From Calothrix sp. FI2-JRJ7 (GTDB lineage: Bacteria > Cyanobacteriota > Cyanobacteriia > Cyanobacteriales > Nostocaceae), in the NCBI GenBank assembly GCA_019359675.1, contig JAHHGX010000031.1, positions 124,001-188,000 of the forward strand: a stretch of 64,000 bases of DNA. The letters run 5' to 3'. The notes under the pieces are model-generated. The model saw nothing but the letters and a program-made list of their open reading frames with translations. It was not told the DNA's origin and did no database searches. The position numbers and the translations under genes were made by a program. Of this stretch, positions 1 through 64,000 are shown in pieces (the first letter of the stretch is position 1; each line of letters starts with the position of its first letter).

Positions 1-1113
1 CTCGTCCTTAATGGATGGGCGATTTCGGCAATTTTTGAGTATTTCCATTCGCTGATTGTTATTTTAGTCGGAGCATCAGTGTTAGCGTTTCTGCTTAACT
101 ATCCTGTAAGTTGGATGGAACGCCAAGGCGCCAAACGCGAACCAGTAGCTATCTTAGTATTTTTACTGGCTTTGTCAATTCTACTGGCATTAGGCGTAAC
201 GCTGATTCCACTAGCTCTAACTCAAGCTCAACAATTAGTCGCACGCATTCCAGAGTTAATAGACTCCGGACGTTCGCAATTAATGATGTTAAACGAAAAA
301 GCCGAAATTTTCGGTTTACCTCTAAACCTAGATGCATTAGTAGTACAAATCAATGACCGTGTAAAAGGACAATTACAAGCTATTGCAGGGCAAGTTCTAA
401 ACCTAGCAGTTATTACAGTTACTTCCTTGCTAGACTTCTTGCTCACAATGGTGTTGACATTTTATTTATTGCAGCATGGTGATGAACTTTGGCAAAGCTT
501 GGTCGATTGGCTTCCTGTCAGATTTCGCGAACCGTTTTCACAAACGTTACGCTCCAGCTTTGAAAATTTCTTCATTACTCAGTTAATTATCTCTACTTGT
601 ATGGCGAGTGCCTTAATTCCCACCTTTTTATGGCTAAAGGTACCCTTTGGGTTATTATTTGGCTTGACAATTGGTTTAATGGCACTTGTACCCTATGGTG
701 GTTCTGTTGGTATTGCCTTAACAACTTCTCTTGTTGCGCTGCAAGATTTTGGTATGGGGGGAAGAGTATTAATTGCAGCGGTAATCGTTCAACAAATTTT
801 GGAAAACTTGATTGCACCCCGTATTCTGGGCAGTTTTACTGGCTTAAACCCTGTTTGGCTATTAATTTCTGTTTTGACCGGAGCTAGAATCGGAGGTTTA
901 TTAGGAGTTATTTTAGCTGTTCCTAGTGCGGTAGTAGTTAAAACCGCTTTAAGTGCGTTGCGACGTGCAAGTGATACTGATGAAAGTCCCATTATTTTGT
1001 CGGAAGTAGCTGCACCCAATACAGCAAGTGACATGTCGGTGTCCACATCTAATCAAATTAGTCAATCTAATTCAACGACTTCTACGACTGTGGCGCCACA
1101 ATTGAACCCATGA
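1..1113 (+). CDS. AI-2E family transporter (PerM/YdiK-like), 5' end outside window
   Basis: Multi-pass inner-membrane protein of the AI-2E transporter family, whose members are permease-like exporters, often of unknown substrate. The frame is open from base 1 without a start, so the gene begins left of the window; the GTG at 79 is an internal codon. The visible part has several hydrophobic segments, a central soluble stretch rich in charged residues, and the family-typical C-terminal membrane block (Gly-rich GLTIGLMALVPYGG, then ILENLIAPRILG and PVWLLISVLTGARIGGLLG). The last about 45 residues are a Ser/Thr/Asn-rich hydrophilic tail. Its 3' end overlaps the convergent serpin gene by 32 bp. 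The family is clear; the substrate cannot be told from sequence. Confidence 0.85.
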   Translation, partial: LVLNGWAISAIFEYFHSLIVILVGASVLAFLLNYPVSWMERQGAKREPVAILVFLLALSILLALGVTLIPLALTQAQQLVARIPELIDSGRSQLMMLNEKAEIFGLPLNLDALVVQINDRVKGQLQAIAGQVLNLAVITVTSLLDFLLTMVLTFYLLQHGDELWQSLVDWLPVRFREPFSQTLRSSFENFFITQLIISTCMASALIPTFLWLKVPFGLLFGLTIGLMALVPYGGSVGIALTTSLVALQDFGMGGRVLIAAVIVQQILENLIAPRILGSFTGLNPVWLLISVLTGARIGGLLGVILAVPSAVVVKTALSALRRASDTDESPIILSEVAAPNTASDMSVSTSNQISQSNSTTSTTVAPQLNP

Positions 1114-2419
1114 ACAAAATGCTGCCCGTTTGATTATCGCGAATACAAGTGAAAAATGGACGGTCAACAACCATTGAAAATGGAGGGTTCATAGGGGCAG
1201 AAAGCGCGACAATGCCTACTGAAGTCGCTGCTGCTGCCTCTGTTCCTTCTTCTGATACTTCAACAAAAGTTTTATGCTTAACAGTACTAATAGCAAGATT
1301 TTTACCAATTCCCGAAAAATCGGCTTTATCGCTAAACGCTTCTCCCATACCCAACGCTGTTAAAGCATCGTTGAGTGTCACCTCGTAATCCATTTTAAAA
1401 CGAGGCAATCGAATTTCACCCTCTCGTCTCCGGAACTGTGGCATCCATTTTTCCCAGTTCTCAGAATTTAAACTTTGGTAAAACTCTTTCAAATCACCCG
1501 AATTCTCTTTCGGCAAAAATACATAAAAGCTGATTTTACCGTCTTTACCATAAGGTAAGGTTATTGCTTGAAACTTATCATTCTCTAAATACTTATAGTT
1601 CCCTCGTTGCGCCATCATCGGAGTTTGAAGAACTTGACCGGACGCTTTTGTGAAAGGTTGTTGTTTGGTTTGGCTTTTATCAAATGGCTCAGTCCAGGCG
1701 CCTTTAAAGTAAATGGCGTTAATTAAGAACATTACTTGGTCTGGACTGATTTGCTCAACAATTTTATCAATTTTACCGCGCGTCGAATCTTTAACCCAAT
1801 TATTAATCGTATTCGCGGCGCCACTGTCGGTAAAATCTAGATTTGTAACGCGCGAAGCATAAAAATCGCGGTTTCGTTGCATGAAACTTGGATTTAACGA
1901 CGCATTGCTATTAGTCCATAGCGAATTAGCAATAGTTATCTGTACTTTTGGGTCAGGATTTTCTAGAAGCGTTTTTAATGCTGCATTCGATGAATTTATT
2001 TGTTGCAAGCTCAACCCAGAATATTCTAAGGCTCTTGCCATTGCTTGCTGCGTTGTTCCTTCAGCACCGTTATAAGTCATTGCCAAAGCAAAAGCTACAC
2101 TCGAAGGCGAAACAAAAACATTGGCGCCTTCATCCTTTTTGACAACTTCTGAAAACAACTTAAAACCAAACTTAGTATTACTATTAACAAGCTTTGTATC
2201 GGGAATTACTACTTTTGACATCGGAGATTCTGTGTTAGGACGCGCGGCAACTGCACTCGACTCACTAGTTAAAGGTGAGCATCCAATCATTCCCATTAAT
2301 ACTACACCTGCTGCCGCCAATGCGTAACGTCTTCCCAAACGCACGCCGTATCGTCTTTGTAAAAACTTATTGCAACGTTGGCTCGATTTTTCCTGCATCC
2401 GCTTCCCCCTTGTGTCCAC
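1082..2419 (-). CDS. Serpin family serine protease inhibitor, predicted lipoprotein
   Basis: Serpin-fold suicide inhibitor of serine or cysteine proteases. The N-terminus has basic residues, a hydrophobic stretch and a lipobox ending GMIGC, so it is probably exported and lipid-anchored. A roughly 370-residue serpin domain follows. The reactive-centre hinge reads EEGTEAAAATS, the small-residue pattern of inhibitory serpins. Counting P15 as the hinge Gly puts Leu-Ser at P1-P1', which suggests a chymotrypsin- or elastase-like target. The C-terminal signature (DRPFF, then GSILFMGSIVAP) is intact. The ATG at 2419 is the longest start; an in-frame ATG at 2398 would give a more usual signal sequence. 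It is convergent with the AI-2E gene. The biological target is unknown. Confidence 0.93.
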   Translation of the reverse strand: MDTRGKRMQEKSSQRCNKFLQRRYGVRLGRRYALAAAGVVLMGMIGCSPLTSESSAVAARPNTESPMSKVVIPDTKLVNSNTKFGFKLFSEVVKKDEGANVFVSPSSVAFALAMTYNGAEGTTQQAMARALEYSGLSLQQINSSNAALKTLLENPDPKVQITIANSLWTNSNASLNPSFMQRNRDFYASRVTNLDFTDSGAANTINNWVKDSTRGKIDKIVEQISPDQVMFLINAIYFKGAWTEPFDKSQTKQQPFTKASGQVLQTPMMAQRGNYKYLENDKFQAITLPYGKDGKISFYVFLPKENSGDLKEFYQSLNSENWEKWMPQFRRREGEIRLPRFKMDYEVTLNDALTALGMGEAFSDKADFSGIGKNLAISTVKHKTFVEVSEEGTEAAAATSVGIVALSAPMNPPFSMVVDRPFFTCIRDNQTGSILFMGSIVAPQS

Positions 2420-2510
2420 GTCTTCATGTTTGACTATGACATCAAAACCATGCGTACACTAGGCGGTTACACTTTTAGCAACAGTTGTTTTAATCTTTCA
2501 ATGCTAAATA

Positions 2511-2548
2511 TTAATCCCCCCAAAGTTCGGGGGGTAGGGAGGGATTAA
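2511..2548 (-). terminator. G/C-rich hairpin between the serpin and the 117-aa gene
   Basis: A CCCCCC...GGGGGG hairpin with short loop, flanked by TTAAT and ATTAA, lies just past the stop of the minus-strand 117-aa gene, so it could end that transcript. It has no long U-run. A closely similar hairpin occurs at 52673-52710, so it may instead be a member of a repeat family. Confidence 0.45.
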
Positions 2549-2898
2549 ATATCTTCTAATTCTAAACGTGCGGCAGTAACTGCATCGAACGCGAAAGCTA
2601 CAATCATTGGCATTGGACATTTGAGTAAATAGGTAGAAATTACTGCTACACATGTACCAATTATCGCGGATACTGACCAGAATTTTTCGCTCTGGGTCAT
2701 TCCATTTTTTGACTTAATATTTCTTAAAATTTTTCCAGGAATTGGTTCGGGCATTACTGCTCCTGGAGGAAACGCCCAATAGTTATTTTTACGTTCACAG
2801 AACAAATCAGTCCAGCCATTTTCTTGGCACCAATCTTCGAGCCATTCATCATGGAAATGCTGTATTTTGACGCTGGGGCGGGAAGTTAGACTTAACAT
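2545..2898 (-). CDS. Hypothetical protein, two predicted membrane segments
   Basis: No family recognised. The 117-residue protein has a soluble N-terminal half with several Trp and Cys residues (DEWLEDWCQENGW), then a Pro-rich stretch (AFPPGAVMPEPIPG) and two hydrophobic segments near residues 77-110 that could form a membrane hairpin. Composition and coding quality look real, and short proteins of this layout are common in cyanobacteria. It starts with ATG at 2898 and stands alone. A G/C-rich hairpin follows its stop. Function unknown. Confidence 0.6.
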   Translation of the reverse strand: MLSLTSRPSVKIQHFHDEWLEDWCQENGWTDLFCERKNNYWAFPPGAVMPEPIPGKILRNIKSKNGMTQSEKFWSVSAIIGTCVAVISTYLLKCPMPMIVAFAFDAVTAARLELEDI

Positions 2899-3358
2899 GT
2901 TGTTTAGATTTGTGCTTGTTAGTGATTATATATGTTTGAGTAATTCGGTTTAAGTTATTCAGTTTGAGTAATTCGTTAACTTATATTACGCAGAATATTG
3001 TTTCTCGTTACTTTTCAACCATACCAGCTCCAAACAGGTCAGGCGCCAAAATGAAAATAAACTTTACCTTTGAATTATTATGTAAATATTTCGTAATAAT
3101 TACAAAAGTACACGTTCATTTATAAAAATAAAAACTGTTAAGTAAACCTTAAAAGGGCGGTAATTTGTTATTGAATAGTTCGGTGTTCCGCAGAGCATTA
3201 ATACTAATAATGAAAACAGAATAAAAGGAATTAATAGATTATTAATTATTAAATTAAATGATTGAGTGTCAATATGCATATGGGTATAGAAATTGGGATA
3301 GTGACACAATTCGCGGTAAGCTGAAAATAGCGGTAATCTTCTCTTGGTATTACTTAAT
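2899..3358. other. AT-rich intergenic stretch
   Basis: 460 bases with no convincing gene on either strand. Near 2931-2975 the phrase GTTTGAGTAATTCG occurs twice in direct orientation. The open frame at 3100-3309 (minus) is AT-rich with no recognisable protein features. The segment probably holds the promoters of the flanking divergent genes, but no clear -10/-35 pair could be fixed. Confidence 0.5.
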
Positions 3359-3868
3359 ATGTGGCGCCTCCTAAACGCTTACAAAACAGCGGTGGTTATT
3401 TTGGTCGTGATTGTAGCTTGTGTAGTATTTGTGCCGAGCAGCGCTATTGCCGATTGGACGCACCCGATGTCATTTAGCAACGCGGAATTGTCGAGAAAAG
3501 ATTTTTCTGGGCAAGAATTACAAGCATGTGAGTTTTCTAACGCCAATATGGAGTTAGCAAATTTTAGTAATGCTGATTTACGTGGGGCAGTAATGAGTGC
3601 TTCGGTGATGACATTAGCCAATTTGCAGGCAGCTAATCTATCAAATGCACTAGTAGATCAGGTAGACTTAACAGGGGCAGACTTAAGTGATGCAATATTG
3701 CAAGAAGCGCTGCTGCTTCGTACCACGTTCAAAAACGTGAATATAAATGGTGCTGATTTTACTGATGCAATATTGGATGGGGCACAGGTTAAAGAACTGT
3801 GTAGCATCGCTCGTGGAGTAAATAAACAGACAGGTATTAAAACTCGTGATTCGCTAGGGTGCAGATGA
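3359..3868 (+). CDS. Exported pentapeptide-repeat protein
   Basis: A signal peptide or N-terminal anchor (hydrophobic from about residue 8 to 28, ending SSAIA) is followed by about 90 residues of A(D/N)LXX-type pentapeptide repeats (for example ANFSNADLRGAV, DLTGADLSDAIL, NGADFTDAILDGA). Such repeats fold as a right-handed quadrilateral beta-helix; in cyanobacteria they are abundant, often lumenal or periplasmic, and mostly of unknown role. I chose ATG 3359; a TTG five codons upstream (3344) is also possible. The stop overlaps the purK start as ATGA, so the two are probably translationally coupled, though no functional link is known. Confidence 0.8.
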   Translation: MWRLLNAYKTAVVILVVIVACVVFVPSSAIADWTHPMSFSNAELSRKDFSGQELQACEFSNANMELANFSNADLRGAVMSASVMTLANLQAANLSNALVDQVDLTGADLSDAILQEALLLRTTFKNVNINGADFTDAILDGAQVKELCSIARGVNKQTGIKTRDSLGCR

Positions 3869-5127
3869 AACGTATAGGTGTAATTGGTGGTGGACAGCTC
3901 GCTTGGATGATGGGAGGGGCAGCTTCCAAGCTTGGTTTAGAACTAGTTGTACAAACTCCGAGTGCTTCTGACCCTGCTGTTGCGCTCTTGCACAGCAATG
4001 GTTTTCATAAAAGCAAACCGGAGCAGTATTTAATCGATGAACCGCAGCAAAAACTGTTTGCAATTACCGAGACTCCTGTAAAAGAGCCTGTTAATTTTGT
4101 ACAAGCGCGCATTGATGATGCTGTCGCTACCGTACAACTGGCTAAAAACAGTGATGTCATTACTTTTGAAAACGAATTCGTTGACTTAGAGGCGTTATCT
4201 ACTTTAGCCGAACGTGGCGTTTGTTTTCGTCCCAAGCTAGAAGCACTTGCTCCTCTTTTAGATAAGTATCATCAACGGTGCTATTTACGCGATATTGGTT
4301 TACCAGTACCATCATTTACCGCCTTCGATGTCACTAACCGTAACCTAGGCGCCGTTTTTAATTTTAATTTTCCTGTGGTCTTAAAAGCTCGTCGTCATGG
4401 CTACGACGGTCAAGGCACATACATCATTAAGAATAATAATCATTTTCAAACAGTTATCAACCAGCTTGAAAATGGACGGTTCAAAGCTAGTAACACCGAG
4501 TTTCTACTTGAAGAGTTTGTACCCTTCAAATACGAACTCGCTGTTATTGCGGCTCGCTCAATCGATGGCGAAGTTGTCATCTATCCAGTGGTAGAAACTC
4601 AACAGGAACAACAAGTTTGTCGGCGTGCAATTGTACCAGCCGATATTTCTCGTGAAGTTACCGCCAAAATTGAAGATGTCGCGAAAACTCTCCTCAACAG
4701 TCTTGATGCGGTTGGAGTTTTTGGCATAGAACTATTCCTGACAGTAGATGACAATGTTTTAATTAATGAAGTGGCGCCACGTACCCATAATTCGGGACAT
4801 TTTTCAATCGATGCATGTCAAACTTCACAATTTGAGCAGCATTTACGGGCAGTATGTGGACTCCCACTAGGCAGTACAGCCTTAATTAGTCCCGGCGCCG
4901 TTATGGTAAACTTGCTCGGTTACGAAAATTCGTTGTCTGATTACTTTGAAAAGCGCGAGATTTTGTCGCGTATAGAAAATGCCCACCTTCATTGGTACGG
5001 TAAAACCGAATCTCGTCCGGGTCGCAAACTCGGACACGTGACTATATTATTAGACAACCCCAGTCGAGATGGCGCCATATTAGCTGCGCGTCAAGTTGAA
5101 TCAGTTTGGTATCCAAATCAAAACTGA
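3865..5127 (+). CDS. purK: 5-(carboxyamino)imidazole ribonucleotide synthase
   Basis: PurK is an ATP-grasp enzyme that carboxylates AIR with bicarbonate and ATP to N5-CAIR in purine synthesis. The N-terminal dinucleotide-type fold starts RIGVIGGGQLAWMM. The ATP-grasp core follows (VVLKARRHGYDGQGT, ELAVIAARS, then NEVAPRTHNSGHFSIDAC with the metal- and substrate-binding residues). At 421 residues it is longer than the E. coli enzyme (about 355); extra residues sit near 50-85. The ATG at 3865 overlaps the upstream stop, preferred over GTG 3859. The 6S RNA gene lies immediately downstream, an arrangement known in cyanobacteria. Confidence 0.96.
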   Translation: MKRIGVIGGGQLAWMMGGAASKLGLELVVQTPSASDPAVALLHSNGFHKSKPEQYLIDEPQQKLFAITETPVKEPVNFVQARIDDAVATVQLAKNSDVITFENEFVDLEALSTLAERGVCFRPKLEALAPLLDKYHQRCYLRDIGLPVPSFTAFDVTNRNLGAVFNFNFPVVLKARRHGYDGQGTYIIKNNNHFQTVINQLENGRFKASNTEFLLEEFVPFKYELAVIAARSIDGEVVIYPVVETQQEQQVCRRAIVPADISREVTAKIEDVAKTLLNSLDAVGVFGIELFLTVDDNVLINEVAPRTHNSGHFSIDACQTSQFEQHLRAVCGLPLGSTALISPGAVMVNLLGYENSLSDYFEKREILSRIENAHLHWYGKTESRPGRKLGHVTILLDNPSRDGAILAARQVESVWYPNQN

Positions 5128-5160
5128 AATACAAAGAAATAAAGAAAAATCCTGTAATGA

Positions 5161-5189
5161 TGCACAACTGTATTTTTGGAGGCTATAAT
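5161..5189 (+). promoter_or_regulatory. Putative promoter of the 6S RNA gene
   Basis: A perfect TATAAT at 5184-5189 lies about 10 bases before the predicted 6S RNA start. The -35 region around 5161-5166 (TGCACA) is only a weak match. Position and the quality of the -10 box support a sigma-70-type promoter independent of purK. Confidence 0.6.
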
Positions 5190-5196
5190 AGGGTTG

Positions 5197-5378
5197 TTGT
5201 ACTGCAACGTTGGTGACTGCCATCAAGTTTTTTGATCTATGTCTTTAAGAATTCGGGAACCGATTATTGTTCGTGGCAGTAGACCGAGCTTGTACTCGGA
5301 AACTTTAAACGAAACACAAGGCTCCCACCTGGTTATACCAGGTCATAAACTTAGGTAAAACGGCGTCGCGGTATGATA
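5197..5378 (+). ncRNA. ssrS: 6S RNA
   Basis: 6S RNA binds the housekeeping RNA polymerase holoenzyme by mimicking an open promoter and down-regulates it in stationary phase. Evidence here: location just downstream of purK, as in other cyanobacteria; a size of about 180 nt; and a closing stem in which 5199-5210 (GTACTGCAACGT) pairs with 5363-5374 (GCGTCGCGGTAT) with one mismatch and a few G-U pairs. Inner helices include GACCGAGCTTGTACTCGG around 5283 and CACCTGG/CCAGG near 5327-5342, with a large unpaired middle region expected for the promoter-mimic bubble. A TATAAT box precedes it and a terminator hairpin follows. Exact ends are estimates. Confidence 0.8.
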
Positions 5379-5386
5379 AAATAATC

Positions 5387-5428
5387 AGCTCCTGAAGTCT
5401 TTTCGACACAGGAGCTTTCACTTTTTTA
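5387..5428 (+). terminator. Rho-independent terminator after 6S RNA
   Basis: An 8-bp stem AGCTCCTG (5387-5394) / CAGGAGCT (5409-5416) with a 14-nt loop is followed by TTCAC and a run of six T (5422-5427). Its position fits the end of the 6S RNA transcript. Confidence 0.8.
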
Positions 5429-5493
5429 AGAAACCGGGTTTTTTTAAGAGATTAAGTTTTTTCGCGAAATATAAAATTAGAAACCCGGTTTCT
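5428..5493. repeat. 66-bp element bounded by AAACCCGGTTT palindromes
   Basis: Two copies of an imperfect AGAAACC(C/G)GGTTTCT palindrome, at about 5428-5442 and 5479-5493, bound an AT-rich core. The same spacing (66 bp end to end) recurs at 12409-12474, and a shorter diverged pair is at 15825-15857. This looks like a small dispersed intergenic repeat. Confidence 0.7.
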
Positions 5494-5649
5494 AGGATGG
5501 TTATTATATCACAAATAATACGTTTTGCTTTTTCAAATAAATTTGTATAAATTGCATCGAAATGGTGACACATTCAGAGCTACAATCAGTAGAATTGTAA
5601 GAAATTGTGATTACAATTACAAAAAATATTACAACCATCAATAAATACA

Positions 5650-6921
5650 GTGTTTCCAGCCTCAATATTCAAACTGGACAGCGGCTTAACTTTGATACAT
5701 CAAGAAATACCTACGACACCCGTAGTTGTGGCAGATGTTTGGGTTAGTGCAGGTAGTATATCGGAACCTTCTTCCGGGTTCGGAATGGCACATTTTCTAG
5801 AGCATATGATATTCAAAGGTACAGCCAAAGTACCTGCTGGAGTCTTTGACTATAATATCGAAAACCAAGGTGGTGTCAGTAACGCAGCGACAAGTTACGA
5901 CTACGCACATTATTCGATTACCTCCACCAACTCATATTTACACTCCTCTTTTCCACAGCTAGCAGAAATGCTGTTAAATGCGGCAATTCCCGACGACGAA
6001 TTAGAGCGAGAACGTGATGTTGTATTAGAAGAGATTCGGTCTTATAATGATGACCCCGATTGGGTAGGGTATCAGCATTTAGTCCAGAGTATTTACCAAC
6101 AACACCCCTACGGACGTTCTATTTTAGGTAACGAAACCGATATTGAACAGCATTCTAGCTCTGATATACGCTCGTTTCACCGCACTTATTACCGACCAGA
6201 AAATATGACCGTGGTAATCGTCGGTGGAATTCCTGTTGCACCGGCTTTAGAATTAGTTAAAAACACTTTTAAATCAGATAATTTTCAATCCATATCTGAT
6301 AACGATAATAATTTTAATTTAACGACAAGAGAAAAAATTGTTGAACCATTTATAGCAGGAATTAGGCGTCAAGAAATCAACTTACCACGTTTAGAAAATG
6401 CACGTCTAATGATGGCATGGACTGGGCCAGGAGTATATGATCTAACAACAGCATGTGGATTAGACTTATTATCAGTATTGTTAGCATCTGGTAGAACATC
6501 ACGGTTAGTAAGAGACTTGCGCGAAGAACAGCAATTAGTTCGTTATATATGCTGCAATTTCTCGCTGCAAAAAGAATCTAGTTTATTTACAATTAGTGCA
6601 GTTTTAGAGCCAGAATGTTTAGAACGAGTCGAAACCGCAATTAAAATGCATTTGCAAGATATTATTACAAATGGGATTAGTGAACAAGAATTGAGACGCG
6701 CTCAAAGATTACTGTGCAACGACTTTGCCTTTTCAACCGAAACACCAAATCAACTAGCAGGACTTTACGGTTATTACAACACAATTACTGATGTCGAGTT
6801 AGCAGTAACTTATCCTGACCAAATTTTATCATTTAATACCCAAGAACTGCAACAATTAGCGTTCTTATATCTTTCGCCAAATCAATACGCGGTAACTACG
6901 CTTAAACCATCAACGATTTAA
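5650..6921 (+). CDS. M16 family zinc peptidase, catalytic subunit type
   Basis: Processing-peptidase-like metalloprotease (M16B). The inverted zinc motif HxxEH is present as H48-F-L-E51-H52 in GMAHFLEHMIFKGT, and the third ligand is expected at E127 or E128 in VVLEEIRSY, about 76 residues on. Two M16 half-domains fill the 423 residues, the usual size. The start is GTG 5650 without an obvious Shine-Dalgarno sequence. The next gene, 5 bp downstream, is a second M16 protein that lacks the zinc motif, so the two probably form an active/inactive heterodimer as in other bacterial M16B pairs. No signal peptide is seen, so it is probably cytoplasmic. Substrate unknown. Confidence 0.92.
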   Translation: MFPASIFKLDSGLTLIHQEIPTTPVVVADVWVSAGSISEPSSGFGMAHFLEHMIFKGTAKVPAGVFDYNIENQGGVSNAATSYDYAHYSITSTNSYLHSSFPQLAEMLLNAAIPDDELERERDVVLEEIRSYNDDPDWVGYQHLVQSIYQQHPYGRSILGNETDIEQHSSSDIRSFHRTYYRPENMTVVIVGGIPVAPALELVKNTFKSDNFQSISDNDNNFNLTTREKIVEPFIAGIRRQEINLPRLENARLMMAWTGPGVYDLTTACGLDLLSVLLASGRTSRLVRDLREEQQLVRYICCNFSLQKESSLFTISAVLEPECLERVETAIKMHLQDIITNGISEQELRRAQRLLCNDFAFSTETPNQLAGLYGYYNTITDVELAVTYPDQILSFNTQELQQLAFLYLSPNQYAVTTLKPSTI

Positions 6922-6926
6922 TTAAA

Positions 6927-8201
6927 ATGACAATTTCGCCACAAAAATCTCATGTTCATCGTACAGTATTAAGTAATGGTATTGTAGTTTTAGTTACAGA
7001 AAATCCAGTAGCCGATATTATTGCTGCACGTGTGTTTATTCGTGCAGGAAGTTTTTGTGAGCAACCAGAAAAAGCGGGTTTATCGCATTTATTATCAGCA
7101 GTAATGACGAAAGGATGTGATGGACTTTCGAGCATGGAAATTGCTGAAGCAGTCGAGTCTGTGGGAGCATCTTTGAGTGCAGATAGTACAAGCGATTATT
7201 TTTTGGTATCGCTAAAAACAGTAACAGCAGATTTTGCCGAAATATTAGCGCTAGCGGGAAGAATATTACGATTTCCAACTTTTCCAGAACTCGAAGTTGA
7301 ATTAGAGCGAAGACTAGCGCTTCAAGATATTCGCTCACAAAAGGAGCAACCTTTTAGCATCGCATTCGAGCAGTTACGTCTAGCTATGTATCAAAATCAT
7401 CCATATGCAATGTCAGCATTAGGGGATGAAGCGACAATGAGCAGTTTAACCCGTGCTGATTTAGTTGAGTTTCACAAAACTTATTTTCGTCCAGATAATA
7501 TAGTTATTAGTATTGCTGGACGTATTACTTTAGACAACGCAGTTGCGCTAATTGAAGAAATTTTTGGTGACTGGAAGAACGATGCTCGTCAAATAATTCC
7601 CACAAAATTACCCGAAGTCAAACTTGCTCCACAACTAGTGCTTAAACACCAAAACACACAGCAATCTATTTTAATGCTGGGTTATTTGGCGCCATCAGTA
7701 CATTCATCAGATTATGCAGCGCTAAAACTATTATCGTCATACTTAGGTAACGGACTATCGAGTCGATTATTTGTCGAATTAAGAGAAAAACGCGGTTTAG
7801 CTTACGAAGTATCAGCACTATACCCAACTCGATTATTTACCGCAGCATTTGTAGTTTATATGGGAACGGCGCCAGAGAACACGAAAACAGCACTGACAGA
7901 ACTGCAACGCGAAGTAAATTTACTTACAACCGAACCACTAGAAGAAACAGCACTTCAAGCTGCGAAAAATAAAATTTTGGGGCAGTATACACTTGGTAAA
8001 CAAACAAACGCCCAACTTGCTCAAATATACGGATGGTATGAAATATTGGGACTTGGCGTCGAGTTTGACAGCAACTTTCAAAACTTAATTACAGCAGTCA
8101 CATCCGAAAGCGCTATGGCAGCAGCGTGTAATTATTTACGGGAACCTTATGTATCACTAGTAGGTCAAAAAGAAGCGATTGACAATGCTTTAAATAAGTA
8201 A
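6927..8201 (+). CDS. M16 family peptidase homologue lacking the zinc motif
   Basis: Full-length M16 fold (424 residues), but the zinc motif position reads H54-L-L-S-A instead of HxxEH, so the Glu base and second His ligand are missing. The C-terminal half keeps the Arg/Tyr-type substrate-binding segment typical of M16 (EKRGLAYEVSALYPT). By analogy with known M16B pairs this is the non-catalytic partner of the preceding gene, which ends 5 bp upstream; the two must be cotranscribed. Start ATG 6927. It could act as a substrate-holding or regulatory subunit. Confidence 0.92.
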   Translation: MTISPQKSHVHRTVLSNGIVVLVTENPVADIIAARVFIRAGSFCEQPEKAGLSHLLSAVMTKGCDGLSSMEIAEAVESVGASLSADSTSDYFLVSLKTVTADFAEILALAGRILRFPTFPELEVELERRLALQDIRSQKEQPFSIAFEQLRLAMYQNHPYAMSALGDEATMSSLTRADLVEFHKTYFRPDNIVISIAGRITLDNAVALIEEIFGDWKNDARQIIPTKLPEVKLAPQLVLKHQNTQQSILMLGYLAPSVHSSDYAALKLLSSYLGNGLSSRLFVELREKRGLAYEVSALYPTRLFTAAFVVYMGTAPENTKTALTELQREVNLLTTEPLEETALQAAKNKILGQYTLGKQTNAQLAQIYGWYEILGLGVEFDSNFQNLITAVTSESAMAAACNYLREPYVSLVGQKEAIDNALNK

Positions 8202-8253
8202 TCAACGCTTAATAATTGTACTATTAGTATACAGACACCGGGGGCAAATTCCA

Positions 8254-9390
8254 ATGTCAGCTAGAAACAAAACAAGTATAATAAGTCACCTCGCATCGGT
8301 GATCGCATTCAACTTACTTAACCGAAAGAACCTTTTAGGCTTGCTATTATGTTCCGGAGTGCCCTTACTATTTAGCGCTCCATCTGTAGCCTCTGTTACA
8401 GTACAACAGCAAATAGCTCAAGTTATCACCGTAGGCACCATAAACCGTCCAACTCTCAAAGTTGGTAGTCAAGGAGATGCAGTAAGTGAACTACAAGCTG
8501 CTTTAAAAATTATGGGCTATTATAACGGCGCCGTCGATGGAACATACGGTCAAACAACAGCAGCAGCAGTATCCCAGTTTAAACAATCAGCAGGTTTGGC
8601 GCCAGATGGTGTAGTAGACACAGCAACTTGGCAACAATTATTTCCAGGTGGGCAAACAGTCGCTGCCAACTCAGACGAAACATCCTCACCAGCAACCACA
8701 ACAAACACTAACTTTCCCACACCAAATCAACAAACCGCTGCTAACTTACCCAAACCAGTAGTAGTATCCAACCAACAATCTAGAACTACAACTACAACAA
8801 GAATAAATACACGTAACGGACAACAGGAAGAAACAGTCCGCACCACATCTACAACTCGCAGCAGCAATAATAATACTTCACGACAAACCACGCGCACCAC
8901 TAATCAAAATAGTACGAATAACAGTACAAATAATCGTGGACGCAACACAACTAATACAACATCAACTCGTACTAACACAAATAGAAATAATACCAATAAT
9001 ACGAGTACAGCTAATCGTGGACGCAATACAACTACAACAACATCAACAAGAAATACAAATAATCGTACTGCACGTAGCACGGCAAGTAATAGCTCAACAT
9101 ACCGCACTCGTCAAACCGACTCAAATTTACAAAAGCCTGGTATTCAATATACAGCAGCCGGATTTCCTATTTTGCGTTTAGGAATGCGTGGCGAAGAAGT
9201 TTACGACTTACAAACCAGATTACAGCGACTAGGATATCTTAAAAATAACCCTGATGGCGATTTTGGCGCCGATACGGAAACAGCTGTCAAAGCATTACAA
9301 AAACGCTTTGGTATGGAACCTGATGGTGTAGCTGGTGGTGAAACCTGGGAAGTTTTAACCCAGCGCCGTACCAACCGCTCTCAATCTTAA
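8254..9390 (+). CDS. Exported protein with two peptidoglycan-binding domains
   Basis: Signal sequence or membrane anchor (hydrophobic LLGLLLCSGVPLLF near residues 29-42), then a PG_binding_1 domain at about 65-130 (LKVGSQGDAVSELQAAL, GYYNGAVDGTYGQTTAAAV), a roughly 160-residue Thr/Asn/Ser/Arg-rich low-complexity linker, and a second PG_binding_1 domain at about 300-370 (LRLGMRGEEVYDLQTRL). No hydrolase domain is present, so it probably tethers something to the cell wall or acts structurally. The linker DNA is made of ACA/AAT/CGT-type codon repeats, likely to vary in length between strains. It stands 52 bp after the M16 pair and may be cotranscribed. Confidence 0.88.
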   Translation: MSARNKTSIISHLASVIAFNLLNRKNLLGLLLCSGVPLLFSAPSVASVTVQQQIAQVITVGTINRPTLKVGSQGDAVSELQAALKIMGYYNGAVDGTYGQTTAAAVSQFKQSAGLAPDGVVDTATWQQLFPGGQTVAANSDETSSPATTTNTNFPTPNQQTAANLPKPVVVSNQQSRTTTTTRINTRNGQQEETVRTTSTTRSSNNNTSRQTTRTTNQNSTNNSTNNRGRNTTNTTSTRTNTNRNNTNNTSTANRGRNTTTTTSTRNTNNRTARSTASNSSTYRTRQTDSNLQKPGIQYTAAGFPILRLGMRGEEVYDLQTRLQRLGYLKNNPDGDFGADTETAVKALQKRFGMEPDGVAGGETWEVLTQRRTNRSQS

Positions 9391-9420
9391 TATGTTTTAA
9401 AGCCCTAAATTGTCATTGTG

Positions 9421-9462
9421 GCACAGGCCTTCTTCGCCTGTGCAGTCACATAGTTTTTTTTT
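9421..9462 (+). terminator. Hairpin with T-run after the peptidoglycan-binding gene
   Basis: GCACAGGC (9421-9428) pairs with GCCTGTGC (9436-9443) around a 7-nt loop; a run of ten T follows at 9453-9462. The 9-base gap before the T-run makes it a non-ideal but plausible terminator. Confidence 0.6.
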
Positions 9463-9566
9463 ACCATAGAGACACAGAGTACACAGAGAGTAAGAGGAAT
9501 CAACCACGCTCGTACACAAAGGAAAAATTAAATTAGATATTCTGGTTATTTTATCTAGAAAAATAT

Positions 9567-9935
9567 ATGAAGCACTTTTTATTAACTTGGCTTGGTACTG
9601 CCGTTGCCCTAATTATCACTGCTCATATTGTCAATAATTTTATTGCGAATAGTTTTATTATTAAAAATTTTCCTGCTGCTCTTATTGCAACTGTTGTTGT
9701 TGGCTTGGTAAATGCTTTTATCCGTCCAATTTTAGGTATTCTAGCGTTCCCAGTGACTCTAATAACTTTTGGCTTATTTACATTTGTTTTAAATGCTTTA
9801 GCCCTTTGGTTAGCAAGTGCGCTAACTCCTGCTAATTACTTTACAATTAACGGTTTTGTACCTGCTTTGTTAGGTTCAATTGTACTGTCTATTGTTTCAA
9901 GTCTTATCAGCTATGTTTTAAGAGTAGTTGAGTAA
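9567..9935 (+). CDS. Phage holin family 4-type small membrane protein
   Basis: The 122-residue protein is almost entirely four hydrophobic segments and matches the widespread holin-like membrane family (PF04020 type: FIRPILGILAFPVTLITFGLFTFVLNALALW). Despite the name, such genes are chromosomal in many bacteria without phage context, and nothing around here is phage-like. Start ATG 9567. Its last 25 bp overlap the convergent CbiG-domain gene. Function unknown. Confidence 0.85.
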   Translation: MKHFLLTWLGTAVALIITAHIVNNFIANSFIIKNFPAALIATVVVGLVNAFIRPILGILAFPVTLITFGLFTFVLNALALWLASALTPANYFTINGFVPALLGSIVLSIVSSLISYVLRVVE

Positions 9936-10327
9936 GCTACTGCTAATGTAACGGCGCCTTTTAAATTTTGGACTGAGCGTATAATTTGTTTAGGTACATA
10001 TAATGTATCAACGGATGCGGCAATCATGGCGGCAGCTTCAGCAACGCTTAATGTTTGAACTTTACTGGCAACAATTTGTGATGGATTCGGTACGTTTATA
10101 TTTTGTAGTTTTTCGGTAGTAAAAAAGACTAAGGGTAAATTACGCACAGAGCAATATTCGATTAAACCTGTTTCGTTTGCTTTACTATTTATAGTGGCAA
10201 CTCCTGCAATGGCACCTTCAAATAAATTATTTTGTTGGAACACATGTTTTATTGCTGCTGCGATAAATTCACATGAAGTTCCACGTTGACAACCAATACC
10301 TACCCATAGATAGTTTGCATTGGTCAT
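9911..10327 (-). CDS. CbiG C-terminal domain protein (cobalamin biosynthesis)
   Basis: 138 residues matching the C-terminal domain of CbiG (YLWVGIGCQRGTSCEFIAAAI, GVATINSKANETGLIEYC, LPLVFFTTEKL). CbiG opens the delta-lactone of cobalt-precorrin-5A in anaerobic-type B12 synthesis; here only the C-terminal domain is encoded, without the N-terminal part. I placed the start at ATG 10327, which overlaps the upstream cytochrome gene stop (ATGA); the open frame continues upstream to 10483, but that part lies inside the cytochrome gene. Either the remaining CbiG domains are elsewhere (for example fused to CobJ, as in several cyanobacteria) or this is a divergent paralogue. Confidence 0.82.
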   Translation of the reverse strand: MTNANYLWVGIGCQRGTSCEFIAAAIKHVFQQNNLFEGAIAGVATINSKANETGLIEYCSVRNLPLVFFTTEKLQNINVPNPSQIVASKVQTLSVAEAAAMIAASVDTLYVPKQIIRSVQNLKGAVTLAVAYSTTLKT

Positions 10328-10926
10328 TTTTTCTGAAACCAATTGACAATTTTTTGGCGCCATAAACGTGGACTGTCCTTTGGACGATATGTTGTGTCGA
10401 GCATTGAGAGTAACAGGGGGAAACCTCCAACTTTGGCACTCATTAGTAAATGCATTAACAGTGCTAGTACTATTACTACCCAAGCAATCAAATGAATGTA
10501 ATAAGCGATGTGATTTAATTCACCCTGCGGTAGCCAGTTTTCGTCTTGAAATTTACCTGATACGACTGAGAATAATGCTGCTAACAATACTAACGTATTG
10601 GTTACTTGTTGGAGTGCGTACCACCATGCAGGTGTTCCGATGTTACCCAACTGTTTAAATGTAGAAGCTTGAATTAAACGTTGTCTACCCGCGTTCCAAC
10701 AATAAATCAAAAATATTGGCAGTGCTACAAATGAGATAAAAAATCCAAATGTACCGTGAGTATCTATTAACTCGCGGTTGGTTCTGGTTATTCCCAAGCT
10801 TCCAAACCTACCATCCCAGCTATCGTATACCAAAAACCCGGTAATTAAGGCGCCGATTATTAGTACGGCGTTTATACTGTGTAGAAGTCGTAGTAGTAGT
10901 GGTTGATAGGGTTTGGTTTGAGGCAT
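10324..10926 (-). CDS. Cytochrome b561/b6-like di-heme membrane protein
   Basis: 200-residue integral membrane protein of the bacterial cytochrome b561/Ni-hydrogenase b-type family: four hydrophobic helices with His residues in helix-proximal positions (LLLRLLHSINAVLI, LIDTHGTFGFFISF, AYYIHLIAWVVIVLALLMHLL) that could ligate heme. Such proteins move electrons between quinone and a soluble partner. The stop overlaps the start of the CbiG-domain gene by ATGA, so they are coupled, but a functional link is not known. Start ATG 10926; 21 bp separate it from the SLH lipoprotein gene downstream on the other side. Confidence 0.85.
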   Translation of the reverse strand: MPQTKPYQPLLLRLLHSINAVLIIGALITGFLVYDSWDGRFGSLGITRTNRELIDTHGTFGFFISFVALPIFLIYCWNAGRQRLIQASTFKQLGNIGTPAWWYALQQVTNTLVLLAALFSVVSGKFQDENWLPQGELNHIAYYIHLIAWVVIVLALLMHLLMSAKVGGFPLLLSMLDTTYRPKDSPRLWRQKIVNWFQKK

Positions 10927-10947
10927 TGAGTGAATATAACAAATTTG

Positions 10948-12354
10948 CTAGGTTTTGCCTTTGAGTACGTCTGCTGCTGATATGCCGTCACCTTGTGTGC
11001 CAAAATACCATAGGGCTGCGGCTGCTTCGGCGCGTGTTACAGTTCGTTTGGGTTGAAAGAGTGTGGTAAATCCAAATACACGTCTAATGTTTGATTGTTC
11101 ACCATTTTGATAGTCAGCTAATACTGCTCGCAATGCTCTAGAGTCTATTTTACCTGCGTCTTGGAAGCCCCATGTTTGTTTAACGGCTTCTAAGTTTGCT
11201 GTTGGTAATGCGGAGCGTGTATCTAGTGGTAGTTTCCATAGAAGTAATTGTTCGCGTGTTAATGGTGCGTCTGGTCGAAATAATACTTCTGTAGAGTCAC
11301 CCGATAATGTACTGGGTATTATACCTGCTTCTGCTAGTCCTTGAATAAAAGCAAAATCTGGATTGGTTTTGGGTACGTCAGTAAATGCAGGTTGTGTTGT
11401 TTCTGAAACTGTACGAATTTGTTTTGCTGGGTTACTAGCGTACATGGCATTGTTGGCAGCAATTAACCAGCGTGCGTATTCACGTCGAGTAATAACTTTA
11501 CCGGGTTCAAATAAATTAGTGTTGGTATTTCCTTTTGCTTGGTTTGTGGAAGTTGTTAGAACTCCCAGCGTTGCTAGGTCTTGTATATAACGCTGTAATT
11601 GTTGGGGAGCTTTGTTTATATCAGTGAACTGTTGCGCTGTTTGTGTTATAGTTGCTGGTGCGGTTGTAGGTGTAGTTGTTGGTGCAGGCGCCGCGTTACT
11701 ATTTGGTAAGACTGGGCCAATAAAATCTGGACTTCCTGGTTGATTTGTATTAGTAGCGACTTCAGTATTTGGTGTAGTAGTTGGGTTGGGAGTTGCGGTT
11801 GTATCTGTTGATGGAATAGGGGATGCAAACGCTGTACCGTTGGGAGAATAATCAATTCGTAACTCTGTTAATGTTTGAGATTGATTTGGTGTTGCGCTTG
11901 TAACTGACTTTGGCTGAATTGTAACTCTTACTAATAAATTATTGCGTCGAGCTTCAAATGTTCCTGTATCGTCGCTGGGTTGCTGGACTATTTGCCAATT
12001 ATTGGCGCCAAATTGACTACGATAAAAGCTTGTGATGAAATTACTTGGGTCAATACTTTGCCATAGTCCCACAAATTGACCCTCGGCGCCTGGTGTCACA
12101 GATTGTAGTTGGGCATTTGGATATATTGGAATCTCCGCAGGAAAATCTGCTGGTAGCTGAACTGTTGGTTGCGGTTGTGGTGTCGCTTGAAGTGTTTGGT
12201 TGGCGCCAAAAATATTATTATTGTTTTGCAATCGCGAATCTGCTGCGAAAGACTTTTCTAAGTTTTTACCGATAGGACTATTTGCACACGCAGTTAAAGA
12301 ACTTAATATAACTGCCGAACTCAATAACACAACCAAACGTTTACAGTAAAGCAC
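10948..12354 (-). CDS. SLH-domain lipoprotein
   Basis: Lipoprotein signal (MLYCKRLVVLLSSAVILSSL, then TAC as lipobox). A N-terminal region of about 150 residues resembles a small beta domain (FPAEIPIYPNAQL through LTELRIDYSPNG), followed by a Thr/Pro/Asn-rich linker (about 165-235) and S-layer homology repeats over the last about 220 residues (FTDINKAPQQLQRYIQDL, ITRREYARWLIAANN, FTDVPKTNPDFAFIQGL, LTREQLLLW, VTRAEAAAALWYFG). SLH repeats bind cell-wall polymers, so this is an envelope protein linking a lipid anchor to the wall. Start ATG 12354. Function beyond anchoring is unknown. Confidence 0.9.
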   Translation of the reverse strand: MLYCKRLVVLLSSAVILSSLTACANSPIGKNLEKSFAADSRLQNNNNIFGANQTLQATPQPQPTVQLPADFPAEIPIYPNAQLQSVTPGAEGQFVGLWQSIDPSNFITSFYRSQFGANNWQIVQQPSDDTGTFEARRNNLLVRVTIQPKSVTSATPNQSQTLTELRIDYSPNGTAFASPIPSTDTTATPNPTTTPNTEVATNTNQPGSPDFIGPVLPNSNAAPAPTTTPTTAPATITQTAQQFTDINKAPQQLQRYIQDLATLGVLTTSTNQAKGNTNTNLFEPGKVITRREYARWLIAANNAMYASNPAKQIRTVSETTQPAFTDVPKTNPDFAFIQGLAEAGIIPSTLSGDSTEVLFRPDAPLTREQLLLWKLPLDTRSALPTANLEAVKQTWGFQDAGKIDSRALRAVLADYQNGEQSNIRRVFGFTTLFQPKRTVTRAEAAAALWYFGTQGDGISAADVLKGKT

Positions 12355-12408
12355 AGACCAAAATAATAAGTGTAATTCCCTTTCTTACACTAACGCATTA
12401 CAATTGCC

Positions 12409-12474
12409 AGAAACCCGGTTTCTTCATCAAGATATTTTATAAAAATGACGATTTTGCGTAGAAACCGGGTTTCT
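12409..12474. repeat. 66-bp element bounded by AAACCCGGTTT palindromes (second copy)
   Basis: AGAAACCCGGTTTCT at 12409-12423 and AGAAACCGGGTTTCT at 12460-12474 bound an AT-rich core, with the same 66-bp span as the copy at 5428-5493. It lies between two minus-strand genes and ends about 8 bp before the stop codon of the gene at 12483. Confidence 0.75.
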
Positions 12475-12482
12475 TAGGTTTC

Positions 12483-13943
12483 TTAATATTTCAAATACGC
12501 TTCTAAATCTTCGATTTGTGGTGCTGTGAATCTATTTAAGACGCGCCAAAGTACAGTATAACTACCATCAGAACGTTGTCGAACTGGACGAAACGCTATA
12601 ATTGTGTCGCTACTAGAAATTTTGAGCAATTCGTCAATGCTTAAACGTTCTTGTGGGGTGAGTTTTTGACCAGTAAGTATAGCTGATGGTAGTTTAAATT
12701 GAAACGAACGCACTAAATAGGTATTGTTTAATTGTGCTGGAACGCTCGATAGTAAGCCTGAATTATTGTGTTTATTAGTGGCTAAACGGCGCCGTTCTTG
12801 TTGTAATAAATTTAACTGCCTTGGTGGTTGGTAAGTAAGAAAAGCTTTGGCAAGTAGATTTACATTTTCGAGATTCGCGCCTAGTTTTTCAATAGGTATA
12901 TTTCCTAAGTTAGCCATTAAGCTGTAATCAACTCCACTTGCTAAGACATGAAAATTATCCCCAACTAGAGAAAGTGCTAAATTTGGAGTAAAATCGTCTT
13001 TTTCTCCTAAAGATGGGAAAGGATATCGTTCTATGACAGTTTTTGATAATCGATTTTGAAGCGTGTTTAACGGACGGTGGTAAACTGTATGTGGTAGGAC
13101 GCGAAAAATACCTGTTTGAGGCAATGCCAGAAACTTAGAGTAGGTTTGCCTTTCTTGCGGGTCAAGGTCATAAGCAAAGCGGTCTAGTGCAATTGCCGTC
13201 TGTTTCGGATTATGAAATTTCGCTTCTTGTCCAAACTCTAATTGTGCTTGTTCGATGTGTTTTTGTGCTGCTTCTAACACTTCGATTGCTTCTTGGGGAA
13301 TCTTGATGGCGCCTTGTATTGGTTCCGTATAATTTGCGAGTAGTTTCTTAGTGGAATTACCGATAATCAGTTGTGGTGCCAAATTGAGTAAATTCGGTTC
13401 TTGCGTTGCGTAAGGAGTTGCGATTCGACCCAAATCTGGACGTGAAATGGGTGACATTGCCATTACTGGGTCAGATTGACGTTCTCCACTCACTAACGGT
13501 AGTGAGCGAACCATAGCTGACTCACCTCGTCGCGATAAAATACGGTCGAGTAAAGGCGAAAGTCTTAATAACTGTTGGCTCGATGCATAAAGTGGACACA
13601 AAATTCTTGCTTCTTTGGTGTTTAGCGAGGAACTGCAAATGCTTTTATAGTTAGGGTCTTGTCGTTTGACAAAACCTTCGATAGATGCAGCTTGCACAAT
13701 TATTTGTCCGCGTACCGCACGGACTCGGTTGGGGTCTTTAACTAAAAGTGCGTTTTCAATACGTGCAATTAAGTTGATTTGATCCTGCACCAGCCCAGTT
13801 GTCGCTGTATAAAAAGTCTCTATAGGACTTGACGAGGAAGCTTGAATCATCTTTGATTGTGGTTTATATTCTTTCGCAAGCGCCGAAAATGACATAGTTT
13901 GCAGCCATAAAGGCGCCAAAATGCTCAAAAAAATGTATCTCAT
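12483..13943 (-). CDS. Exported protein of unknown function
   Basis: 486 residues with a probable signal peptide (MRYIFLSILAPLWLQTMSFS, cleavage near ALA). No domain is recognised with confidence. The body is mostly helical and polar, contains a Cys-containing stretch (SICSSSLNTKEARILCPLYAS) that may form a disulfide, and ends with a mixed alpha/beta segment (GSYTVLWRVLNRFTAPQIEDL). Length and codon use are those of a normal gene. Start ATG 13943; single gene, convergent with nothing and followed by the 66-bp repeat. Probably a cyanobacteria-specific periplasmic protein. Confidence 0.75.
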   Translation of the reverse strand: MRYIFLSILAPLWLQTMSFSALAKEYKPQSKMIQASSSSPIETFYTATTGLVQDQINLIARIENALLVKDPNRVRAVRGQIIVQAASIEGFVKRQDPNYKSICSSSLNTKEARILCPLYASSQQLLRLSPLLDRILSRRGESAMVRSLPLVSGERQSDPVMAMSPISRPDLGRIATPYATQEPNLLNLAPQLIIGNSTKKLLANYTEPIQGAIKIPQEAIEVLEAAQKHIEQAQLEFGQEAKFHNPKQTAIALDRFAYDLDPQERQTYSKFLALPQTGIFRVLPHTVYHRPLNTLQNRLSKTVIERYPFPSLGEKDDFTPNLALSLVGDNFHVLASGVDYSLMANLGNIPIEKLGANLENVNLLAKAFLTYQPPRQLNLLQQERRRLATNKHNNSGLLSSVPAQLNNTYLVRSFQFKLPSAILTGQKLTPQERLSIDELLKISSSDTIIAFRPVRQRSDGSYTVLWRVLNRFTAPQIEDLEAYLKY

Positions 13944-14136
13944 CTAAAATTTGTGATTGGATAGTAGTATGAAAAATCTAAAATAGATATTAAATTTGTA
14001 AAGAATAAGCAGCAGACACAGTGACAACTGTCTGTTCATTGCATCAAAGTCAACAGTCCAACGGGATATTCACCGCTGGTTAACTGACTTTCACAACTGC
14101 GTCGTCGGTTTGTTACCAGTGCTAAAACTCGATTAC

Positions 14137-15324
14137 ATGCAAGCAGAAGCGAACCAGCCGGTTTATTCAGAGGTTCCACTCCAACTGTTCCTTTTTGTTG
14201 ATGACCGTCCAAAGTCTCAACAAGAAGTTCAGCAGGTAAAGTCATATCTAGACAAACTACAGGCTGAACATAGGTTTGAACTACAGGTTGTTAATGTTGG
14301 ACAAAAACCATATTTGGCAGAACATTACAAACTGGTTGCGACACCAGCGCTGGTTAAAGTTCACCCAGAACCAAACCAGACTCTTGCTGGCAGTAACATT
14401 ATTCACGAATTAAAAACTTGGTGGCCTCGTTGGTTAGCTTCTGTAAACAATTACAGTAGCTCCAACTCGTTTGAGCTACAACAAGAAGTCGAAAATGGTC
14501 ATTCTACATCCTCAAAATCCTCAATTCGTTCACTAGCTTTATCAACAGAGTTAATTCAGCTTTCTGATGAGATTTTTCGTCTCAAACAGGAAAAAGAGAA
14601 ACTTACTGAGCAGCTGATGTTCAAAGACCGGGTTATTGGGATGCTCGCGCATGACCTTCGTAACCCTTTAACAGCAGCTTCTATTGCTATTGAGACTTTA
14701 CAATCGAACTACAACGTCGAACGCGGCGCCTTCGAGCGTTTAAGACCGAGTTTAACGGCAAATTTATTCAAACAGGCACGTACTCAGGTTAAAACTATCG
14801 ACCGCATGATTACCGACTTATTACAGGTTGGTCGGGGTAATAATAGCGAGTTTCGCATTCAGCCTGAAAGAATGGAACTTGGGAAATTATTTCAAGAAGT
14901 TTTTGATGAATTGCGTGAGCGTATTACCAAGAAATCATTAGAAGTCCAAAAAGACATTCCTAAAGATTTGCCTGCTGTTTACGCTGACCCTGACCGCATT
15001 CGCCAAGTTTTGATTAATCTTCTTGATAACGCCATAAAATACACTCCCGAAAACGGCACGTTAATGATTTCTGGACTTCATCGTACTACCCAAAAAGTGC
15101 AGTTTAGCATCGGTGACTCAGGTCCAGGTATCCCCGAAGAAAACCGCGAGCGCATTTTTGAAAATCGTTTTCGCTTAGAGCGTGACGAAGACATAGATGG
15201 ATATGGCATTGGTTTATGTTTATGCCAACGCATTATCCGCGCGCATTACGGTCAAATTTGGGTTGATGAATCTCCTATTGGTGGAGCATGGTTCCATTTA
15301 ATACTGCCTGTCTATCCAAAATAA
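14137..15324 (+). CDS. sasA: Circadian clock sensor histidine kinase SasA
   Basis: SasA binds KaiC and phosphorylates the regulator RpaA to drive circadian transcription. The N-terminal about 100 residues are a KaiB-like thioredoxin fold ([33 protein letters not shown]). A HisKA domain follows with phospho-acceptor H172 in [14 protein letters not shown], then HATPase_c with N box ([15 protein letters not shown]), G1 ([17 protein letters not shown]) and G2 ([14 protein letters not shown]). The ATG at 14137 gives 395 residues, close to known SasA lengths; a TTG at 14110 would add nine residues. No kai genes lie in the window. Single gene, followed by the convergent mutT. Confidence 0.95.
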
Positions 15325-15372
15325 TTTACATTAACTGAAAATAACTTCAGTATTACTTCGTAATTTCGTTCA

Positions 15373-15804
15373 TTAGAAAATATTCGTAGGCGCCTTATAT
15401 TGCTTTAAAGCTGAAATGATTTGAGTATTAGCTTCAGGAAATTCAAATTGAGATAGTTCATCTAATTGTACCCATCGCACTTCGTCACATTCAATTGGCT
15501 GGGGAATTCCGCTGACATGTTTACTCATATGCACGTGAAGAGTAACTTTTAAGTGAGTATAGGTATGTTCAATGATTATTAATAACTCACCAACTTCAAT
15601 ATTTATCCCTAATTCTTCTTTAATTTCTCTTTGGATACATTCTGTAACCGTTTCACCCGGTTCCATTTTACCACCAGGAAACTCCCATAACCCACCCATT
15701 ACTCCTTCTGGGCGCCGACGGTCAATTAAAATTTGACCAGAATTATTCTCAATAACAGCAACACCAATAATTTTATGTGGTGGAGATGAAGCTTGTTGGT
15801 TCAT
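15373..15804 (-). CDS. mutT: MutT-type Nudix hydrolase (8-oxo-dGTP diphosphatase family)
   Basis: 143 residues with a complete Nudix box, G-x5-E-x7-REUxEExGU, read as GGKMEPGETVTECIQREIKEELGI split around residues 46-69. The surrounding sequence (VIENNSGQILIDRRRPEGVMGGLWEFPGGK) is typical of MutT, which removes 8-oxo-dGTP and so prevents transversions. Start ATG 15804. A diverged AAACCTGGTTT repeat sits directly upstream. The subfamily assignment is likely, but other Nudix substrates remain possible. Confidence 0.88.
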   Translation of the reverse strand: MNQQASSPPHKIIGVAVIENNSGQILIDRRRPEGVMGGLWEFPGGKMEPGETVTECIQREIKEELGINIEVGELLIIIEHTYTHLKVTLHVHMSKHVSGIPQPIECDEVRWVQLDELSQFEFPEANTQIISALKQYKAPTNIF

Positions 15805-15824
15805 GATAGATATTGAAATTTATA

Positions 15825-15857
15825 AGAAACCTGGTTTCTTGGAGAAAGCAGGTTTCT
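15825..15857. repeat. Diverged AGAAACC-type palindrome pair
   Basis: AGAAACCTGGTTTCT at 15825-15839 is followed by AGAAAGCAGGTTTCT at 15843-15857. They are diverged members of the palindrome family seen at 5428-5493 and 12409-12474, here without the AT-rich core. Confidence 0.6.
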
Positions 15858-15908
15858 AACATAGTACATACTAGTAAATTATATTAATGCTGCAAAATAA
15901 TCAAAATT

Positions 15909-16250
15909 CTATTCAGACTGTTCTTCTGTATCAGTTCCCTGTAAAGCGACTTCAAAGTTCATGCGCTGTTCAGCATTGCGTAAAAAATAACCACTCATCA
16001 TGGCTGACGCTAACAACCTACCAAGATTTTCTCGATTAGTAGTAATAGTTACGCCAAAATGCTCTGAAGGTAAATTGCCAAGCAAACCGACAATGTTACG
16101 CTCCATTACTTGAAACACTTCGGGTGAAGAAGGTTTAGATAACTGAGACAATGTTTCAGGACTTAACGACTTAACATACTGCCACAGCAAGTTTACACCT
16201 TCAGACTCGCTATCAAAGAATTCGGAAACTCGATTAGGTTGGTTACTCAC
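15909..16250 (-). CDS. DUF760 family protein
   Basis: 113-residue soluble protein matching the DUF760 family conserved in cyanobacteria and plastids (LLWQYVKSLSPETLSQLSKP, VMERNIVGLLGNLPSEHFGV, NRENLGRLLASAMMSGYFLR). Plant relatives are linked to chloroplast protein turnover, but the bacterial role is not established. The start is GTG 16250 with a strong AGGAGG about 7 bases upstream. The stop of a truncated frame upstream lies only 10 bp before the start, suggesting this was once the second gene of an operon. Confidence 0.85.
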   Translation of the reverse strand: MSNQPNRVSEFFDSESEGVNLLWQYVKSLSPETLSQLSKPSSPEVFQVMERNIVGLLGNLPSEHFGVTITTNRENLGRLLASAMMSGYFLRNAEQRMNFEVALQGTDTEEQSE

Positions 16251-16260
16251 TTTTTGCCTC

Positions 16261-16465
16261 CTAGACTTTTACAGCTAGCGTTGGTTCATGCAATTCTATA
16301 CTTAATGCAGTTACAATGCCCTTAACTCCAGCTAACTGTTTTTTACTGTTGCTAACTAATGTAACAAGATAATTGCGCGTTGGCAGTCGGTGTAACCGTA
16401 CAAAGTTTTGCGTGCTATCTTCCCATAATCGGTAGAGACGCGGTAAAGACGCGATTAATCCCTAC
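16261..16465 (-). pseudogene. C-terminal remnant of an unidentified gene upstream of DUF760
   Basis: An open frame without a start codon runs to a TAG at 16261-16263. It reads protein-like sequence for about 60 residues (RLWEDSTQNFVRLHRLPTRN, YLVTLVSNSKKQLAGVKGI, IVTALSIELHEPTLAVKV). It enters from the inverted-repeat element at 16432-16540 and has no ATG/GTG/TTG before that, so it appears to be the 3' end of a gene cut by that element. The family is not recognised. Confidence 0.45.
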
Positions 16466-16540
16466 CCTTCGGGATATCCTACCCTGCGGGAAAACTCCGT
16501 TTACGGATAACGGGAAATCCTCCGGATTACGCGTCTCTAC
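16432..16540. repeat. 109-bp element with GTAGAGACGCG inverted ends
   Basis: GTAGAGACGCG at 16432-16442 and its exact complement CGCGTCTCTAC at 16530-16540 bound a segment containing internal small hairpins (CTACCCTTCGGGATATC, CTACCCTGCGGG). A related internal phrase, CTACCCTACGGGAAAACTACG, occurs at 29942-29962. It resembles a small non-autonomous mobile element or composite intergenic repeat. Confidence 0.6.
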
Positions 16541-16547
16541 GTGATTC

Positions 16548-17504
16548 TTAACTTGCTAAATATTCATTGATACTTATTTTTGACTTGCGAAGCTTCGTCA
16601 AAGCTTCACGTTCAATTTGTCTGACTCTTTCGCGACTGATATTTAGCATTTCACCAATTCGCGCCAAAGTCATCGATTGCCCATCAGCCAAACCATATCT
16701 TAACGATATAACTTCGCGCTGCTGAGTCGTTAAACTTGACATTAACCGCTCTAAGTCTGTTGATAGCGAAGCTTGAACCACGAACTCTTCTGGTGTTGCG
16801 TTTGTATCTTCTAACATTTCGCCAAGCTCGGTGTCATGGTTATCACCAAGACGTAAGTCAAGCGAAAGTGGTAAGCGTGCTTTTTCTAAATATTCGCGCA
16901 CTTGCCTTGGAGTTAAGTCAAGCTCTTCGGCTAATTCTCCAACACTAGGCGCCCGTCCCAACTGTTGAGATAAAGAACGCTGTGCTTTTTTGATTTTATT
17001 TAATTTTTCGGTAATATGAATTGGTAAGCGTATAGTTCTGCCTTTTTCGGCTATAGCACGAGTAATCGCTTGCCGTATCCACCAATAGGCATAAGTAGAA
17101 AAACGATATCCCTTGGTAGGGTCAAATTTTTCGACACCGCGCTGCATCCCAATACTACCTTCTTGAATCAAATCAAGTAGGTCAACATTCCGCTTAATGT
17201 ATTTTTTTGCAACCGACACCACAAGCCGCAAATTAGCTTCTACCATCTTACGCTTGGCAAACTCGCCTTCTGCGATGGCAGAATTTAAATCTCTAATATC
17301 AAGGTCACTGGCTTTTGCCCACTCCTCAAGCGTTGGTTCATGACCCAATTGAGCGGTTAGAGATTCTCTAACTTCGTACAAGCCAGTTACACGCTTGACT
17401 TGTTTTCCATAATAAATTTCTTCCTCGTGTGTTAAGAGTGGCACTTTGCCAATCTCACGCAGGTAAGTCCGCACGAGGTCTGTGGCTGTCTGAGCGGTCT
17501 TCAT
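16548..17504 (-). CDS. Group 2 RNA polymerase sigma factor (RpoD-like, SigB family)
   Basis: 318-residue sigma-70 family factor of the non-essential group 2 type that cyanobacteria use for stress, nitrogen or carbon responses. Regions in order: 1.2 ([20 protein letters not shown]), region 2 ([40 protein letters not shown]), region 3 ([19 protein letters not shown]) and region 4 with the helix-turn-helix for -35 recognition ([19 protein letters not shown]). The long N-terminal acidic region 1.1 of the principal sigma is absent. Start ATG 17504. Which paralogue (SigB, C, D or E) cannot be decided from one sequence. A 600-bp non-coding region lies upstream. Confidence 0.95.
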
Positions 17505-17950
17505 GGCGCTACTCTTGTAAATTGATTTAATAATGGGCAGGGATTGTGTTAACCGATAGAAACCCTGTATTAAGCAGTTCCAAATTCGGTTGGAAACTTA
17601 AAAAAGGAAATCTAAGTATAAATACCGCTTCGGTATAGAGCAGTTGGTCTTTCAGAACTTTTATAGTTATTAATTTGAGTTAAGGTACTTTATTTTGAGG
17701 TTTGGTCGCAATCATCTAAAGTTAGATTAAAAGTAACGAACTCAACAAGTTTATTTTTTAAGCTTTTGTATTAATGATTGTAACATTTATTAAAAAGGTT
17801 TGGCTAGTCATTTTTGATATATTTTTGGGCGTTTCAGCTTGCACCCAGAAAAAAATTATACCATAAATGTTAATTAATTTACTTATATTGGTTCATAAAA
17901 AATTAATGGGAATCATAAAGAAATGTAAAAAATTCTCAGGATAGAGAATG
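17505..17950. other. Long upstream region of the sigma factor gene
   Basis: About 450 AT-rich bases with no gene. It presumably carries the promoter and 5' untranslated region of the sigma factor. Runs of A/T and short T-stretches are present, but I could not identify a specific operator or riboswitch. Confidence 0.5.
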
Positions 17951-18110
17951 TTGTCTGGTGCGTGACGCCTTTAAACTGGCGCTTCGTTTAGAGATAGTTG
18001 TCTGGTGCGTGACGCCTTTAAACTAGCGCTTCGTTTAGAGATAGTTGTCTGGTGCGTGACGCCTTTAAACTAGCGCTTCGTTTAGAGATAGTTGGTAGCG
18101 TCACGCACCC
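17951..18110. repeat. Three tandem 47-bp repeats closed by an inverted GGTGCGTGACGC arm
   Basis: Units at 17951-17997, 17998-18044 and 18045-18091 are nearly identical (one G/A difference), each containing GGTGCGTGACGC. They are followed by GCGTCACGCACC at 18098-18109, complementary to that core, so any unit can pair with the 3' arm. The stop codon of carB (minus strand) lies just beyond at 18115, so the array sits directly downstream of carB. Confidence 0.85.
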
Positions 18111-18114
18111 TACT

Positions 18115-21100
18115 TTAATTATTTACTGAGTATTCTTGAATTACTCGGACATCGAGGTCGGTGGTTTGTAACGAGCGAATAGCAGCGGCTGTAGCTTTGG
18201 CACCTGCGAGGGTGGTGATTATGGGTATTTTGTAGGTTAGTGCGCTGCGACGGATAAGTCGGCCATCAGATTGTGCTTCTCCTCCGGAAGGGGTGTTAAT
18301 GATGATTTGGATTTTACGGTTTTTGATGGCATCTAGTACATGAGGGCGCCCTTCGTGAAGCTTTAAGATGAGTTCGACGTTTAAGCCGTTTTCCTTTAAG
18401 ATTTTTCGGGTGCCATCGGTGGCAATGACGTCAAAACCCAAATCCATAAATTCCTTGACAATCGGGACTACTGGTGTTTTATCACGGTCGTTCATTGAGA
18501 CGAAGACTGTTCCCGATAGGGGTAGTTGTTCACCGGCGCCAAGTTCTGCTTTTGCATAGGCACGTCCAAAGTCAATGTCAATGCCCATGACTTCGCCAGT
18601 TGAGCGCATTTCTGGTCCGAGTATAGTATCAGTACCTGGGAATTTATTAAATGGTAATACTGCTTCTTTGACGGCAATATGGGAAGGAATGACTTCTTTG
18701 GTAAAACCTAATTCTTCTAAGGTTTTGCCCGACATTATTAATGAAGCTAATTTTGCTAACTGTACACCTGTTGCTTTTGAAACAAATGGTACAGTTCGTG
18801 AAGCGCGTGGGTTTGCTTCTAAAATATACACGCTCGGTGAATAACCCTGGGCGCCGACGACAGCAAACTGAATATTCATTAACCCAACAACAGAAATAGC
18901 TCTCGCAAGTTCCACTGTCCAGGTACGAATTTTATCTAGTACAGCAGGAGGTAATGAAATCGATGGCAACGCACAAGCTGAGTCACCAGAGTGAATACCT
19001 GCTTGTTCAATGTGTTCCATAATACCGCCAATCACAACACGTCCAGTATGGTCGGCAATGGCGTCAACATCGACTTCGATGGCATTCTCTAAGAACTTAT
19101 CAATTAAAATTGGGTGGTCAGGTTCAACTTGAACGGCAAAAGTCATATAACGCTCAAGTTCTGAGTCAGAATAGACAATTTCCATAGCGCGTCCACCAAG
19201 AACGTAACTAGGACGAACCACAACCGGATAACCAATGCGTTTAGCAACAACCAAAGCATCTTCGTAAGTACGAGCAAGACCATTTTCGGGTTGAGCAATA
19301 TCGAGTCGTTTCAGAATCTGTTCAAATCGTTCGCGGTCTTCAGCAATATCAATAGAATCTGGAGACGTACCCCAAATTTTTGTAGAGACCGAATTAATAC
19401 CGTCTCTACCAACACCCGTGTGGTTGTTGAGTGCTTGTTGTAGTGGAACCGATAATTTTAAAGGTGTTTGTCCGCCAAACTGAACGATGACGCCTACAGG
19501 ATTTTCGGCTTCAATAATATTGAGAACGTCTTCTTTGGTTAACGGCTCAAAATATAATCTATCGCTGGTGTCATAGTCTGTAGAGACGGTTTCTGGGTTG
19601 GAGTTAACCATTATTGTCTCAAAACCAGCTTCTTTCAAAGCATAAGCAGCATGACAACAACAGTAATCAAACTCAATACCCTGTCCAATACGATTTGGAC
19701 CACCTCCCAAAATCATAACTTTGGGTTTATCAGTGGGCATTATTTCGGTTTCTTCTTCGTAAGTTGAGTAGTGATAGGGAGTAAACGCTTCAAACTCGGC
19801 GGCACAAGTGTCCACCGTTTTATAAACTGGAATGACTCCAAGCTGCTGACGATATGCGCGCACTTGGTCTTCATGAGTCTTAGTTGCAAAAGCTATTTGT
19901 TTATCGCTAAATCCTTGACGTTTTACCTCATACATATGCTCTTTTGTCAACTGCTGTAGAGGTGTACGTTTGAGAAATTTCTCCACGTCAAGAATCGACA
20001 GCATTTTGTCGAGGAACCAAGGGTCAATACCCGTCAATTCAAAAATATCCTCGATACTCATTCCTAGTAACATTGCATGACGCAAAGCGAAAATTCGTTC
20101 GGGGTTAGGAGTTCGCAGTTGCGCGCGTATTTGCTCTCCACTTGGAAGCTTCTCAGGTTTATCACATCCCCAACCTGCACGTCCCGTTTCTAAAGAACGC
20201 AGCGCTTTTTGAAATGATTCGTTGAACGTGCGACCTATTGCCATCGCTTCCCCAACAGATTTCATTTGCGTTGTTAATACTGGTTCTGAGCCAGGAAATT
20301 TTTCAAACGCAAAGCGAGGAATTTTTGTAACTACATAATCGATGGTCGGTTCAAACGATGCGGGAGTTTGCTTAGTGATATCATTTTTAATTTCATCTAG
20401 CGTATAACCAACCGCTAGTTTTGCCGCCATTTTGGCGATAGGGAAACCTGTTGCTTTAGAAGCAAGTGCAGAAGAACGAGAAACACGCGGGTTCATTTCA
20501 ATAACAACAACTTCGCCGTTCACAGGGTTTACGGCAAACTGAATATTAGAACCACCCGTTTCTACGCCAATTTCACGAATAATCTTAATTGCCATATCCC
20601 GCAACCTTTGATATTCCTTATCAGTAAGGGTTTGAGCGGGGGCAACTGTTATTGAGTCTCCTGTATGGATACCCATTGGGTCAAGGTTTTCTATTGAGCA
20701 AATAATTACCACATTATCTGCCAAGTCGCGCATTACTTCGAGTTCGTACTCTTTCCATCCCAATAGCGACTGGTCAATGAGAATTTGTGAAACAGGGGAA
20801 GCGTCAATACCCCCTTGGGCCATTTCGGCAAACTCTTCAGAGTTATAGCTAATACCTCCCCCTGTACCACCCATTGTAAAAGCTGGACGAATAATTAAAG
20901 GATAAGTACCAATACGACGTGCAATTTCTTTGGCTTCTTCCAAAGTTGAAGCAGTTCCACTAGGACAAACATCTACACCAATTTTTGCCATTGCTTCGTT
21001 AAACAGCTTTCTATCTTCTGCTTTTTCGATAGCTGGCAACTTGGCGCCTATCAGTTCTACATTATATTTATCTAAAACCCCATTTTTCGCTAATGCCACA

Positions 21101-21396
21101 GCGATATTCAACGCAGTTTGTCCCCCCATCGTTGGTAGCAAAGCGTCGGGACGTTCCTTCTCAATTACCTTTTCGACGAACTGCGGTGTCAGTGGTTCAA
21201 TGTAAGTACGGTCGGCTGTTTCTGGGTCAGTCATTATTGTAGCTGGGTTTGAGTTCACCAGTACTACTACATAACCTTCCTCACGTAGTGCTTTACAAGC
21301 TTGGGTACCTGAATAATCAAACTCACAAGCTTGCCCAATGACGATAGGTCCAGAACCGAGGAGCAATATTTTTTTTATGTCGTTGCGGCGAGGCAT
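18115..21396 (-). CDS. carB: Carbamoyl phosphate synthase large subunit
   Basis: CarB makes carbamoyl phosphate from bicarbonate, ATP and ammonia channelled from CarA, for arginine and pyrimidine synthesis. 1093 residues contain the two tandem ATP-grasp halves ([20 protein letters not shown] and [20 protein letters not shown]) and a C-terminal MGS-like allosteric domain. Between the start of the second half and [11 protein letters not shown] lies a ten-codon stretch, [10 protein letters not shown], encoded by a 28-bp palindrome (19382-19409) that recurs outside genes in this window; it looks like an in-frame repeat insertion in a surface loop. Start ATG 21396. Unlinked to carA here. Confidence 0.97.
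19382..19409. repeat. 28-bp palindrome inside carB
   Basis: Near-perfect palindrome GTAGAGACC...GTCTCTAC with an AATTAAT centre, in the carB coding sequence. The sister copy at 28534-28561 shares most of the left arm and centre; two further 28-bp palindromes of the same outline are at 51894-51921 and 57946-57973. Confidence 0.7.
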
Positions 21397-21556
21397 AGTA
21401 TTGGAGTACGAGAATACAAATCCTGATTATTGTAAAGGTGTTTACCCTTCAATCAAACTTTTTTTCGACACTGATTTTTGGACACGGATTTTACGGATGT
21501 CACAGATGTCACGGATTTATCCGTAGCTCCCGGCATCTCACCTATGTAATCAGCAA

Positions 21557-21594
21557 AAAAGGCAGAAAGATAATTATATCTTTTCTGCCTCTTA
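21557..21594 (-). terminator. Rho-independent terminator of dps
   Basis: On the minus strand a 10-bp or longer stem (AGGCAGAAA...TTTCTGCCT) around an AT-rich loop is followed by a T-run (TTTTTT), about 60 bases after the dps stop. Stem strength and T-run both fit an intrinsic terminator. Confidence 0.8.
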
Positions 21595-21650
21595 TCCAGA
21601 TTATGTCAAGAAATTTTGATTAAACTTTAACAAGCTTAATAAATATGTTA

Positions 21651-22202
21651 CTAGTTGCTTGTTTGAACAAATCCTAAAGTTAAGCTATCTTTCGCCAAGA
21701 AGTGTGCTAAATGATAAGCTCTTTCTTCGGTTTTTAGGAGAATTTGTTCATAAAGATATCTTGTGCCACGGTCTCCTAAACTTTCTGCTTGCGATGCTTG
21801 GCGCCGAATTAAAGAAATCATTGCTTGCTCTGCCTTGAGGTCATTCTCTACCATTTGGCGGCAAGAAAATACACCATCGGGTTCTTGCTCGAAGCAGCAT
21901 AATTCTGCTAACTTTGTTAAATTCGCTACAGGCACACCACCTAACCCATCCAAGCGCTCACCAATGTCATGAACATGTCCTTGAACTTGCTCGTAGCTTT
22001 CATTGAAGAACTCATGTAATGAATAAAATTCGGCACCTTCAACTACAAAATGATGCTTTTGATACTGTAAATATAAGGCTTGAAAACTAGCTAAAGCAAC
22101 ATTAAATCCTTCACAAACAGGAGTCGTTACACTTTTATCTAGCAATACAGGGTTGTCATAAACATCACCAAAATTGCGTAAAATCGTTTGTGTATCAGAC
22201 AT
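21651..22202 (-). CDS. dps: Dps family ferritin-like DNA-protection protein
   Basis: Dps dodecamers oxidise and store iron using peroxide and protect DNA. The 183-residue four-helix bundle shows the intersubunit ferroxidase region ([20 protein letters not shown], then [13 protein letters not shown]). The sequence has His-His and [11 protein letters not shown] in place of the more common HWNVKGP, as in the cyanobacterial DpsA-type branch. The C-terminal helix ([20 protein letters not shown]) is normal. Start ATG 22202 with a GGAGGAAA Shine-Dalgarno sequence. Heterocystous species carry several dps paralogues, so the exact one is not assignable. Confidence 0.9.
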
Positions 22203-22553
22203 GTGTTTTCCTCCGCTTTATGAGCAGTTATAATTAGTAACCGCTTGGTCTTTACATCTTAACACCCAAATTTCTGTACGCCAGCATAGTTTACATTAAA
22301 TAGTTTTGATTTTTGTAAACAAAACAGCTTTTAATTTTAATTCATTTAATGTCTTTTTTTATGCACACCTATTTGAACATTTAGTAAAGATATTTCTGTT
22401 ATTTTATATTTCAATAATTATCTTGAAAGTTTGGTGTATGAATTATTACAGTAAAGAATAAGTGAGAATTGAAGTGTAATCGCTTGGTATAGGGTGCGAA
22501 TCAAATGTTATTATCTTCTGATTTACTGAAGTAACTAGCACCTAAATATTACA
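22203..22553. other. AT-rich divergent promoter region
   Basis: 351 bases between the divergently transcribed dps and DUF2079 genes. Very AT-rich, with no coding potential and no repeat family recognised. It must hold both promoters; no Fur or PerR box could be fixed with confidence. Confidence 0.5.
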
Positions 22554-23999
22554 ATGGCTGTCAACCAGCAAAAAAAACCTGACGACAAAAGATTATTAAA
22601 CAATCTAAAAAATATTACCCACAATATAAGGCGCCACAGTTTGGCTTGGATTATTGGCGCCAGTACAGTGATATTGTTTGTAGCTAGTAGCGTGCGCCAT
22701 ATACTATTCCAATCTAACGCTTATGACTTAGGCATTTTTGACCAAGCAGTTTATTTAATTAGTCAAGGTAAAATTCCATTCTCCACATTTATGGGATATC
22801 ACATCCTTGGCGACCATGCGGCTTTTATTTGGTACCCCTTGGCATTACTTTATAAAATTTACCCTAGTGTTTACTGGTTATTTGCTGTACAAGCTTTGGC
22901 GTTAGCAATAGGCGCCTTACCAGTTTGGCATTTAGCACGTCAAGCAGGGTTACAAACGCACGCGACAACGTTGGCTATAGTGTACTTGCTGTATCCGCAA
23001 ATATTTAACGTCAACCTTTTTGACTTTCACTCAGAAGTTATCGCTTTACCGATGTTGTTGACAGCAGTATGGTGTGCGCGCGCTCAAAAGTTTTGGTATT
23101 TTTGTCTAAGCGTCTTTATTATATTGATGTGCAAAGCGGTATTATCTCTTACCGTTATCGGAATGGGTGCTTGGCTATTACTTTTTGAAAAACGCTCCAA
23201 AGAGGGCGCCGTGGCTATTACTATGGGTGTAGCTTGGTTTGTAATTGCATCTGGAGTAATTATTCCTACTTTTAGCGGTAAAGAAGCAGCAGCAGTTGGC
23301 CGCTATGGTTATTTGGGTAACTCAGTATGGGAAATTGGCAAAAACTTATTAACCAAACCACAAATAGTTTTAGGTAAAATTCTGAGTTTACAAAATTTAG
23401 AATATTTAATATTACTGACGGCGCCAGTAATTTGGGGACTATCATTAAAAGGCACCGCACCATTAGTAGGCGCAATTCCTTGTGTAGCGTTAAATATAAT
23501 AGCTGACTATCAACCGCAAAAAAATATAGTCAATCATTACTCTGTACCAGCAGTGCCGTTTTTAATACTAGCGTTGATTGCGACATTAGCTGTGGGGAAA
23601 GGATTGATACACAAGCGACGCAGCATTATTATTTGGTCATTAATTGGATTTCTATTGTTAGCAAAATATACTTATTTTGGAAGTTTATACTTAGATAAAC
23701 TCGATACTTGGCAAGCAACGCGAGAAGCAATATCAAAAGTTCAGCCTAGAGCAAGCGTACTCACCACTCCCGCAATATCACCTCATCTCACCCATAGACA
23801 AAATATAAACATGGCTTTTAAAGAACAAGCTTTCTCAGATGTAATCAAATATGATTATATACTCATGGATGTTCGTCATCCTGGTTGGGTGAATGATTCT
23901 GAATCGGCGCGGCGCCTGGTAAACTTTCTCAAAAACCGCAGTGACTTTAAATTAAGTTATCAGCGTACAGACGTTTATTTGTTCCAAAAGGCTACATAG
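22554..23999 (+). CDS. DUF2079 multi-pass membrane protein
   Basis: 481-residue polytopic membrane protein of the DUF2079 family, common in cyanobacteria and related to GT-C-type glycosyltransferase folds. The family-typical first loop is present (SNAYDLGIFDQAVYLISQG, then HILGDHAAFIWYPLALLY), with the acidic and His residues that suggest a lipid-linked sugar or phosphate transfer reaction. About nine to eleven hydrophobic helices follow, and a soluble C-terminal domain of about 100 residues ends the protein. Start ATG 22554. Function is inferred only from fold; no substrate is known. Confidence 0.85.
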   Translation: MAVNQQKKPDDKRLLNNLKNITHNIRRHSLAWIIGASTVILFVASSVRHILFQSNAYDLGIFDQAVYLISQGKIPFSTFMGYHILGDHAAFIWYPLALLYKIYPSVYWLFAVQALALAIGALPVWHLARQAGLQTHATTLAIVYLLYPQIFNVNLFDFHSEVIALPMLLTAVWCARAQKFWYFCLSVFIILMCKAVLSLTVIGMGAWLLLFEKRSKEGAVAITMGVAWFVIASGVIIPTFSGKEAAAVGRYGYLGNSVWEIGKNLLTKPQIVLGKILSLQNLEYLILLTAPVIWGLSLKGTAPLVGAIPCVALNIIADYQPQKNIVNHYSVPAVPFLILALIATLAVGKGLIHKRRSIIIWSLIGFLLLAKYTYFGSLYLDKLDTWQATREAISKVQPRASVLTTPAISPHLTHRQNINMAFKEQAFSDVIKYDYILMDVRHPGWVNDSESARRLVNFLKNRSDFKLSYQRTDVYLFQKAT

Positions 24000-24245
24000 C
24001 ATAAAAAGCGCCAATAATTATTGGTCGGTGCCTGCTTTGAGAGTGGGCGCCTTCAAAATGCTTATGTTACAAGCCATTTGAGAAATATTTTTATTTTTTT
24101 TGCATAAATTACTGACAATTATTTGCACTTATAGTATGCTTGTAGAAAGGGCTAATTTGCTATCTTTCTCAAGTGGCACATCTCGAATGTGAATCAAGGT
24201 AAGTACTATTGCTGTGATTTGATTGGATTAAAGAAGAGGATTTTT

Positions 24246-24485
24246 GTGAAGCATTTAAGCACACCAGAGGCAAAGATAGTTATTTCTGTGGATTGGACAG
24301 ACCGTTGGCAGGTATATACGCGCTTGCAAGAACTAAATATGAGTTGTGCATGTGGAATGAATCAGCCATTGACTGTAGAAATAAACAATGTCACAGCAGC
24401 AATTCAACTATGGAGCGTAGTTCAGCAATTTACGGCATCGCGTTGTCAATTAATTCAAACTCTAGAGCGCTGTTGGCATTTGTAA
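24246..24485 (+). CDS. Small conserved-type protein of unknown function
   Basis: 79 residues starting at GTG 24246, chosen because AGAGGA lies about 7 bases upstream; a longer frame from ATG 24189 has no such site. The sequence has a CAC pair and is alpha/beta in appearance (AKIVISVDWTDRWQVYTRLQ, LTVEINNVTAAIQLWSVVQQ). No family name is certain. It sits 29 bp upstream of the ferredoxin-like gene, likely in one operon, which may hint at a role in redox or iron-sulfur metabolism. Confidence 0.65.
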   Translation: MKHLSTPEAKIVISVDWTDRWQVYTRLQELNMSCACGMNQPLTVEINNVTAAIQLWSVVQQFTASRCQLIQTLERCWHL

Positions 24486-24514
24486 AAAATTTTATTAATT
24501 AGGAGGTTTAAATT

Positions 24515-25156
24515 ATGAGCAAACTATTTCTAGAGCAAGTTTCAGAGTTTTACCTGGAAGGACGTTTTATAGAAGTCGTAATTAAAGATGGCTACAAGCT
24601 CAAAGGTTTAATGCTGGAAACAAGTGAAGGTGAGTGTTACGTAAAATTAGCCAAGCATTTACGATGTACATTCGACTGGAAATTGGCGCCTCAAACCAGA
24701 CTACAAATCGTTGGTACAAAAAAACTTTGTTCTAAAACAGGCGAATATAAGCTTAAAGCCGAAAGAATTATGGCAGCGCGTGCCAATGGAGAGGAATACA
24801 TTAGCCCTCCGCAAACAAATGAACCTCCTAAAAATAAACCAGCAAAACAGACAACTATTTTGATGTGCCAGAAGTCTGACTGTATGAACAAAGGTGGAAA
24901 AGCACTTTGTCAGGCATTGCAAAAAGAATTAATTGAACGCAATCTCGGTGCCGAAGTTACAATTAAACCAACAGGTTGCATGAAAAACTGTAAGGGTGGA
25001 CCCAACTTAATAATGCCCGACAAAACCCGCTACAGTCGTATTCAAGCCAAAGATGTACCAGCACTGCTAGATAAATATTTCCCAATTAGCGCTAAAAGTA
25101 AAACTCCAAATAAACAAGCCCATCCAGTCGTTACTATATTAAGGACACTTGTTTAA
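24515..25156 (+). CDS. Two-domain protein with thioredoxin-like [2Fe-2S] ferredoxin
   Basis: 213 residues. The N-terminal about 90 residues form a small beta domain (VSEFYLEGRFIEVVIKDGYK, LRCTFDWKLAPQTRLQIVG). The C-terminal domain matches the thioredoxin-like 2Fe-2S ferredoxin family: cysteines in LMCQKSDCMNKGG and GCMKNCKGGPN form the C-x4-C...C-x3-C ligand pattern expected to bind the cluster, as in the HoxE/NuoE relatives. A Lys/Pro-rich linker joins the domains. Start ATG 24515 with an excellent AGGAGG 6 bases upstream. The likely role is electron transfer; the partner is unknown. A 21-bp direct repeat (25137-25178) spans the stop codon. Confidence 0.82.
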   Translation: MSKLFLEQVSEFYLEGRFIEVVIKDGYKLKGLMLETSEGECYVKLAKHLRCTFDWKLAPQTRLQIVGTKKLCSKTGEYKLKAERIMAARANGEEYISPPQTNEPPKNKPAKQTTILMCQKSDCMNKGGKALCQALQKELIERNLGAEVTIKPTGCMKNCKGGPNLIMPDKTRYSRIQAKDVPALLDKYFPISAKSKTPNKQAHPVVTILRTLV

Positions 25157-25205
25157 ATATTAAAGACACTTGTTTAATTTTTAATGACAAAATATACTGA
25201 TAACT

Positions 25206-25240
25206 CTTGTGGAATGGGCATCTCTGCCCGTTCCTACATA
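25206..25240. repeat. TTGTGGAATGGGCATC-type short repeat
   Basis: TCTTGTGGAATGGGCATCTC followed by TGCCCGTTCC forms a short hairpin (GGGCA/TGCCC). Related copies occur at 52640-52661 and, as a long inverted pair, at 58638-58751. It lies between the convergent ferredoxin and phnE genes and could also serve as a terminator. Confidence 0.6.
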
Positions 25241-26040
25241 GAGTCAAGGCGCCGTCTTAAAAAGCTGCTTAAAAAATCAATAACAGTAACGACAACTAGT
25301 AACACAAGCATAAAAGTTGTAGCTTTGTTATATTCAAACCCATCGATATAGCTTTTCAACTCAAACCCGATACCACCTGCTCCCACAACACCAAGAACAG
25401 AAGCAGCACGAATATTGTATTCAAACATCCAAAGTGTATAGCCTAATGCCAAAGGTAAAACTTGGGGCACAATACCGTATTGGGTAATTTGCCAACGAGA
25501 GGCGCCAATAACTTGTAAAGATTCTATAGAACGAGGGTTCACGGCTTCGATAGCTTGTTGATAGAATTTAGCAAGGTAGCCAATAGTATAGATGCTTAAC
25601 GCTAAAGTTCCAGCAGGGGCGCCGAGTCCGGTAGCAGCGACAAAAATTAAGCCTAAAATAATAGAAGGCACTGAACGGACGGCATTTTGTATAAAGTTAG
25701 CTAACCACTGCAACCATACAGGTGCAATATTACTAGCGCTGGCAATCGCAATTGGTACTGATATAATTGCCCCAATCGTAGTTCCCCACAAAGACATTTG
25801 TATTGTCTGGATTAGTGCTTTGACGGCATTGGAAAGAACATTAAGATTAGGTGGGAAAAACCGAGAAATAAAATCTGTAACGTAGAACCAGCTATTATTT
25901 AAAACTTCTGCGTTTAAGCCTATGCCTTCGAGTGACCAAGCATAAACTAAAACTAACAAGATAAGTACGGGGATAATTAATAAATTACTTATCCAAGGAT
26001 GGCGCCCAGTTAATTTATTGATATAAGCGAAATTATTCAT
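25234..26040 (-). CDS. phnE: Phosphonate/phosphite-type ABC transporter permease
   Basis: Inner-membrane permease of a PhnCDE-type importer. 268 residues with about six hydrophobic helices; the BPD_transp_1 coupling loop is visible (SLQVIGASRWQITQYGIVPQ). Its ATG overlaps the phnC stop by one base (TAATG), so the two are translationally coupled. Order on the minus strand is phnD, phnC, phnE. No C-P lyase or phosphite dehydrogenase gene is in the window, so whether the substrate is phosphonate, phosphite or phosphate cannot be decided. Confidence 0.92.
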   Translation of the reverse strand: MNNFAYINKLTGRHPWISNLLIIPVLILLVLVYAWSLEGIGLNAEVLNNSWFYVTDFISRFFPPNLNVLSNAVKALIQTIQMSLWGTTIGAIISVPIAIASASNIAPVWLQWLANFIQNAVRSVPSIILGLIFVAATGLGAPAGTLALSIYTIGYLAKFYQQAIEAVNPRSIESLQVIGASRWQITQYGIVPQVLPLALGYTLWMFEYNIRAASVLGVVGAGGIGFELKSYIDGFEYNKATTFMLVLLVVVTVIDFLSSFLRRRLDSM

Positions 26041-26783
26041 TATTTTGATAAAGAGCCAATTTGAGCAAATTGAGATTGTAAGTTATGACAGGCGCCATCA
26101 TAAACAATACGTCCAGCATCAAGTACAAGCGCACGCTGGGCATATTCTGCGGCAATACCTAAATCGTGTAAAACTGTAACTATAGTAATACCATGCTCAC
26201 TATTTAATTTTGCTAAGGTGTCCATCACCTGTTTAGCTGCCATTACATCTAAACCTGTAATCGGTTCATCGGCTAAAAGAACTTGAGGTGACTGTATGAG
26301 AGCGCGCGCAATAGCTACTCGCTGTTGTTGTCCACCACTTAGAGAACTAGTTTTTTGATACGCATGTTCATGCAATCCTAATTCGTCGAGTAGTTGAAGC
26401 GCTAAACGATAATCTTGTTTTGGAAACCCAAATAAAGTTTGCCAAGGTTTTCTAACTCCCAACCTGCCACAAAGAACATTTTCTACTGCACTCAGTTGGC
26501 GAATTAAACCTCCTCCTTGAAATAACATTCCAACAGTACGCCGAATTTTTGGCAGCGTAGTATTTGTCATTGGTATATCATCTACAGTAATCGTACCTTG
26601 TACAACTTGTGTAAGTCCAACAAATGAACGCAGTAGTGTAGATTTTCCGGCGCCGTTCAATCCTAATAGAGCTACAAACTCACCGCGTCGAATCTGGCAA
26701 TTAACTTGATTTAATATAGGACGATGCAGCGACTTTAAAAACGCCGTTTCGACATCGCGACATTCAATTACTATTTCATTCAT
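26040..26783 (-). CDS. phnC: Phosphonate/phosphite-type ABC transporter ATPase
   Basis: 247-residue ABC ATPase driving the importer: Walker A (GLNGAGKSTLLRS), Q-loop (MLFQGGGLI), signature (LSGGQQQRVAIARAL), Walker B (QVLLADEPI) and the H-switch (TVLHDLGIAAEYA) are all intact. It shares strongest features with PhnC-type ATPases and lies between phnD and phnE. Start ATG 26783. A long inverted repeat (26804-26884) separates it from phnD upstream and could reduce expression of phnC and phnE relative to phnD. Confidence 0.94.
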   Translation of the reverse strand: MNEIVIECRDVETAFLKSLHRPILNQVNCQIRRGEFVALLGLNGAGKSTLLRSFVGLTQVVQGTITVDDIPMTNTTLPKIRRTVGMLFQGGGLIRQLSAVENVLCGRLGVRKPWQTLFGFPKQDYRLALQLLDELGLHEHAYQKTSSLSGGQQQRVAIARALIQSPQVLLADEPITGLDVMAAKQVMDTLAKLNSEHGITIVTVLHDLGIAAEYAQRALVLDAGRIVYDGACHNLQSQFAQIGSLSK

Positions 26784-26803
26784 TGCTTTAAAAAGTTAGA
26801 AGT

Positions 26804-26884
26804 GTAGGTTAGGTGGAGGAACGGAACCCAACAAATGTTTATGAAAAAAGGTGTTGGGTTACGCAAAGCCTCCACCCAACCTAC
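26804..26884. repeat. 81-bp inverted repeat with GGTTGGGTGGAG-type ends
   Basis: GTAGGTTAGGTGGAGG at the left pairs with CCTCCACCCAACCTAC at the right, and an inner AACCCAACA/TGTTGGGTT pair continues the stem. The element fills the gap between phnD and phnC. A partial copy of the same family is at 44467-44499. Confidence 0.8.
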
Positions 26885-26888
26885 ATAA

Positions 26889-27857
26889 TTAAGGGTCGAT
26901 ACCCGCACGTTTGAGTGCATCACGAACAGGCGCCAGATGACTGTCGTGGTTTACTCTAACTAACTCGTTAGAGTTATAAAGATTACGAAGCAAACCATTA
27001 TTTGCTGGTTGATTTAGTTTTAACATCGCGGTAATTAGACGGTTACGGAGTGGTGCCGCAACGCTATCGTCAATTGCTACACCATGTGCTGGGACACCTG
27101 GTATTTTGTGTAAAATGCGTAGCTGTGAGCGTTCTTGGTTGGTTATGTAAGGAGGGAACAAAGCATACTCTGATACTGCTGCGGCTTCAGCTTGACCTCG
27201 TAAAACAGCTTGTAAAGCTTTGCTGTAGTTACCACCGTAACTTACTTGACCAAAGAAATTACCCAAAGAATCACGGTTTTGTACCAATCCTAAACGAACT
27301 AATTCACTTGTAGGAAAAATAAATCCCGAACCGGATGTTGGGGATGTAAACGTCATCTTCTTACCGCGAAGTTGTGTGAGTGTCGCTCTGCCATTGCTTT
27401 GGGTTTTTAAAGGACTATTAGCTGGAACAACAAATACAGAATTGTATGTAAATTTACCTGAGTAATTATCTCTGGTTTCTGCAAGATATAGCCTTGCATT
27501 TGCTAACTGTGCAGCTTTGAGCGCTGGACGACTACTCAAAAATGCAACTTGTGCGCGGTTTGCGCGTAGTGCCTCAACTGCTGCGGTATCATCACCAATC
27601 TGCGCTCTGACAGGCATTCTCAATTCTCTAGAAAGAAACGCTGCTACCGCATTTGCTTTATTTTGCAAATCTGTAGAATCTGAACGACTAGGAAACGCAA
27701 TTGTAAGACTTCCAGGATTTTGAGCGACTATTGTCTGCCCTTTACTCCCAATACTAGGGTTCGCAATTGCTGCCACACCACCAAAAAAACTAACAATGCT
27801 GGCTAGTGCTACTGACACAGCACTAATTCCGAGCAAACCTTTTTGACTCCGAGCCAT
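26889..27857 (-). CDS. phnD: Phosphate/phosphite/phosphonate ABC transporter binding protein
   Basis: 322-residue periplasmic solute-binding protein of the PhnD family. N-terminal signal or anchor (GISAVSVALASIVSFFGG), then the PhnD-type sequence (SLTIAFPSRSDSTDLQNKAN, KMTFTSPTSGSGFIFPTSEL, VSYGGNYSKALQAVLRGQAE). The GSGF/SGSG-type stretch and the Ser/Thr residues around it line the oxyanion pocket in this family. Start ATG 27857. First gene of the phnDCE operon. A Pho-box-like double TTAA at 27960-27979 lies about 100 bases upstream but is in the wrong orientation for a canonical box. Confidence 0.92.
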   Translation of the reverse strand: MARSQKGLLGISAVSVALASIVSFFGGVAAIANPSIGSKGQTIVAQNPGSLTIAFPSRSDSTDLQNKANAVAAFLSRELRMPVRAQIGDDTAAVEALRANRAQVAFLSSRPALKAAQLANARLYLAETRDNYSGKFTYNSVFVVPANSPLKTQSNGRATLTQLRGKKMTFTSPTSGSGFIFPTSELVRLGLVQNRDSLGNFFGQVSYGGNYSKALQAVLRGQAEAAAVSEYALFPPYITNQERSQLRILHKIPGVPAHGVAIDDSVAAPLRNRLITAMLKLNQPANNGLLRNLYNSNELVRVNHDSHLAPVRDALKRAGIDP

Positions 27858-27959
27858 TTCGCGTTACCCCTTTAGCTAATTATTTGCAGTAATATTGCGA
27901 ACATATTTCAATATCCGTAGTTTAAATTTTTGAGCATTTCACTACAAAAGTCAATAATT

Positions 27960-27979
27960 GTTTTAATAAAATTTTAACC
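27960..27979. promoter_or_regulatory. Possible degenerate Pho box upstream of phnD
   Basis: GTTTTAATAAAATTTTAACC carries two TTAA cores 11 bp apart, the spacing of cyanobacterial PhoB-box repeats. The better match is on the strand opposite to phnD and the third repeat is missing, so this is only a weak candidate in a very AT-rich region. Confidence 0.2.
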
Positions 27980-28256
27980 TTGTCAATAATAATACATTTA
28001 ATCAGTATAACCATAGATTTTTTTCAATGGATACAATAGATTGAAACTATATAGTTATTGTAAATTTTGATAAATCCGGTTTCTAAAATTTTATATTTAG
28101 CGAAACATAAATTAAAATATTTAAAACTTATGAATCTAGACAAAACTAAGTCTTTATGGGTATTGCAAGAGTTAGTACTTGTTTTTTTATACAGCCTACT
28201 CTCAAATCTGTTTGCTTTTGCTAAGTTAAAATCATTTATCAAACTCTTCTTATGTG

Positions 28257-28560
28257 ATTCGTTCTTCCATTTTTATGCCCAAACCTTCCTCAAAACCGCA
28301 ATCAAAAAACACCGATAAACAAATTAATTGATTTAGTGAAAGATGACCATCCAATCAATGGAATGGTAGCAATAGCTAATTTTGCTGTGAAACTTGCCAA
28401 TAATTCTCAAGTAAGTAATGATAAGTTCCAAAAAATTGCAAAACTTACTTGTTATCAAAGATATAATCCTTGGCATATGGTAACATTTAACATAGCTGTA
28501 GCAGGTCATATCAATACCCCAAGCCAATTAGATGTAGAGACCGAATTAATTCGGCCTTTA
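28257..28560 (+). pseudogene. Unrecognised coding remnant interrupted by a 28-bp palindrome
   Basis: From a stop near 28257 an open frame gives protein-like sequence (TPINKLIDLVKDDHPINGMV, then KIAKLTCYQRYNPWHMVTF) with no good start codon before a GTG at 28336. At 28534 the frame runs into the palindrome GTAGAGACC...GGCCTTTAC and then into the ridA gene on the other strand, so it is likely a decayed fragment. The family is not recognised. The preceding 27980-28256 is AT-rich, with two overlapping open frames that look like chance. Confidence 0.35.
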
Positions 28561-28561
28561 C
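28534..28561. repeat. 28-bp palindrome, intergenic copy
   Basis: GTAGAGACCGAATTAATTCGG followed by CCTTTAC: an imperfect 28-bp palindrome nearly identical in its left half to the one inside carB at 19382-19409. Confidence 0.7.
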
Positions 28562-28597
28562 AATGTGCAAATTTTATTAATTCTCGCCTTTGGTGTG

Positions 28598-28987
28598 TCA
28601 AATTACTGCGATACATTCAATCTCTACTAATACATCTTTGGGTAAGCGCGATACTTCCACACAAGCACGTGCTGGCGCCGAGTCTGATGAGAAATATTGT
28701 GCGTAAATAGAATTAACGGTTGCGAAGTCGTTCATATCCTTAAGGAAAATGCTAACTTTAACGACGTTTTCCCATTTTGCGTTTGCAGCAGCTAAAACAG
28801 CTTCGACGTTTGACATTACTTGCTTTGTTTGCTTTGTTACATCACCCGTACCAACAATATCGCCTGTTTTTGGGTCGAGGGCAATTTGTCCAGAGACAAA
28901 GACCATTTGTCCAGAAGCTAAAATAGCTTGGTTATAAGGTCCAACAGGCGCTGGAGCATTATCGGTACGAATTACTTGACGTGTCAT
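28598..28987 (-). CDS. ridA: RidA family enamine/imine deaminase
   Basis: RidA hydrolyses reactive 2-aminoacrylate and related enamines released by PLP enzymes. The 129-residue protein has the full family pattern: [20 protein letters not shown] at the N-terminus, [13 protein letters not shown], and the C-terminal signature [20 protein letters not shown] with the key Arg that binds the substrate carboxylate. Start ATG 28987. Standalone gene, divergent from the membrane-anchored protein at 29127. Confidence 0.95.
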
Positions 28988-29126
28988 ATGTTACAAATGA
29001 TTCGGCGTAGATTTTTTAATTTGTTCCTGGCTGCATTATCCCATCAAACAGATTCCCGAAATCTAGCAACTCTTCATTTTTTATGTAGTCATATATATAA
29101 AGGTAAAGTTCTTTGAGACAACAAGT

Positions 29127-29852
29127 ATGCTGAAGCGGTTGTTGTGGATATTTGGCGGTGCCCTAGGTATTGTTTCTATAGTTTTAATAGTCATATGGCG
29201 CCAAGCAACTTACCTACCTAGTTGGTATGGGAAATCGGCGCCAACACCTAGTGCGACTCCAGCAGATGAAACCAAACCGAAAGAATTAACGCGCGAAGAA
29301 ATTTGGAGCAAAGTTAGTAATACATTACAAAAACAAGCATCAGCAGGTGAGCGAGTTGGAAAGGTCGAGTTAAAAGCGGATGAAGTGAATCGTTTGATTT
29401 TCTCGGAGATGCAGGTGAAGGAGAAAGTAACAAGCGATGCTGAATTAGAAAAAATTATTGTAGGTAAAAATACTCAGTTTCGTGATGGTAAGTTAGTTAT
29501 AGGCGCCGTTATTAATTTACAAGAACTGACGCAGCATAAGGAATTAAAAGGTGGACGTGGGGACTTAGCACAAGCTTTTTTAAATTTACCTATTGTCAAA
29601 AACCGTCCTGTATACATTGAAGTTGAAGGCACACCAATAGTCAAAAATCAAAAAATTGCCCTAGATTCACCTAGCATAAAACTGGCGAATGTGAGCATGA
29701 CAGTAGAAGAATTATCTAAACATTTAGGTATTTCCCAGGAATTTATCAATCAACGCATTTCCCGCGAACGCGCATTAGTTCCAATGTCCGTCCAGGACGT
29801 AAAAATACAGGGAGACAAAATATCAATTCGTGGTACAGGAACGGCATGGTGA
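29127..29852 (+). CDS. Membrane-anchored protein of unknown function
   Basis: 241 residues with one N-terminal transmembrane segment (LLWIFGGALGIVSIVLIVIW) and a Pro/Thr linker, then a soluble extracytoplasmic domain of about 180 residues (LKADEVNRLIFSEMQVKEKV, LAQAFLNLPIVKNRPVYIEV). No named domain recognised. The soluble part has the alternating pattern of a lipid- or ligand-binding beta/alpha domain, but this is only impression. Start ATG 29127. Likely cyanobacteria-specific. Confidence 0.75.
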   Translation: MLKRLLWIFGGALGIVSIVLIVIWRQATYLPSWYGKSAPTPSATPADETKPKELTREEIWSKVSNTLQKQASAGERVGKVELKADEVNRLIFSEMQVKEKVTSDAELEKIIVGKNTQFRDGKLVIGAVINLQELTQHKELKGGRGDLAQAFLNLPIVKNRPVYIEVEGTPIVKNQKIALDSPSIKLANVSMTVEELSKHLGISQEFINQRISRERALVPMSVQDVKIQGDKISIRGTGTAW

Positions 29853-29856
29853 CTTT

Positions 29857-30060
29857 TAATAGTTATGAGTTAGGAGTTAAATTTAATATATTGAAAATGG
29901 CTTATAAGTTAATTCTTTATAAATCTGAAAATCTTAAAGATGCTACCCTACGGGAAAACTACGTTTACGTTCACGACTCATGACATACTTCATAACTCAT
30001 AACTCATAACTCATAACTCATAACTCATAACTTATAACTTCTAACTCTTAACTCCCAACT
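29857..30060. repeat. Heptanucleotide tandem repeat (ATAACTC) and flanking inverted copies
   Basis: ATAACTC is repeated in tandem five to six times at about 29996-30031, grading into related TTATAACTTCTAACTCTTAACTC phrases. An inverted relative, AGTTATGAGTTAGGAGTTAA, occurs at about 29860-29879, so the whole gap can fold back. This is the short tandemly repeated (STRR) type of sequence known from heterocystous cyanobacteria. Related stretches: 35668-35735, 52436-52468 and 57935-58050. Confidence 0.75.
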
Positions 30061-30512
30061 CTTGGACGTATACCATAATTACGGTATTGCCAATAATCGT
30101 GCAAAATTTTATTGTGGTCGAAACATAAATTGCTGGGCAGGCGCCATTGTTCAAATATATCTAAACTCTTGGCATCATCTCCGGCTTGGGGTGTTCCTGT
30201 GGCGGTTGCAAGGAATACAATACTTAATGTGTGCTTGCGTGGGTCGCGATTGGGGTCAGAGTAAACTAAAAATTGCTCGACTAACTCAACCTGTAAACCA
30301 GTCTCTTCTTGTGCTTCACGTTTTGCCGCAACCTCAACTGATTCGCCATAATCGACGAATCCACCTGGAATTGCCCATCCAAATGGTTCGTTATGACGTT
30401 CAATTAAGACTATTGGTCGATGAGGACGGTCGATTAGTTCGATGATGATATCAACTGTTGGCGCCGGATTTCGATACATGGAATTCGTGTTCTCGTTAGT
30501 TGGGTTATCCAA
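30048..30512 (-). CDS. Nudix hydrolase
   Basis: 154-residue Nudix protein with complete box [24 protein letters not shown] across about residues 50-73. The preceding stretch ([18 protein letters not shown]) and C-terminal part ([18 protein letters not shown]) resemble ADP-ribose or NAD(H)-type Nudix enzymes more than MutT. An ATG 11 codons downstream (30479) is an alternative start that would remove a Asn-rich tail. It diverges from malQ with only 30 bp between. The STRR repeat runs up to its stop codon. Confidence 0.85.
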
Positions 30513-30542
30513 AACTTTATATTTGTTATTTGGTGAATATTT

Positions 30543-32054
30543 ATGCCATTTCCGAGATCCAGTGGTGTTTTACTGCATCCTACTAGTTTTCCCAGTCGAT
30601 TTGGAATTGGAGATTTAGGACACGAAGCGTATCGTTTTGTTGATTTTTTAGAAAGTAGTAATCAACAGTACTGGCAGGTTTTACCTCTTGGTCCCACTGG
30701 GTATGGTAATTCCCCATACATGTGTTACTCAGCGATGGCAGGTAATCCATTTTTAATTAGTTTAGACAAATTACGCGAAGACAATTTGCTGGCAGATTGG
30801 GATTTTGGTAATATACCCGATTTTGCGACACACAAAGTCGATTTCGAGGCTGTATTTCCTTACAAAACCAATCTACTCAAAATTGCTTGTAATAACTTTA
30901 AAAGTCAAGCAACTTCAAAACAGCGCAAAGTGTTTGACACATTCTGTGAATTCAAAGCTAACTGGCTGAATGATTATGCTTTGTTTATGGCGTTAAAAGA
31001 AGCACACAATGGCGCCAGTTGGTACACCTGGGAACCAGGATATGCAAAACGCGAACCCGATAGTATTGCCACCGCGCATAAAGAACTCGAAGAATTGATA
31101 TTTTACCAAAAATTTGTCCAGTTTCAATTCTTTCATCAATGGTCACAACTTAAAACCTACGCTAACCAGCGCGGTATCGAAATTATTGGTGATATCCCAA
31201 TTTATGTTGCTCACGATAGTGCAGATGTATGGGCAAATCCAGAAATATTTTGTTTGGATGAAAAAGGCGAAACTGAATTAATGGCAGGAGTTCCACCAGA
31301 TTATTTTAGTGCTACAGGTCAACTGTGGGGAAACCCAGTTTACAATTGGGCAGAATTAGAGAAACAAGACTTTGCGTGGTGGATAAAACGTTTTGAAGTC
31401 ATGCTCGACTACGTTGATATTATTCGTATTGACCATTTTCGAGGTTTTGAAGCGTATTGGGCTGTTCCTCAAGGTGAAGAAACAGCAGAAAATGGTAAAT
31501 GGATAAAGGCGCCTGGTGAAGCATTATTTCAAAAAATTGCGAAAAAGTTAGGTAAATTACCCATATTAGCTGAAGATTTGGGAGTAATTACACCCGAAGT
31601 TGAGGCACTACGCGACAAGTTTGAATTTCCGGGTATGAAAATACTACAATTTGCTTTTGGTTCCGACCCTGGAAACCCGTTTTTACCGTTTAATTACACT
31701 AGAAACTCTGTAGTTTACACAGGTTCTCATGATAATGATACTTGTGAGGGTTGGTTTAGCCAAGCCAGCGATTGGGAAAAAGAAAAACTGCGGATGTATC
31801 TAGGTAATATAAACCATGACGGTGCCCACTGGGACTTCATCCGGTTGGCATTGAGTTCAATTGCAAATCAAGCAATTATTCAATTACAAGATGTTTTGGG
31901 ACATGGTGGAGATGCACGCATGAATTTCCCAGGTAAAGCCGAAGGTAACTGGGAATGGCGATATCATGACCATGAGTTAACACCCGAACTCCGAACCAAA
32001 TTTAAAAACCTGACAACATTATATGGAAGGGCGCCAATAAAAAAAGTTAAGTAG
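30543..32054 (+). CDS. malQ: 4-alpha-glucanotransferase (amylomaltase)
   Basis: MalQ transfers alpha-1,4-glucan segments between maltodextrins in glycogen turnover. 503 residues, the usual length, with GH77 motifs: the N-terminal [20 protein letters not shown], nucleophile Asp in [18 protein letters not shown], acid/base Glu in [15 protein letters not shown], and the third Asp in [13 protein letters not shown]. Start ATG 30543. Its 3' end is followed at once by repeat-rich DNA. Single gene. Confidence 0.97.
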
Positions 32055-32057
32055 TAG

Positions 32058-32117
32058 GGTGCGTGAAAGCTATTACAATCTTCAATCAAATGAAATATTA
32101 AACTGCTTTCACGCACC
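32058..32117. repeat. GGTGCGTGAAAGC inverted repeat after malQ
   Basis: GGTGCGTGAAAGC (32058-32070) pairs perfectly with GCTTTCACGCACC (32105-32117) around a 34-nt loop. It is a variant of the GGTGCGTGACGC/GCGTCACGCACC family with matched changes in both arms, and may end the malQ transcript. Confidence 0.8.
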
Positions 32118-32698
32118 ATCAATTCTTTTAGATTATACGGACAGGCGCCAATCAAAAAAGCACCATCAAAACAAGTGCTGGTAAGAAGTTGATGCGTGAC
32201 GCTACCGGGTTATCGCTTACAATCTTCAATCACCATCAATTCTTTTAGATTATACGGACAGGCGCCAATCAAAAAGCACCATCAAAATAAGTGCTGGTGA
32301 GAAGTTGGTGCGTGACGCTACCGGGTTATCGCTTACAATCTTCAATCACCATCAATTCCTTTTAGATTATACGGACAGGCGCCAATCAAAAAAGCACCAT
32401 CAAAACAAGTGCTGGTGAGAAGTTGGTGCGTGACGCTACCAGGTTATCGCTTACAATCTTCAATCACCATCAATTCTTTTAGATTATACGGACAGGCGCC
32501 AATCAAAAAAGCACCATCAAAACAAGTGCTGGTAAGAAGTTGATGCGTGACGCTACCGGGTTATCGCTTACAATCTTCAATCACCATCAATTCTTTTAGA
32601 TTATACGGACAGGCGCCAATCAAAAAAGCACCATCAAAACAAGTGCTGGTGAGAAGTTGGTGCGTGACGCTACCAGGTTATCGCTTCGTTTGAGAGTT
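32114..32698. repeat. Five tandem copies of a ~117-bp repeat
   Basis: Units begin CACCATCAATTC at 32114, 32231, 32347, 32465 and 32582, giving periods of 117, 116, 118 and 117. Each unit holds one GGCGCC, an AGCACCATCA...GTGCTGGT segment and a (G/A)TGCGTGACGCTACC core. One- or two-base differences (GTAAGAAGTTGATG versus GTGAGAAGTTGGTG) alternate between units, so copies have been exchanged or expanded recently. Copy-length changes of one base rule out a coding role. The array ends with GGTAGCGTCACACACCCTAC at 32702-32721, the same 3' module as at 18094-18112. Confidence 0.9.
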
Positions 32699-32717
32699 GT
32701 TGGTAGCGTCACACACC

Positions 32718-33530
32718 CTACGACCTGGTATTTGCTGCGATTTTCATTTCTTCGGGTTTACCAGGTTCTCCCATTGGTTTTGGCTGTTGCTGGTTAACAC
32801 TTAACATTACACCTCCAGCATTACCTGCACGAACTATAAGTTGTGCTTGTGCTTTCCATGTACGCTGGGTTCCTTGGGGAAGTATACCCTCAAATTCGGT
32901 TTTGCCATCTGCTTCAACACGAATCCACGATGAGTCTTTTAATGTTACTCCTACCTGAACTTGACGATTTTTATCGTCGCTTGTTTGGTTATTAATGGCA
33001 GGTTGAAGCGCAAACTCTTGGGTGTTTTTAGATGAAGATGGTGATGATGGCGATTTTGCTTGCTTTTCAGAGTTGTTGGAAACTGTTGCAATATTTAAAA
33101 CATGTGATAAACCGCTTACTGAGCAAACGATTAAACCAACATAAATTAAATATAGATGAACTGGTCGCAGTTGACCCTGTGATGTGTTTTTCCACCCAGA
33201 TATACGATTAACGCGGTTAACTCCTATTGGGTATTTATTCGCAAGTTCTATACCATTAAATCCAAGTGCATCAGCATAGCGCTTAATTAAACCTTGGGTA
33301 TAAATGGGTTCTGGTAGCTCATCAAAATTTGCATCCTCAATCGCTTGTAGCAAGCGACGAGCTATTTTTGTGTAGGCAGCTACGTCATCTATACTAAATT
33401 GGTGTTCTTCACGTGTTGAACGAAGCTTTAAGGCAATTTCCGTCAAAATTTTAGCTCTTTGCTCGTCTAATGAAGGAGACTCTTGTGTATTTTCTTTTGT
33501 CTTCAAGTTAAACCACTTCATGTTTTTCAC
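32718..33530 (-). CDS. RodZ-like helix-turn-helix membrane protein
   Basis: 270 residues with RodZ architecture: cytoplasmic HTH_25 domain (LRSTREEHQFSIDDVAAYTK, then ELPEPIYTQGLIKRYADALG), one transmembrane helix at about 125-145, a Ser/Lys/Pro/Gln-rich linker, and a C-terminal periplasmic DUF4115 beta domain (VGVTLKDSSWIRVEADGKTE, then GTQRTWKAQAQLIVRAGNAG). RodZ links MreB to the elongation machinery and helps set cell shape. The start ATG 33530 has AGGAG upstream. It is directly followed upstream by the pseudouridine synthase gene, 41 bp away, suggesting one transcript. Confidence 0.85.
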   Translation of the reverse strand: MKNMKWFNLKTKENTQESPSLDEQRAKILTEIALKLRSTREEHQFSIDDVAAYTKIARRLLQAIEDANFDELPEPIYTQGLIKRYADALGFNGIELANKYPIGVNRVNRISGWKNTSQGQLRPVHLYLIYVGLIVCSVSGLSHVLNIATVSNNSEKQAKSPSSPSSSKNTQEFALQPAINNQTSDDKNRQVQVGVTLKDSSWIRVEADGKTEFEGILPQGTQRTWKAQAQLIVRAGNAGGVMLSVNQQQPKPMGEPGKPEEMKIAANTRS

Positions 33531-33571
33531 TCCTTAGCCTGCCTTAATCATCAATAGGAATACTAATTTCA

Positions 33572-34324
33572 CTAATCCGCTTCTATATATGAATGCAAAC
33601 TGCGAATTTCAAAATCTTTTAAATAACGATAGGAACCCTCTGCCAACGAAAACTGTCCTGTTTTTTGTAACTCAATAGAACCGATAGCGGTACGATGTAG
33701 TTCAATTACTGGATGTCCTAATTGCTCTGCTACCCTGCGAATTTGGCGATTTCGACCCTCTTTCAAAACTATTTCTAACCTCGTTTGTGTTGGCATTCTC
33801 TTGACAACACGCACAGAAGCTTGTCTAGTTTTTCTGCCGTCAAGCATTACCCCTTGGCGCCATGATGTAAGTACAGCATCGTTGACTTGTCCTTGCACCA
33901 ATACGCGATAAGTTTTAGGAATACTATGTTTTGGATGAGTTAACGAATACGTTAAATCACCATCATTCGTTAAAATTAACGCTCCAGTTGATTCTGCATC
34001 TAAACGACCCACTGGATGAAGACCTAGACCGGAACTCAATTCTTTTGGTAACAAGTCTAGTACTGTTGTCCGTCCTTGGGGATCATCGCAAGTTGAGACT
34101 ACTCCAACTGGTTTATTTAGTAATAAATATATTAAAGATGGACGTTCGGTTGTAGCTATTGCTTTTCCGTCAACGGTAATAACATCGCGTTGTGGGTCTA
34201 CTTTTTGCCCTACTTCTGCTAATGCTCCATTTATCCGCACTCGTGACTGCCGAATCATTTCTTCAGCTTGACGACGTGAAGCAATACCCCACTGCGAAAG
34301 TACTTTTTGTAACCTAGCCTCCAT
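33572..34324 (-). CDS. RsuA/RluB/RluE-family rRNA pseudouridine synthase
   Basis: 250 residues: N-terminal S4 RNA-binding domain (RLQKVLSQWGIASRRQAEEM, IRQSRVRINGALAEVGQKV) and a pseudouridine synthase domain with catalytic Asp in GRLDAESTGALILTNDG. It isomerises specific uridines in rRNA. RluB in E. coli modifies U2605 of 23S rRNA; which site this one modifies cannot be told. Start ATG 34324. First gene of a likely two-gene unit with the RodZ-like gene. Confidence 0.93.
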   Translation of the reverse strand: MEARLQKVLSQWGIASRRQAEEMIRQSRVRINGALAEVGQKVDPQRDVITVDGKAIATTERPSLIYLLLNKPVGVVSTCDDPQGRTTVLDLLPKELSSGLGLHPVGRLDAESTGALILTNDGDLTYSLTHPKHSIPKTYRVLVQGQVNDAVLTSWRQGVMLDGRKTRQASVRVVKRMPTQTRLEIVLKEGRNRQIRRVAEQLGHPVIELHRTAIGSIELQKTGQFSLAEGSYRYLKDFEIRSLHSYIEAD

Positions 34325-34485
34325 GATAATAATACTGCATTAAGCGAACAATGGTAAGTAAATAATATATGTTAGACACTGTACTTAGTAGAGTCCAATG
34401 TTACAGTTAAAAATTGTTTAATTAGGCTTCGTATATAGACTAAATTTAATGTTCATGGTTGTTTGTTGTTTACTGAGTTACTTAA

Positions 34486-35199
34486 ATGTCACAAAATCAA
34501 ACAGAAAATAAAATTACACCCAAAATCCGAGTTATCACTACTGTTCTCAAAAGCGCCCTCAAATTATTTGTGCGCTCTCAAGTTACCGACATCCAAGACC
34601 TAGACATCGATATCCAAGCTAGTGACCGTCAACTTTTATCTGGCAGAATTCCTTCTGTTTCTGTGTTTGCTAGTGGCGCCGTATACAAAGGTCTTCACCT
34701 CACCTCAATTCAATTAACCGCTGAAAATATCCGCATTAATACTGGCTCTATACTTAAGGGACAACCGCTTCGACTGTCAGAAGCAATACCAGTAAATGGT
34801 ACCTTAGTTCTAGAGGAAGAAGACGTAAACGCCTCTTTGACATCTGCATTATTATCAGGGGCATTGAATGACGTATTGCTACAACTTATACCAGAACTTA
34901 CGAAAAATTCCAAGTCTATTATCTGGCAAAAAATTATTCTTAGCAACAACCAATTTATACTTTTTGCGAATCCAGCTACTGAAACCAACACCAAGCTTGA
35001 AGCACCGTTAGAAATTGGTATTGATTTAGAACTAATTAATAGTAATGAGTTAAAACTCACTCCTACTGACAAGCTAGGGCAACACGAACACAGCAAAAAG
35101 GGACAACATTTTGACCTTGGTTCCGATGTTGACATTAAAGAATTAGAGCTTATACCAGGCAAAGTTACAGTATACGGGCGAATTAATATCAACCCCTAA
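34486..35199 (+). CDS. DUF2993 family protein (LmeA-like lipid-binding fold)
   Basis: 237 residues of the DUF2993 family (IDIQASDRQLLSGRIPSVSV, GLHLTSIQLTAENIRINTGS, LRLSEAIPVNGTLVLEEEDV). Structural relatives such as mycobacterial LmeA bind phospholipids. No signal peptide is seen at the N-terminus, which is polar (SQNQTENKITPKIRV). Common in cyanobacteria with unknown role. Start ATG 34486. Single gene; a GATATGAA...TTCATATC hairpin lies just after its stop near 35219-35246. Confidence 0.85.
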   Translation: MSQNQTENKITPKIRVITTVLKSALKLFVRSQVTDIQDLDIDIQASDRQLLSGRIPSVSVFASGAVYKGLHLTSIQLTAENIRINTGSILKGQPLRLSEAIPVNGTLVLEEEDVNASLTSALLSGALNDVLLQLIPELTKNSKSIIWQKIILSNNQFILFANPATETNTKLEAPLEIGIDLELINSNELKLTPTDKLGQHEHSKKGQHFDLGSDVDIKELELIPGKVTVYGRININP

Positions 35200-35218
35200 A
35201 TTAATTCTGAGTACATTT

Positions 35219-35246
35219 AGATATGAAGCGTTTCGATTTCATATCG
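35219..35246 (+). terminator. Hairpin after the DUF2993 gene
   Basis: GATATGAA and TTCATATC form an 8-bp stem with a 9-base loop, about 20 bases after the stop. There is no T-run, so termination is only possible, not shown. Confidence 0.35.
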
Positions 35247-35436
35247 AAAACTTCAATATCCGACGCTCTGTTTTTATCATACCCTAGGCGCCGCCTATGG
35301 GAGCATTCATCAAACAAAAGCAATAACAGTTTTGAGAAGTACATAATACGACAACTATTGAAGTGAGGTTTGCTTATACCATTCATTGCTCTTTCCAGAA
35401 GTTAACACAGCAATAAATTAAAAAGTGGTACAGCAC

Positions 35437-35592
35437 CTGAGTCATATGCACTCAGCCTAAGTGTAGTATTTATACACCTCAAAACTGTTTGCTTATGCAA
35501 AGATTACCTCGAACTACCCCAAAAGGAAGTAACGGGGATCACCTTGGGCTGAAAACCACTAACCGATTAATTGGGACTTACACACTTAGTCA
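35437..35592. ncRNA. Candidate structured RNA region
   Basis: Several local stems cluster in a gene-free 520-bp gap: CTGAGT/ACTCAG (35437-35455), GTGTA/TACAC (35461-35477), CCCC...GGGG (35517-35537), and a long-range CTAAGTGT/ACACTTAG pairing (about 35457 with 35582) that would enclose them. A T-rich tract (CTTTTTTATT) follows at about 35635. No known RNA family was recognised; strand and ends are unknown. The short open frame 35201-35386 (minus) in this gap has no support. Confidence 0.3.
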
Positions 35593-35725
35593 CAGAATAT
35601 TAAACAGTAGGCACCGTTGTATAGAAGATTGTTGCTTTTTTATTAGAAGATTCTTGCGATAAGGAGTTATGAGTGCTGAGTGCTGAGTGCTGAGTAATAA
35701 ATTTCAACTCCGCGCCTCCTAACTT

Positions 35726-36613
35726 TTAACTTCTAACTTGTTGTGGTGTCGCTCCTACTAAGCGTTTGAAGTGTCTTGTAAATTGACTTTGGTCGCTAAA
35801 TCCAACAGTCGAAGCGACTTCAGAAATTCTTGCCGTTTTATCTCGGAGAAGTATTTTAGCACGTTCGATGCGACATTTTATTAAATATTGATAAGGAGAC
35901 ATTCCCGTTGATTCTTTAAATAAACGCGCGAAATGGTACTTACTCATGCCAATCTCTCTTGCCATTGAACCAATTAACAAATCTTCTGACAAGTGGTTAC
36001 AAATAAACTGGTTGATTTTGAGCAACTTCGATGACGGTAAACCTTTACAACATTCCTTACATTGTTGTTTGTGTAATGAGTAGTTTTGAACTAAATGCGC
36101 TGCTAATGCTGTGCCCATCGATTCAGCATAAGCATAACTACTTACAGTATTTGATGTTAATGTGGTTTTGAGCGCTATTGCAATTTGATAAATGAGTGGG
36201 TCTGGTTTAGCAAAGTGTGGTGTAACCTCAGCGTCTTCAAAATCTTTACTCTTAGCTTGGGATATTAACTTTTCTGAAAGCGTCAAAATAATTAACTCTG
36301 ACTTTTGTGTTGTGTAAGAATGAATTACACCTGGAGGAATTACCGCGATATCCCCAACCTTGATATCCTCAGTACAAAAGCATTCATCCAACTTTCTTTT
36401 TAAACGCTGACAAGAAACATGAATTACGATTGTGTAATCGCTTTGGTAATGCGCTGGAATTTCAAACGCTGGAAGCTGGTAATACTCTAGACAGATGTTT
36501 TCCCACCCCGCTTTATGGCTAGATATTAATGGCGGTACGGGTAAAATTCTTCTGCTACTTTCTACTTTTGTCACATAAGCTGCTGAGGATTGGCACACTA
36601 ACATAGTTTCCAC
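35726..36613 (-). CDS. AraC family transcriptional regulator
   Basis: 295 residues with an N-terminal cupin-like sensing domain (YQLPAFEIPAHYQSDYTIVI, VGDIAVIPPGVIHSYTTQ) and a C-terminal pair of helix-turn-helix motifs (IGSMAREIGMSKYHFARLFK and ISEVASTVGFSDQSQFTRHF), the signature of AraC/XylS regulators. It probably binds DNA near its own or a nearby gene in response to a small ligand, unknown here. Start ATG 36613. Heptamer repeats (GTGCTGA) and STRR-like sequence lie just after its stop. Confidence 0.92.
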   Translation of the reverse strand: METMLVCQSSAAYVTKVESSRRILPVPPLISSHKAGWENICLEYYQLPAFEIPAHYQSDYTIVIHVSCQRLKRKLDECFCTEDIKVGDIAVIPPGVIHSYTTQKSELIILTLSEKLISQAKSKDFEDAEVTPHFAKPDPLIYQIAIALKTTLTSNTVSSYAYAESMGTALAAHLVQNYSLHKQQCKECCKGLPSSKLLKINQFICNHLSEDLLIGSMAREIGMSKYHFARLFKESTGMSPYQYLIKCRIERAKILLRDKTARISEVASTVGFSDQSQFTRHFKRLVGATPQQVRS

Positions 36614-36752
36614 CTGCTCTGTTGACTAACAAATAGTGCTACGTAAGCACAAAGACTATCTTTACTTTTACCAAAAAACGTTAAGGAAATCTTAATTAAT
36701 TTATTAGTAAAACTAATAGTTCACATTTCGCGCATCTATAAAATATCGGTTG

Positions 36753-37700
36753 CTAGTTAAATAGTGGTAGCAAAAGTGTTACAAAGTAGTATACGAGTGG
36801 CGCCGTGAATATGTAGCTGTCAGTACGGTCTAAAATACCACCGTGACCGGGAATTAATTGTCCAGAGTCTTTTACCCCAGCATCGCGTTTGAGCATCGAC
36901 TCGGTTAAGTCACCCAAAAGACTTGCGATACCAATTAATAATCCTAACGCGGCGCCTGTGAGTAAAAATTGCGGAAATTTGAGATAGTACGCGCTAATTA
37001 TTGCAACAGTAACACTGCCACCTATACCAAACAAGGCGCCTTCGACTGTTTTCTTCGGACTAATACCCGATAGCGGAGTTTTACCAAAATATTTACCAAC
37101 AAAATAGGCGCCGATATCAGAAGCCCAAATACATAAAAACGTTACAACCGTAACACTTAACCCTTGAGGTATAGAAGTTACATTAGCTCTATCAAATAAA
37201 TCACTCCAAGAAGATGGGAAATAACCTCCCAAAGGCAAATTTGCGGCACTATTAGTATTAATTTGTCGTAATCTTACCCAATAAGAAGGCAAATATCCTG
37301 TATAAAATAAACCTAAAATAGAAGCAGAAATATCAGCGATAGTGGCAATTTTAGGTTGAAAAAGTAAGTAAAAACAAATAAAAGTACCAGCAATAGGCAT
37401 TACAGCATCAGCAAGATTTCCATCAACAGTGCAAATTCCAAGAAGGGTGAGACTGACAGCAAGGGTGGTTTTCGCAGCAGGTGCAATACCTTTAGCACGC
37501 ACGAGGTCAAAAAACTCGTTTTGACCAAGATAAATAATCACCGCATAAACAAACGTAAAATACCAGCCACCCAAAAGCGTAGCAGTAAGGGCAACTGCAA
37601 TTGCAACGACTCCGCTAAAAATGCGAGTCCAAGGAACGGCCTGATTTTTGATTGTAGATTGTGGATTATGGATTTTTGATTGATTCGCCACTTTTTGCAT
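36753..37700 (-). CDS. cdsA: Phosphatidate cytidylyltransferase
   Basis: CdsA makes CDP-diacylglycerol from phosphatidate and CTP, the precursor of phosphatidylglycerol and other phospholipids. The 315-residue polytopic membrane protein has the full CDS signature S-x-[LIVMF]-K-R-x4-K-D-...-H-G-G-...-D-R-[LIVMFT]-D, here SMLKRDAGVKDSG then GHGGILDRTD, plus family segments such as SDIGAYFVGKYFGKTPL. Start ATG 37700; the first about 18 residues are polar. The cbiT gene lies 39 bp upstream and is probably cotranscribed. Confidence 0.95.
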   Translation of the reverse strand: MQKVANQSKIHNPQSTIKNQAVPWTRIFSGVVAIAVALTATLLGGWYFTFVYAVIIYLGQNEFFDLVRAKGIAPAAKTTLAVSLTLLGICTVDGNLADAVMPIAGTFICFYLLFQPKIATIADISASILGLFYTGYLPSYWVRLRQINTNSAANLPLGGYFPSSWSDLFDRANVTSIPQGLSVTVVTFLCIWASDIGAYFVGKYFGKTPLSGISPKKTVEGALFGIGGSVTVAIISAYYLKFPQFLLTGAALGLLIGIASLLGDLTESMLKRDAGVKDSGQLIPGHGGILDRTDSYIFTAPLVYYFVTLLLPLFN

Positions 37701-37739
37701 CTCCTATTACTAAACAATTTATTTTATTTGTTAATTTAA

Positions 37740-38342
37740 TTAATCTAATTTTTCTCCGCTCAAAATAAAAATGGGGTCTACAGCAGCAAAAGCTTGAGAA
37801 AAACCACGCATTTCTAAGCGGTTAACAGAAGATTGAACGACTTCGATATTTACTGCTCGTAATTGAGCAAAGCTTTGAGAAATAGTATACAGACTCTCTA
37901 GATTAGCAGCTGTTGCCACGACTCGACCCGATGCGGGTAAATAACTCCATGCTGCCTGCATAATTTCACTGATAGCGCGTCCCCCTTCGATACATACTCT
38001 ATCAGGCGCCGCTTTTAAGTCGTGTAAGCATTCTGGAGCGCTTCCTTCAATAACTTCAACGTTTTGAACTTCAAAACGTTCACAATTACGTCGTATCAAA
38101 TTTGCTACTTCTTCATCACGTTCAACAGCAACAATTTTACCCTGTGAACATAGTAATCCTGCTTCAACTGGAATAGTTCCCGTTCCTGCACCAATATCCC
38201 ACAATACGGAATCAGACTTCAGTCGTAATTGTGACAATAACTGTAATCTAATTTCGCGTGGACTTAAGGGAATACCCGGTAAATTGTCGAATAAATCATC
38301 AGGAATACCAGGAGTAACATAAGACCAAAGTTTAGAAGTCAT
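37740..38342 (-). CDS. cbiT: Cobalt-precorrin-6B (C15) methyltransferase, decarboxylating domain type
   Basis: CbiT methylates C15 of the corrin precursor and removes an acetate carboxyl in anaerobic-type cobalamin synthesis. 200 residues with Rossmann-like methyltransferase fold: SAM-binding motif LWDIGAGTGTIPVEAGLL and acidic ribose-binding VAVERDEEV. The N-terminal GIPDDLFDNLPGIPLSPREI is typical of CbiT. The CbiE partner is not in the window. Start ATG 38342. The other cobalamin-related gene of the window (CbiG C-terminal domain) is 28 kb away. Confidence 0.9.
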   Translation of the reverse strand: MTSKLWSYVTPGIPDDLFDNLPGIPLSPREIRLQLLSQLRLKSDSVLWDIGAGTGTIPVEAGLLCSQGKIVAVERDEEVANLIRRNCERFEVQNVEVIEGSAPECLHDLKAAPDRVCIEGGRAISEIMQAAWSYLPASGRVVATAANLESLYTISQSFAQLRAVNIEVVQSSVNRLEMRGFSQAFAAVDPIFILSGEKLD

Positions 38343-38518
38343 AATAAAAATTTACCCATTAATAAAAGCACGACTAACCCGTTAAGAGCGAACACCGCTC
38401 TCCAGTTATCTTTACATATCTATCTCTAAGCGCAACAACAGCACGAAATTTGTACTCTTGCTATTGTATTAATAGATATTCATAAATCAACATAATCATC
38501 TATATTTAGAAGTGAGTA

Positions 38519-38942
38519 ATGACAAATTCAATGCACTTGAGCTACGAGATAATACAGCAGCTAGGAAAAAAAGCCGGAAGACGCACTCTCTTACCTCGTG
38601 ACTAGCAATCAAATCAACAAGTAGTCATTAAGCGATTATCCTTTAGTAATGACTTCTCGTTTTGATGATTTAAAGCTATTTGAGCGTGAAGCTGAAACTC
38701 TCAAAACCCTTAAGCATCAGCTATACCCAGTTATATAGATTATTTTAATAATCCTGAACAAAAGGGGTTTGCGCTTGTTCAAACTTATATAGAAGCAAAA
38801 ACTCTTGAACAATATACCACGTCGGGGCGTAGTTTTACGGAAGCAGAAGTCAAAGAAATAGCTCAGTCACTTCTGGAAATCTTAATTTATACACCGAAGC
38901 TGAAGTGCAATGGTTAGCACACGAACGTGCGTGATTGGTTAG
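38519..38942 (+). pseudogene. Decayed Ser/Thr protein kinase with internal deletion
   Basis: Conceptual translation in changing frames matches the intact kinase just downstream: SYEIIQQLGKKAGRRTLLPR, a stop, VVIKRLSFSNDFSF, stops, DDLKLFEREAETLKTLKHQL, a stop, then GFALVQTYIEAKTLEQY and FTEAEVKEIAQSLLEILIY. After that the sequence jumps directly to the C-terminal end (TEAEVQWLAHERA), skipping the catalytic core and membrane region. Several stops, frameshifts and a deletion of about 800 bp make it clearly non-functional; a tandem duplicate that decayed. Confidence 0.85.
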
Positions 38943-38967
38943 GTTTGAGCATTACCAAGGAATAAAC

Positions 38968-40260
38968 GTGAAAGATATAATTGGGAAAATACTGGGAAAT
39001 TACGAAATTCAAAGCGAACTGAGTAAGAAAGCTGGGAAAAGAACTTTACTAGCACGCGACTTGAGAACACAAGAGTCTGTCGTTATCAAGCTACTGTTAT
39101 TCAATGACGAATTTGAGTGGGATGATTTAAAGCTATTTGAACGCGAAGTGGAAATATTGAAAAACTTAACGCACCCTAAGCTTCCGTGCTATATAGATAG
39201 TTTTGACTCCCAAGAATCTGGATATTTTTCCCTTGTCCAAACTTATATAAATTTTCCAACATTAGAACAGCATCTTAAACAAGGGCATAGTTTTACAGAA
39301 ATAGAAGTTAAAGAAATTGCACGACAAATCTTAGAAATACTTATTTATTTACACGGACAAAATCCTCCAGTTATCCACCGTGACATCAAGCCCAGTAATA
39401 TATTGCTAGATATAAAACCTGATAATATACAAGTTTATTTAATAGATTTTGGTGCAGTTAAAACAATCACATCATCTAACTTAGAGCATACCGTTGTTGG
39501 AACTTATGGGTATATGGCGCCAGAACAATTTGGAGGTAGCGCAGTTCCTGCATCTGACCTTTATAGTTTAGGCGCCACATTAATTCACTGTTGTACAGGT
39601 ACACATCCTGCTGACTTACCGCAAAATAATTTAAAAATTCAATTTAAACAAGCAACTAATTTAAGTATAGATTTTACAAACTGGTTAGAGTTAATGACGC
39701 AACCCAGTTTAGATAGAAGATTACATTCTGCACACCATGCAATAGAAGTATTAGAGGCACCAGCAAAACTAGTAACTACTGGTATAAAACCAAATGGGAG
39801 TAAAATTCAACTTACCAAAAGTGCAGGCGCCTTAGAAATATTAATACCACCATCGGGTCTTGACGCATCGATAACATTTATAGGGTTATTTGCCGTTGCT
39901 TGGAATGCGGGAATTTTTGCTTGGACAGCAGGCGCCTTGAGTATGCCATCTCCCATAAATATCGCTCTAACTTTGTTTTCCCTACCCTTTTGGGGCGTAG
40001 GTATCTTTATGGTGTACTGGGTAATATTTTGCTTATTCGGTAAAACTCGCTTGCGTATTAATAATATCAATAAGGTAGTTTACACACCTAAGCACTTTTC
40101 TAAAGATACCGATGGTAAACATATAGAAGTTCCTTCACAGCTAACTATTCATGCTGGTGTTAACGAATATCAACTTAAAGTTAATACAGGCAGTATAAAA
40201 TCTGAAGTTGAACTGGAATGGTTAGCACGCGAAATAAATGATTGGTTGTCATTTAAATAA
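38968..40260 (+). CDS. Ser/Thr protein kinase with C-terminal membrane region
   Basis: Eukaryotic-type protein kinase. ATP-binding Lys in VVIKLLLF; catalytic loop HRDIKPSNILLD; DFGAVKTI; APE-type MAPEQFGG; so catalytically competent except for an unusual glycine loop (ELSKKAGKRTLLARD in place of GxGxxG). After the kinase core (to about residue 270) comes a tail with two hydrophobic segments and a soluble end. GTG 38968 is preferred because AAGGA lies 7 bases upstream; the frame extends to 38935 but overlaps the pseudogene tail. It is the intact paralogue of the pseudogene at 38519. Confidence 0.87.
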   Translation: MKDIIGKILGNYEIQSELSKKAGKRTLLARDLRTQESVVIKLLLFNDEFEWDDLKLFEREVEILKNLTHPKLPCYIDSFDSQESGYFSLVQTYINFPTLEQHLKQGHSFTEIEVKEIARQILEILIYLHGQNPPVIHRDIKPSNILLDIKPDNIQVYLIDFGAVKTITSSNLEHTVVGTYGYMAPEQFGGSAVPASDLYSLGATLIHCCTGTHPADLPQNNLKIQFKQATNLSIDFTNWLELMTQPSLDRRLHSAHHAIEVLEAPAKLVTTGIKPNGSKIQLTKSAGALEILIPPSGLDASITFIGLFAVAWNAGIFAWTAGALSMPSPINIALTLFSLPFWGVGIFMVYWVIFCLFGKTRLRINNINKVVYTPKHFSKDTDGKHIEVPSQLTIHAGVNEYQLKVNTGSIKSEVELEWLAREINDWLSFK

Positions 40261-40386
40261 ACTTCACAAATAGCTCATTAACAGTAAAGATTGCATAATC
40301 ATAAATCATCAAATCGGATTTTATGTCACAGCGGATATTACGCAGTAGTAATATAGGCTATGTATAAGGTTTATAGTTGAATAGAT

Positions 40387-40932
40387 ATGAAAATTACTTC
40401 TTCACTTTTGATAGCAGGCGCCTTAACATTATTTTACCCTAGCGCAATAATCTCAACTCCTGCCCAAACATCTACACAAAGAAACGTAAACTTCAATTTA
40501 GTTAAAGACAAAAGAGGAAATATAATAGCAATCAATAATTTAACAATTGATAACCGACGCTACAATGCAAAGTTTGTCTACGGAACGTTTGGTGAAATTT
40601 TTAAGAATCCAACCACATCAGCATTTTGGCAAAATCAGCAAACAGCAAAACGCGCACTAGATTTAATTAATAGAGCATTGAATACACGCAAAGGAGCGAC
40701 AAAATTGATAAATCAATCATCAAATGCAGGGAGTGGAAACAACTTCATGATTCCAGTTGCTCTAGAACGCATTGTACGTCAATATGGGAAAGAACGTACA
40801 GAGAACGTTTATGTGAATGGGGTTTTAGGTGGTTTTGACGAAAAGCAAAAAACCTGGGGTAATTATTCATTCGATGGTTTTTCAGTGACTCCTGATACAC
40901 CATTCATGTTTGTAAAATTAGAACCAAGATAG
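40387..40932 (+). CDS. Small exported protein of unknown function
   Basis: 181 residues with a signal peptide (KITSSLLIAGALTLFYPSA, cleavage near AQT). The mature part is polar, contains no Cys, and has repeated aromatic and Asn positions (RRYNAKFVYGTFGEIF, ENVYVNGVLGGFDEKQKTWG). No domain recognised. Start ATG 40387. It lies 15 bp upstream of the Yip1-like gene and may belong to the same operon, which would suggest an envelope-linked role. Confidence 0.7.
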   Translation: MKITSSLLIAGALTLFYPSAIISTPAQTSTQRNVNFNLVKDKRGNIIAINNLTIDNRRYNAKFVYGTFGEIFKNPTTSAFWQNQQTAKRALDLINRALNTRKGATKLINQSSNAGSGNNFMIPVALERIVRQYGKERTENVYVNGVLGGFDEKQKTWGNYSFDGFSVTPDTPFMFVKLEPR

Positions 40933-40947
40933 GTAGGCGCCTGCATC

Positions 40948-41619
40948 ATGAGTACACAGATACTAAATAAATTTTGGGAAGTGGTAATTGCAGCAATAAC
41001 GCTGAACCCAGAAGCATTTAGGATGATGGAAAGTTTTCCTCAAGGTAATAGGTCAATTTTTATTTTGCTGTTATTGGTGGGTCTTTCTAATGCGCTGGCT
41101 CAGGCAATTGTATTATTTGTAAATCGAGTTAGTAGATTACGTTTTGTTTTGTGTTTGCTAATTTCGGCATTATTATTTGCTTTTAGTTATTTATTTTGGG
41201 TTTTGAGCGTTTGGGGTGTTAGTAATTTACTATTTAGAGCAGATGTTCAGTTTAGTGTAGTGTATCGCACTTTGGGACTGGCAACGGCGCCGTTATTGCT
41301 TTCGTTCTTCATTGCGTTACCGTATTTGGGGATTCCAGTTCAAATTTTGCTATCGCTGTGGAATTTGCTGGGATTTGTGCGAGGATTTTCAATTACTGCT
41401 AGTTTAACTTTGTGGCAAGTATTCTGGTGCGGTATTATTGGTTGGTTTGTACTTCAGGTGGCACAGCGTAGTATTGGTAAACCAGTAGCAACTTTTGGAA
41501 AGTGGTTATCTAATACTGCCGCAGGAACTTATCTTGTCACTGATTTGCGACAATTAGAAGAAACTTTGCAAACAGGTTTTGGAAATAAGCGCCAGTCACA
41601 CCGGAGGAGAAGAAGATGA
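40948..41619 (+). CDS. Yip1-like multi-pass membrane protein
   Basis: 223 residues, about five hydrophobic helices, resembling the Yip1/YIP1-type membrane domain often found next to envelope or lipid enzymes (FILLLLVGLSNALAQAIVLF, LGLATAPLLLSFFIALPYLG). The C-terminus is a short Arg-rich tail (GNKRQSHRRRRR). Start ATG 40948. Its stop overlaps the next gene's ATG (41616), so the two are translationally coupled and probably act together. Confidence 0.7.
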   Translation: MSTQILNKFWEVVIAAITLNPEAFRMMESFPQGNRSIFILLLLVGLSNALAQAIVLFVNRVSRLRFVLCLLISALLFAFSYLFWVLSVWGVSNLLFRADVQFSVVYRTLGLATAPLLLSFFIALPYLGIPVQILLSLWNLLGFVRGFSITASLTLWQVFWCGIIGWFVLQVAQRSIGKPVATFGKWLSNTAAGTYLVTDLRQLEETLQTGFGNKRQSHRRRRR

Positions 41620-44465
41620 GTCGGAGAAAGCAAGTTATCAAATTTTTGGTTTTAGCTCTGGTCGCATTGCTTGGTGTGTTAGCTTTATTTCAGTTTCAGC
41701 CTGTTATAAATGGTACTTATGCAGCATTAACACGCACATTTAAAATTACAGTTAATTTAGGTATTATTGGTTTTATTGCTTTGATTTTGGCGGCAATGCT
41801 GGCACCTATAGAAGCACTCGGTTGGTGGGCTGGATGGTTTGGTGATACGGTTGATACAAGTATTTACCCCGAACTTGAAAAGCAAACTGAGGCGCCACCA
41901 CATAAAGTATCTCATTATATTATTTACTTAGACGGAGTTGGACAAGCAAAGTACGAATATTTACCTGATGTTGAGCGATTTCTCCGTGACTTAACGGCAG
42001 CATTACCCGAAAGCTTTCATTTAATACGAGGAGTAATGCCGTACTCGGTACTAAATCGTTCTTTAACTGAAGATTACCCGTTATCGTGGTTTTGGCGATT
42101 TGCTGATAAACTACGTATCAAAAATCCTGCGAATATACTTGGTGCCATTATTAATATACGCAATGCATTAGTAGTGTGGGTTTCTGCTGACCAACGATAT
42201 GGCGCCATTTACAATCGAGGAACCGCGCAAGTAATATATAACAGTTTAATAAAGCATGGATATCAGCCTGGTAGTAATGTACCTATCACTCTAATTGGGT
42301 TTAGCGGTGGGGGACAAATATCAATGGCTGCTGCACCTTATCTTGATGATGTACTTTTTTCACCACCGATTGATATTATTTCCCTAGGGGGAGTATTCAG
42401 TGGTAATAATAATATTCTTAAAATTCAACATGTTTATCACCTAGCTGGGAAAAAAGACCCCCTGGAAAGGTTAGGTGCCATTGCCTTTCCCAAACGTTGG
42501 AAGTTATTTTTTCTGTCTTATTGGAACCGTGCAAAGCGACGCGGTAAAGTTAGCTTAATTTCTTTGGGTAAAGTTGGTCATCAACTACCTGGGGGAGTGA
42601 TGGACCCAAATAAACGTTTACCCGATGGTCGCACTTATTTACAGCAAACGATTGATTGGGTTTCTGGAATTTTACAAGATACAGTTTATTTAAAAGAACT
42701 TGCTCCCCCACGTCATCAAAGCAACTACGAAAAGTATTGGGAAGCTATATTTAACCATCCAGATTTTTACCCGCTACAGCAATCTTTATCTTCAGAGTAT
42801 CAACCTATTGGTGCTTGGATGGGGCGCCTAATTTTGCCACCTAAAAATCAGCGTCGTGCGATTAAAGAAGTCTTATTTGAGGTGCATCATACTGCAAAAG
42901 GTTATGAATATTTACTTGGAAAAGTTGTGCAACTACGCTTTTCAGATATTTCTGAACTACTCATAGATGTGCGTTCGGTAACAAAAGACGTGCATTTTAA
43001 TGCTGAAGCAGAGTATAGCACCGAGCAAGGCTTAATTCTTCCTACCCGTGTTAATCACTGGCGCCTAGTAAACCCCCTCGAATCATTAGCAGGCGCCCAT
43101 CCTTATGATGACATCATGGTAATGTTGGATGACCCAATATTAATGGAGATAGGTGATAAAGATTATCTTTGTATCAAACGTGAACCAATACAAATAACAG
43201 GTTTATACTACGCATTAGTACAATTTATCGAGCCAATAGGGAATGATTTATTTCGCGTGATACATTATAACCGTGATTCTAAAAAATTTGACGGCGCCGA
43301 AGAATTTGTGTCAATGCCTTCTGTAGTAGCTAATGTTGATGGTACACAACCATTTACTAACCAAGATATTGAAAAATCACCGATTAATCAAACAGGGTGG
43401 TATATATATGGTGCCCAAAATGAGTCTAAACGATTTGTAGTGCGTTCAATTGCTCCCCGCGCGCTTTTTGAACTAAAACCAGAACGTAAAATCATCGGTA
43501 AATCTGAAGTAAAACACTATATCAAAAAAGAATCTTGGGATAATTTAGCTCTGAAAAAAGGTAAAATAAGTTCTGCTTTACTTTGTTACGACTCAGGAAA
43601 TATACAGAGCGAACAAACCTGGCGAGAAGGAGAGCGCGCGCTACTACTACATAACTACGGTGGGATTGGCGGTAGAAAAACTGAGGCAGCAGCAAAAGGG
43701 CCTGTATACTTTGGACACTTTGCTTATGGTGTAGCAACAGTAGTACGCGAACCATTAACAGACGAACTACGATTTGATATTGTGTACCATCAAATATATA
43801 CCCAAAATATAGATGGGTTAACAGCAGGAACATTGCATTGGTCACGATTTTTAGGCGACCGTCAGTATGGCTGGGCAGGAATACGTCCCGTATGTGATAC
43901 TTTAATCAAATTTGAACCCTTCACAGGATACTTTGAAACCACCGAAGGCACAGTATATTCACCTTTAGACCAAATGATTCGCCAACTCGAAATTATGGCA
44001 GCACGCTATCGTATCGGTGACGGAACAGGAGGTACTTATGTAGGCGCCGCAAACAACTGTTCTCAAGACTCCAACCAAGCACTATACGCAGCACTCAAAC
44101 AAATAACTCAAGCTATCCGTTCTAATTCTCTCATTGACGAGTGGATAAAAGAATATCCCGAACAAGCAGATAATTTAGAGCAACTTGAAGAACTAGGTAA
44201 AAAGTTAAAATGTCAAATTCTTCCTTTCGGTGCGCGTGTAGACTGGCAACAACCAGGCAAAAGTTTAGGAAGCAGTTTAGAAGACGACCCCATCAAAAAC
44301 CTAGTTAGTGGCTTGCTCTCTTGGCGTTCTATATTCCCCCGTGTAGCCAACGATACCGTATTAGAAACATTTCTCAAACTTGGCGCCACCGCATGGGTAC
44401 TACGAACCAACCAAATAGGCGGCTTTAACCCAGACATCGAACCAGTAGCACCCATCACATTCTAA
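41616..44465 (+). CDS. Large membrane-anchored alpha/beta-hydrolase-like protein with Cys-containing C-terminal domain
   Basis: 949 residues. Two N-terminal hydrophobic helices (to about residue 65), then a domain with an alpha/beta-hydrolase-like nucleophile elbow GFSGGGQ near residue 228 and a His in GKVGHQL near 321 that could complete a catalytic triad. The middle (380-640) is beta-rich without a named domain. The C-terminal 250 residues (GPVYFGHFAYGVATVVREPL, LHWSRFLGDRQYGWAGIRPV) contain a conserved-looking YVGAANNCSQDSNQ with Cys near 814, reminiscent of a papain-like or lipid-acyl-type fold, but unproven. Translationally coupled to the Yip1-like gene. Function unknown. Confidence 0.72.
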   Translation: MSRRKQVIKFLVLALVALLGVLALFQFQPVINGTYAALTRTFKITVNLGIIGFIALILAAMLAPIEALGWWAGWFGDTVDTSIYPELEKQTEAPPHKVSHYIIYLDGVGQAKYEYLPDVERFLRDLTAALPESFHLIRGVMPYSVLNRSLTEDYPLSWFWRFADKLRIKNPANILGAIINIRNALVVWVSADQRYGAIYNRGTAQVIYNSLIKHGYQPGSNVPITLIGFSGGGQISMAAAPYLDDVLFSPPIDIISLGGVFSGNNNILKIQHVYHLAGKKDPLERLGAIAFPKRWKLFFLSYWNRAKRRGKVSLISLGKVGHQLPGGVMDPNKRLPDGRTYLQQTIDWVSGILQDTVYLKELAPPRHQSNYEKYWEAIFNHPDFYPLQQSLSSEYQPIGAWMGRLILPPKNQRRAIKEVLFEVHHTAKGYEYLLGKVVQLRFSDISELLIDVRSVTKDVHFNAEAEYSTEQGLILPTRVNHWRLVNPLESLAGAHPYDDIMVMLDDPILMEIGDKDYLCIKREPIQITGLYYALVQFIEPIGNDLFRVIHYNRDSKKFDGAEEFVSMPSVVANVDGTQPFTNQDIEKSPINQTGWYIYGAQNESKRFVVRSIAPRALFELKPERKIIGKSEVKHYIKKESWDNLALKKGKISSALLCYDSGNIQSEQTWREGERALLLHNYGGIGGRKTEAAAKGPVYFGHFAYGVATVVREPLTDELRFDIVYHQIYTQNIDGLTAGTLHWSRFLGDRQYGWAGIRPVCDTLIKFEPFTGYFETTEGTVYSPLDQMIRQLEIMAARYRIGDGTGGTYVGAANNCSQDSNQALYAALKQITQAIRSNSLIDEWIKEYPEQADNLEQLEELGKKLKCQILPFGARVDWQQPGKSLGSSLEDDPIKNLVSGLLSWRSIFPRVANDTVLETFLKLGATAWVLRTNQIGGFNPDIEPVAPITF

Positions 44466-44466
44466 A

Positions 44467-44499
44467 GTAGGTTGGGTGGAGCGACAGCGTAACCCAACA
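44467..44499. repeat. Partial GGTTGGGTGGAG-family repeat
   Basis: GTAGGTTGGGTGGAG followed by CGACAGCG and AACCCAACA; a half-copy of the inverted repeat at 26804-26884, immediately after the stop of the 949-aa gene. Confidence 0.65.
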
Positions 44500-44557
44500 A
44501 TTCCTATATATCAAAATATCCTAAACGGAATTTGGCGCCGTTCAGTATCCCATGTAA

Positions 44558-45160
44558 TTAATTTTGCTTGATTATCCAAACCAAAAATCCCAAAATTTGC
44601 TCTACAGGTGGAATTGGATAATCCATTAAATCTAAAGTTAAAATGTTTCCCTCAAGCTTCAAAAATCGCCATTGCGTCCCAGTAGTAACGCTACCGTAAA
44701 TAGCTTTTACAGGTAGCTGTTTATTTTGATTAAACCTTTGAGCAGCTACCATTGTTGCCGCACATTGTCCCAACCCAGATTTTATATTTTCTTGCTTTGC
44801 TTCTACAACTACAACGACAGGCGCCTCAACTTCGATTTGTTCGGATGATTTACTAATCAAGAAATCACAGAAACCGTTCAGCCCAACGCTTGCGTCAACA
44901 TCAAACTTCTCGCCAGAAAAGACGCTAATTTGCTGCTCTAATATATCGCGCACTTCTAACAAAATCGGATTAATAATACCTTCCGAACGAGCTTTCTCAT
45001 TTCCTGTTGCGGTTGCCCAAGGTAAAGTGCGTGCAAGTAACATCCTTAACAAATCACTCGGCGCCACTGGCTCAACTTCTGGAAAAAAGCGTGTTCCTTC
45101 AATTGCCGTTAGCCCAAAATCTTGCCTAGCCTTGCTCCAAGTAAATTCGTTGTACGCCAT
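44558..45160 (-). CDS. PD-(D/E)XK nuclease-like protein of unknown function
   Basis: 200 residues with the pattern of a restriction-endonuclease-like fold: an acidic residue in LNGFCDFLISKS about 20 residues before VVVVVEAKQENIKSGL, where E-A-K fits the (D/E)-x-K catalytic pair. Such stand-alone proteins are common in cyanobacteria and their role is unknown. I chose ATG 45160 because a strong AGGAGG lies 6-8 bases upstream. The frame is open for 37 more codons, and that extension repeats the start of the protein (YNEFTRSRVKQ versus YNEFTWSKARQ), so it looks like a partial duplication rather than part of the gene. Confidence 0.72.
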   Translation of the reverse strand: MAYNEFTWSKARQDFGLTAIEGTRFFPEVEPVAPSDLLRMLLARTLPWATATGNEKARSEGIINPILLEVRDILEQQISVFSGEKFDVDASVGLNGFCDFLISKSSEQIEVEAPVVVVVEAKQENIKSGLGQCAATMVAAQRFNQNKQLPVKAIYGSVTTGTQWRFLKLEGNILTLDLMDYPIPPVEQILGFLVWIIKQN

Positions 45161-45309
45161 TTTGAAACCTCCTGGGAGTATGAAAACCGCATGTTGTTTT
45201 ACTCTACTCCTTGTAAACTCGTTATATACCGTTTCAACTGAAAGTGATACTGCGACTTTACATATCACCAAAGCGCGGTATTATACAATTACCTTAATAT
45301 AAATTAACA

Positions 45310-45729
45310 ATGGTAGAACGTCCAATCAAGAAATCTGAACGTCAGGCTCAGGTTGAAACTCAATCAGAACCACAAGCAGAACCACAAGCAGAACCAAAAT
45401 CCCAGTCTTCACCTGTTCCTTTACCTGTACTTAAAAAGAGAACTGACAAAGATTCCGAAGATTCAGATGTTGAAGACTCTCGTGATTCAAACCCTAAAGG
45501 TTCAAAGCGTAACGACCGTGATGACCGTAATGACCGTAATGACAGAAACGACCGTAAAGATAAACGTTCTGGCAAAGGTAAAAAAGGTTCCTTCGGTGAT
45601 GATTCAAGACCACCAGCTAATCCAGCATTAGCGCGCGGTCCCAAACCAGTTAGACCTGTTGCGAAAGCCGAACCTGAGCCAGAAGCAGAACAAACCGAGT
45701 CAGAACCAAGCGAAGAAACACAAGAATAA
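45310..45729 (+). CDS. Low-complexity charged protein
   Basis: 139 residues, no folded domain: Gln/Glu/Pro repeats (QSEPQAEPQAEPKSQ), an Asp/Arg/Asn repeat (NDRDDRNDRNDRNDRKDKR) and a C-terminal Glu/Pro-rich tail. A central stretch, RPPANPALARGPKPVRP, looks more conserved in style. Predicted intrinsically disordered. Codon use is normal and the frame is intact, so it is probably a real gene; proteins of this kind occur in cyanobacterial genomes without known function. ATG 45310; no strong Shine-Dalgarno sequence. Confidence 0.6.
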   Translation: MVERPIKKSERQAQVETQSEPQAEPQAEPKSQSSPVPLPVLKKRTDKDSEDSDVEDSRDSNPKGSKRNDRDDRNDRNDRNDRKDKRSGKGKKGSFGDDSRPPANPALARGPKPVRPVAKAEPEPEAEQTESEPSEETQE

Positions 45730-45877
45730 AATCGAGCGTGTAAGTGATTAAATTTACACAAACTATTATGTACGTGGAGGCGCCGGAATTGAACCTGACG
45801 ACTCCACATTATTTAGGTATAATTAACTAAATACTTATAACTTTAATAATTTTATAATAACTAAAAAGCTAGCGTGT

Positions 45878-48800
45878 TTGACAAAATCTGAATCCAACAA
45901 TGTCTTATTAAAACTAGCAACAATAATGATTGAATTCCTCGAAGGTTACGAGTTTCAAGAGGTTATTTACCAAGATAATAGTACCGTTATTTATCGCGGA
46001 TTGGAAGAATCAGCTAAATTACCTGTATTGGTGAAATTTATCGATGCCGAATTTCCTACTCTCGTTGAAATAGCTAGACTAAAACACGAATATGGTATTT
46101 TACAGTATTTAGACGATTTTGGCATAGCTGGAATAATAAAACCATTAAGTTTAAAAGAATTGCGTCGTGGTTCTGCGCTAGTAATGGAATATGCAGGTGA
46201 ACCGCTTTCTAAATTATTAAGTCACCGTGCGCTCGAATATGGCGAGTTTCTAAAAATTGCTATTCAGCTTGCCGATATTTTGGCGCCACTACATTCAACT
46301 TGTAAAGTAATTCACAAAAATTTAAAAACAGCAAATGTCTTGTTTGATTTAGAAAGAGGACAGGTTAAATTAAGCAATTTTAGCTATGCAACACGATTAT
46401 CTACAGAAAATCAGACGATTAGTAACACTAGGCTCGGTAATGCAGCTTCGTTTGTAGGAATAGAGACGTTTGCTTATATTTCACCTGAGCAAACTGGAAG
46501 GATGAATCGTTCAACCGATTACCGTACAGATTTTTATTCTCTAGGTGTTATTTTTTACGAGATGCTGACTCAACAGTTGCCGTTCGAGCCAACAGACCCA
46601 TTGGAGTTAGTTTACAGCCATATTGCTAAAGCTCCGGTTTCTCCACGTATAATTGCTAGTTCCAAAGGGTTGAAAGAGATTCCCCAAGGAATTTCTGACG
46701 TTGTAATGAAACTTTTGGCAAAGACTCCTGAAGACCGCTATCAAAACGCTTTAGGGTTAAAAGCTGACCTAGAAAAATGTTTAAAAGAACTTGAAACAGG
46801 TATATTTGAACCCTTTGAGGTCGGAAAACTAGATTTATTTAGTCAATTTGTAATCCCGCAAAAGCTCTATGGACGTTCCACTGAGGTAGTAACATTAATG
46901 AGTGCTTTCGCGCGTGTGAGTGCGGGTGCAACTGAGATGATGTTGGTAAGTGGTTATTCGGGAATTGGTAAATCGTCTTTAGTTTACGAAGTTCAGAAAC
47001 CAATCGTTGAAGCGCGTGGGTATTTTATCAAAGGTAAGTTTGACCAGTTTAAGCGCAATATTCCTTATGCTGCATTAATTCAAGCTTTTCAAGAATTGAT
47101 GCAACAGTTGCTTACTGAGAGTGTCGAGCGAATAAACTATTGGCACCTCAAAATACTAGAAGCACTCGGTGGCAATGGTCAAGTAGTTATCGATGTAATT
47201 CCTGAAGTGGAACTAATAATTGGTGTTCAAGATGCCGCGCCAGAGCTAGGAGCATCAGAATCTGAAAATCGATTTAACCGCGTTTTTGAACAATTTATTA
47301 AAGTATTTTGCCAAAAAGAACACCCTTTAGTGATATTTCTTGATGATTTGCAATGGTCAGATTCTGCATCACTAAAGTTAATTAACTTGCTGATGCGTGA
47401 TTTTAACAGCGAGTATCTATTGATAATAGTCGCATATCGAGACAACGAAGTCAATGCAAGGCATCCACTAATAGTGACAATAAATGAAATTAGAGAAAAT
47501 AAAGCAACTATTAATAATATTGTCTTGGCGCCGTTACAGCTTACTCATGTTACCCAGTTAATTGCCGATACATTTCGTAGCGAAATCAGTATAATTACTT
47601 CCCTTGCTCAATTAATCTATAATAAAACACAAGGTAATCCCTTCTTTGTATCTCAACTACTAAAATCACTTTATCAAGATAATCTACTATTTTTTGACTT
47701 TGAGCAAGGTTGCTGGCAATGGAATATAGAAACGCTACAAGGTATTAACATTAGCGCTAATGTAGTTGAATTAATGGTCAACCAAATTCAAAAGCTGTCA
47801 CCAACTAATCAAAATATTCTGAAATTAGCTGCTTGTATTGGAGACAAATTTAGCTTAGACGTACTTAGTATTGTCAACCAAAAGTCTTTTTCTCAAACAG
47901 CATTAGATTTATGGTCAGCTTTACAAGCAGGATTAATTTTGCCTATGAACGAAGCTTATAAAATTCCTTTAGTCATAAACTTAGAAGAGCTAACAACTGA
48001 GCAGAATAATGCATCTGACTCCCAACCAATAATCATTTACAGGTTTCTACATGACCGTGTACAACAAGCAGCTTATTCGCTTATCCCTGAAATTGAAAAA
48101 CCTCAAACTCATTTAAATATTGGGCAACTGCTACTCGAACATACACCCAAGTCTGAACTTGAAGATAAAATTTTTGAAATCGTTAACCACTTTAACATCG
48201 GTTCGGAGTTAATTACAAGCCAATTAAGTAAAAATTATTTAGCAGAATTAAATTTAATAGCAGGTCGAAAGGCGAAAGCAGCAATTGCCTATGAACCTGC
48301 GCTGAAGTATTTAAGAACAGCTTTAAGCTTACTAGCAAATGACAGTTGGACGCATCAATATAATTTAACGATTAATATATACGATTCGACAATTAAGGCA
48401 GAGTTTTTAAACGGAAACTATCAACAATCTCAAGCTTTAATAGATATTGCTTTAAAACAAATAAAAACTTTATTAGACACAGTTAATATCTACAAAAGAA
48501 AAATTCAAGTAGATATCGGCAGAGGAAATTTTACTTATTCAATTGATACCGCACTCTTATGTTTACAAATGTTGGAAGTAAGGCAACCAACTACTGAACC
48601 AGAAATCACTCATTACTGCGAACAATTAAAACAAGAATTAGAATTTGAGAATAGTCAAATAGCCGACTTAATTAATTTGCCAGATATTAATAACCCTTAC
48701 AAAAAAGCGGCAATTGAAATTTTAAATACAATGCCAGGGCCTGTTTATATAAATAGACCTCAATTGTTTATGCCGATGATGTTAACAATGACAAATATAT

Positions 48801-51589
48801 CGGTTAAGCATGGAAACTGTGCTACTTCGGCTTTTGCTTATTGCATTTATGGTATGCTACTGTGCGCGGTATATCGAGACATTGAACGCGGATATGAGTT
48901 TGGTAAATTATCGTTACAAGTATTAGATAAATATAACGATAAAGCTTTACGAGCTAATGTATTAAAGGTATACGCAAGTCATATTCAACATAGTAAAGAG
49001 CATATTAGAGCCGCCATACAAACCTTACAATTGGCAAGTGAAAGTGCGATTGAAACAGGTAATCCAGAATTTTTAGCATACGGTAACGCTGAATATGTTA
49101 TTTATTCATTCTTTAGTGGAGAAAATTTAGAAGTAATTGCTCGAAAAAGTTTACCATTAGTTGAGCAAGTAGAGAGTTTTAAACAAGAATTAGGAATTTA
49201 TTATATCAGAATTTCTAGACAAATTGTATTAAATCTTATTAGTAATGAAAATCATCATACTTTAACAGGTGAAAGTTTCAATGAAGAAACAATGTTGCCT
49301 ACTGTTATAGCAGCAAATTGGAAGACTTTGCTTTTTTGCTTTTACCTGTTTAAATTAATTTTGGCTTATTTATTTAAAGATTATGTGGCAGCGCTAGCTT
49401 ATACCACGACCATTGAGGAAAACTTAGTTAGTGTCGCTGGGATGATGATGGAGTATAAGTATAATTTTTATCATTCTTTAACGCTGCTCAAAGTATATTC
49501 GAGTTCGCAAGACCAAGCTTTAAAGCAACAATATCTAAATCAAGTTGAATTAAACCAAGAAACTTTACACTACCGTGCGAAGAATGCACCTTGTAATTTT
49601 CTGCACAAGTACGAGTTGGTAGAAGCAGAAAAAGCACGTTGTTTAGGACAAAACGACCGCGCAATCGAATATTACGAGCGTGCAGTAATTGACGCCAAAG
49701 AGCATGGCTATCTTCAAGAGGAAGCACTCGCATTAGAATTAACAGCAGAATTTATGAGCGCACGCGGTCGCGAACGTATAGCATTTGACTATTTAATTGA
49801 CGCTTACTATGCTTATCAACGTTGGGGCGCCACCGCAAAAGTTCTTTCTTTAAAACAACGCTATCCCAAGTTAGCATCTCTCAACCAAACGCAAGCTACG
49901 AAAACACCATCTTCAACATTCGGGTTAGCTTCATTCGATTTAGCCACTTTTATCAAAGCTTCTCACGCACTTTCAGATGAAATAGTTCTAGAAAAACTAC
50001 TTGACAAATTAATCAACATCGTCATTGAAAATGCAGGCGCCAGAACAGGAATGTTACTGCTACAGCAACAAGGGCAATGGGTACTAGTAGCTTCCGGATT
50101 TGCCGATAGAGACAACATTATATTATTACCACCTCAAGTATTAAGCACATCTCCAGATAACGCAGTAGCATTAATTAATTATGTTGCTAGAAGCCAAACT
50201 AGACTGGTATTAAATAATGCCACAACTGAAGGACTATTTGTTGATGACGCTTACATCAAGAAATTTCAACCAAAATCTATACTGTGTTTACCAATAATTT
50301 ATCAAAACCAGCTTAAAGGAATTTTATACCTAGAAAATAATCTATTAAGCAGTGCATTTACCCAAAACCATATAGAAGTATTAACTTTACTAGCATCTCA
50401 AGCAGCAATTTCTCTAGAAAATGCCGGATTATACCAAGAACTGCAAAAATACTCTCAAACCCTAGAAATCAAAAATACTCAGTTAAATCAAATAAATCAA
50501 TCTTTACAAAATGAAATTAGCGAACGTCAAAAAGTTGAGATAGCATTACGTGCAAGAGAACAAGAACGAGAACAACTCCTTGAAAGAGAGCAACTAGCAC
50601 GCTCAAAAGCCGAATCAACCAATCGTATCAAAGATGAATTTCTTGCAGCACTTTCCCATGAACTGCGTACCCCACTTGGTCCTATTCTTGGTTGGGTGCA
50701 ATTTTTGCGTAAACAAGCTGGAAAAATCGACCCCAACACATACAAACGTGCTGTAGATACAATCGAATGTAATACACAATTAGAAATTAAACTAGTCGAA
50801 GATTTACTCGATGTTTCTCAAATTATTCAAGGCAAACTCAGCCTTGATTCTTCTGCGGTAGAACTGAGTGAAGTTATCACCTCAGCAATTGAAACAATTA
50901 GTTTAGCAGCTTCTTCCAAATCAATTCAAATTGAAACACTAATCGAACCCAGCCCAATTATAGTTTTAGGAGATTCAAACCGTCTCCAACAAATCGTATG
51001 GAATTTACTTTCAAACGCCGTTAAATTTACACCCCAAGGAGGACAAGTAGAAATTCGCCTCGAATCAATAAATAATTATGCTCAAATAAAAGTTAGTGAC
51101 ACAGGCATTGGCATAAATTTTGAATTTCTTCCCTTTGTATTCGATGCTTTTCGACAATACGATGGAAGTACAACAAGGGCATTTGGTGGCTTAGGACTTG
51201 GGTTAGCAATTGTTCATCAACTAGTAGAACTACACGGTGGCACAGTTCAAGCAGAAAGTTTAGGCTTAGAGCAAGGGGCAACCTTTACAGTTAACTTGCC
51301 ACTACTACCGACCTCTACACGCAACACAAATAATCAAGATTTGCAGGTTGATGACATTCAATTAGAAGGAGTAAAAATTTTAGTTGTAGACGATCAATTT
51401 GATATGCGCGAATTAATTAGCTTTATATTAGAGCAATCAGGCGCCTTAGTAGAGTGTGCATCTTCCGCAGCAGAAGCATTACAAATTATACAAAGATTCC
51501 AACCAAATTTACTATTAAGTGACGTTGGTATGGCAGAAACAGATGGTTACGAGCTAATACAGCAAATACAGCAGATTGCAGGTTGGTGA
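45878..51589 (+). CDS. Giant hybrid sensor kinase: pseudokinase, AAA ATPase, GAF, histidine kinase, truncated receiver
   Basis: 1903 residues. Domains: eukaryotic-type kinase fold (about 20-290) in which the catalytic HRD is HKN (146-148) and DFG is NFS (167-169), so probably a pseudokinase; AAA/STAND-type ATPase with Walker A GYSGIGKSS near 362 and Walker B VIFLDDLQW near 485; long helical repeat region; GAF (about 1355-1500); coiled coil; HisKA with His in LSHELRTPLGPI near 1591; HATPase_c (NLLSNAVKFTPQGG near 1711); receiver domain beginning VKILVVDDQFD near 1833 with phospho-Asp in LLSDVG near 1881. The receiver ends early at a stop inside an inserted element; its last part continues at 51706-51878. 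Start is TTG/GTG-type at 45878; ATG 45905 is in another frame. Ligand unknown. Confidence 0.93.
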   Translation: MTKSESNNVLLKLATIMIEFLEGYEFQEVIYQDNSTVIYRGLEESAKLPVLVKFIDAEFPTLVEIARLKHEYGILQYLDDFGIAGIIKPLSLKELRRGSALVMEYAGEPLSKLLSHRALEYGEFLKIAIQLADILAPLHSTCKVIHKNLKTANVLFDLERGQVKLSNFSYATRLSTENQTISNTRLGNAASFVGIETFAYISPEQTGRMNRSTDYRTDFYSLGVIFYEMLTQQLPFEPTDPLELVYSHIAKAPVSPRIIASSKGLKEIPQGISDVVMKLLAKTPEDRYQNALGLKADLEKCLKELETGIFEPFEVGKLDLFSQFVIPQKLYGRSTEVVTLMSAFARVSAGATEMMLVSGYSGIGKSSLVYEVQKPIVEARGYFIKGKFDQFKRNIPYAALIQAFQELMQQLLTESVERINYWHLKILEALGGNGQVVIDVIPEVELIIGVQDAAPELGASESENRFNRVFEQFIKVFCQKEHPLVIFLDDLQWSDSASLKLINLLMRDFNSEYLLIIVAYRDNEVNARHPLIVTINEIRENKATINNIVLAPLQLTHVTQLIADTFRSEISIITSLAQLIYNKTQGNPFFVSQLLKSLYQDNLLFFDFEQGCWQWNIETLQGINISANVVELMVNQIQKLSPTNQNILKLAACIGDKFSLDVLSIVNQKSFSQTALDLWSALQAGLILPMNEAYKIPLVINLEELTTEQNNASDSQPIIIYRFLHDRVQQAAYSLIPEIEKPQTHLNIGQLLLEHTPKSELEDKIFEIVNHFNIGSELITSQLSKNYLAELNLIAGRKAKAAIAYEPALKYLRTALSLLANDSWTHQYNLTINIYDSTIKAEFLNGNYQQSQALIDIALKQIKTLLDTVNIYKRKIQVDIGRGNFTYSIDTALLCLQMLEVRQPTTEPEITHYCEQLKQELEFENSQIADLINLPDINNPYKKAAIEILNTMPGPVYINRPQLFMPMMLTMTNISVKHGNCATSAFAYCIYGMLLCAVYRDIERGYEFGKLSLQVLDKYNDKALRANVLKVYASHIQHSKEHIRAAIQTLQLASESAIETGNPEFLAYGNAEYVIYSFFSGENLEVIARKSLPLVEQVESFKQELGIYYIRISRQIVLNLISNENHHTLTGESFNEETMLPTVIAANWKTLLFCFYLFKLILAYLFKDYVAALAYTTTIEENLVSVAGMMMEYKYNFYHSLTLLKVYSSSQDQALKQQYLNQVELNQETLHYRAKNAPCNFLHKYELVEAEKARCLGQNDRAIEYYERAVIDAKEHGYLQEEALALELTAEFMSARGRERIAFDYLIDAYYAYQRWGATAKVLSLKQRYPKLASLNQTQATKTPSSTFGLASFDLATFIKASHALSDEIVLEKLLDKLINIVIENAGARTGMLLLQQQGQWVLVASGFADRDNIILLPPQVLSTSPDNAVALINYVARSQTRLVLNNATTEGLFVDDAYIKKFQPKSILCLPIIYQNQLKGILYLENNLLSSAFTQNHIEVLTLLASQAAISLENAGLYQELQKYSQTLEIKNTQLNQINQSLQNEISERQKVEIALRAREQEREQLLEREQLARSKAESTNRIKDEFLAALSHELRTPLGPILGWVQFLRKQAGKIDPNTYKRAVDTIECNTQLEIKLVEDLLDVSQIIQGKLSLDSSAVELSEVITSAIETISLAASSKSIQIETLIEPSPIIVLGDSNRLQQIVWNLLSNAVKFTPQGGQVEIRLESINNYAQIKVSDTGIGINFEFLPFVFDAFRQYDGSTTRAFGGLGLGLAIVHQLVELHGGTVQAESLGLEQGATFTVNLPLLPTSTRNTNNQDLQVDDIQLEGVKILVVDDQFDMRELISFILEQSGALVECASSAAEALQIIQRFQPNLLLSDVGMAETDGYELIQQIQQIAGW

Positions 51590-51705
51590 GGTACAGTAAT
51601 TGAAAAATGTCTAAAATGTTAGTAATTAATCAAATTAGGTAGAGTTTCTATTTTACCTATTTATACGACAAATATTGGTGTACCTCATTTACTCGCAATC
51701 TGCTG
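51569..51705. mobile_element. 137-bp inverted-repeat element (MITE-like) in the hybrid kinase gene
   Basis: CAGCAGATTGC at the left end (51569-51579) is matched by its exact complement GCAATCTGCTG at the right end (51695-51705); inside, GAGGTACA and TGTACCTC extend the inverted repeat to about 25 bases with mismatches. The element is flanked by TA at 51567-51568 and TA at 51706-51707, the target duplication typical of IS630/Tc1-mariner-type elements. Removing the element plus one TA restores a continuous reading frame through the receiver domain. It encodes nothing. Confidence 0.88.
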
Positions 51706-51878
51706 TAAGAACTAGCTCAGAACCTCTTATACAACAAATACCCGCTATTGCCCTCACCGCATTCGCTACCGATATAGACTCTCAACAAGTAATTGCCGCA
51801 GGTTTTGAACAACACATAGCCAAACCTGTCGAACCTGACCTACTAATCAAACAAATAGCAGAACTCTTAAAATTATAA
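51706..51878 (+). pseudogene. Detached C-terminal part of the hybrid kinase receiver domain
   Basis: After the inserted element the frame continues as RTSSEPLIQQIPAIALTAFA, then AAGFEQHIAKPVEPDLLIKQ, ending at 51878. This is the alpha4-beta5-alpha5 part of a receiver domain, including the conserved Thr/Ala in ALTA and the Lys in AKPVE that a working receiver needs. It has no start codon of its own directly after the element (a nearby frame can begin at 51675 inside the element), so it is unlikely to be made as a useful protein. Confidence 0.85.
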
Positions 51879-51893
51879 CAACGTAAAATTGCC

Positions 51894-51921
51894 GTAGAGA
51901 CGTTACATGTAACGTCTCTAC
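51894..51921. repeat. 28-bp perfect palindrome
   Basis: GTAGAGACGTTACA followed by its exact complement TGTAACGTCTCTAC. Same outline and length as the palindromes at 19382-19409, 28534-28561 and 57946-57973. It lies 15 bp after the end of the hybrid kinase and could terminate its transcript. Confidence 0.8.
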
Positions 51922-52672
51922 ATATATTTGGTGAACATTATTTTGCACAACGTCTTGCCGTAAATTGCTTTCATAGAGATAATTCAACCACCTGTTTTTC
52001 TGGTTCTATTTCCTCTTGCTCACTAGCAACTTCTAGCCAACCAGTAATAGTGTAAAACGGCACCGATCGCGCTTACGCAAAAACGACCATTCGTAGAGAG
52101 TTATTACGAAAAAAATTGATTGCTGCATAGTGCGCGCCACAACTGTTTCAGTATGCGCGAATGCTAGAGACTCAATGCTTTTATATGAAAAAGTGTTCAA
52201 GATAAAATAATCTACTTCTATATTTTTACTTGGCTTTAAATATTGGTGCCTGACTAGACTTTTAGACGGTGCCTTCGTTGTAATGCATAGGTACTAGCAC
52301 GCTGATTGAGTGGGATTAAATTTGGTTTATTTTCATACAGTGATAATGTAAAACTTTTTGCTAAACATCAAACTTTGCGGTCAATAATAGTGTTTGGTAA
52401 ACCAAACTGTCTATAAATACCTTATTTAATTTTACCTTCTGCCTTAATTCCTCTGCCTTCTGCCTTTTCTTAGTGCCATTCGGACTTACAGTCCCATGCG
52501 GGTGGGAACGTAGTCTTAGTAATATTAATTAAAATATTCACGCTTGTGCAAGATATAAGCCAAGAAATTATTGCTTAATAAGCGTTTCGTCGAAGTGCAA
52601 TACTACATGCTTCACGGAGCGTTACTCATGACATATCGAGATGCCCGTTCCACAAGAGAAGAATATTTATAG
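51922..52672. other. Gene-poor stretch with a short coding remnant and repeats
   Basis: Over 700 bases without an intact gene. On the minus strand, 51971-52061 reads VPFYTITGWLEVASEQEEIE then PEKQVVELSL and a stop, a plausible 3' remnant of a lost gene; a TAA lies just upstream in frame. A heptamer-type CTCTGCCTTCTGCC repeat is near 52436-52468. A half-copy of the TTGTGGA...GGGCATC repeat is at 52640-52661. Nothing else recognisable. Confidence 0.5.
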
Positions 52673-52710
52673 CCCCCCAAGTCATCGGGGGGTTGGGGGG
52701 ATCAATTATA
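52673..52710. repeat. CCCCCC...GGGGGG hairpin before tatA
   Basis: CCCCCCAAGTCATCGGGGGG followed by TTGGGGGGATC; closely related to the hairpin at 2511-2548. It lies about 35 bases upstream of the tatA start, so it could affect tatA expression. Confidence 0.6.
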
Positions 52711-52744
52711 GTTATTTAAGGAAGATTTTTAGTAGGTGGTACTT

Positions 52745-52930
52745 ATGTTCGGATTGGGATGGACGGAAGTGGCGGTGGTTGGTATAGTTGCACTATTGGT
52801 TTTTGGTCCGAAAAAAATTCCTGAGTTGGGTAGTGCGCTTGGTAAAACTCTACGGGGGTTTAAGGATGAGTTGAATAATCCGAATTCGGAGGTGCCTGGT
52901 CAGGATGATGATATTGATGAGAAGAAGTAG
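52745..52930 (+). CDS. tatA: Twin-arginine translocase subunit TatA/E
   Basis: 61 residues: short N-terminal membrane helix (FGLGWTEVAVVGIVALLVFG), then the hallmark hinge FGPKKIPELGSALGKTLRGFK leading the amphipathic helix, and an acidic tail. TatA oligomers form the channel of the Tat pathway, which exports folded proteins into the periplasm and thylakoid lumen. ATG 52745 gives the canonical MFGLG start; a GTG three codons upstream is less likely. tatC is not nearby, as is common in cyanobacteria. Confidence 0.94.
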   Translation: MFGLGWTEVAVVGIVALLVFGPKKIPELGSALGKTLRGFKDELNNPNSEVPGQDDDIDEKK

Positions 52931-52997
52931 AAAATGCTCGTTGTAAGTACTTAAGTACTTAAGGGAAAAGCGTTGAAGCGCTTACAACGAGATTCCC

Positions 52998-55700
52998 CTA
53001 CAATCGATTTACCACTGTGGTAGATGAGGCGCCTACTTGTGAAGAGTCACTAACGGTTGTAGGTTGAGTTTGTTGTGTTTCCTCTTTAACAACTCCGCGC
53101 GCTTTAATTAGTTGAATTGCGCGATTGACGCTTTCGGGTAATATCACGACTAAGCTATTGTCTGGCGCCCCTTCAAGTGCTTTGTTAATTGCTTGAGTTT
53201 CGTCAAGTATGGTTTCGTAGGTAAAGTTTGGTTGAACTTGTTTGATACCTTTCAAGATTAACTCAGCACCTGTACCGCGTTGGCGCCCGCGTGTGTCGTC
53301 GTCTTCTTTGATAATTACTCGGTCGAAAATGTCAGCGGCAAGTTTACCGAGCATGACAAAATCTTCGTCGCGTCTATCTCCAGGCCCTCCAACTACACCT
53401 ATTCGCTGTCCAGTTGTCCAGTTACGGACGAATGACCCTAGTGCTTCGTAGCTGTGGGGGTTGTGAGCGTAGTCTACAAGTGCGTGGTAGTTACCCAAGT
53501 TGAACAAGTTCATCCGTCCTGGTGTTTGACTCACCGAAGCGCGGAATGTTGTTAACCCGGCTCGAATTTGCTCGATATTAACGTTTTGTACAAATGCCGC
53601 TAACGATGCTGCTAACGCATTCGCTATCATAAACGGCGCCCGTCCACCCATTGTGAGAGGAATATTTTCTACTTTCTCTATTCGGTGTGTCCAGTCACCT
53701 TTTAATATCGATATGTAACCGTTCTCATACAGTGCCGCAACTCCACCCTTTTGAATATGGTCACGCACTAGCTGTGAGTCCGACTTCATTGTGAAGTAAG
53801 CAATGTTCGCTTTGGTTTTTTCTGCCATTGCCGCTACTCGTGGGTCATCGGCATTAAGTACTGCATAACCATCTGGATATACAGCTTCGGCGACTACGCT
53901 TTTAAGATGCCCAAGCTGGTCGATAGTATCAATATCGCCTAATCCTAAGTGGTCTGCGGCAACATTTAACACCACTCCTACGTTAGAAGCTTCAAATGCT
54001 AAACCAGAACGAAGGATACCTCCGCGCGCTGTTTCTAAGACTGCAACCTCTACTGTTGGGTCTTGTAGAATTAGTTGGGCGCTTTGGGGTCCGGTATTAT
54101 CGCCTGCTTCTACTAAGTAATCTCCGATATAAGTTCCGTCTGTAGTAGTATATCCTACTACTTTGCTTGTTTGACGGAAGATGTGCGCTAACAAGCGGGT
54201 GGTAGTAGTTTTGCCATTGGTACCGGTGACGCTGAGAATAGGGACCCGACTTGCTTGTTCATTTTTGAACAGCATATCAACCACGGCACCTGCGACGTTA
54301 CGGGGTGTACCGTGCGAAGGAGCTATGTGCATCCGAAAACCAGGAGCAGCGTTAACCTCGACAATTACACCATCGGTTTCGCGCAAAGGACGGCTGATAT
54401 CGGAAGTAACAACATCCATACCGGCTATGTCCAAGCCAATGACTTTAACAACGCGCTGCGCTAGCCAAATATTCTCAGGGTGAATTTCGTCGGTTCGGTC
54501 AACTGCTATACCACCAGTGCTTAAATTGGCAGTTGCACGTAAATAACAAATTCTATCTTTAGGTAGAACACTATTTAAAGTAAGACCTTGGCGTTCTAGC
54601 AATTGATAGCTAGTCCGGTCTAATTCTATTTTTGTAAGTACTTTGTCGTGTCCCTCACCACGATTTGGGTCATTGTTGGTTTCTTCAATTAGTTCGGAAA
54701 TTGTAGATTTGCCATCACCTACAACGTGTGCGGGTACACGTTCTGCCACCGCTACAACTTTGCCGTCCACGACTAATACGCGGTGGTCACGTCCGACGTA
54801 ATATTTTTCAACAATTACCGCACGAGATACTTGACGTGCGGCATCATATGCGCTTTCGGCTTCATCCCAACTACGAATATCAATTGTGATACCGCGTCCG
54901 TGGTTGCCATCTAATGGTTTAATCACAATTGGATAGCCACCAACAAACTCAATAGCTTCTTGTAAATCATCAAGGAAATTGATGACTGTACCTCTGGGAA
55001 CAGGAATTCCTGATGATGCCAAAATGCGTTTGGTTGCTTCTTTGTCGCACGCTAGCTCCACTCCCAAAATACCAGTATTGTTGGTCATGGTCGCTTGAAT
55101 GCGTTTAGAAGCAGCGCCATAGCCTAATTGAATTAAGAAACGGGCGCCAAGAGTCATCCAGGGGATACCTTTTTTCTCAGCTTCCTTAACAATGGCTTCG
55201 GTCGATGGTCCAAGCGCTCCTTCGCGGGCAAAGTCACGCAAATCTTGCAAATCTTGCTCAAGTTCGGCTTTTGGGTACCGTCCTCGGTCAGCGATGCTTT
55301 GGCACAGTCTTACTGCTGCTCTGCCAGCGTAGCGTCCTGCTTCCTCGTTTTCATACTCGAAAACAACCTGGTAGACTCCTGGTGTGGCAGTTTCGCGTGT
55401 ACGTCCAAAGGCAGCAGGCATAGAGGCTAGCTCTTGCAGTTCTAAGGCAACATGTTCGATGATGTGACCCATCATTGTGCCCTCTTTGACTCGCATCAAG
55501 AAGCCACCACGACAGCCAGGCGAACAATAGTGACCCTCCAGACTTGGCAGCGCCTCAACTAATCCTTCGTAAAAACCGGGGATTTCATTCGAGGGCGTCT
55601 CGGCGAGGTTCTCTAAATCGAGGCGCATGACAATCAACTTGTGGCGTCGAATGCTCCAATAGTTGGGACCGCGTAAGGTCTGGATTTTGAGGATTCTCAT
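52998..55700 (-). CDS. cphA: Cyanophycin synthetase
   Basis: CphA polymerises aspartate and arginine into cyanophycin, the nitrogen storage granule. 900 residues in the usual layout: N-terminal domain beginning MRILKIQTLRGPNYWSIRRH, ATP-grasp domain (about 220-470; VIKPLDGNHGRGITIDIRS, EVNAAPGFRMHIAPSHGTPR) that adds Asp, and Mur-ligase-like domain with P-loop SVTGTNGKTTTTRLLAHIF that adds Arg. I took ATG 55700 (MRILK), the conserved start, rather than 55730. It lies downstream of cphB on the same strand with a 172-bp gap; the two are the classic cphBA pair. Confidence 0.97.
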   Translation of the reverse strand: MRILKIQTLRGPNYWSIRRHKLIVMRLDLENLAETPSNEIPGFYEGLVEALPSLEGHYCSPGCRGGFLMRVKEGTMMGHIIEHVALELQELASMPAAFGRTRETATPGVYQVVFEYENEEAGRYAGRAAVRLCQSIADRGRYPKAELEQDLQDLRDFAREGALGPSTEAIVKEAEKKGIPWMTLGARFLIQLGYGAASKRIQATMTNNTGILGVELACDKEATKRILASSGIPVPRGTVINFLDDLQEAIEFVGGYPIVIKPLDGNHGRGITIDIRSWDEAESAYDAARQVSRAVIVEKYYVGRDHRVLVVDGKVVAVAERVPAHVVGDGKSTISELIEETNNDPNRGEGHDKVLTKIELDRTSYQLLERQGLTLNSVLPKDRICYLRATANLSTGGIAVDRTDEIHPENIWLAQRVVKVIGLDIAGMDVVTSDISRPLRETDGVIVEVNAAPGFRMHIAPSHGTPRNVAGAVVDMLFKNEQASRVPILSVTGTNGKTTTTRLLAHIFRQTSKVVGYTTTDGTYIGDYLVEAGDNTGPQSAQLILQDPTVEVAVLETARGGILRSGLAFEASNVGVVLNVAADHLGLGDIDTIDQLGHLKSVVAEAVYPDGYAVLNADDPRVAAMAEKTKANIAYFTMKSDSQLVRDHIQKGGVAALYENGYISILKGDWTHRIEKVENIPLTMGGRAPFMIANALAASLAAFVQNVNIEQIRAGLTTFRASVSQTPGRMNLFNLGNYHALVDYAHNPHSYEALGSFVRNWTTGQRIGVVGGPGDRRDEDFVMLGKLAADIFDRVIIKEDDDTRGRQRGTGAELILKGIKQVQPNFTYETILDETQAINKALEGAPDNSLVVILPESVNRAIQLIKARGVVKEETQQTQPTTVSDSSQVGASSTTVVNRL

Positions 55701-55872
55701 GGGAATAGGTAGATGGAGATTCGGAGTCAATTTCTAGTTTCTTACTCGAATGACCGCTTCACTGTTCTTATGAAACAGTTTTTTCTTCTTACATCGTATT
55801 ATTCTCACTTTTTCTCGTGCAACGTCGATGCGGGAGCGGTCAACTCAGTGTAACCCCTGACACACTATTCCG

Positions 55873-56736
55873 TCAGCTGGAAATTCGGTAGTTGGCGGGT
55901 AAGGCTGTGCGTTGATAAAGGTGATATTTATCACCGTGGCTGAGAATATGCATCCGCATGTTATGAATCGTTAACGGTTCGGTGGCGCCAACGTAAGGTT
56001 CGTTAGTGTGGGTGACTTCGGTAGGGTCAACGATGGTAACGCTGCCTTTACCCAAGACTTGTAGCCAACCGTCGCGCTCAAACATCGCGCATGTATCTTC
56101 ATCAATACCAATGCCAATACGGTCAGGGTGCGACGCAATGGCACTTACCAAACGTACCATTCTATTACGATTGTGGAAATGTTGGTCAACTATCACTTCG
56201 GGAATTAAGCCCAAGCCAGTGGCCATATCAACTAACGAACGGTTGGGAGACTCACCGCTACCCCCGCCGGCAATCATGTGATGACCCATCACTGCTGCCC
56301 CAGCGCTCGTGCCCGCTAGCGTTAATTCCCCAGAACGTACCCGGCGCCGAATAATATCCATCGCTGAAGTATCTGAGAGAACGCCGCATAGCCGTAACTG
56401 GTCGCCTCCAGTCAAAAAAACCCCTGTACAGTTTTCTAGGGACTCTTTAAAATTACGGTCTTCACACTGCTCGCGTTCGCGAATGTCCAAAACCTCAATT
56501 TTCGAGGCACCCATTTCTTCAAAAATGCGGACATAGCGTCCACTGATAATACCGGGTTCTCGCGATGCTGATGGAATAATAGTAATATAACCATCGGATT
56601 CACCAGAACGGGCTACGAAAGTTCGCAGTATTTCGCGTCCATGAACCTTATCTTCGGCGCCTCCAATTACGAGAACGGCGGTTTTAGTTGCTTGGGGTGT
56701 CGTCATTTCCAGCCATTTAGCTTTTAATTGCCGCAT
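55873..56736 (-). CDS. cphB: Cyanophycinase
   Basis: CphB is a serine exopeptidase that cuts cyanophycin into beta-Asp-Arg dipeptides. 288 residues of the peptidase S51 family: LVIGGAEDKVHGREILRTF near the N-terminus, catalytic Ser in LAGTSAGAAVMGHHMIAGG, then VIVDQHFHNRNRMVRL, and GIGIDEDTCAM. ATG 56736 is supported by AGGAGA 6 bases upstream; the frame is open for 13 more codons. First gene of the cphB-cphA pair, which lets the cell both store and reuse nitrogen. Confidence 0.96.
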   Translation of the reverse strand: MRQLKAKWLEMTTPQATKTAVLVIGGAEDKVHGREILRTFVARSGESDGYITIIPSASREPGIISGRYVRIFEEMGASKIEVLDIREREQCEDRNFKESLENCTGVFLTGGDQLRLCGVLSDTSAMDIIRRRVRSGELTLAGTSAGAAVMGHHMIAGGGSGESPNRSLVDMATGLGLIPEVIVDQHFHNRNRMVRLVSAIASHPDRIGIGIDEDTCAMFERDGWLQVLGKGSVTIVDPTEVTHTNEPYVGATEPLTIHNMRMHILSHGDKYHLYQRTALPANYRISS

Positions 56737-57238
56737 TGTGTATCTCCTGTCAACAACTTCAGGTGAATAAAACAAGTACGCAAGCTTTATCTGATGATTT
56801 TGCTCCCGTTTCCTTAAAGGACATTACTGGCTCTTATCGAATTGAGGCAATTACCATTCGATACCCTCTGCGATATAAAAGCAGCATGTCCCCTACATGT
56901 CCCGTATTGCTATCTATTTGGGTGTTGATTCACCAGTCGAACAGCCAATCGCGGAAAACTGCTCTATAAAAGCAGGTCTTGACACACGGAGCGTTCTTTA
57001 AGTAGCAGAAGGCATTGTCTTGAAGTTGTTAACCCAGTTAATCTATTAATTTAAATCTAGATGTGACAATATTTAAACATAAATTAAGTAATTAGAAAAA
57101 TTTTTGTGCTATCTGACGTACTATTTACAGTACTTTCAAACACGCGACATACAAATTGATGTATTCTACACAACATAGAAAGCTCGCCCTGCAATCGACA
57201 TTCAAACTTAACGATAGTGTCCTCGAATACGAATTACT
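56737..57238. other. Divergent promoter region of cphB and trmD
   Basis: 502 bases between divergent genes, with no repeat family or RNA recognised. It must carry the cphB and trmD promoters. No perfect NtcA box (GTA-N8-TAC) preceding a -10 could be fixed by eye. An open frame at 56736-56969 (plus) has no protein-like features and is discounted. Confidence 0.45.
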
Positions 57239-57940
57239 GTGCGCTTTGATATAGTTACGCTGTTTCCAGACTGTTTTACCTCAGTTCTCAACTCAGGACT
57301 GTTGGGTAAAGCCTTAGCCAAACAGATTGCCCAAGTCAATTTGGTTAACCCACGCGACTTTACTAACGATAAGCATCGTAAAGTCGATGACGAACCTTAC
57401 GGTGGTGGTGTCGGGATGCTCATGAAGCCCGAACCCATTTTTGCCGCCGTTGAGTCGCTGCCAATTCTACCGCGAAGAGAGGTCATATTGATGAGTCCTC
57501 AAGGACAAACCATCAATCAACCTTTGTTACGAGAGCTAGCAATTAACTATGACCAGCTAATAGTCATATGCGGACATTACGAGGGTATTGATGAGCGAGT
57601 ACAACAAATTGTTACCCGTGAGGTTTCCCTTGGAGATTTTATTTTAACCGGTGGTGAAATTCCTGCAATGGCATTAATCAACGGCATCACCCGCTTGCTT
57701 CCTGGCACCGTTGCCAAAGTCGAGTCTATTAAATACGAAAGTTTTGAGGAAAATCTCCTCGACTACCCCCAATATACTCGCCCCGCCAACTTTCGTGGTT
57801 GGAAAGTCCCCAATGTCCTCCTTAGCGGCAATCATAAAGAAATTGCTAAGTGGCGCCTATCCCAACAAATCGAACGTACTAAGGCACGGCGCCCCGACCT
57901 ACTCAAAGCTTGGGAAGAACAACAAAACCAAGAGAGTTAG
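57239..57940 (+). CDS. trmD: tRNA (guanine37-N1)-methyltransferase
   Basis: TrmD methylates G37 next to the anticodon to prevent frameshifts. 233 residues with the SPOUT trefoil-knot motifs: DEPYGGGVGMLMKPEPIF, VILMSPQGQTINQPL, VICGHYEGIDERVQQIV and SLGDFILTGGEIPAMALING. The C-terminal helical domain is present (AKWRLSQQIERTKARRPDLL). GTG start at 57239 (MRFDIVTLFP, the conserved beginning). Followed by repeats, then ispF. Confidence 0.96.
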   Translation: MRFDIVTLFPDCFTSVLNSGLLGKALAKQIAQVNLVNPRDFTNDKHRKVDDEPYGGGVGMLMKPEPIFAAVESLPILPRREVILMSPQGQTINQPLLRELAINYDQLIVICGHYEGIDERVQQIVTREVSLGDFILTGGEIPAMALINGITRLLPGTVAKVESIKYESFEENLLDYPQYTRPANFRGWKVPNVLLSGNHKEIAKWRLSQQIERTKARRPDLLKAWEEQQNQES

Positions 57941-57945
57941 GAGTT

Positions 57946-57973
57946 GTACAGACACGATTAATCGTGTCTGTAC
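57946..57973. repeat. 28-bp perfect palindrome after trmD
   Basis: GTACAGACACGATT followed by its exact complement AATCGTGTCTGTAC. It has the same length and general outline (GTA-C/G-AGAC at the ends) as the other three 28-bp palindromes. It starts 5 bp after the trmD stop and may serve as terminator. Confidence 0.8.
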
Positions 57974-57974
57974 G

Positions 57975-58112
57975 AGTTTATGAGTTAATTAGTTAATGAG
58001 TTAAGGATAAAAATTAATTCTTAATTCCTAACTCAATACTCAATACTCGTAAGGTGCGTGACGCTACTAGTTCATTAGTTTCACTTTGCGATTGTTATGG
58101 CGTCACGCACCC
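57975..58112. repeat. STRR-like repeats and a GGTGCGTGACGC inverted pair
   Basis: GAGTTAATTAGTTAATGAGT-type and TAACTCAATACTCAATACTC-type phrases are followed by GGTGCGTGACGC (58053-58064) and its complement GCGTCACGCACC (58100-58111) with a 35-nt loop. This ends 25 bp upstream of the ispF start and is a third locus of the GGTGCGTGACGC family (others at 17951-18110 and 32058-32721). Confidence 0.8.
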
Positions 58113-58136
58113 TACTCCTAACTCTTAACTATTTCC

Positions 58137-58619
58137 ATGTCTATTCGTATTGGTAACGGCTACGATATTCATCGCTTAACTACTGGGCGCCGTCTTATAC
58201 TCGGTGGCGTTGAAATTGACCACGAACTCGGTTTACTTGGACATAGCGATGCAGATGTACTAACTCATGCAATAATGGACGCGATGTTAGGCGCCTTATC
58301 TTTAGGTGACATCGGACACTATTTTCCACCAACAGATCAAAAATGGGCAGGCGCCGATAGTTTAGTTTTGTTAAGCCAAGTAAATCAATTAATACTAGAT
58401 AAAGGTTGGAAAATTGGCAACATCGACTCAGTAGTAGTAGCAGAACGTCCAAAACTAAAACCTCACATCGAAAAAATGCGCGACAAAATAGCAGGAGTCT
58501 TGCAACTAGAACCAACACAAATAGGCATTAAAGCTACTACTAATGAAAAACTAGGCCCAGTTGGACGCGAAGAAGGAATTTGCGCCTACGCAGTAGTTTT
58601 ATTAGAAAAAGCAAATTAA
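58137..58619 (+). CDS. ispF: 2-C-methyl-D-erythritol 2,4-cyclodiphosphate synthase
   Basis: IspF makes MEcPP in the MEP isoprenoid pathway, which feeds carotenoids, chlorophyll tail and quinones. 160 residues, standard length, with zinc ligands Asp and His in [10 protein letters not shown] and the active site [20 protein letters not shown]. The C-terminal [18 protein letters not shown] is conserved. ATG 58137. Separated from trmD by repeats, so probably its own transcript. Confidence 0.97.
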
Positions 58620-58637
58620 TAAATGCTCTTATCTTGT

Positions 58638-58751
58638 ATCTTGTGGAGCGGGCATCCTTGCCCGCCCTTAATATAAAACTAGATAACTTTGATATAGAAC
58701 TGCAATACTACCCTTAGCATGGGACGGGCAAGGATGCCCATCCCACAACAG
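58638..58751. repeat. Inverted repeat of the TTGTGGA...GGGCATC family
   Basis: CTTGTGGAGCGGGCATCCTT at the left (58638-58657) is complementary to AAGGATGCCCATCCCACAA at the right (58733-58751), with GCCCGCC and GGACGGGC extending the stem; about 114 bp in all. It is the most complete copy of the family also seen at 25206-25240 and 52640-52661. Confidence 0.8.
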
Positions 58752-58815
58752 TTGTAATTTAATTTAACATGTAAGTTAAATGCCCAACTTACACAAATCA
58801 AGCTAATTAAATATT

Positions 58816-59352
58816 ATGTATGACTGGATGCGGAAAGAGACTTACTCAGAGTCTTTCATCGATGGTAAAGAACATTTAGCAATGTTAGTAACAAACTTAA
58901 GAGACATAGAACTTCCTGACCTGATTGCTTTAGACAAAGACGAAAATGTTATACTTGTTGCCGAAGTAACAAGTAAAGCAGATGGCTTTAAAAACTCGGA
59001 TACTAGAAAATATGCGCTTTTAAGGCTTATAGATGTCTTAGAATTTGCAACAAAAAACACTATTCCTTTTGTAATGCTTGCTGATAAGGAAAATATTGAG
59101 TTTTTTCGCTGGGACGGTCAAAAATTGTCTGAGCCTATTTTAAGTTTAAATACAGCGGATGTACTTAGCCGTTATGAGCCTAGCTTTGAAGACAAAAGTA
59201 TATATGATAGATATCTTGTAACTTTGATAGAATCTTGGCTACGAGATTTAGGGTATAATTGGAATTCAGAAACACCACCGAATTCAAAAGAAATGCAAGA
59301 AATAGGTTTTTTGCAACTAATTCAAGGCGGAATGACTAAGGCATATTATTAA
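58816..59352 (+). CDS. Putative PD-(D/E)XK nuclease-fold protein
   Basis: 178 residues, no named family. The pattern P34-D35 ... E50-V-T-S-K54 in LPDLIALDKDENVILVAEVT fits a divergent PD-(D/E)XK active site, with predicted beta strands around it; a helical C-terminus follows (YDRYLVTLIESWLRDLGYN). If correct it would be a nuclease or inactive DNA-binding relative. ATG 58816. It ends 3 bp before the PIN-like gene, so the two form a tight operon, which is reminiscent of toxin-antitoxin or defence pairs; that is inference only. Confidence 0.65.
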   Translation: MYDWMRKETYSESFIDGKEHLAMLVTNLRDIELPDLIALDKDENVILVAEVTSKADGFKNSDTRKYALLRLIDVLEFATKNTIPFVMLADKENIEFFRWDGQKLSEPILSLNTADVLSRYEPSFEDKSIYDRYLVTLIESWLRDLGYNWNSETPPNSKEMQEIGFLQLIQGGMTKAYY

Positions 59353-59355
59353 AAG

Positions 59356-59967
59356 TTGAAAGTGATACTATACATTGAGACTAATTTTATAATGAGTCTT
59401 GCGAAGGGACAGGATATTGAAGCCCAAGACTTACTATTCAATACACCAGCATCTATTTCTATAGTAATACCCAGTATTTGTTTTTTAGAAGCTCATACGA
59501 CATGGCAACAAGCACAGAAAAAGAACGAAGATTTTATTAGTAAAGTAGACATTCAAATTAGCGAATCATTGCAAGATAAAACTTCAATAAATGCTCAATT
59601 TACAGCTTCTAGACTAGACAAGTCAAAAAGTAGTTTTGAAGGTAGGATAAGTGATATTAAAAAACGTTTTGATTTAACATGTAATGAACTTGCAAGTAAA
59701 GCTGAAGAAATACCCTTAGAATTTGCTACAATTCAAGAAAGTCTAGCAAGGGGTATTTTAGAAGATAAACACTTAGTTGATAAAATAATACTAGAATGCA
59801 TTATTCGACACGCACGTTTGCATCCTGATATCACAAAAGTTTTTCTAAGCGCTAATACTAAAGAGTTTGGTCAACAGCAAGTTACTCAATTTTTACAGGA
59901 TACTGCTATTAGATATTTCAGCAAAACAACAAATTTTTTAGGTTGGTTGCAAGCACAAAACTCTTAA
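59356..59967 (+). CDS. PIN-like domain protein
   Basis: 203 residues with the outline of a PIN ribonuclease: first acidic residue in LYIETNFIMSLA (Glu instead of the usual Asp), second in PSICFLEAHTTW, others in LEDKHLVDKIILECIIRHA, and the terminal strand VFLSANTKEFG. PIN proteins are metal-dependent RNases, often toxins. The middle (about 60-120) is a helical insertion. TTG 59356 or GTG 59362 are the only starts; both lie within 10 bp of the upstream stop. Its last 29 codons are duplicated at 60110-60204. Confidence 0.68.
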   Translation: MKVILYIETNFIMSLAKGQDIEAQDLLFNTPASISIVIPSICFLEAHTTWQQAQKKNEDFISKVDIQISESLQDKTSINAQFTASRLDKSKSSFEGRISDIKKRFDLTCNELASKAEEIPLEFATIQESLARGILEDKHLVDKIILECIIRHARLHPDITKVFLSANTKEFGQQQVTQFLQDTAIRYFSKTTNFLGWLQAQNS

Positions 59968-60109
59968 ATTATAAATGTAACGATGACTCAATAACAATCA
60001 AGTTTTAAGAACGCGATATACTTTTTTATGCAGGATTGGATAGACCGTAAAAATAAACTCCTAACTGTTCCTGCTCTTCAAAATAGAGAACACTTTACGT
60101 AATTTAGTA

Positions 60110-60204
60110 AGCGCGAAGTTGCACAGTTATTACAAGATAATGGTATTAGATATTTCAGCAAAACCACAAATTTTCTAGGTTGGTTACAAGCGCAAAACCC
60201 CTAA
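60110..60204 (+). pseudogene. Duplicated 3' end of the PIN-like gene
   Basis: This segment encodes EVAQLLQDNGIRYFSKTTNF then LGWLQAQNP and a stop, nearly the same as the PIN-like protein end (QVTQFLQDTAIRYFSKTTNF, LGWLQAQNS). Upstream, HFT-stop-FSKRE may be a decayed continuation. There is no start codon. It is a remnant of a second, otherwise lost copy of the gene or of a neighbouring paralogue. The rest of 59968-60346 shows nothing else recognisable. Confidence 0.82.
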
Positions 60205-60346
60205 ACTGTAGGTAAGGCGCCTCCATCTCCATGTCGAAATCAAAAAATTTGCTATGATAATTGCCACAAACAGTGTATCTACGGAATTAATTTACTAACT
60301 AAGTAGATATACTCATATCATTTCAGCATCGGAATTCTATATATGT

Positions 60347-62149
60347 ATGAATATGGCTATTTTGACCCGAATATTGACCAAAATATTAAAATTAAAGCGC
60401 ACTTGGATTATTGGGTTAGTTGGGGTGTTCGTTACCCTGTCCCTGAATGCTTGTAACCCAGCAGGACTGAAAACGAGTGCAGCGCAAACGAATCAACTTG
60501 TTATAAGTATCCTTAGTGACCCAAAAACTTTTAACTACGCACTTAGTAACGAATCTCCCAATATATTTGGGTTGACTTTTGAAGGACTTGTTACTCAAGA
60601 CCCGTTTACAGGTGAAATTCAACCTGATTTAGCTGAATCTTGGCAAATTTCATCAGATAAGCTCAAAATTGTTTTTACGATGCGTGAGGGGTTGAAGTGG
60701 TCGGATGGTAAACCCCTAACTGTTGATGATGTTGTTTTTACCTTTAATGATATTTATCTCAACGAAGCAATTCCTACTGACGCGCGCGATGTTCTCAGGG
60801 TTGGCGCCAAAGGTTTATTACCTAGCGTGCGTAAGCTGGATGAACGACGTGTAGAATTTATTACTCCTGAACCATTTAGCCCTTTTCTTGGTGTAACAGG
60901 TTTACCGCTTCTACCAGCTCATGCACTACGTCCATTTATCCAAACTAAAGATTCTGAAGGAAAACCCATATTCCTCTCGAAGTGGGACGTTGATACTCCT
61001 CCAGACCAAATTATAGTTAACGGCCCTTACAAACTTGCCAGATATAATACGGGTGAACGGATTATATTTACCCCTAACCCTTACTACTGGCGTAAAGATG
61101 CCAAAGGTCAACAACAGCCATATATAGAAAGAGTCATTTGGCAAATTGTTGAGTCAACCGATACTGGTTTAATTCAGTTTCGTTCGGGTGGGCTTGATAA
61201 TGTCGCTGTAACACCTGATTATTTCTCGCTGTTGAAAGCTCAAGAAGACCAAGGTAAATTTAAAATTTACAATGGTGGACCTGCGGCAAGCACAACGTTT
61301 ATGATGTTTAACCTTAACAAAGGCAAACGTAACGGTGTACCGCTTGTTAACCCTGTAAAGTCACGCTGGTTTAATACAGTTGAATTTCGTCAAGCTGTTG
61401 CCTATGCCATCGATAGACAAACAATGATAAATAATATCTATCGAGGATTGGGAGAACCCCAAGATTCTCCACTTTATGCAAAAAGTCCTTACTATTTATC
61501 ACCTAGTGAAGGACTTAAAGTTTATAACTACAGTCCTGAACGCGCGCGACAGTTGCTTACCAAAGCTGGCTTTAAATACGATAATCGCGGACAGTTACTT
61601 GATTCTGATGGCAACCGCGTCCGGTTTACATTACTTACAAACGCAGGAAATAAAATCCGCGAAGCAATGGGAGCGCAAATTAAACAAGACTTAGAAAAAG
61701 TCGGCATTACGGTTGACTTTACCCCTGTAGCTTGGAGTGCTTTCTTAGATAAACTTGATAATAATCTTGACTGGGATGCAGGAATGATTGGTTTTGGCGC
61801 CGATTTTGAGCCAAACTCCAGCGCTAACTTGTGGACTCCAGATGGTGGTTCACACATGTTTAACTTAAAACCACGCGCGGGAGCAAAACCAATAGAAGGA
61901 CGAGTTGTTTATCCTTGGGAAGCAAAAATTGGTGAACTATATGTAAAAGCTGCACAAGAATTTGACCAAGCAAAACGTAAAGCAATTTACGCTGAGTCAC
62001 AACAACTTGCACAGGAATATTTACCTTTAATTCACTTAGTTAACCCCTACTCACTATCTGCTGTACGCGATAAATTTGTAGGAATTAAACACTCTGCAAC
62101 AGGTGGTTCCTTCTGGAATATCCACGATATTAAAGTCAAACAATCTTAA
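60347..62149 (+). CDS. Peptide/oligopeptide-type ABC transporter substrate-binding lipoprotein
   Basis: 600-residue SBP_bac_5 family protein. The N-terminus is a lipoprotein signal ending LSLNAC. The mature protein shows the family segments PDLAESWQISSDKLKIVFTM then REGLKWSDGKPLTVDDVVFT, and FRQAVAYAIDRQTMINNIYR. It captures peptides or other solutes for an importer whose permease and ATPase genes are not here. ATG 60347 (another ATG two codons on). A truncated, diverged copy follows directly downstream. Confidence 0.93.
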   Translation: MNMAILTRILTKILKLKRTWIIGLVGVFVTLSLNACNPAGLKTSAAQTNQLVISILSDPKTFNYALSNESPNIFGLTFEGLVTQDPFTGEIQPDLAESWQISSDKLKIVFTMREGLKWSDGKPLTVDDVVFTFNDIYLNEAIPTDARDVLRVGAKGLLPSVRKLDERRVEFITPEPFSPFLGVTGLPLLPAHALRPFIQTKDSEGKPIFLSKWDVDTPPDQIIVNGPYKLARYNTGERIIFTPNPYYWRKDAKGQQQPYIERVIWQIVESTDTGLIQFRSGGLDNVAVTPDYFSLLKAQEDQGKFKIYNGGPAASTTFMMFNLNKGKRNGVPLVNPVKSRWFNTVEFRQAVAYAIDRQTMINNIYRGLGEPQDSPLYAKSPYYLSPSEGLKVYNYSPERARQLLTKAGFKYDNRGQLLDSDGNRVRFTLLTNAGNKIREAMGAQIKQDLEKVGITVDFTPVAWSAFLDKLDNNLDWDAGMIGFGADFEPNSSANLWTPDGGSHMFNLKPRAGAKPIEGRVVYPWEAKIGELYVKAAQEFDQAKRKAIYAESQQLAQEYLPLIHLVNPYSLSAVRDKFVGIKHSATGGSFWNIHDIKVKQS

Positions 62150-62283
62150 TAAGTAAGGTGGGCAGTGCCCACCCTACAATTTTAATTAAGGCAAACCACA
62201 AGTACCAATAGCAACACTAGTAAAAGTAGCAGTAGGAAGTGGCAGGGCAGGACTAAACGTACCAGTATTAGTTGACAACACTC

Positions 62284-62966
62284 TTGATATTCAAAGTCCG
62301 TATTATTTATCACCTCAAAAAGGTTTAAAAGTCTACGAGTACAATCCAGAAAAGGCGAAGAAATTACTTTTAGATGCTGGATTTAATTATGATGCTAAAA
62401 ACCAGTTAGTCGATGCTTCAGGAAATCGTGTGCGTTTTACGTTGAATACAAACGTGGAAAATAAAACTCGTGTGACAATGGCAGCACAAATCAAGGGTGA
62501 TTTAGCTAAAATTGGTATACAGGTAGACGCAAATCCTATTTCTTTTAATACGCTTGTTGATAAACTAAATAATGGGCTTGATTGGGAATGTTACCTTCTT
62601 GGCTTTACTGGTTCGCTTGAGCCTAACGATGGCGCCAATAAATGGATACCAGATGGCAACTCGCATTCATTCAATCAAAAGCCACAGCGAGGACAGTCAC
62701 AGTTAATGGGTAGAAAAGTGAATGATTGGGAAGAAGAAATTGGGCGCCTATATATCGAAGCAGCACAAGAATTAGACGACAATAAACGTAAGCAAATTTA
62801 CGGAAAAACTCAACAGATAACGCAGGAATATTTACCTGAGATTTACTTAGTAACTCCATTATCTTTGGTAGCAGTCAGGAACCGTATTCAAAATGTGAAA
62901 TTTTCTGCCCTTGGCGCCCAAGGTGGAACATTATGGAATAAGTATGAATTAATAGTAAAAGAATAA
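62284..62966 (+). pseudogene. 5'-truncated copy of the substrate-binding protein gene
   Basis: From about 62284 the frame reads IQSPYYLSPQKGLKVYEYNP, EKAKKLLLDAGFNYDAKNQL, then the rest of the SBP_bac_5 C-terminal third through GTLWNKYELIVKE at 62966. It aligns with residues about 380-600 of the preceding gene (AKSPYYLSPSEGLKVYNYSP) at clearly less than full identity. The first about 380 residues and the signal sequence are missing. The frame stays open back to about 62192 with unrelated sequence. Intact reading frame but no lipoprotein signal: a relic or, less likely, a short soluble protein from GTG 62430. Confidence 0.82.
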
Positions 62967-62970
62967 TTAA

Positions 62971-63759
62971 ATGACAAATGACCAAAATTTGCGCTACCTT
63001 CTCGAATCTGTAGCGAATGGTAGCCTTTCTACCGATACCGCATTCGATAAACTCAAAGATTTAGCATACGAACCTGTTGGAGAATTTGCCAAAATAGACC
63101 ATCATCGGGAACTCAGAACAGGTTTTCCGGAAGTTATTTGGGGACAGGGCAAAACTCCAGAGCAAATTGCCCAAATAATGAATGTAATGCGTCAGCGTAA
63201 CCCTGTAGTTATGGCAACACGCATTTCATCGGATGTATATCAATTATTGCAGCCTAAAGTTAGAGAACTGCGCTATTACGAAATGGCGAGAATTTGCGCC
63301 ATTACTCCCGATACAATAGAACCGAAATATCACGGTACTATTGGTATTATTTCTGCTGGCACTGCTGATTTACCAATTGCTGAAGAAGCTGCCGTGACTG
63401 CTGAACTTTGCGGTTTTCGTGTGCAGCGACTATGGGATGTTGGTGTTGCTGGTATTCACCGTTTACTTAATAACCGTCACGTTATTGAATCCGCTTCTGT
63501 GTTAATTGTTGTTGCTGGTATGGAAGGCGCCTTACCTAGCGTTGTAGCAGGTCTCGCTGACTGTCCTGTAATTGCCGTGCCTACTAGTATTGGTTATGGC
63601 GCCAGTTTTAGTGGACTGGCGCCACTGTTAACGATGTTAAATTCGTGTGCAGCAGGTATTGGAGTTGTAAATATTGATAATGGCTTTGGTTCTGCTGTAC
63701 TAGCTGGACAAATTTTACGAACAGCCGAGAAATTGCGGTTGGCGCCTCAAGAGTGTTGA
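62971..63759 (+). CDS. larB: Nickel pincer cofactor biosynthesis protein LarB
   Basis: LarB carboxylates and hydrolyses nicotinic acid adenine dinucleotide, the first step to the nickel-pincer cofactor of lactate racemase-type enzymes. 262 residues: N-terminal helical part, then the PurE-like AIR-carboxylase fold (GTIGIISAGTADLPIAEEAA, IVVAGMEGALPSVVAGL, IAVPTSIGYGASFSGLAPLL). ATG 62971, four bases after the stop of the preceding remnant, so it may be cotranscribed with the binding protein. larC and larE are not visible. LarB occurs in many cyanobacteria without an obvious lar operon. Confidence 0.93.
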   Translation: MTNDQNLRYLLESVANGSLSTDTAFDKLKDLAYEPVGEFAKIDHHRELRTGFPEVIWGQGKTPEQIAQIMNVMRQRNPVVMATRISSDVYQLLQPKVRELRYYEMARICAITPDTIEPKYHGTIGIISAGTADLPIAEEAAVTAELCGFRVQRLWDVGVAGIHRLLNNRHVIESASVLIVVAGMEGALPSVVAGLADCPVIAVPTSIGYGASFSGLAPLLTMLNSCAAGIGVVNIDNGFGSAVLAGQILRTAEKLRLAPQEC

Positions 63760-63763
63760 GGTT

Positions 63764-63889
63764 ATGACTGTATTTTATTCACAAATACGGTCGGTAAACT
63801 TTAAGATGGTACGTTTTTTAACAAAAAATTGGGTAATTTTAGCTGCTTTCGCTCTCAGCTTTGTACTGACTGTCAGTATTTCTGCTTAG
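63764..63889 (+). CDS. Possible small membrane protein
   Basis: A 41-codon frame from ATG 63764 to TAG 63889 (also startable at ATG 63806, 27 residues) encodes a short polar start, then MVRFLTKNWVILAAFALSFV and LTVSISA, a single membrane-spanning helix preceded by basic residues. Only 4 bp separate it from the larB stop. Such short hydrophobic frames can arise by chance, so this is tentative. The remaining 110 bases to the window edge show nothing recognisable. Confidence 0.4.
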   Translation: MTVFYSQIRSVNFKMVRFLTKNWVILAAFALSFVLTVSISA

Positions 63890-64000
63890 GGTGGTTTTTG
63901 TAGTGGACATTACCTGCGTATTCAGGTTATGACAGGTTTGTCATTATTTAATTTGTATTTTAATACACAGGCGTTTTGGCCTGTACCACAAGAGAGCTTA

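Follow-up and report, generated by a model that had tools for sequence, protein, structure and literature searches.

The filamentous cyanobacterial genus Dulcicalothrix/Calothrix, which includes Calothrix sp. FI2-JRJ7, has GGCGCC as its alternate highly iterated palindrome (HIP). The word marks the whole sampled genus (seven of seven genomes), an observation that is added here to those of Elhai (2015; PMC4390886). We consider it likely, with a probability of about 0.7, that the genus kept the methyltransferase of a disarmed restriction system and that the GGCGCC sites, which are predicted to be methylated, are useful to the cell and hence maintained.

GGCGCC in the window

The analysed stretch of 64,000 bases (the window; 39.6% GC) contains 119 exact copies of GGCGCC, whereas 3.84 are expected from composition, which reproduces the figures of about 119 and about 4 in the initial annotation. 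The palindromes occur throughout positions 1..64000, about one per 538 bases, with 13, 16, 12, 17, 18, 17, 9, and 17 copies in consecutive 8-kb sections. The first copy is located at 127..132, followed by copies at 1092 and 1697, and the last at 63741..63746, preceded by copies at 63598 and 63618. A 117-bp tandem repeat (32114..32686, 4.9 copies) has a consensus unit with one GGCGCC inside (AGGCGCCA), so some of the copies in this section are duplication products. The longer words TGGCGCCA, AGGCGCCT, and CGGCGCCG are present 21, 15, and 7 times, respectively. The cyanobacterial palindrome HIP1 (GCGATCGC), which had not been seen in the initial reading, has an exact count of zero.

Under a maximum-order Markov model, 59 copies of GGCGCC are expected in the window (observed/expected ratio (O/E) 2.0), and the z value of 7.7 is the highest among the hexamers scored. 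The subwords GGCGC and GCGCC are mostly parts of GGCGCC and inflate this expectation (in 464 kb of the genome, GGCGC is extended to GGCGCC in 825 of 920 cases); the Markov ratio was therefore dropped as the main yardstick. Two outcomes had been named in advance as speaking against a special role of the word. A count near the Markov expectation did not occur, but the strict ratio is just 2. Equal enrichment of many GC-rich hexamers was not found either: CCGCGG, GGGCCC, CCCGGG, and CGGCCG are absent from the window, and GCCGGC occurs once. In the 464 kb, the raised GC-only palindromes are CGCGCG (O/E by composition 7.3) and GCGCGC (5.1), compared with 31.4 for GGCGCC.

Distribution in the genome and the genus

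The complete genome (8,663,394 bases) contains 14,889 copies of GGCGCC and 8 of the reversed control CCGCGG. HIP1 occurs 31 times, approximately at the level given by composition. Whole-genome word counts were obtained for 217 genomes, seven of the genus and 210 others of the family. The density of GGCGCC is 1,150–1,719/Mb in all seven genus genomes and at most 111/Mb in the others (median 3.7/Mb), whereas HIP1 reaches 3.6–22.6/Mb in the genus and a median of 803/Mb in the others. The proposal that GGCGCC takes the place of HIP1 thus holds for the whole genome and for each of the seven. The O/E by composition is 20.5–33.4 in five relatives; together with FI2-JRJ7, these are the six genomes for which sequence was read, and the seventh is equally dense by count alone. 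GGCGCC therefore has the features of the HIP class, being a GC-rich palindrome far above composition with about 1,000–2,000 copies/Mb, low HIP1, and a methyltransferase of predicted matching specificity (described below). The genus falls outside the HIP1 class proper, which combines GCGATCGC with an M.Ssp6803I-type enzyme, given the 31 HIP1 copies in FI2-JRJ7 and the putative enzyme of this type found in none of the seven genomes. The swap of both word and enzyme held across a divergence of about 17% in aligned DNA.

The notion that composition, codon usage, or frequent Gly-Ala dipeptides alone yield this count, with no process directed at the word, has virtually no chance of being correct. 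Its one point in favor is that the Gly-Ala frame holds 57% of the coding copies (285 of 498; 335 kb of a relative, G060). However, synonymous shuffles of the same sequence contained on average 33.6 copies (maximum 46 of 20 shuffles), and 285 of the 681 Gly-Ala codon pairs are spelled GGC-GCC, where 17.7 are expected. Codon use is thus no explanation. The enrichment also extends to the remaining two reading frames and to non-coding DNA (1.20 GGCGCC/kb), and the low median of family genomes outside the genus argues against this notion as well.

A solitary methyltransferase

HindV recognizes GRCGYC. An m5C methyltransferase related to this type is encoded in all seven genus genomes. In FI2-JRJ7, its gene is located outside the window on another contig (C79); the product (313 aa) matches PF00145 and a PADLOC type II model (E 2.5e-140) and shares 54.6% identity with a plasmid gene annotated hindVM. 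The GRCGYC specificity is predicted from homology and from the linked nuclease in relatives, so GGCGCC is one of four predicted target words. The other three (GACGTC, GGCGTC, and GACGCC) are depleted (O/E 0.05–0.39, 464 kb). The cognate HindVP-family nuclease (PF09519) was found in none of the seven genus genomes and in 43 of the 210 others, in some as fragments; in 38 of the 39 other genomes having both genes, nuclease and methyltransferase are adjacent. The likeness to HindV-type restriction–modification systems therefore lies in the enzyme and in the nuclease adjoining its relatives; the genus differs by the nuclease, unfound in seven of seven genomes, and by one of the four target words being hugely enriched rather than avoided.

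The methyltransferase locus is the same in all six genus genomes examined (G062 was left out). The genus enzymes form one clade (support 100/99; the motif filter for the tree removed 13 of 30 fetched loci, and all seven genus sequences stayed), with dN/dS values of 0.05–0.17 in 21 pairs. Lack of a nuclease, one locus across species, and purifying selection are the marks of a solitary methyltransferase kept by selection, and this one looks like the leftover of an old restriction system. The matching solitary methyltransferase suggested as a possibility in the initial annotation is accordingly supported, but it belongs to a GRCGYC family, for which GGCGCC is just one of four words.

A different m5C methyltransferase, which we take to be the M.Ssp6803I orthologue, is absent from all seven genus genomes and present in 203 of the 210 relatives (E 1e-80). 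Neither change is sufficient alone. Sixteen of the 210 other genomes have the GRCGYC enzyme without the nuclease, and their GGCGCC density is just 0.3–43/Mb; seven of the 210 lack the family enzyme, yet have HIP1. The idea that a truncated methyltransferase (L007/P0003) is what remains of the enzyme acting on HIP1 was rejected, as relatives occur in 36 of the 210 others and in six of the seven genus genomes, independent of HIP1. Clustering of the methyltransferases at a 42% cut-off merged groups, and 16 loci were lost via the motif filter; when it was repeated with a 50% cut-off, one locus (L197) was dropped.

Decay, retention, and spacing of the sites

Among four close genomes, 53 recent losses of GGCGCC (36 C3>T, 5 C6>T, no C5>T, and others) stand against 7 gains, a count that omits at least 17 places with GGCGCC in two of the four. 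The fraction of C3>T changes on the tips is 0.110, compared with 0.056 for the remaining cytosines in a GCG context (p 0.004). Decay by C3>T is what a methylated C3 predicts, and the recent losses, mostly C3>T, agree with it; the methyltransferase probably modifies C3, giving GGm5CGCC on both strands. With 53 losses to 7 gains, the gain process is hardly visible, and the density of GGCGCC may now be falling. The distribution of C3 changes over tips and the internal branch (29:1 vs. 1987:270) did not differ significantly (p 0.25), so purging of young C3>T losses is not demonstrated.

In the synonymous test, GGCGCC was retained at 78 of 89 sites in G063 (45.6 expected), 20 of 27 in G064 (9.5), 301 of 317 in G065 (237.1), 259 of 301 in G061 (223.1), and 140 of 154 in FI2-JRJ7 (111.9). 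When words are ranked by effect size instead of z, GGCGCC takes rank 22 of 2516 (G065), 172 of 2415 (G061), and 6 of 296 (G063); these modest ranks count against the best explanation. The copies also avoid one another at short range: 44 pairs are 6–50 bp apart, whereas 83.8 are expected, the lowest value among 114 words. The avoidance is clear up to about 50 bp and has faded by 100 bp. A lower odds ratio was obtained for 10 of 543 control codon-pair words, which counts against the best explanation. A gene-stratified version (21 vs. 50.3 expected) was biased, since a site is never its own neighbor, and was set aside. For HIP1, no such avoidance was seen in 400 kb from five relatives (12 pairs below 50 bp, 13.2 expected).

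C3 decays about twice as fast as other GCG cytosines, yet the sites outlast synonymous spellings; something therefore maintains GGCGCC. Retention and avoidance suggest a selected role, which the initial annotation had mentioned for such palindromes.

Possible origin and maintenance

In the reading that we favor, the restriction system would have been disarmed and its methyltransferase retained, after which the genome would have been rewritten around this enzyme. Predicted-methylated GGCGCC might then serve strand discrimination in repair or mark the chromosome or DNA for uptake, loss of a site would be disfavored because it serves the cell, and a second GGCGCC within about 50 bp would be worth little owing to local saturation. 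A more specific form is put forward tentatively: GGCGCC may be a mark on the chromosome that is under selection and subject to a rule of spacing, the former restriction methyltransferase having turned into a housekeeping enzyme in the ancestor of the genus, with one methylatable site per half kilobase kept against m5C decay and a second within about 50 bp discounted.

Selection and biased repair both remain candidates for the maintaining force. In the ratchet proposed by Elhai, G-methyl-C directs repair so that mismatches tend to be corrected toward GGCGCC, and the abundance of a functionless word is a by-product. This is somewhat unlikely here, although it requires a methylated internal C, which the C3>T spectrum supports, the density of 1.15–1.72/kb is close to its proposed saturation of about 1/kb, and GGCGCC is favored over GACGTC, GGCGTC, and GACGCC, as it predicts. 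Against it stand the excess of losses over gains and an avoidance that ends before 100 bp rather than near 1 kb; for its predicted gain spectrum, seven gains are too few. Very-short-patch repair, in which a Vsr-type nuclease turns the T:G mismatch in GGTGCC into GGCGCC, is very improbable. Such repair skews word counts in other organisms, which favors the idea, but Vsr (PF03852) is absent from all seven genus genomes (5 of 14 control genomes have it), on which ground it was rejected; the dominant change is the reverse one, and GGTGCC/GGCACC are undepleted (O/E 1.0–2.0, six genomes). A mark by which methylated GGCGCC tags own DNA for natural transformation is improbable to a lesser degree. Uptake sequences are dense and lie within and between genes, as GGCGCC appears to do. 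The 11- to 161-fold higher transformation of Synechocystis after methylation of plasmid DNA by M.Ssp6803I (other work, as cited in PMC6604393) also favors this possibility; short-range avoidance is not among its obvious predictions.

Relation to known HIPs

The switch is less novel than first implied. For Calothrix PCC 7103, a member of this genus group, Elhai (2015) described GGCGCC as an alternate HIP; the strain shares the word, the near absence of HIP1, and GRCGYC methyltransferases. In that paper, GGCGCC is covered for one strain and 19 kb of another, compared with seven of seven genus genomes here; the orphan enzyme at one conserved locus (six of six examined) and the evolutionary evidence from retention, avoidance, and the methylated base go beyond it. 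The alternate HIPs GCSGC (Cyanothece PCC 7822) and RCCGGY (Oscillatoria PCC 10802), described there in one genome each, are similar in low HIP1, another GC-rich word at high density, and a predicted matching methyltransferase. HIP1 with M.Ssp6803I is likewise a GC-rich palindrome at about 1/kb with m5C in a G-C-G context, as predicted for C3 of GGCGCC (Synechocystis carries m5C at the C of CGATCG; PMC6604393), whereas word and enzyme both differ.

Alternate HIPs were considered sporadic and outside clades, with HIP1 alone persisting in clades (Elhai, 2015), an argument that the genus-wide GGCGCC weakens. The C3>T changes lend evolutionary support to the methylated base that Elhai's model required but could not place. 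For the question of what HIP sequences do, a genus with both word and enzyme swapped separates effects of the HIP1 letters from those of any methylated GC-rich palindrome at about 1/kb. If GGCGCC is a selected mark, the genus would offer a naturally occurring replacement test of what HIP1 does.

Independent enrichment of GGCGCC was sought in 388 genomes across the order. Among the genomes whose reversed control is low, G377 has the most copies (532 GGCGCC/Mb, control 13), but it was rejected as a second switch: 20 kb of its sequence is 50% GC and rich in HIP1 (39 copies), with 8 GGCGCC (O/E 1.6). G224 (402 GGCGCC/Mb), G252, G274, G398, and G346 are candidates by count. In G273, G327, and G399, the reversed controls are high and composition may be the explanation. 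In six genomes of the genus, GATC is depleted (O/E 0.07–0.24), which may explain the loss of HIP1.

Abundance of GGCGCC in the window and in the genus

The initial annotation had noted an excess of GGCGCC in the window and the absence of HIP1, the usual cyanobacterial highly iterated palindrome (GCGATCGC), and both observations were reproduced: 119 copies of GGCGCC were counted versus 3.84 expected from composition, and HIP1 had 0 copies. The excess holds for the whole genome of Calothrix sp. FI2-JRJ7 (8,663,394 b, 91 contigs), which contains 14,889 GGCGCC versus 8 copies of the reversed control CCGCGG. In 464 kb of this genome, the observed/expected ratio (O/E) against composition was 31 for GGCGCC, the next palindromes being CGCGCG (7.3) and GCGCGC (5.1); GATC (O/E 0.10) and GGCC (O/E 0.16) were depleted, and CCGCGG, CCATGG, and GTCGAC were among several palindromes with 0 copies. 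CGCGCG is also over-represented in the genus (O/E 6–15, peak in NIES-4105; these 464 kb and stretches of Dulcicalothrix desertica PCC 7102, Calothrix PCC 7103, NIES-4105, Calothrix PCC 7716, and the Calothrix MAG G064) and well conserved between PCC 7102 and NIES-4105 (20 of 26 observed, 9.4 expected).

GGCGCC is an element of an already described kind. For Calothrix PCC 7103, Elhai (2015, PMC4390886) gave it as the alternate HIP, reported two predicted GRCGYC methyltransferases, and argued that alternate HIPs are sporadic, without persistence in clades. A literature search by title, with subscription papers mostly outside its reach, returned no further paper on cyanobacterial GGCGCC/GRCGYC or Calothrix HIP1 methylation. 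Added here is that GGCGCC replaces HIP1 genus-wide and is tied to a solitary methyltransferase. Among 217 family genomes counted, all seven of the genus, whose lowest aligned identity to FI2-JRJ7 was 0.83 (G064, 19 kb aligned), contained 1,150–1,719 GGCGCC/Mb and 3.6–22.6 HIP1/Mb, compared with medians of 3.7/Mb (maximum 111/Mb) and 803/Mb, respectively, in the 210 others. GGCGCC abundance is a genus trait. Outside the genus, HIP1 is almost gone from G182 (3.2 Mb, 9/Mb), yet GGCGCC has not increased. Both words are low in G194 (genus g49) and in G184 and G191 (g47), with 50–104 HIP1/Mb and 0.1–30.5 GGCGCC/Mb; further HIP loss or another alternate word is possible in these three. A 60-kb stretch of G116 (C1:100001-160000, L107–L109) carries 45 copies of ATTGCAAT (O/E 28) together with HIP1.

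Methyltransferases of the genus

Nine PF00145 matches, fragments among them, were found in FI2-JRJ7. The predicted GRCGYC-type m5C methyltransferase L002/P0001 (contig C79) has a relative at 81–98% identity in all six other genus genomes; that of G064 is flagged with a TGA, but a 327-aa frame is open there. The genus proteins form one clade (support 100/99) with dN/dS of 0.05–0.17 in 21 pairs. L002/P0001 is 54.6% identical to an E. coli plasmid gene annotated hindVM, and the target of HindV is GRCGYC. In 38 of the 39 non-genus genomes having both genes, a HindVP-family nuclease lies at most 500 bp from the methyltransferase. Matches to this nuclease occur in 0 of 7 genomes of the genus and, counting fragments, in 43 of 210 others, and the solitary methyltransferase looks like the remnant of a restriction system. 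GGCGCC is depleted in genomes with methyltransferase and nuclease (median 0.71/Mb, n = 39) versus those with neither (5.07/Mb, n = 151; p = 1.7e-6); the 16 non-genus genomes with the methyltransferase but no nuclease (8.5/Mb) do not differ from the latter (p = 0.35).

The locus is flanked by SLH-domain-like and RuBisCO-like genes (named by eye) in 6/6 genus genomes examined, with two small additional genes inserted between them in NIES-4105. The SLH-domain-like neighbor in FI2-JRJ7 (C79:134921-135439) has an open frame of 172 aa versus 681–685 aa in five relatives. A second copy in FI2-JRJ7, L001, is 61% identical and lies on a 31.8-kb contig; second copies, partly fragmentary, also occur in PCC 7103, HK-06, NIES-4105, and PCC 7716, those of NIES-4105 on contigs matching plasmid records.

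One m5C methyltransferase cluster (9 members), presumably orthologous to M.Ssp6803I, is common to HIP1-rich genomes. In a search at E 1e-80, it was present in 203 of 217 family genomes and not found in 7/7 genus genomes; seven non-genus genomes also lacked it at this threshold, yet have 384–969 HIP1/Mb. Another m5C methyltransferase, L007 (C89:72815-73231), is shortened to 139 aa in FI2-JRJ7 (413 aa in PCC 7102 and HK-06).

Codon usage and spacing of the sites

Codon usage as the source of GGCGCC was ruled out by synonymous shuffles and by Gly-Ala pair spelling. In 335 kb of PCC 7102 (simple ORF calls, at least 100 aa), 498 coding GGCGCC were counted versus a mean of 33.6 and a maximum of 46 in 20 shuffles exchanging codons among identical amino acids. 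GGC-GCC spelled 285 of 681 Gly-Ala pairs, 16 times the codon-use expectation, and 93 and 120 sites lay in the remaining two frames; density was 1.84 per kb in coding and 1.20 per kb in non-coding DNA. The window, another 200 kb of FI2-JRJ7, and 340 kb of PCC 7716 together gave 484 of 919 pairs.

At large scale, the gaps between sites are distributed almost randomly (CV 0.93–1.05). At 6–50 bp, 44 pairs were observed and 83.8 expected (604 kb). Among 114 words with comparable counts, whose median ratio was 1.24, no other had so low a ratio, and the two words ranking just above it overlap GGCGCC itself. The fraction of Gly-Ala pairs spelled GGCGCC was 0.29 if a further site lay at most 50 bp away and 0.56 otherwise (p = 2e-8); 10 of 543 control codon-pair words had a lower odds ratio. 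In contrast, HIP1 in 400 kb of five relatives showed no short-range avoidance (12 pairs versus 13.2 expected).

Decay and retention of the sites

Selection on GGCGCC is the preferred reading, and the main rival is that biased repair produces its abundance. Across four genomes (~106 kb of synteny, 93–94% identity), 124 places were kept in all four, with 53 single-genome losses and 7 single-genome gains; this excess of recent losses is not a good fit to either biased repair or selection. The short-range avoidance is not predicted by a process acting on each site singly, and a local saturating mark or a bound protein would predict it. Vsr was found in 0/7 genus genomes.

Of the losses, 36 of 53 were C3>T. 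The fraction changed to T was 0.110 at C3 versus 0.056 at other GCG cytosines (p = 0.004). The direction of change was 27:2 at C3 versus 1119:868 at cytosines elsewhere (p = 3e-5), and within the same sites C>T occurred 0 times at C5 and 5 times at C6. Methylation of C3 would predict this spectrum, and GGCGCC probably decays by deamination.

The sites nevertheless outlast their synonyms. Of 120 sites of PCC 7102 (65 kb of aligned positions), 112, 101, and 99 were kept in PCC 7716, PCC 7103, and NIES-4105, while identity over all hexamers dropped to 0.770, 0.723, and 0.478; C3>T differences (7, 15, and 8) did not rise steadily with distance. Where the amino acids were the same, GGCGCC was identical in 78 of 89 cases in NIES-4105 and 20 of 27 in G064, versus 45.6 and 9.5 expected from synonymous spellings. 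Its retention ranked 1/2516, 4/2415, and 3/296 by z, and 22, 172, and 6 by difference size (PCC 7716, PCC 7103, and NIES-4105, respectively). Given the C3>T losses and this retention, the sites therefore decay, yet are kept better than synonyms. Purging of lost sites, compared between tips and the internal branch, was not significant (29:1 versus 1987:270, p = 0.25).

Other features of the window

The window also contains a serpin gene (1082-2419; PF00079, E 2.5e-122), a 6S RNA (5196-5378; Rfam RF00013, 103 bits), and tandem repeats of 47 bp (17942-18094) and 117 bp (32114-32686), whose consensus units have the stretch GGTGCGTGACGC in common.
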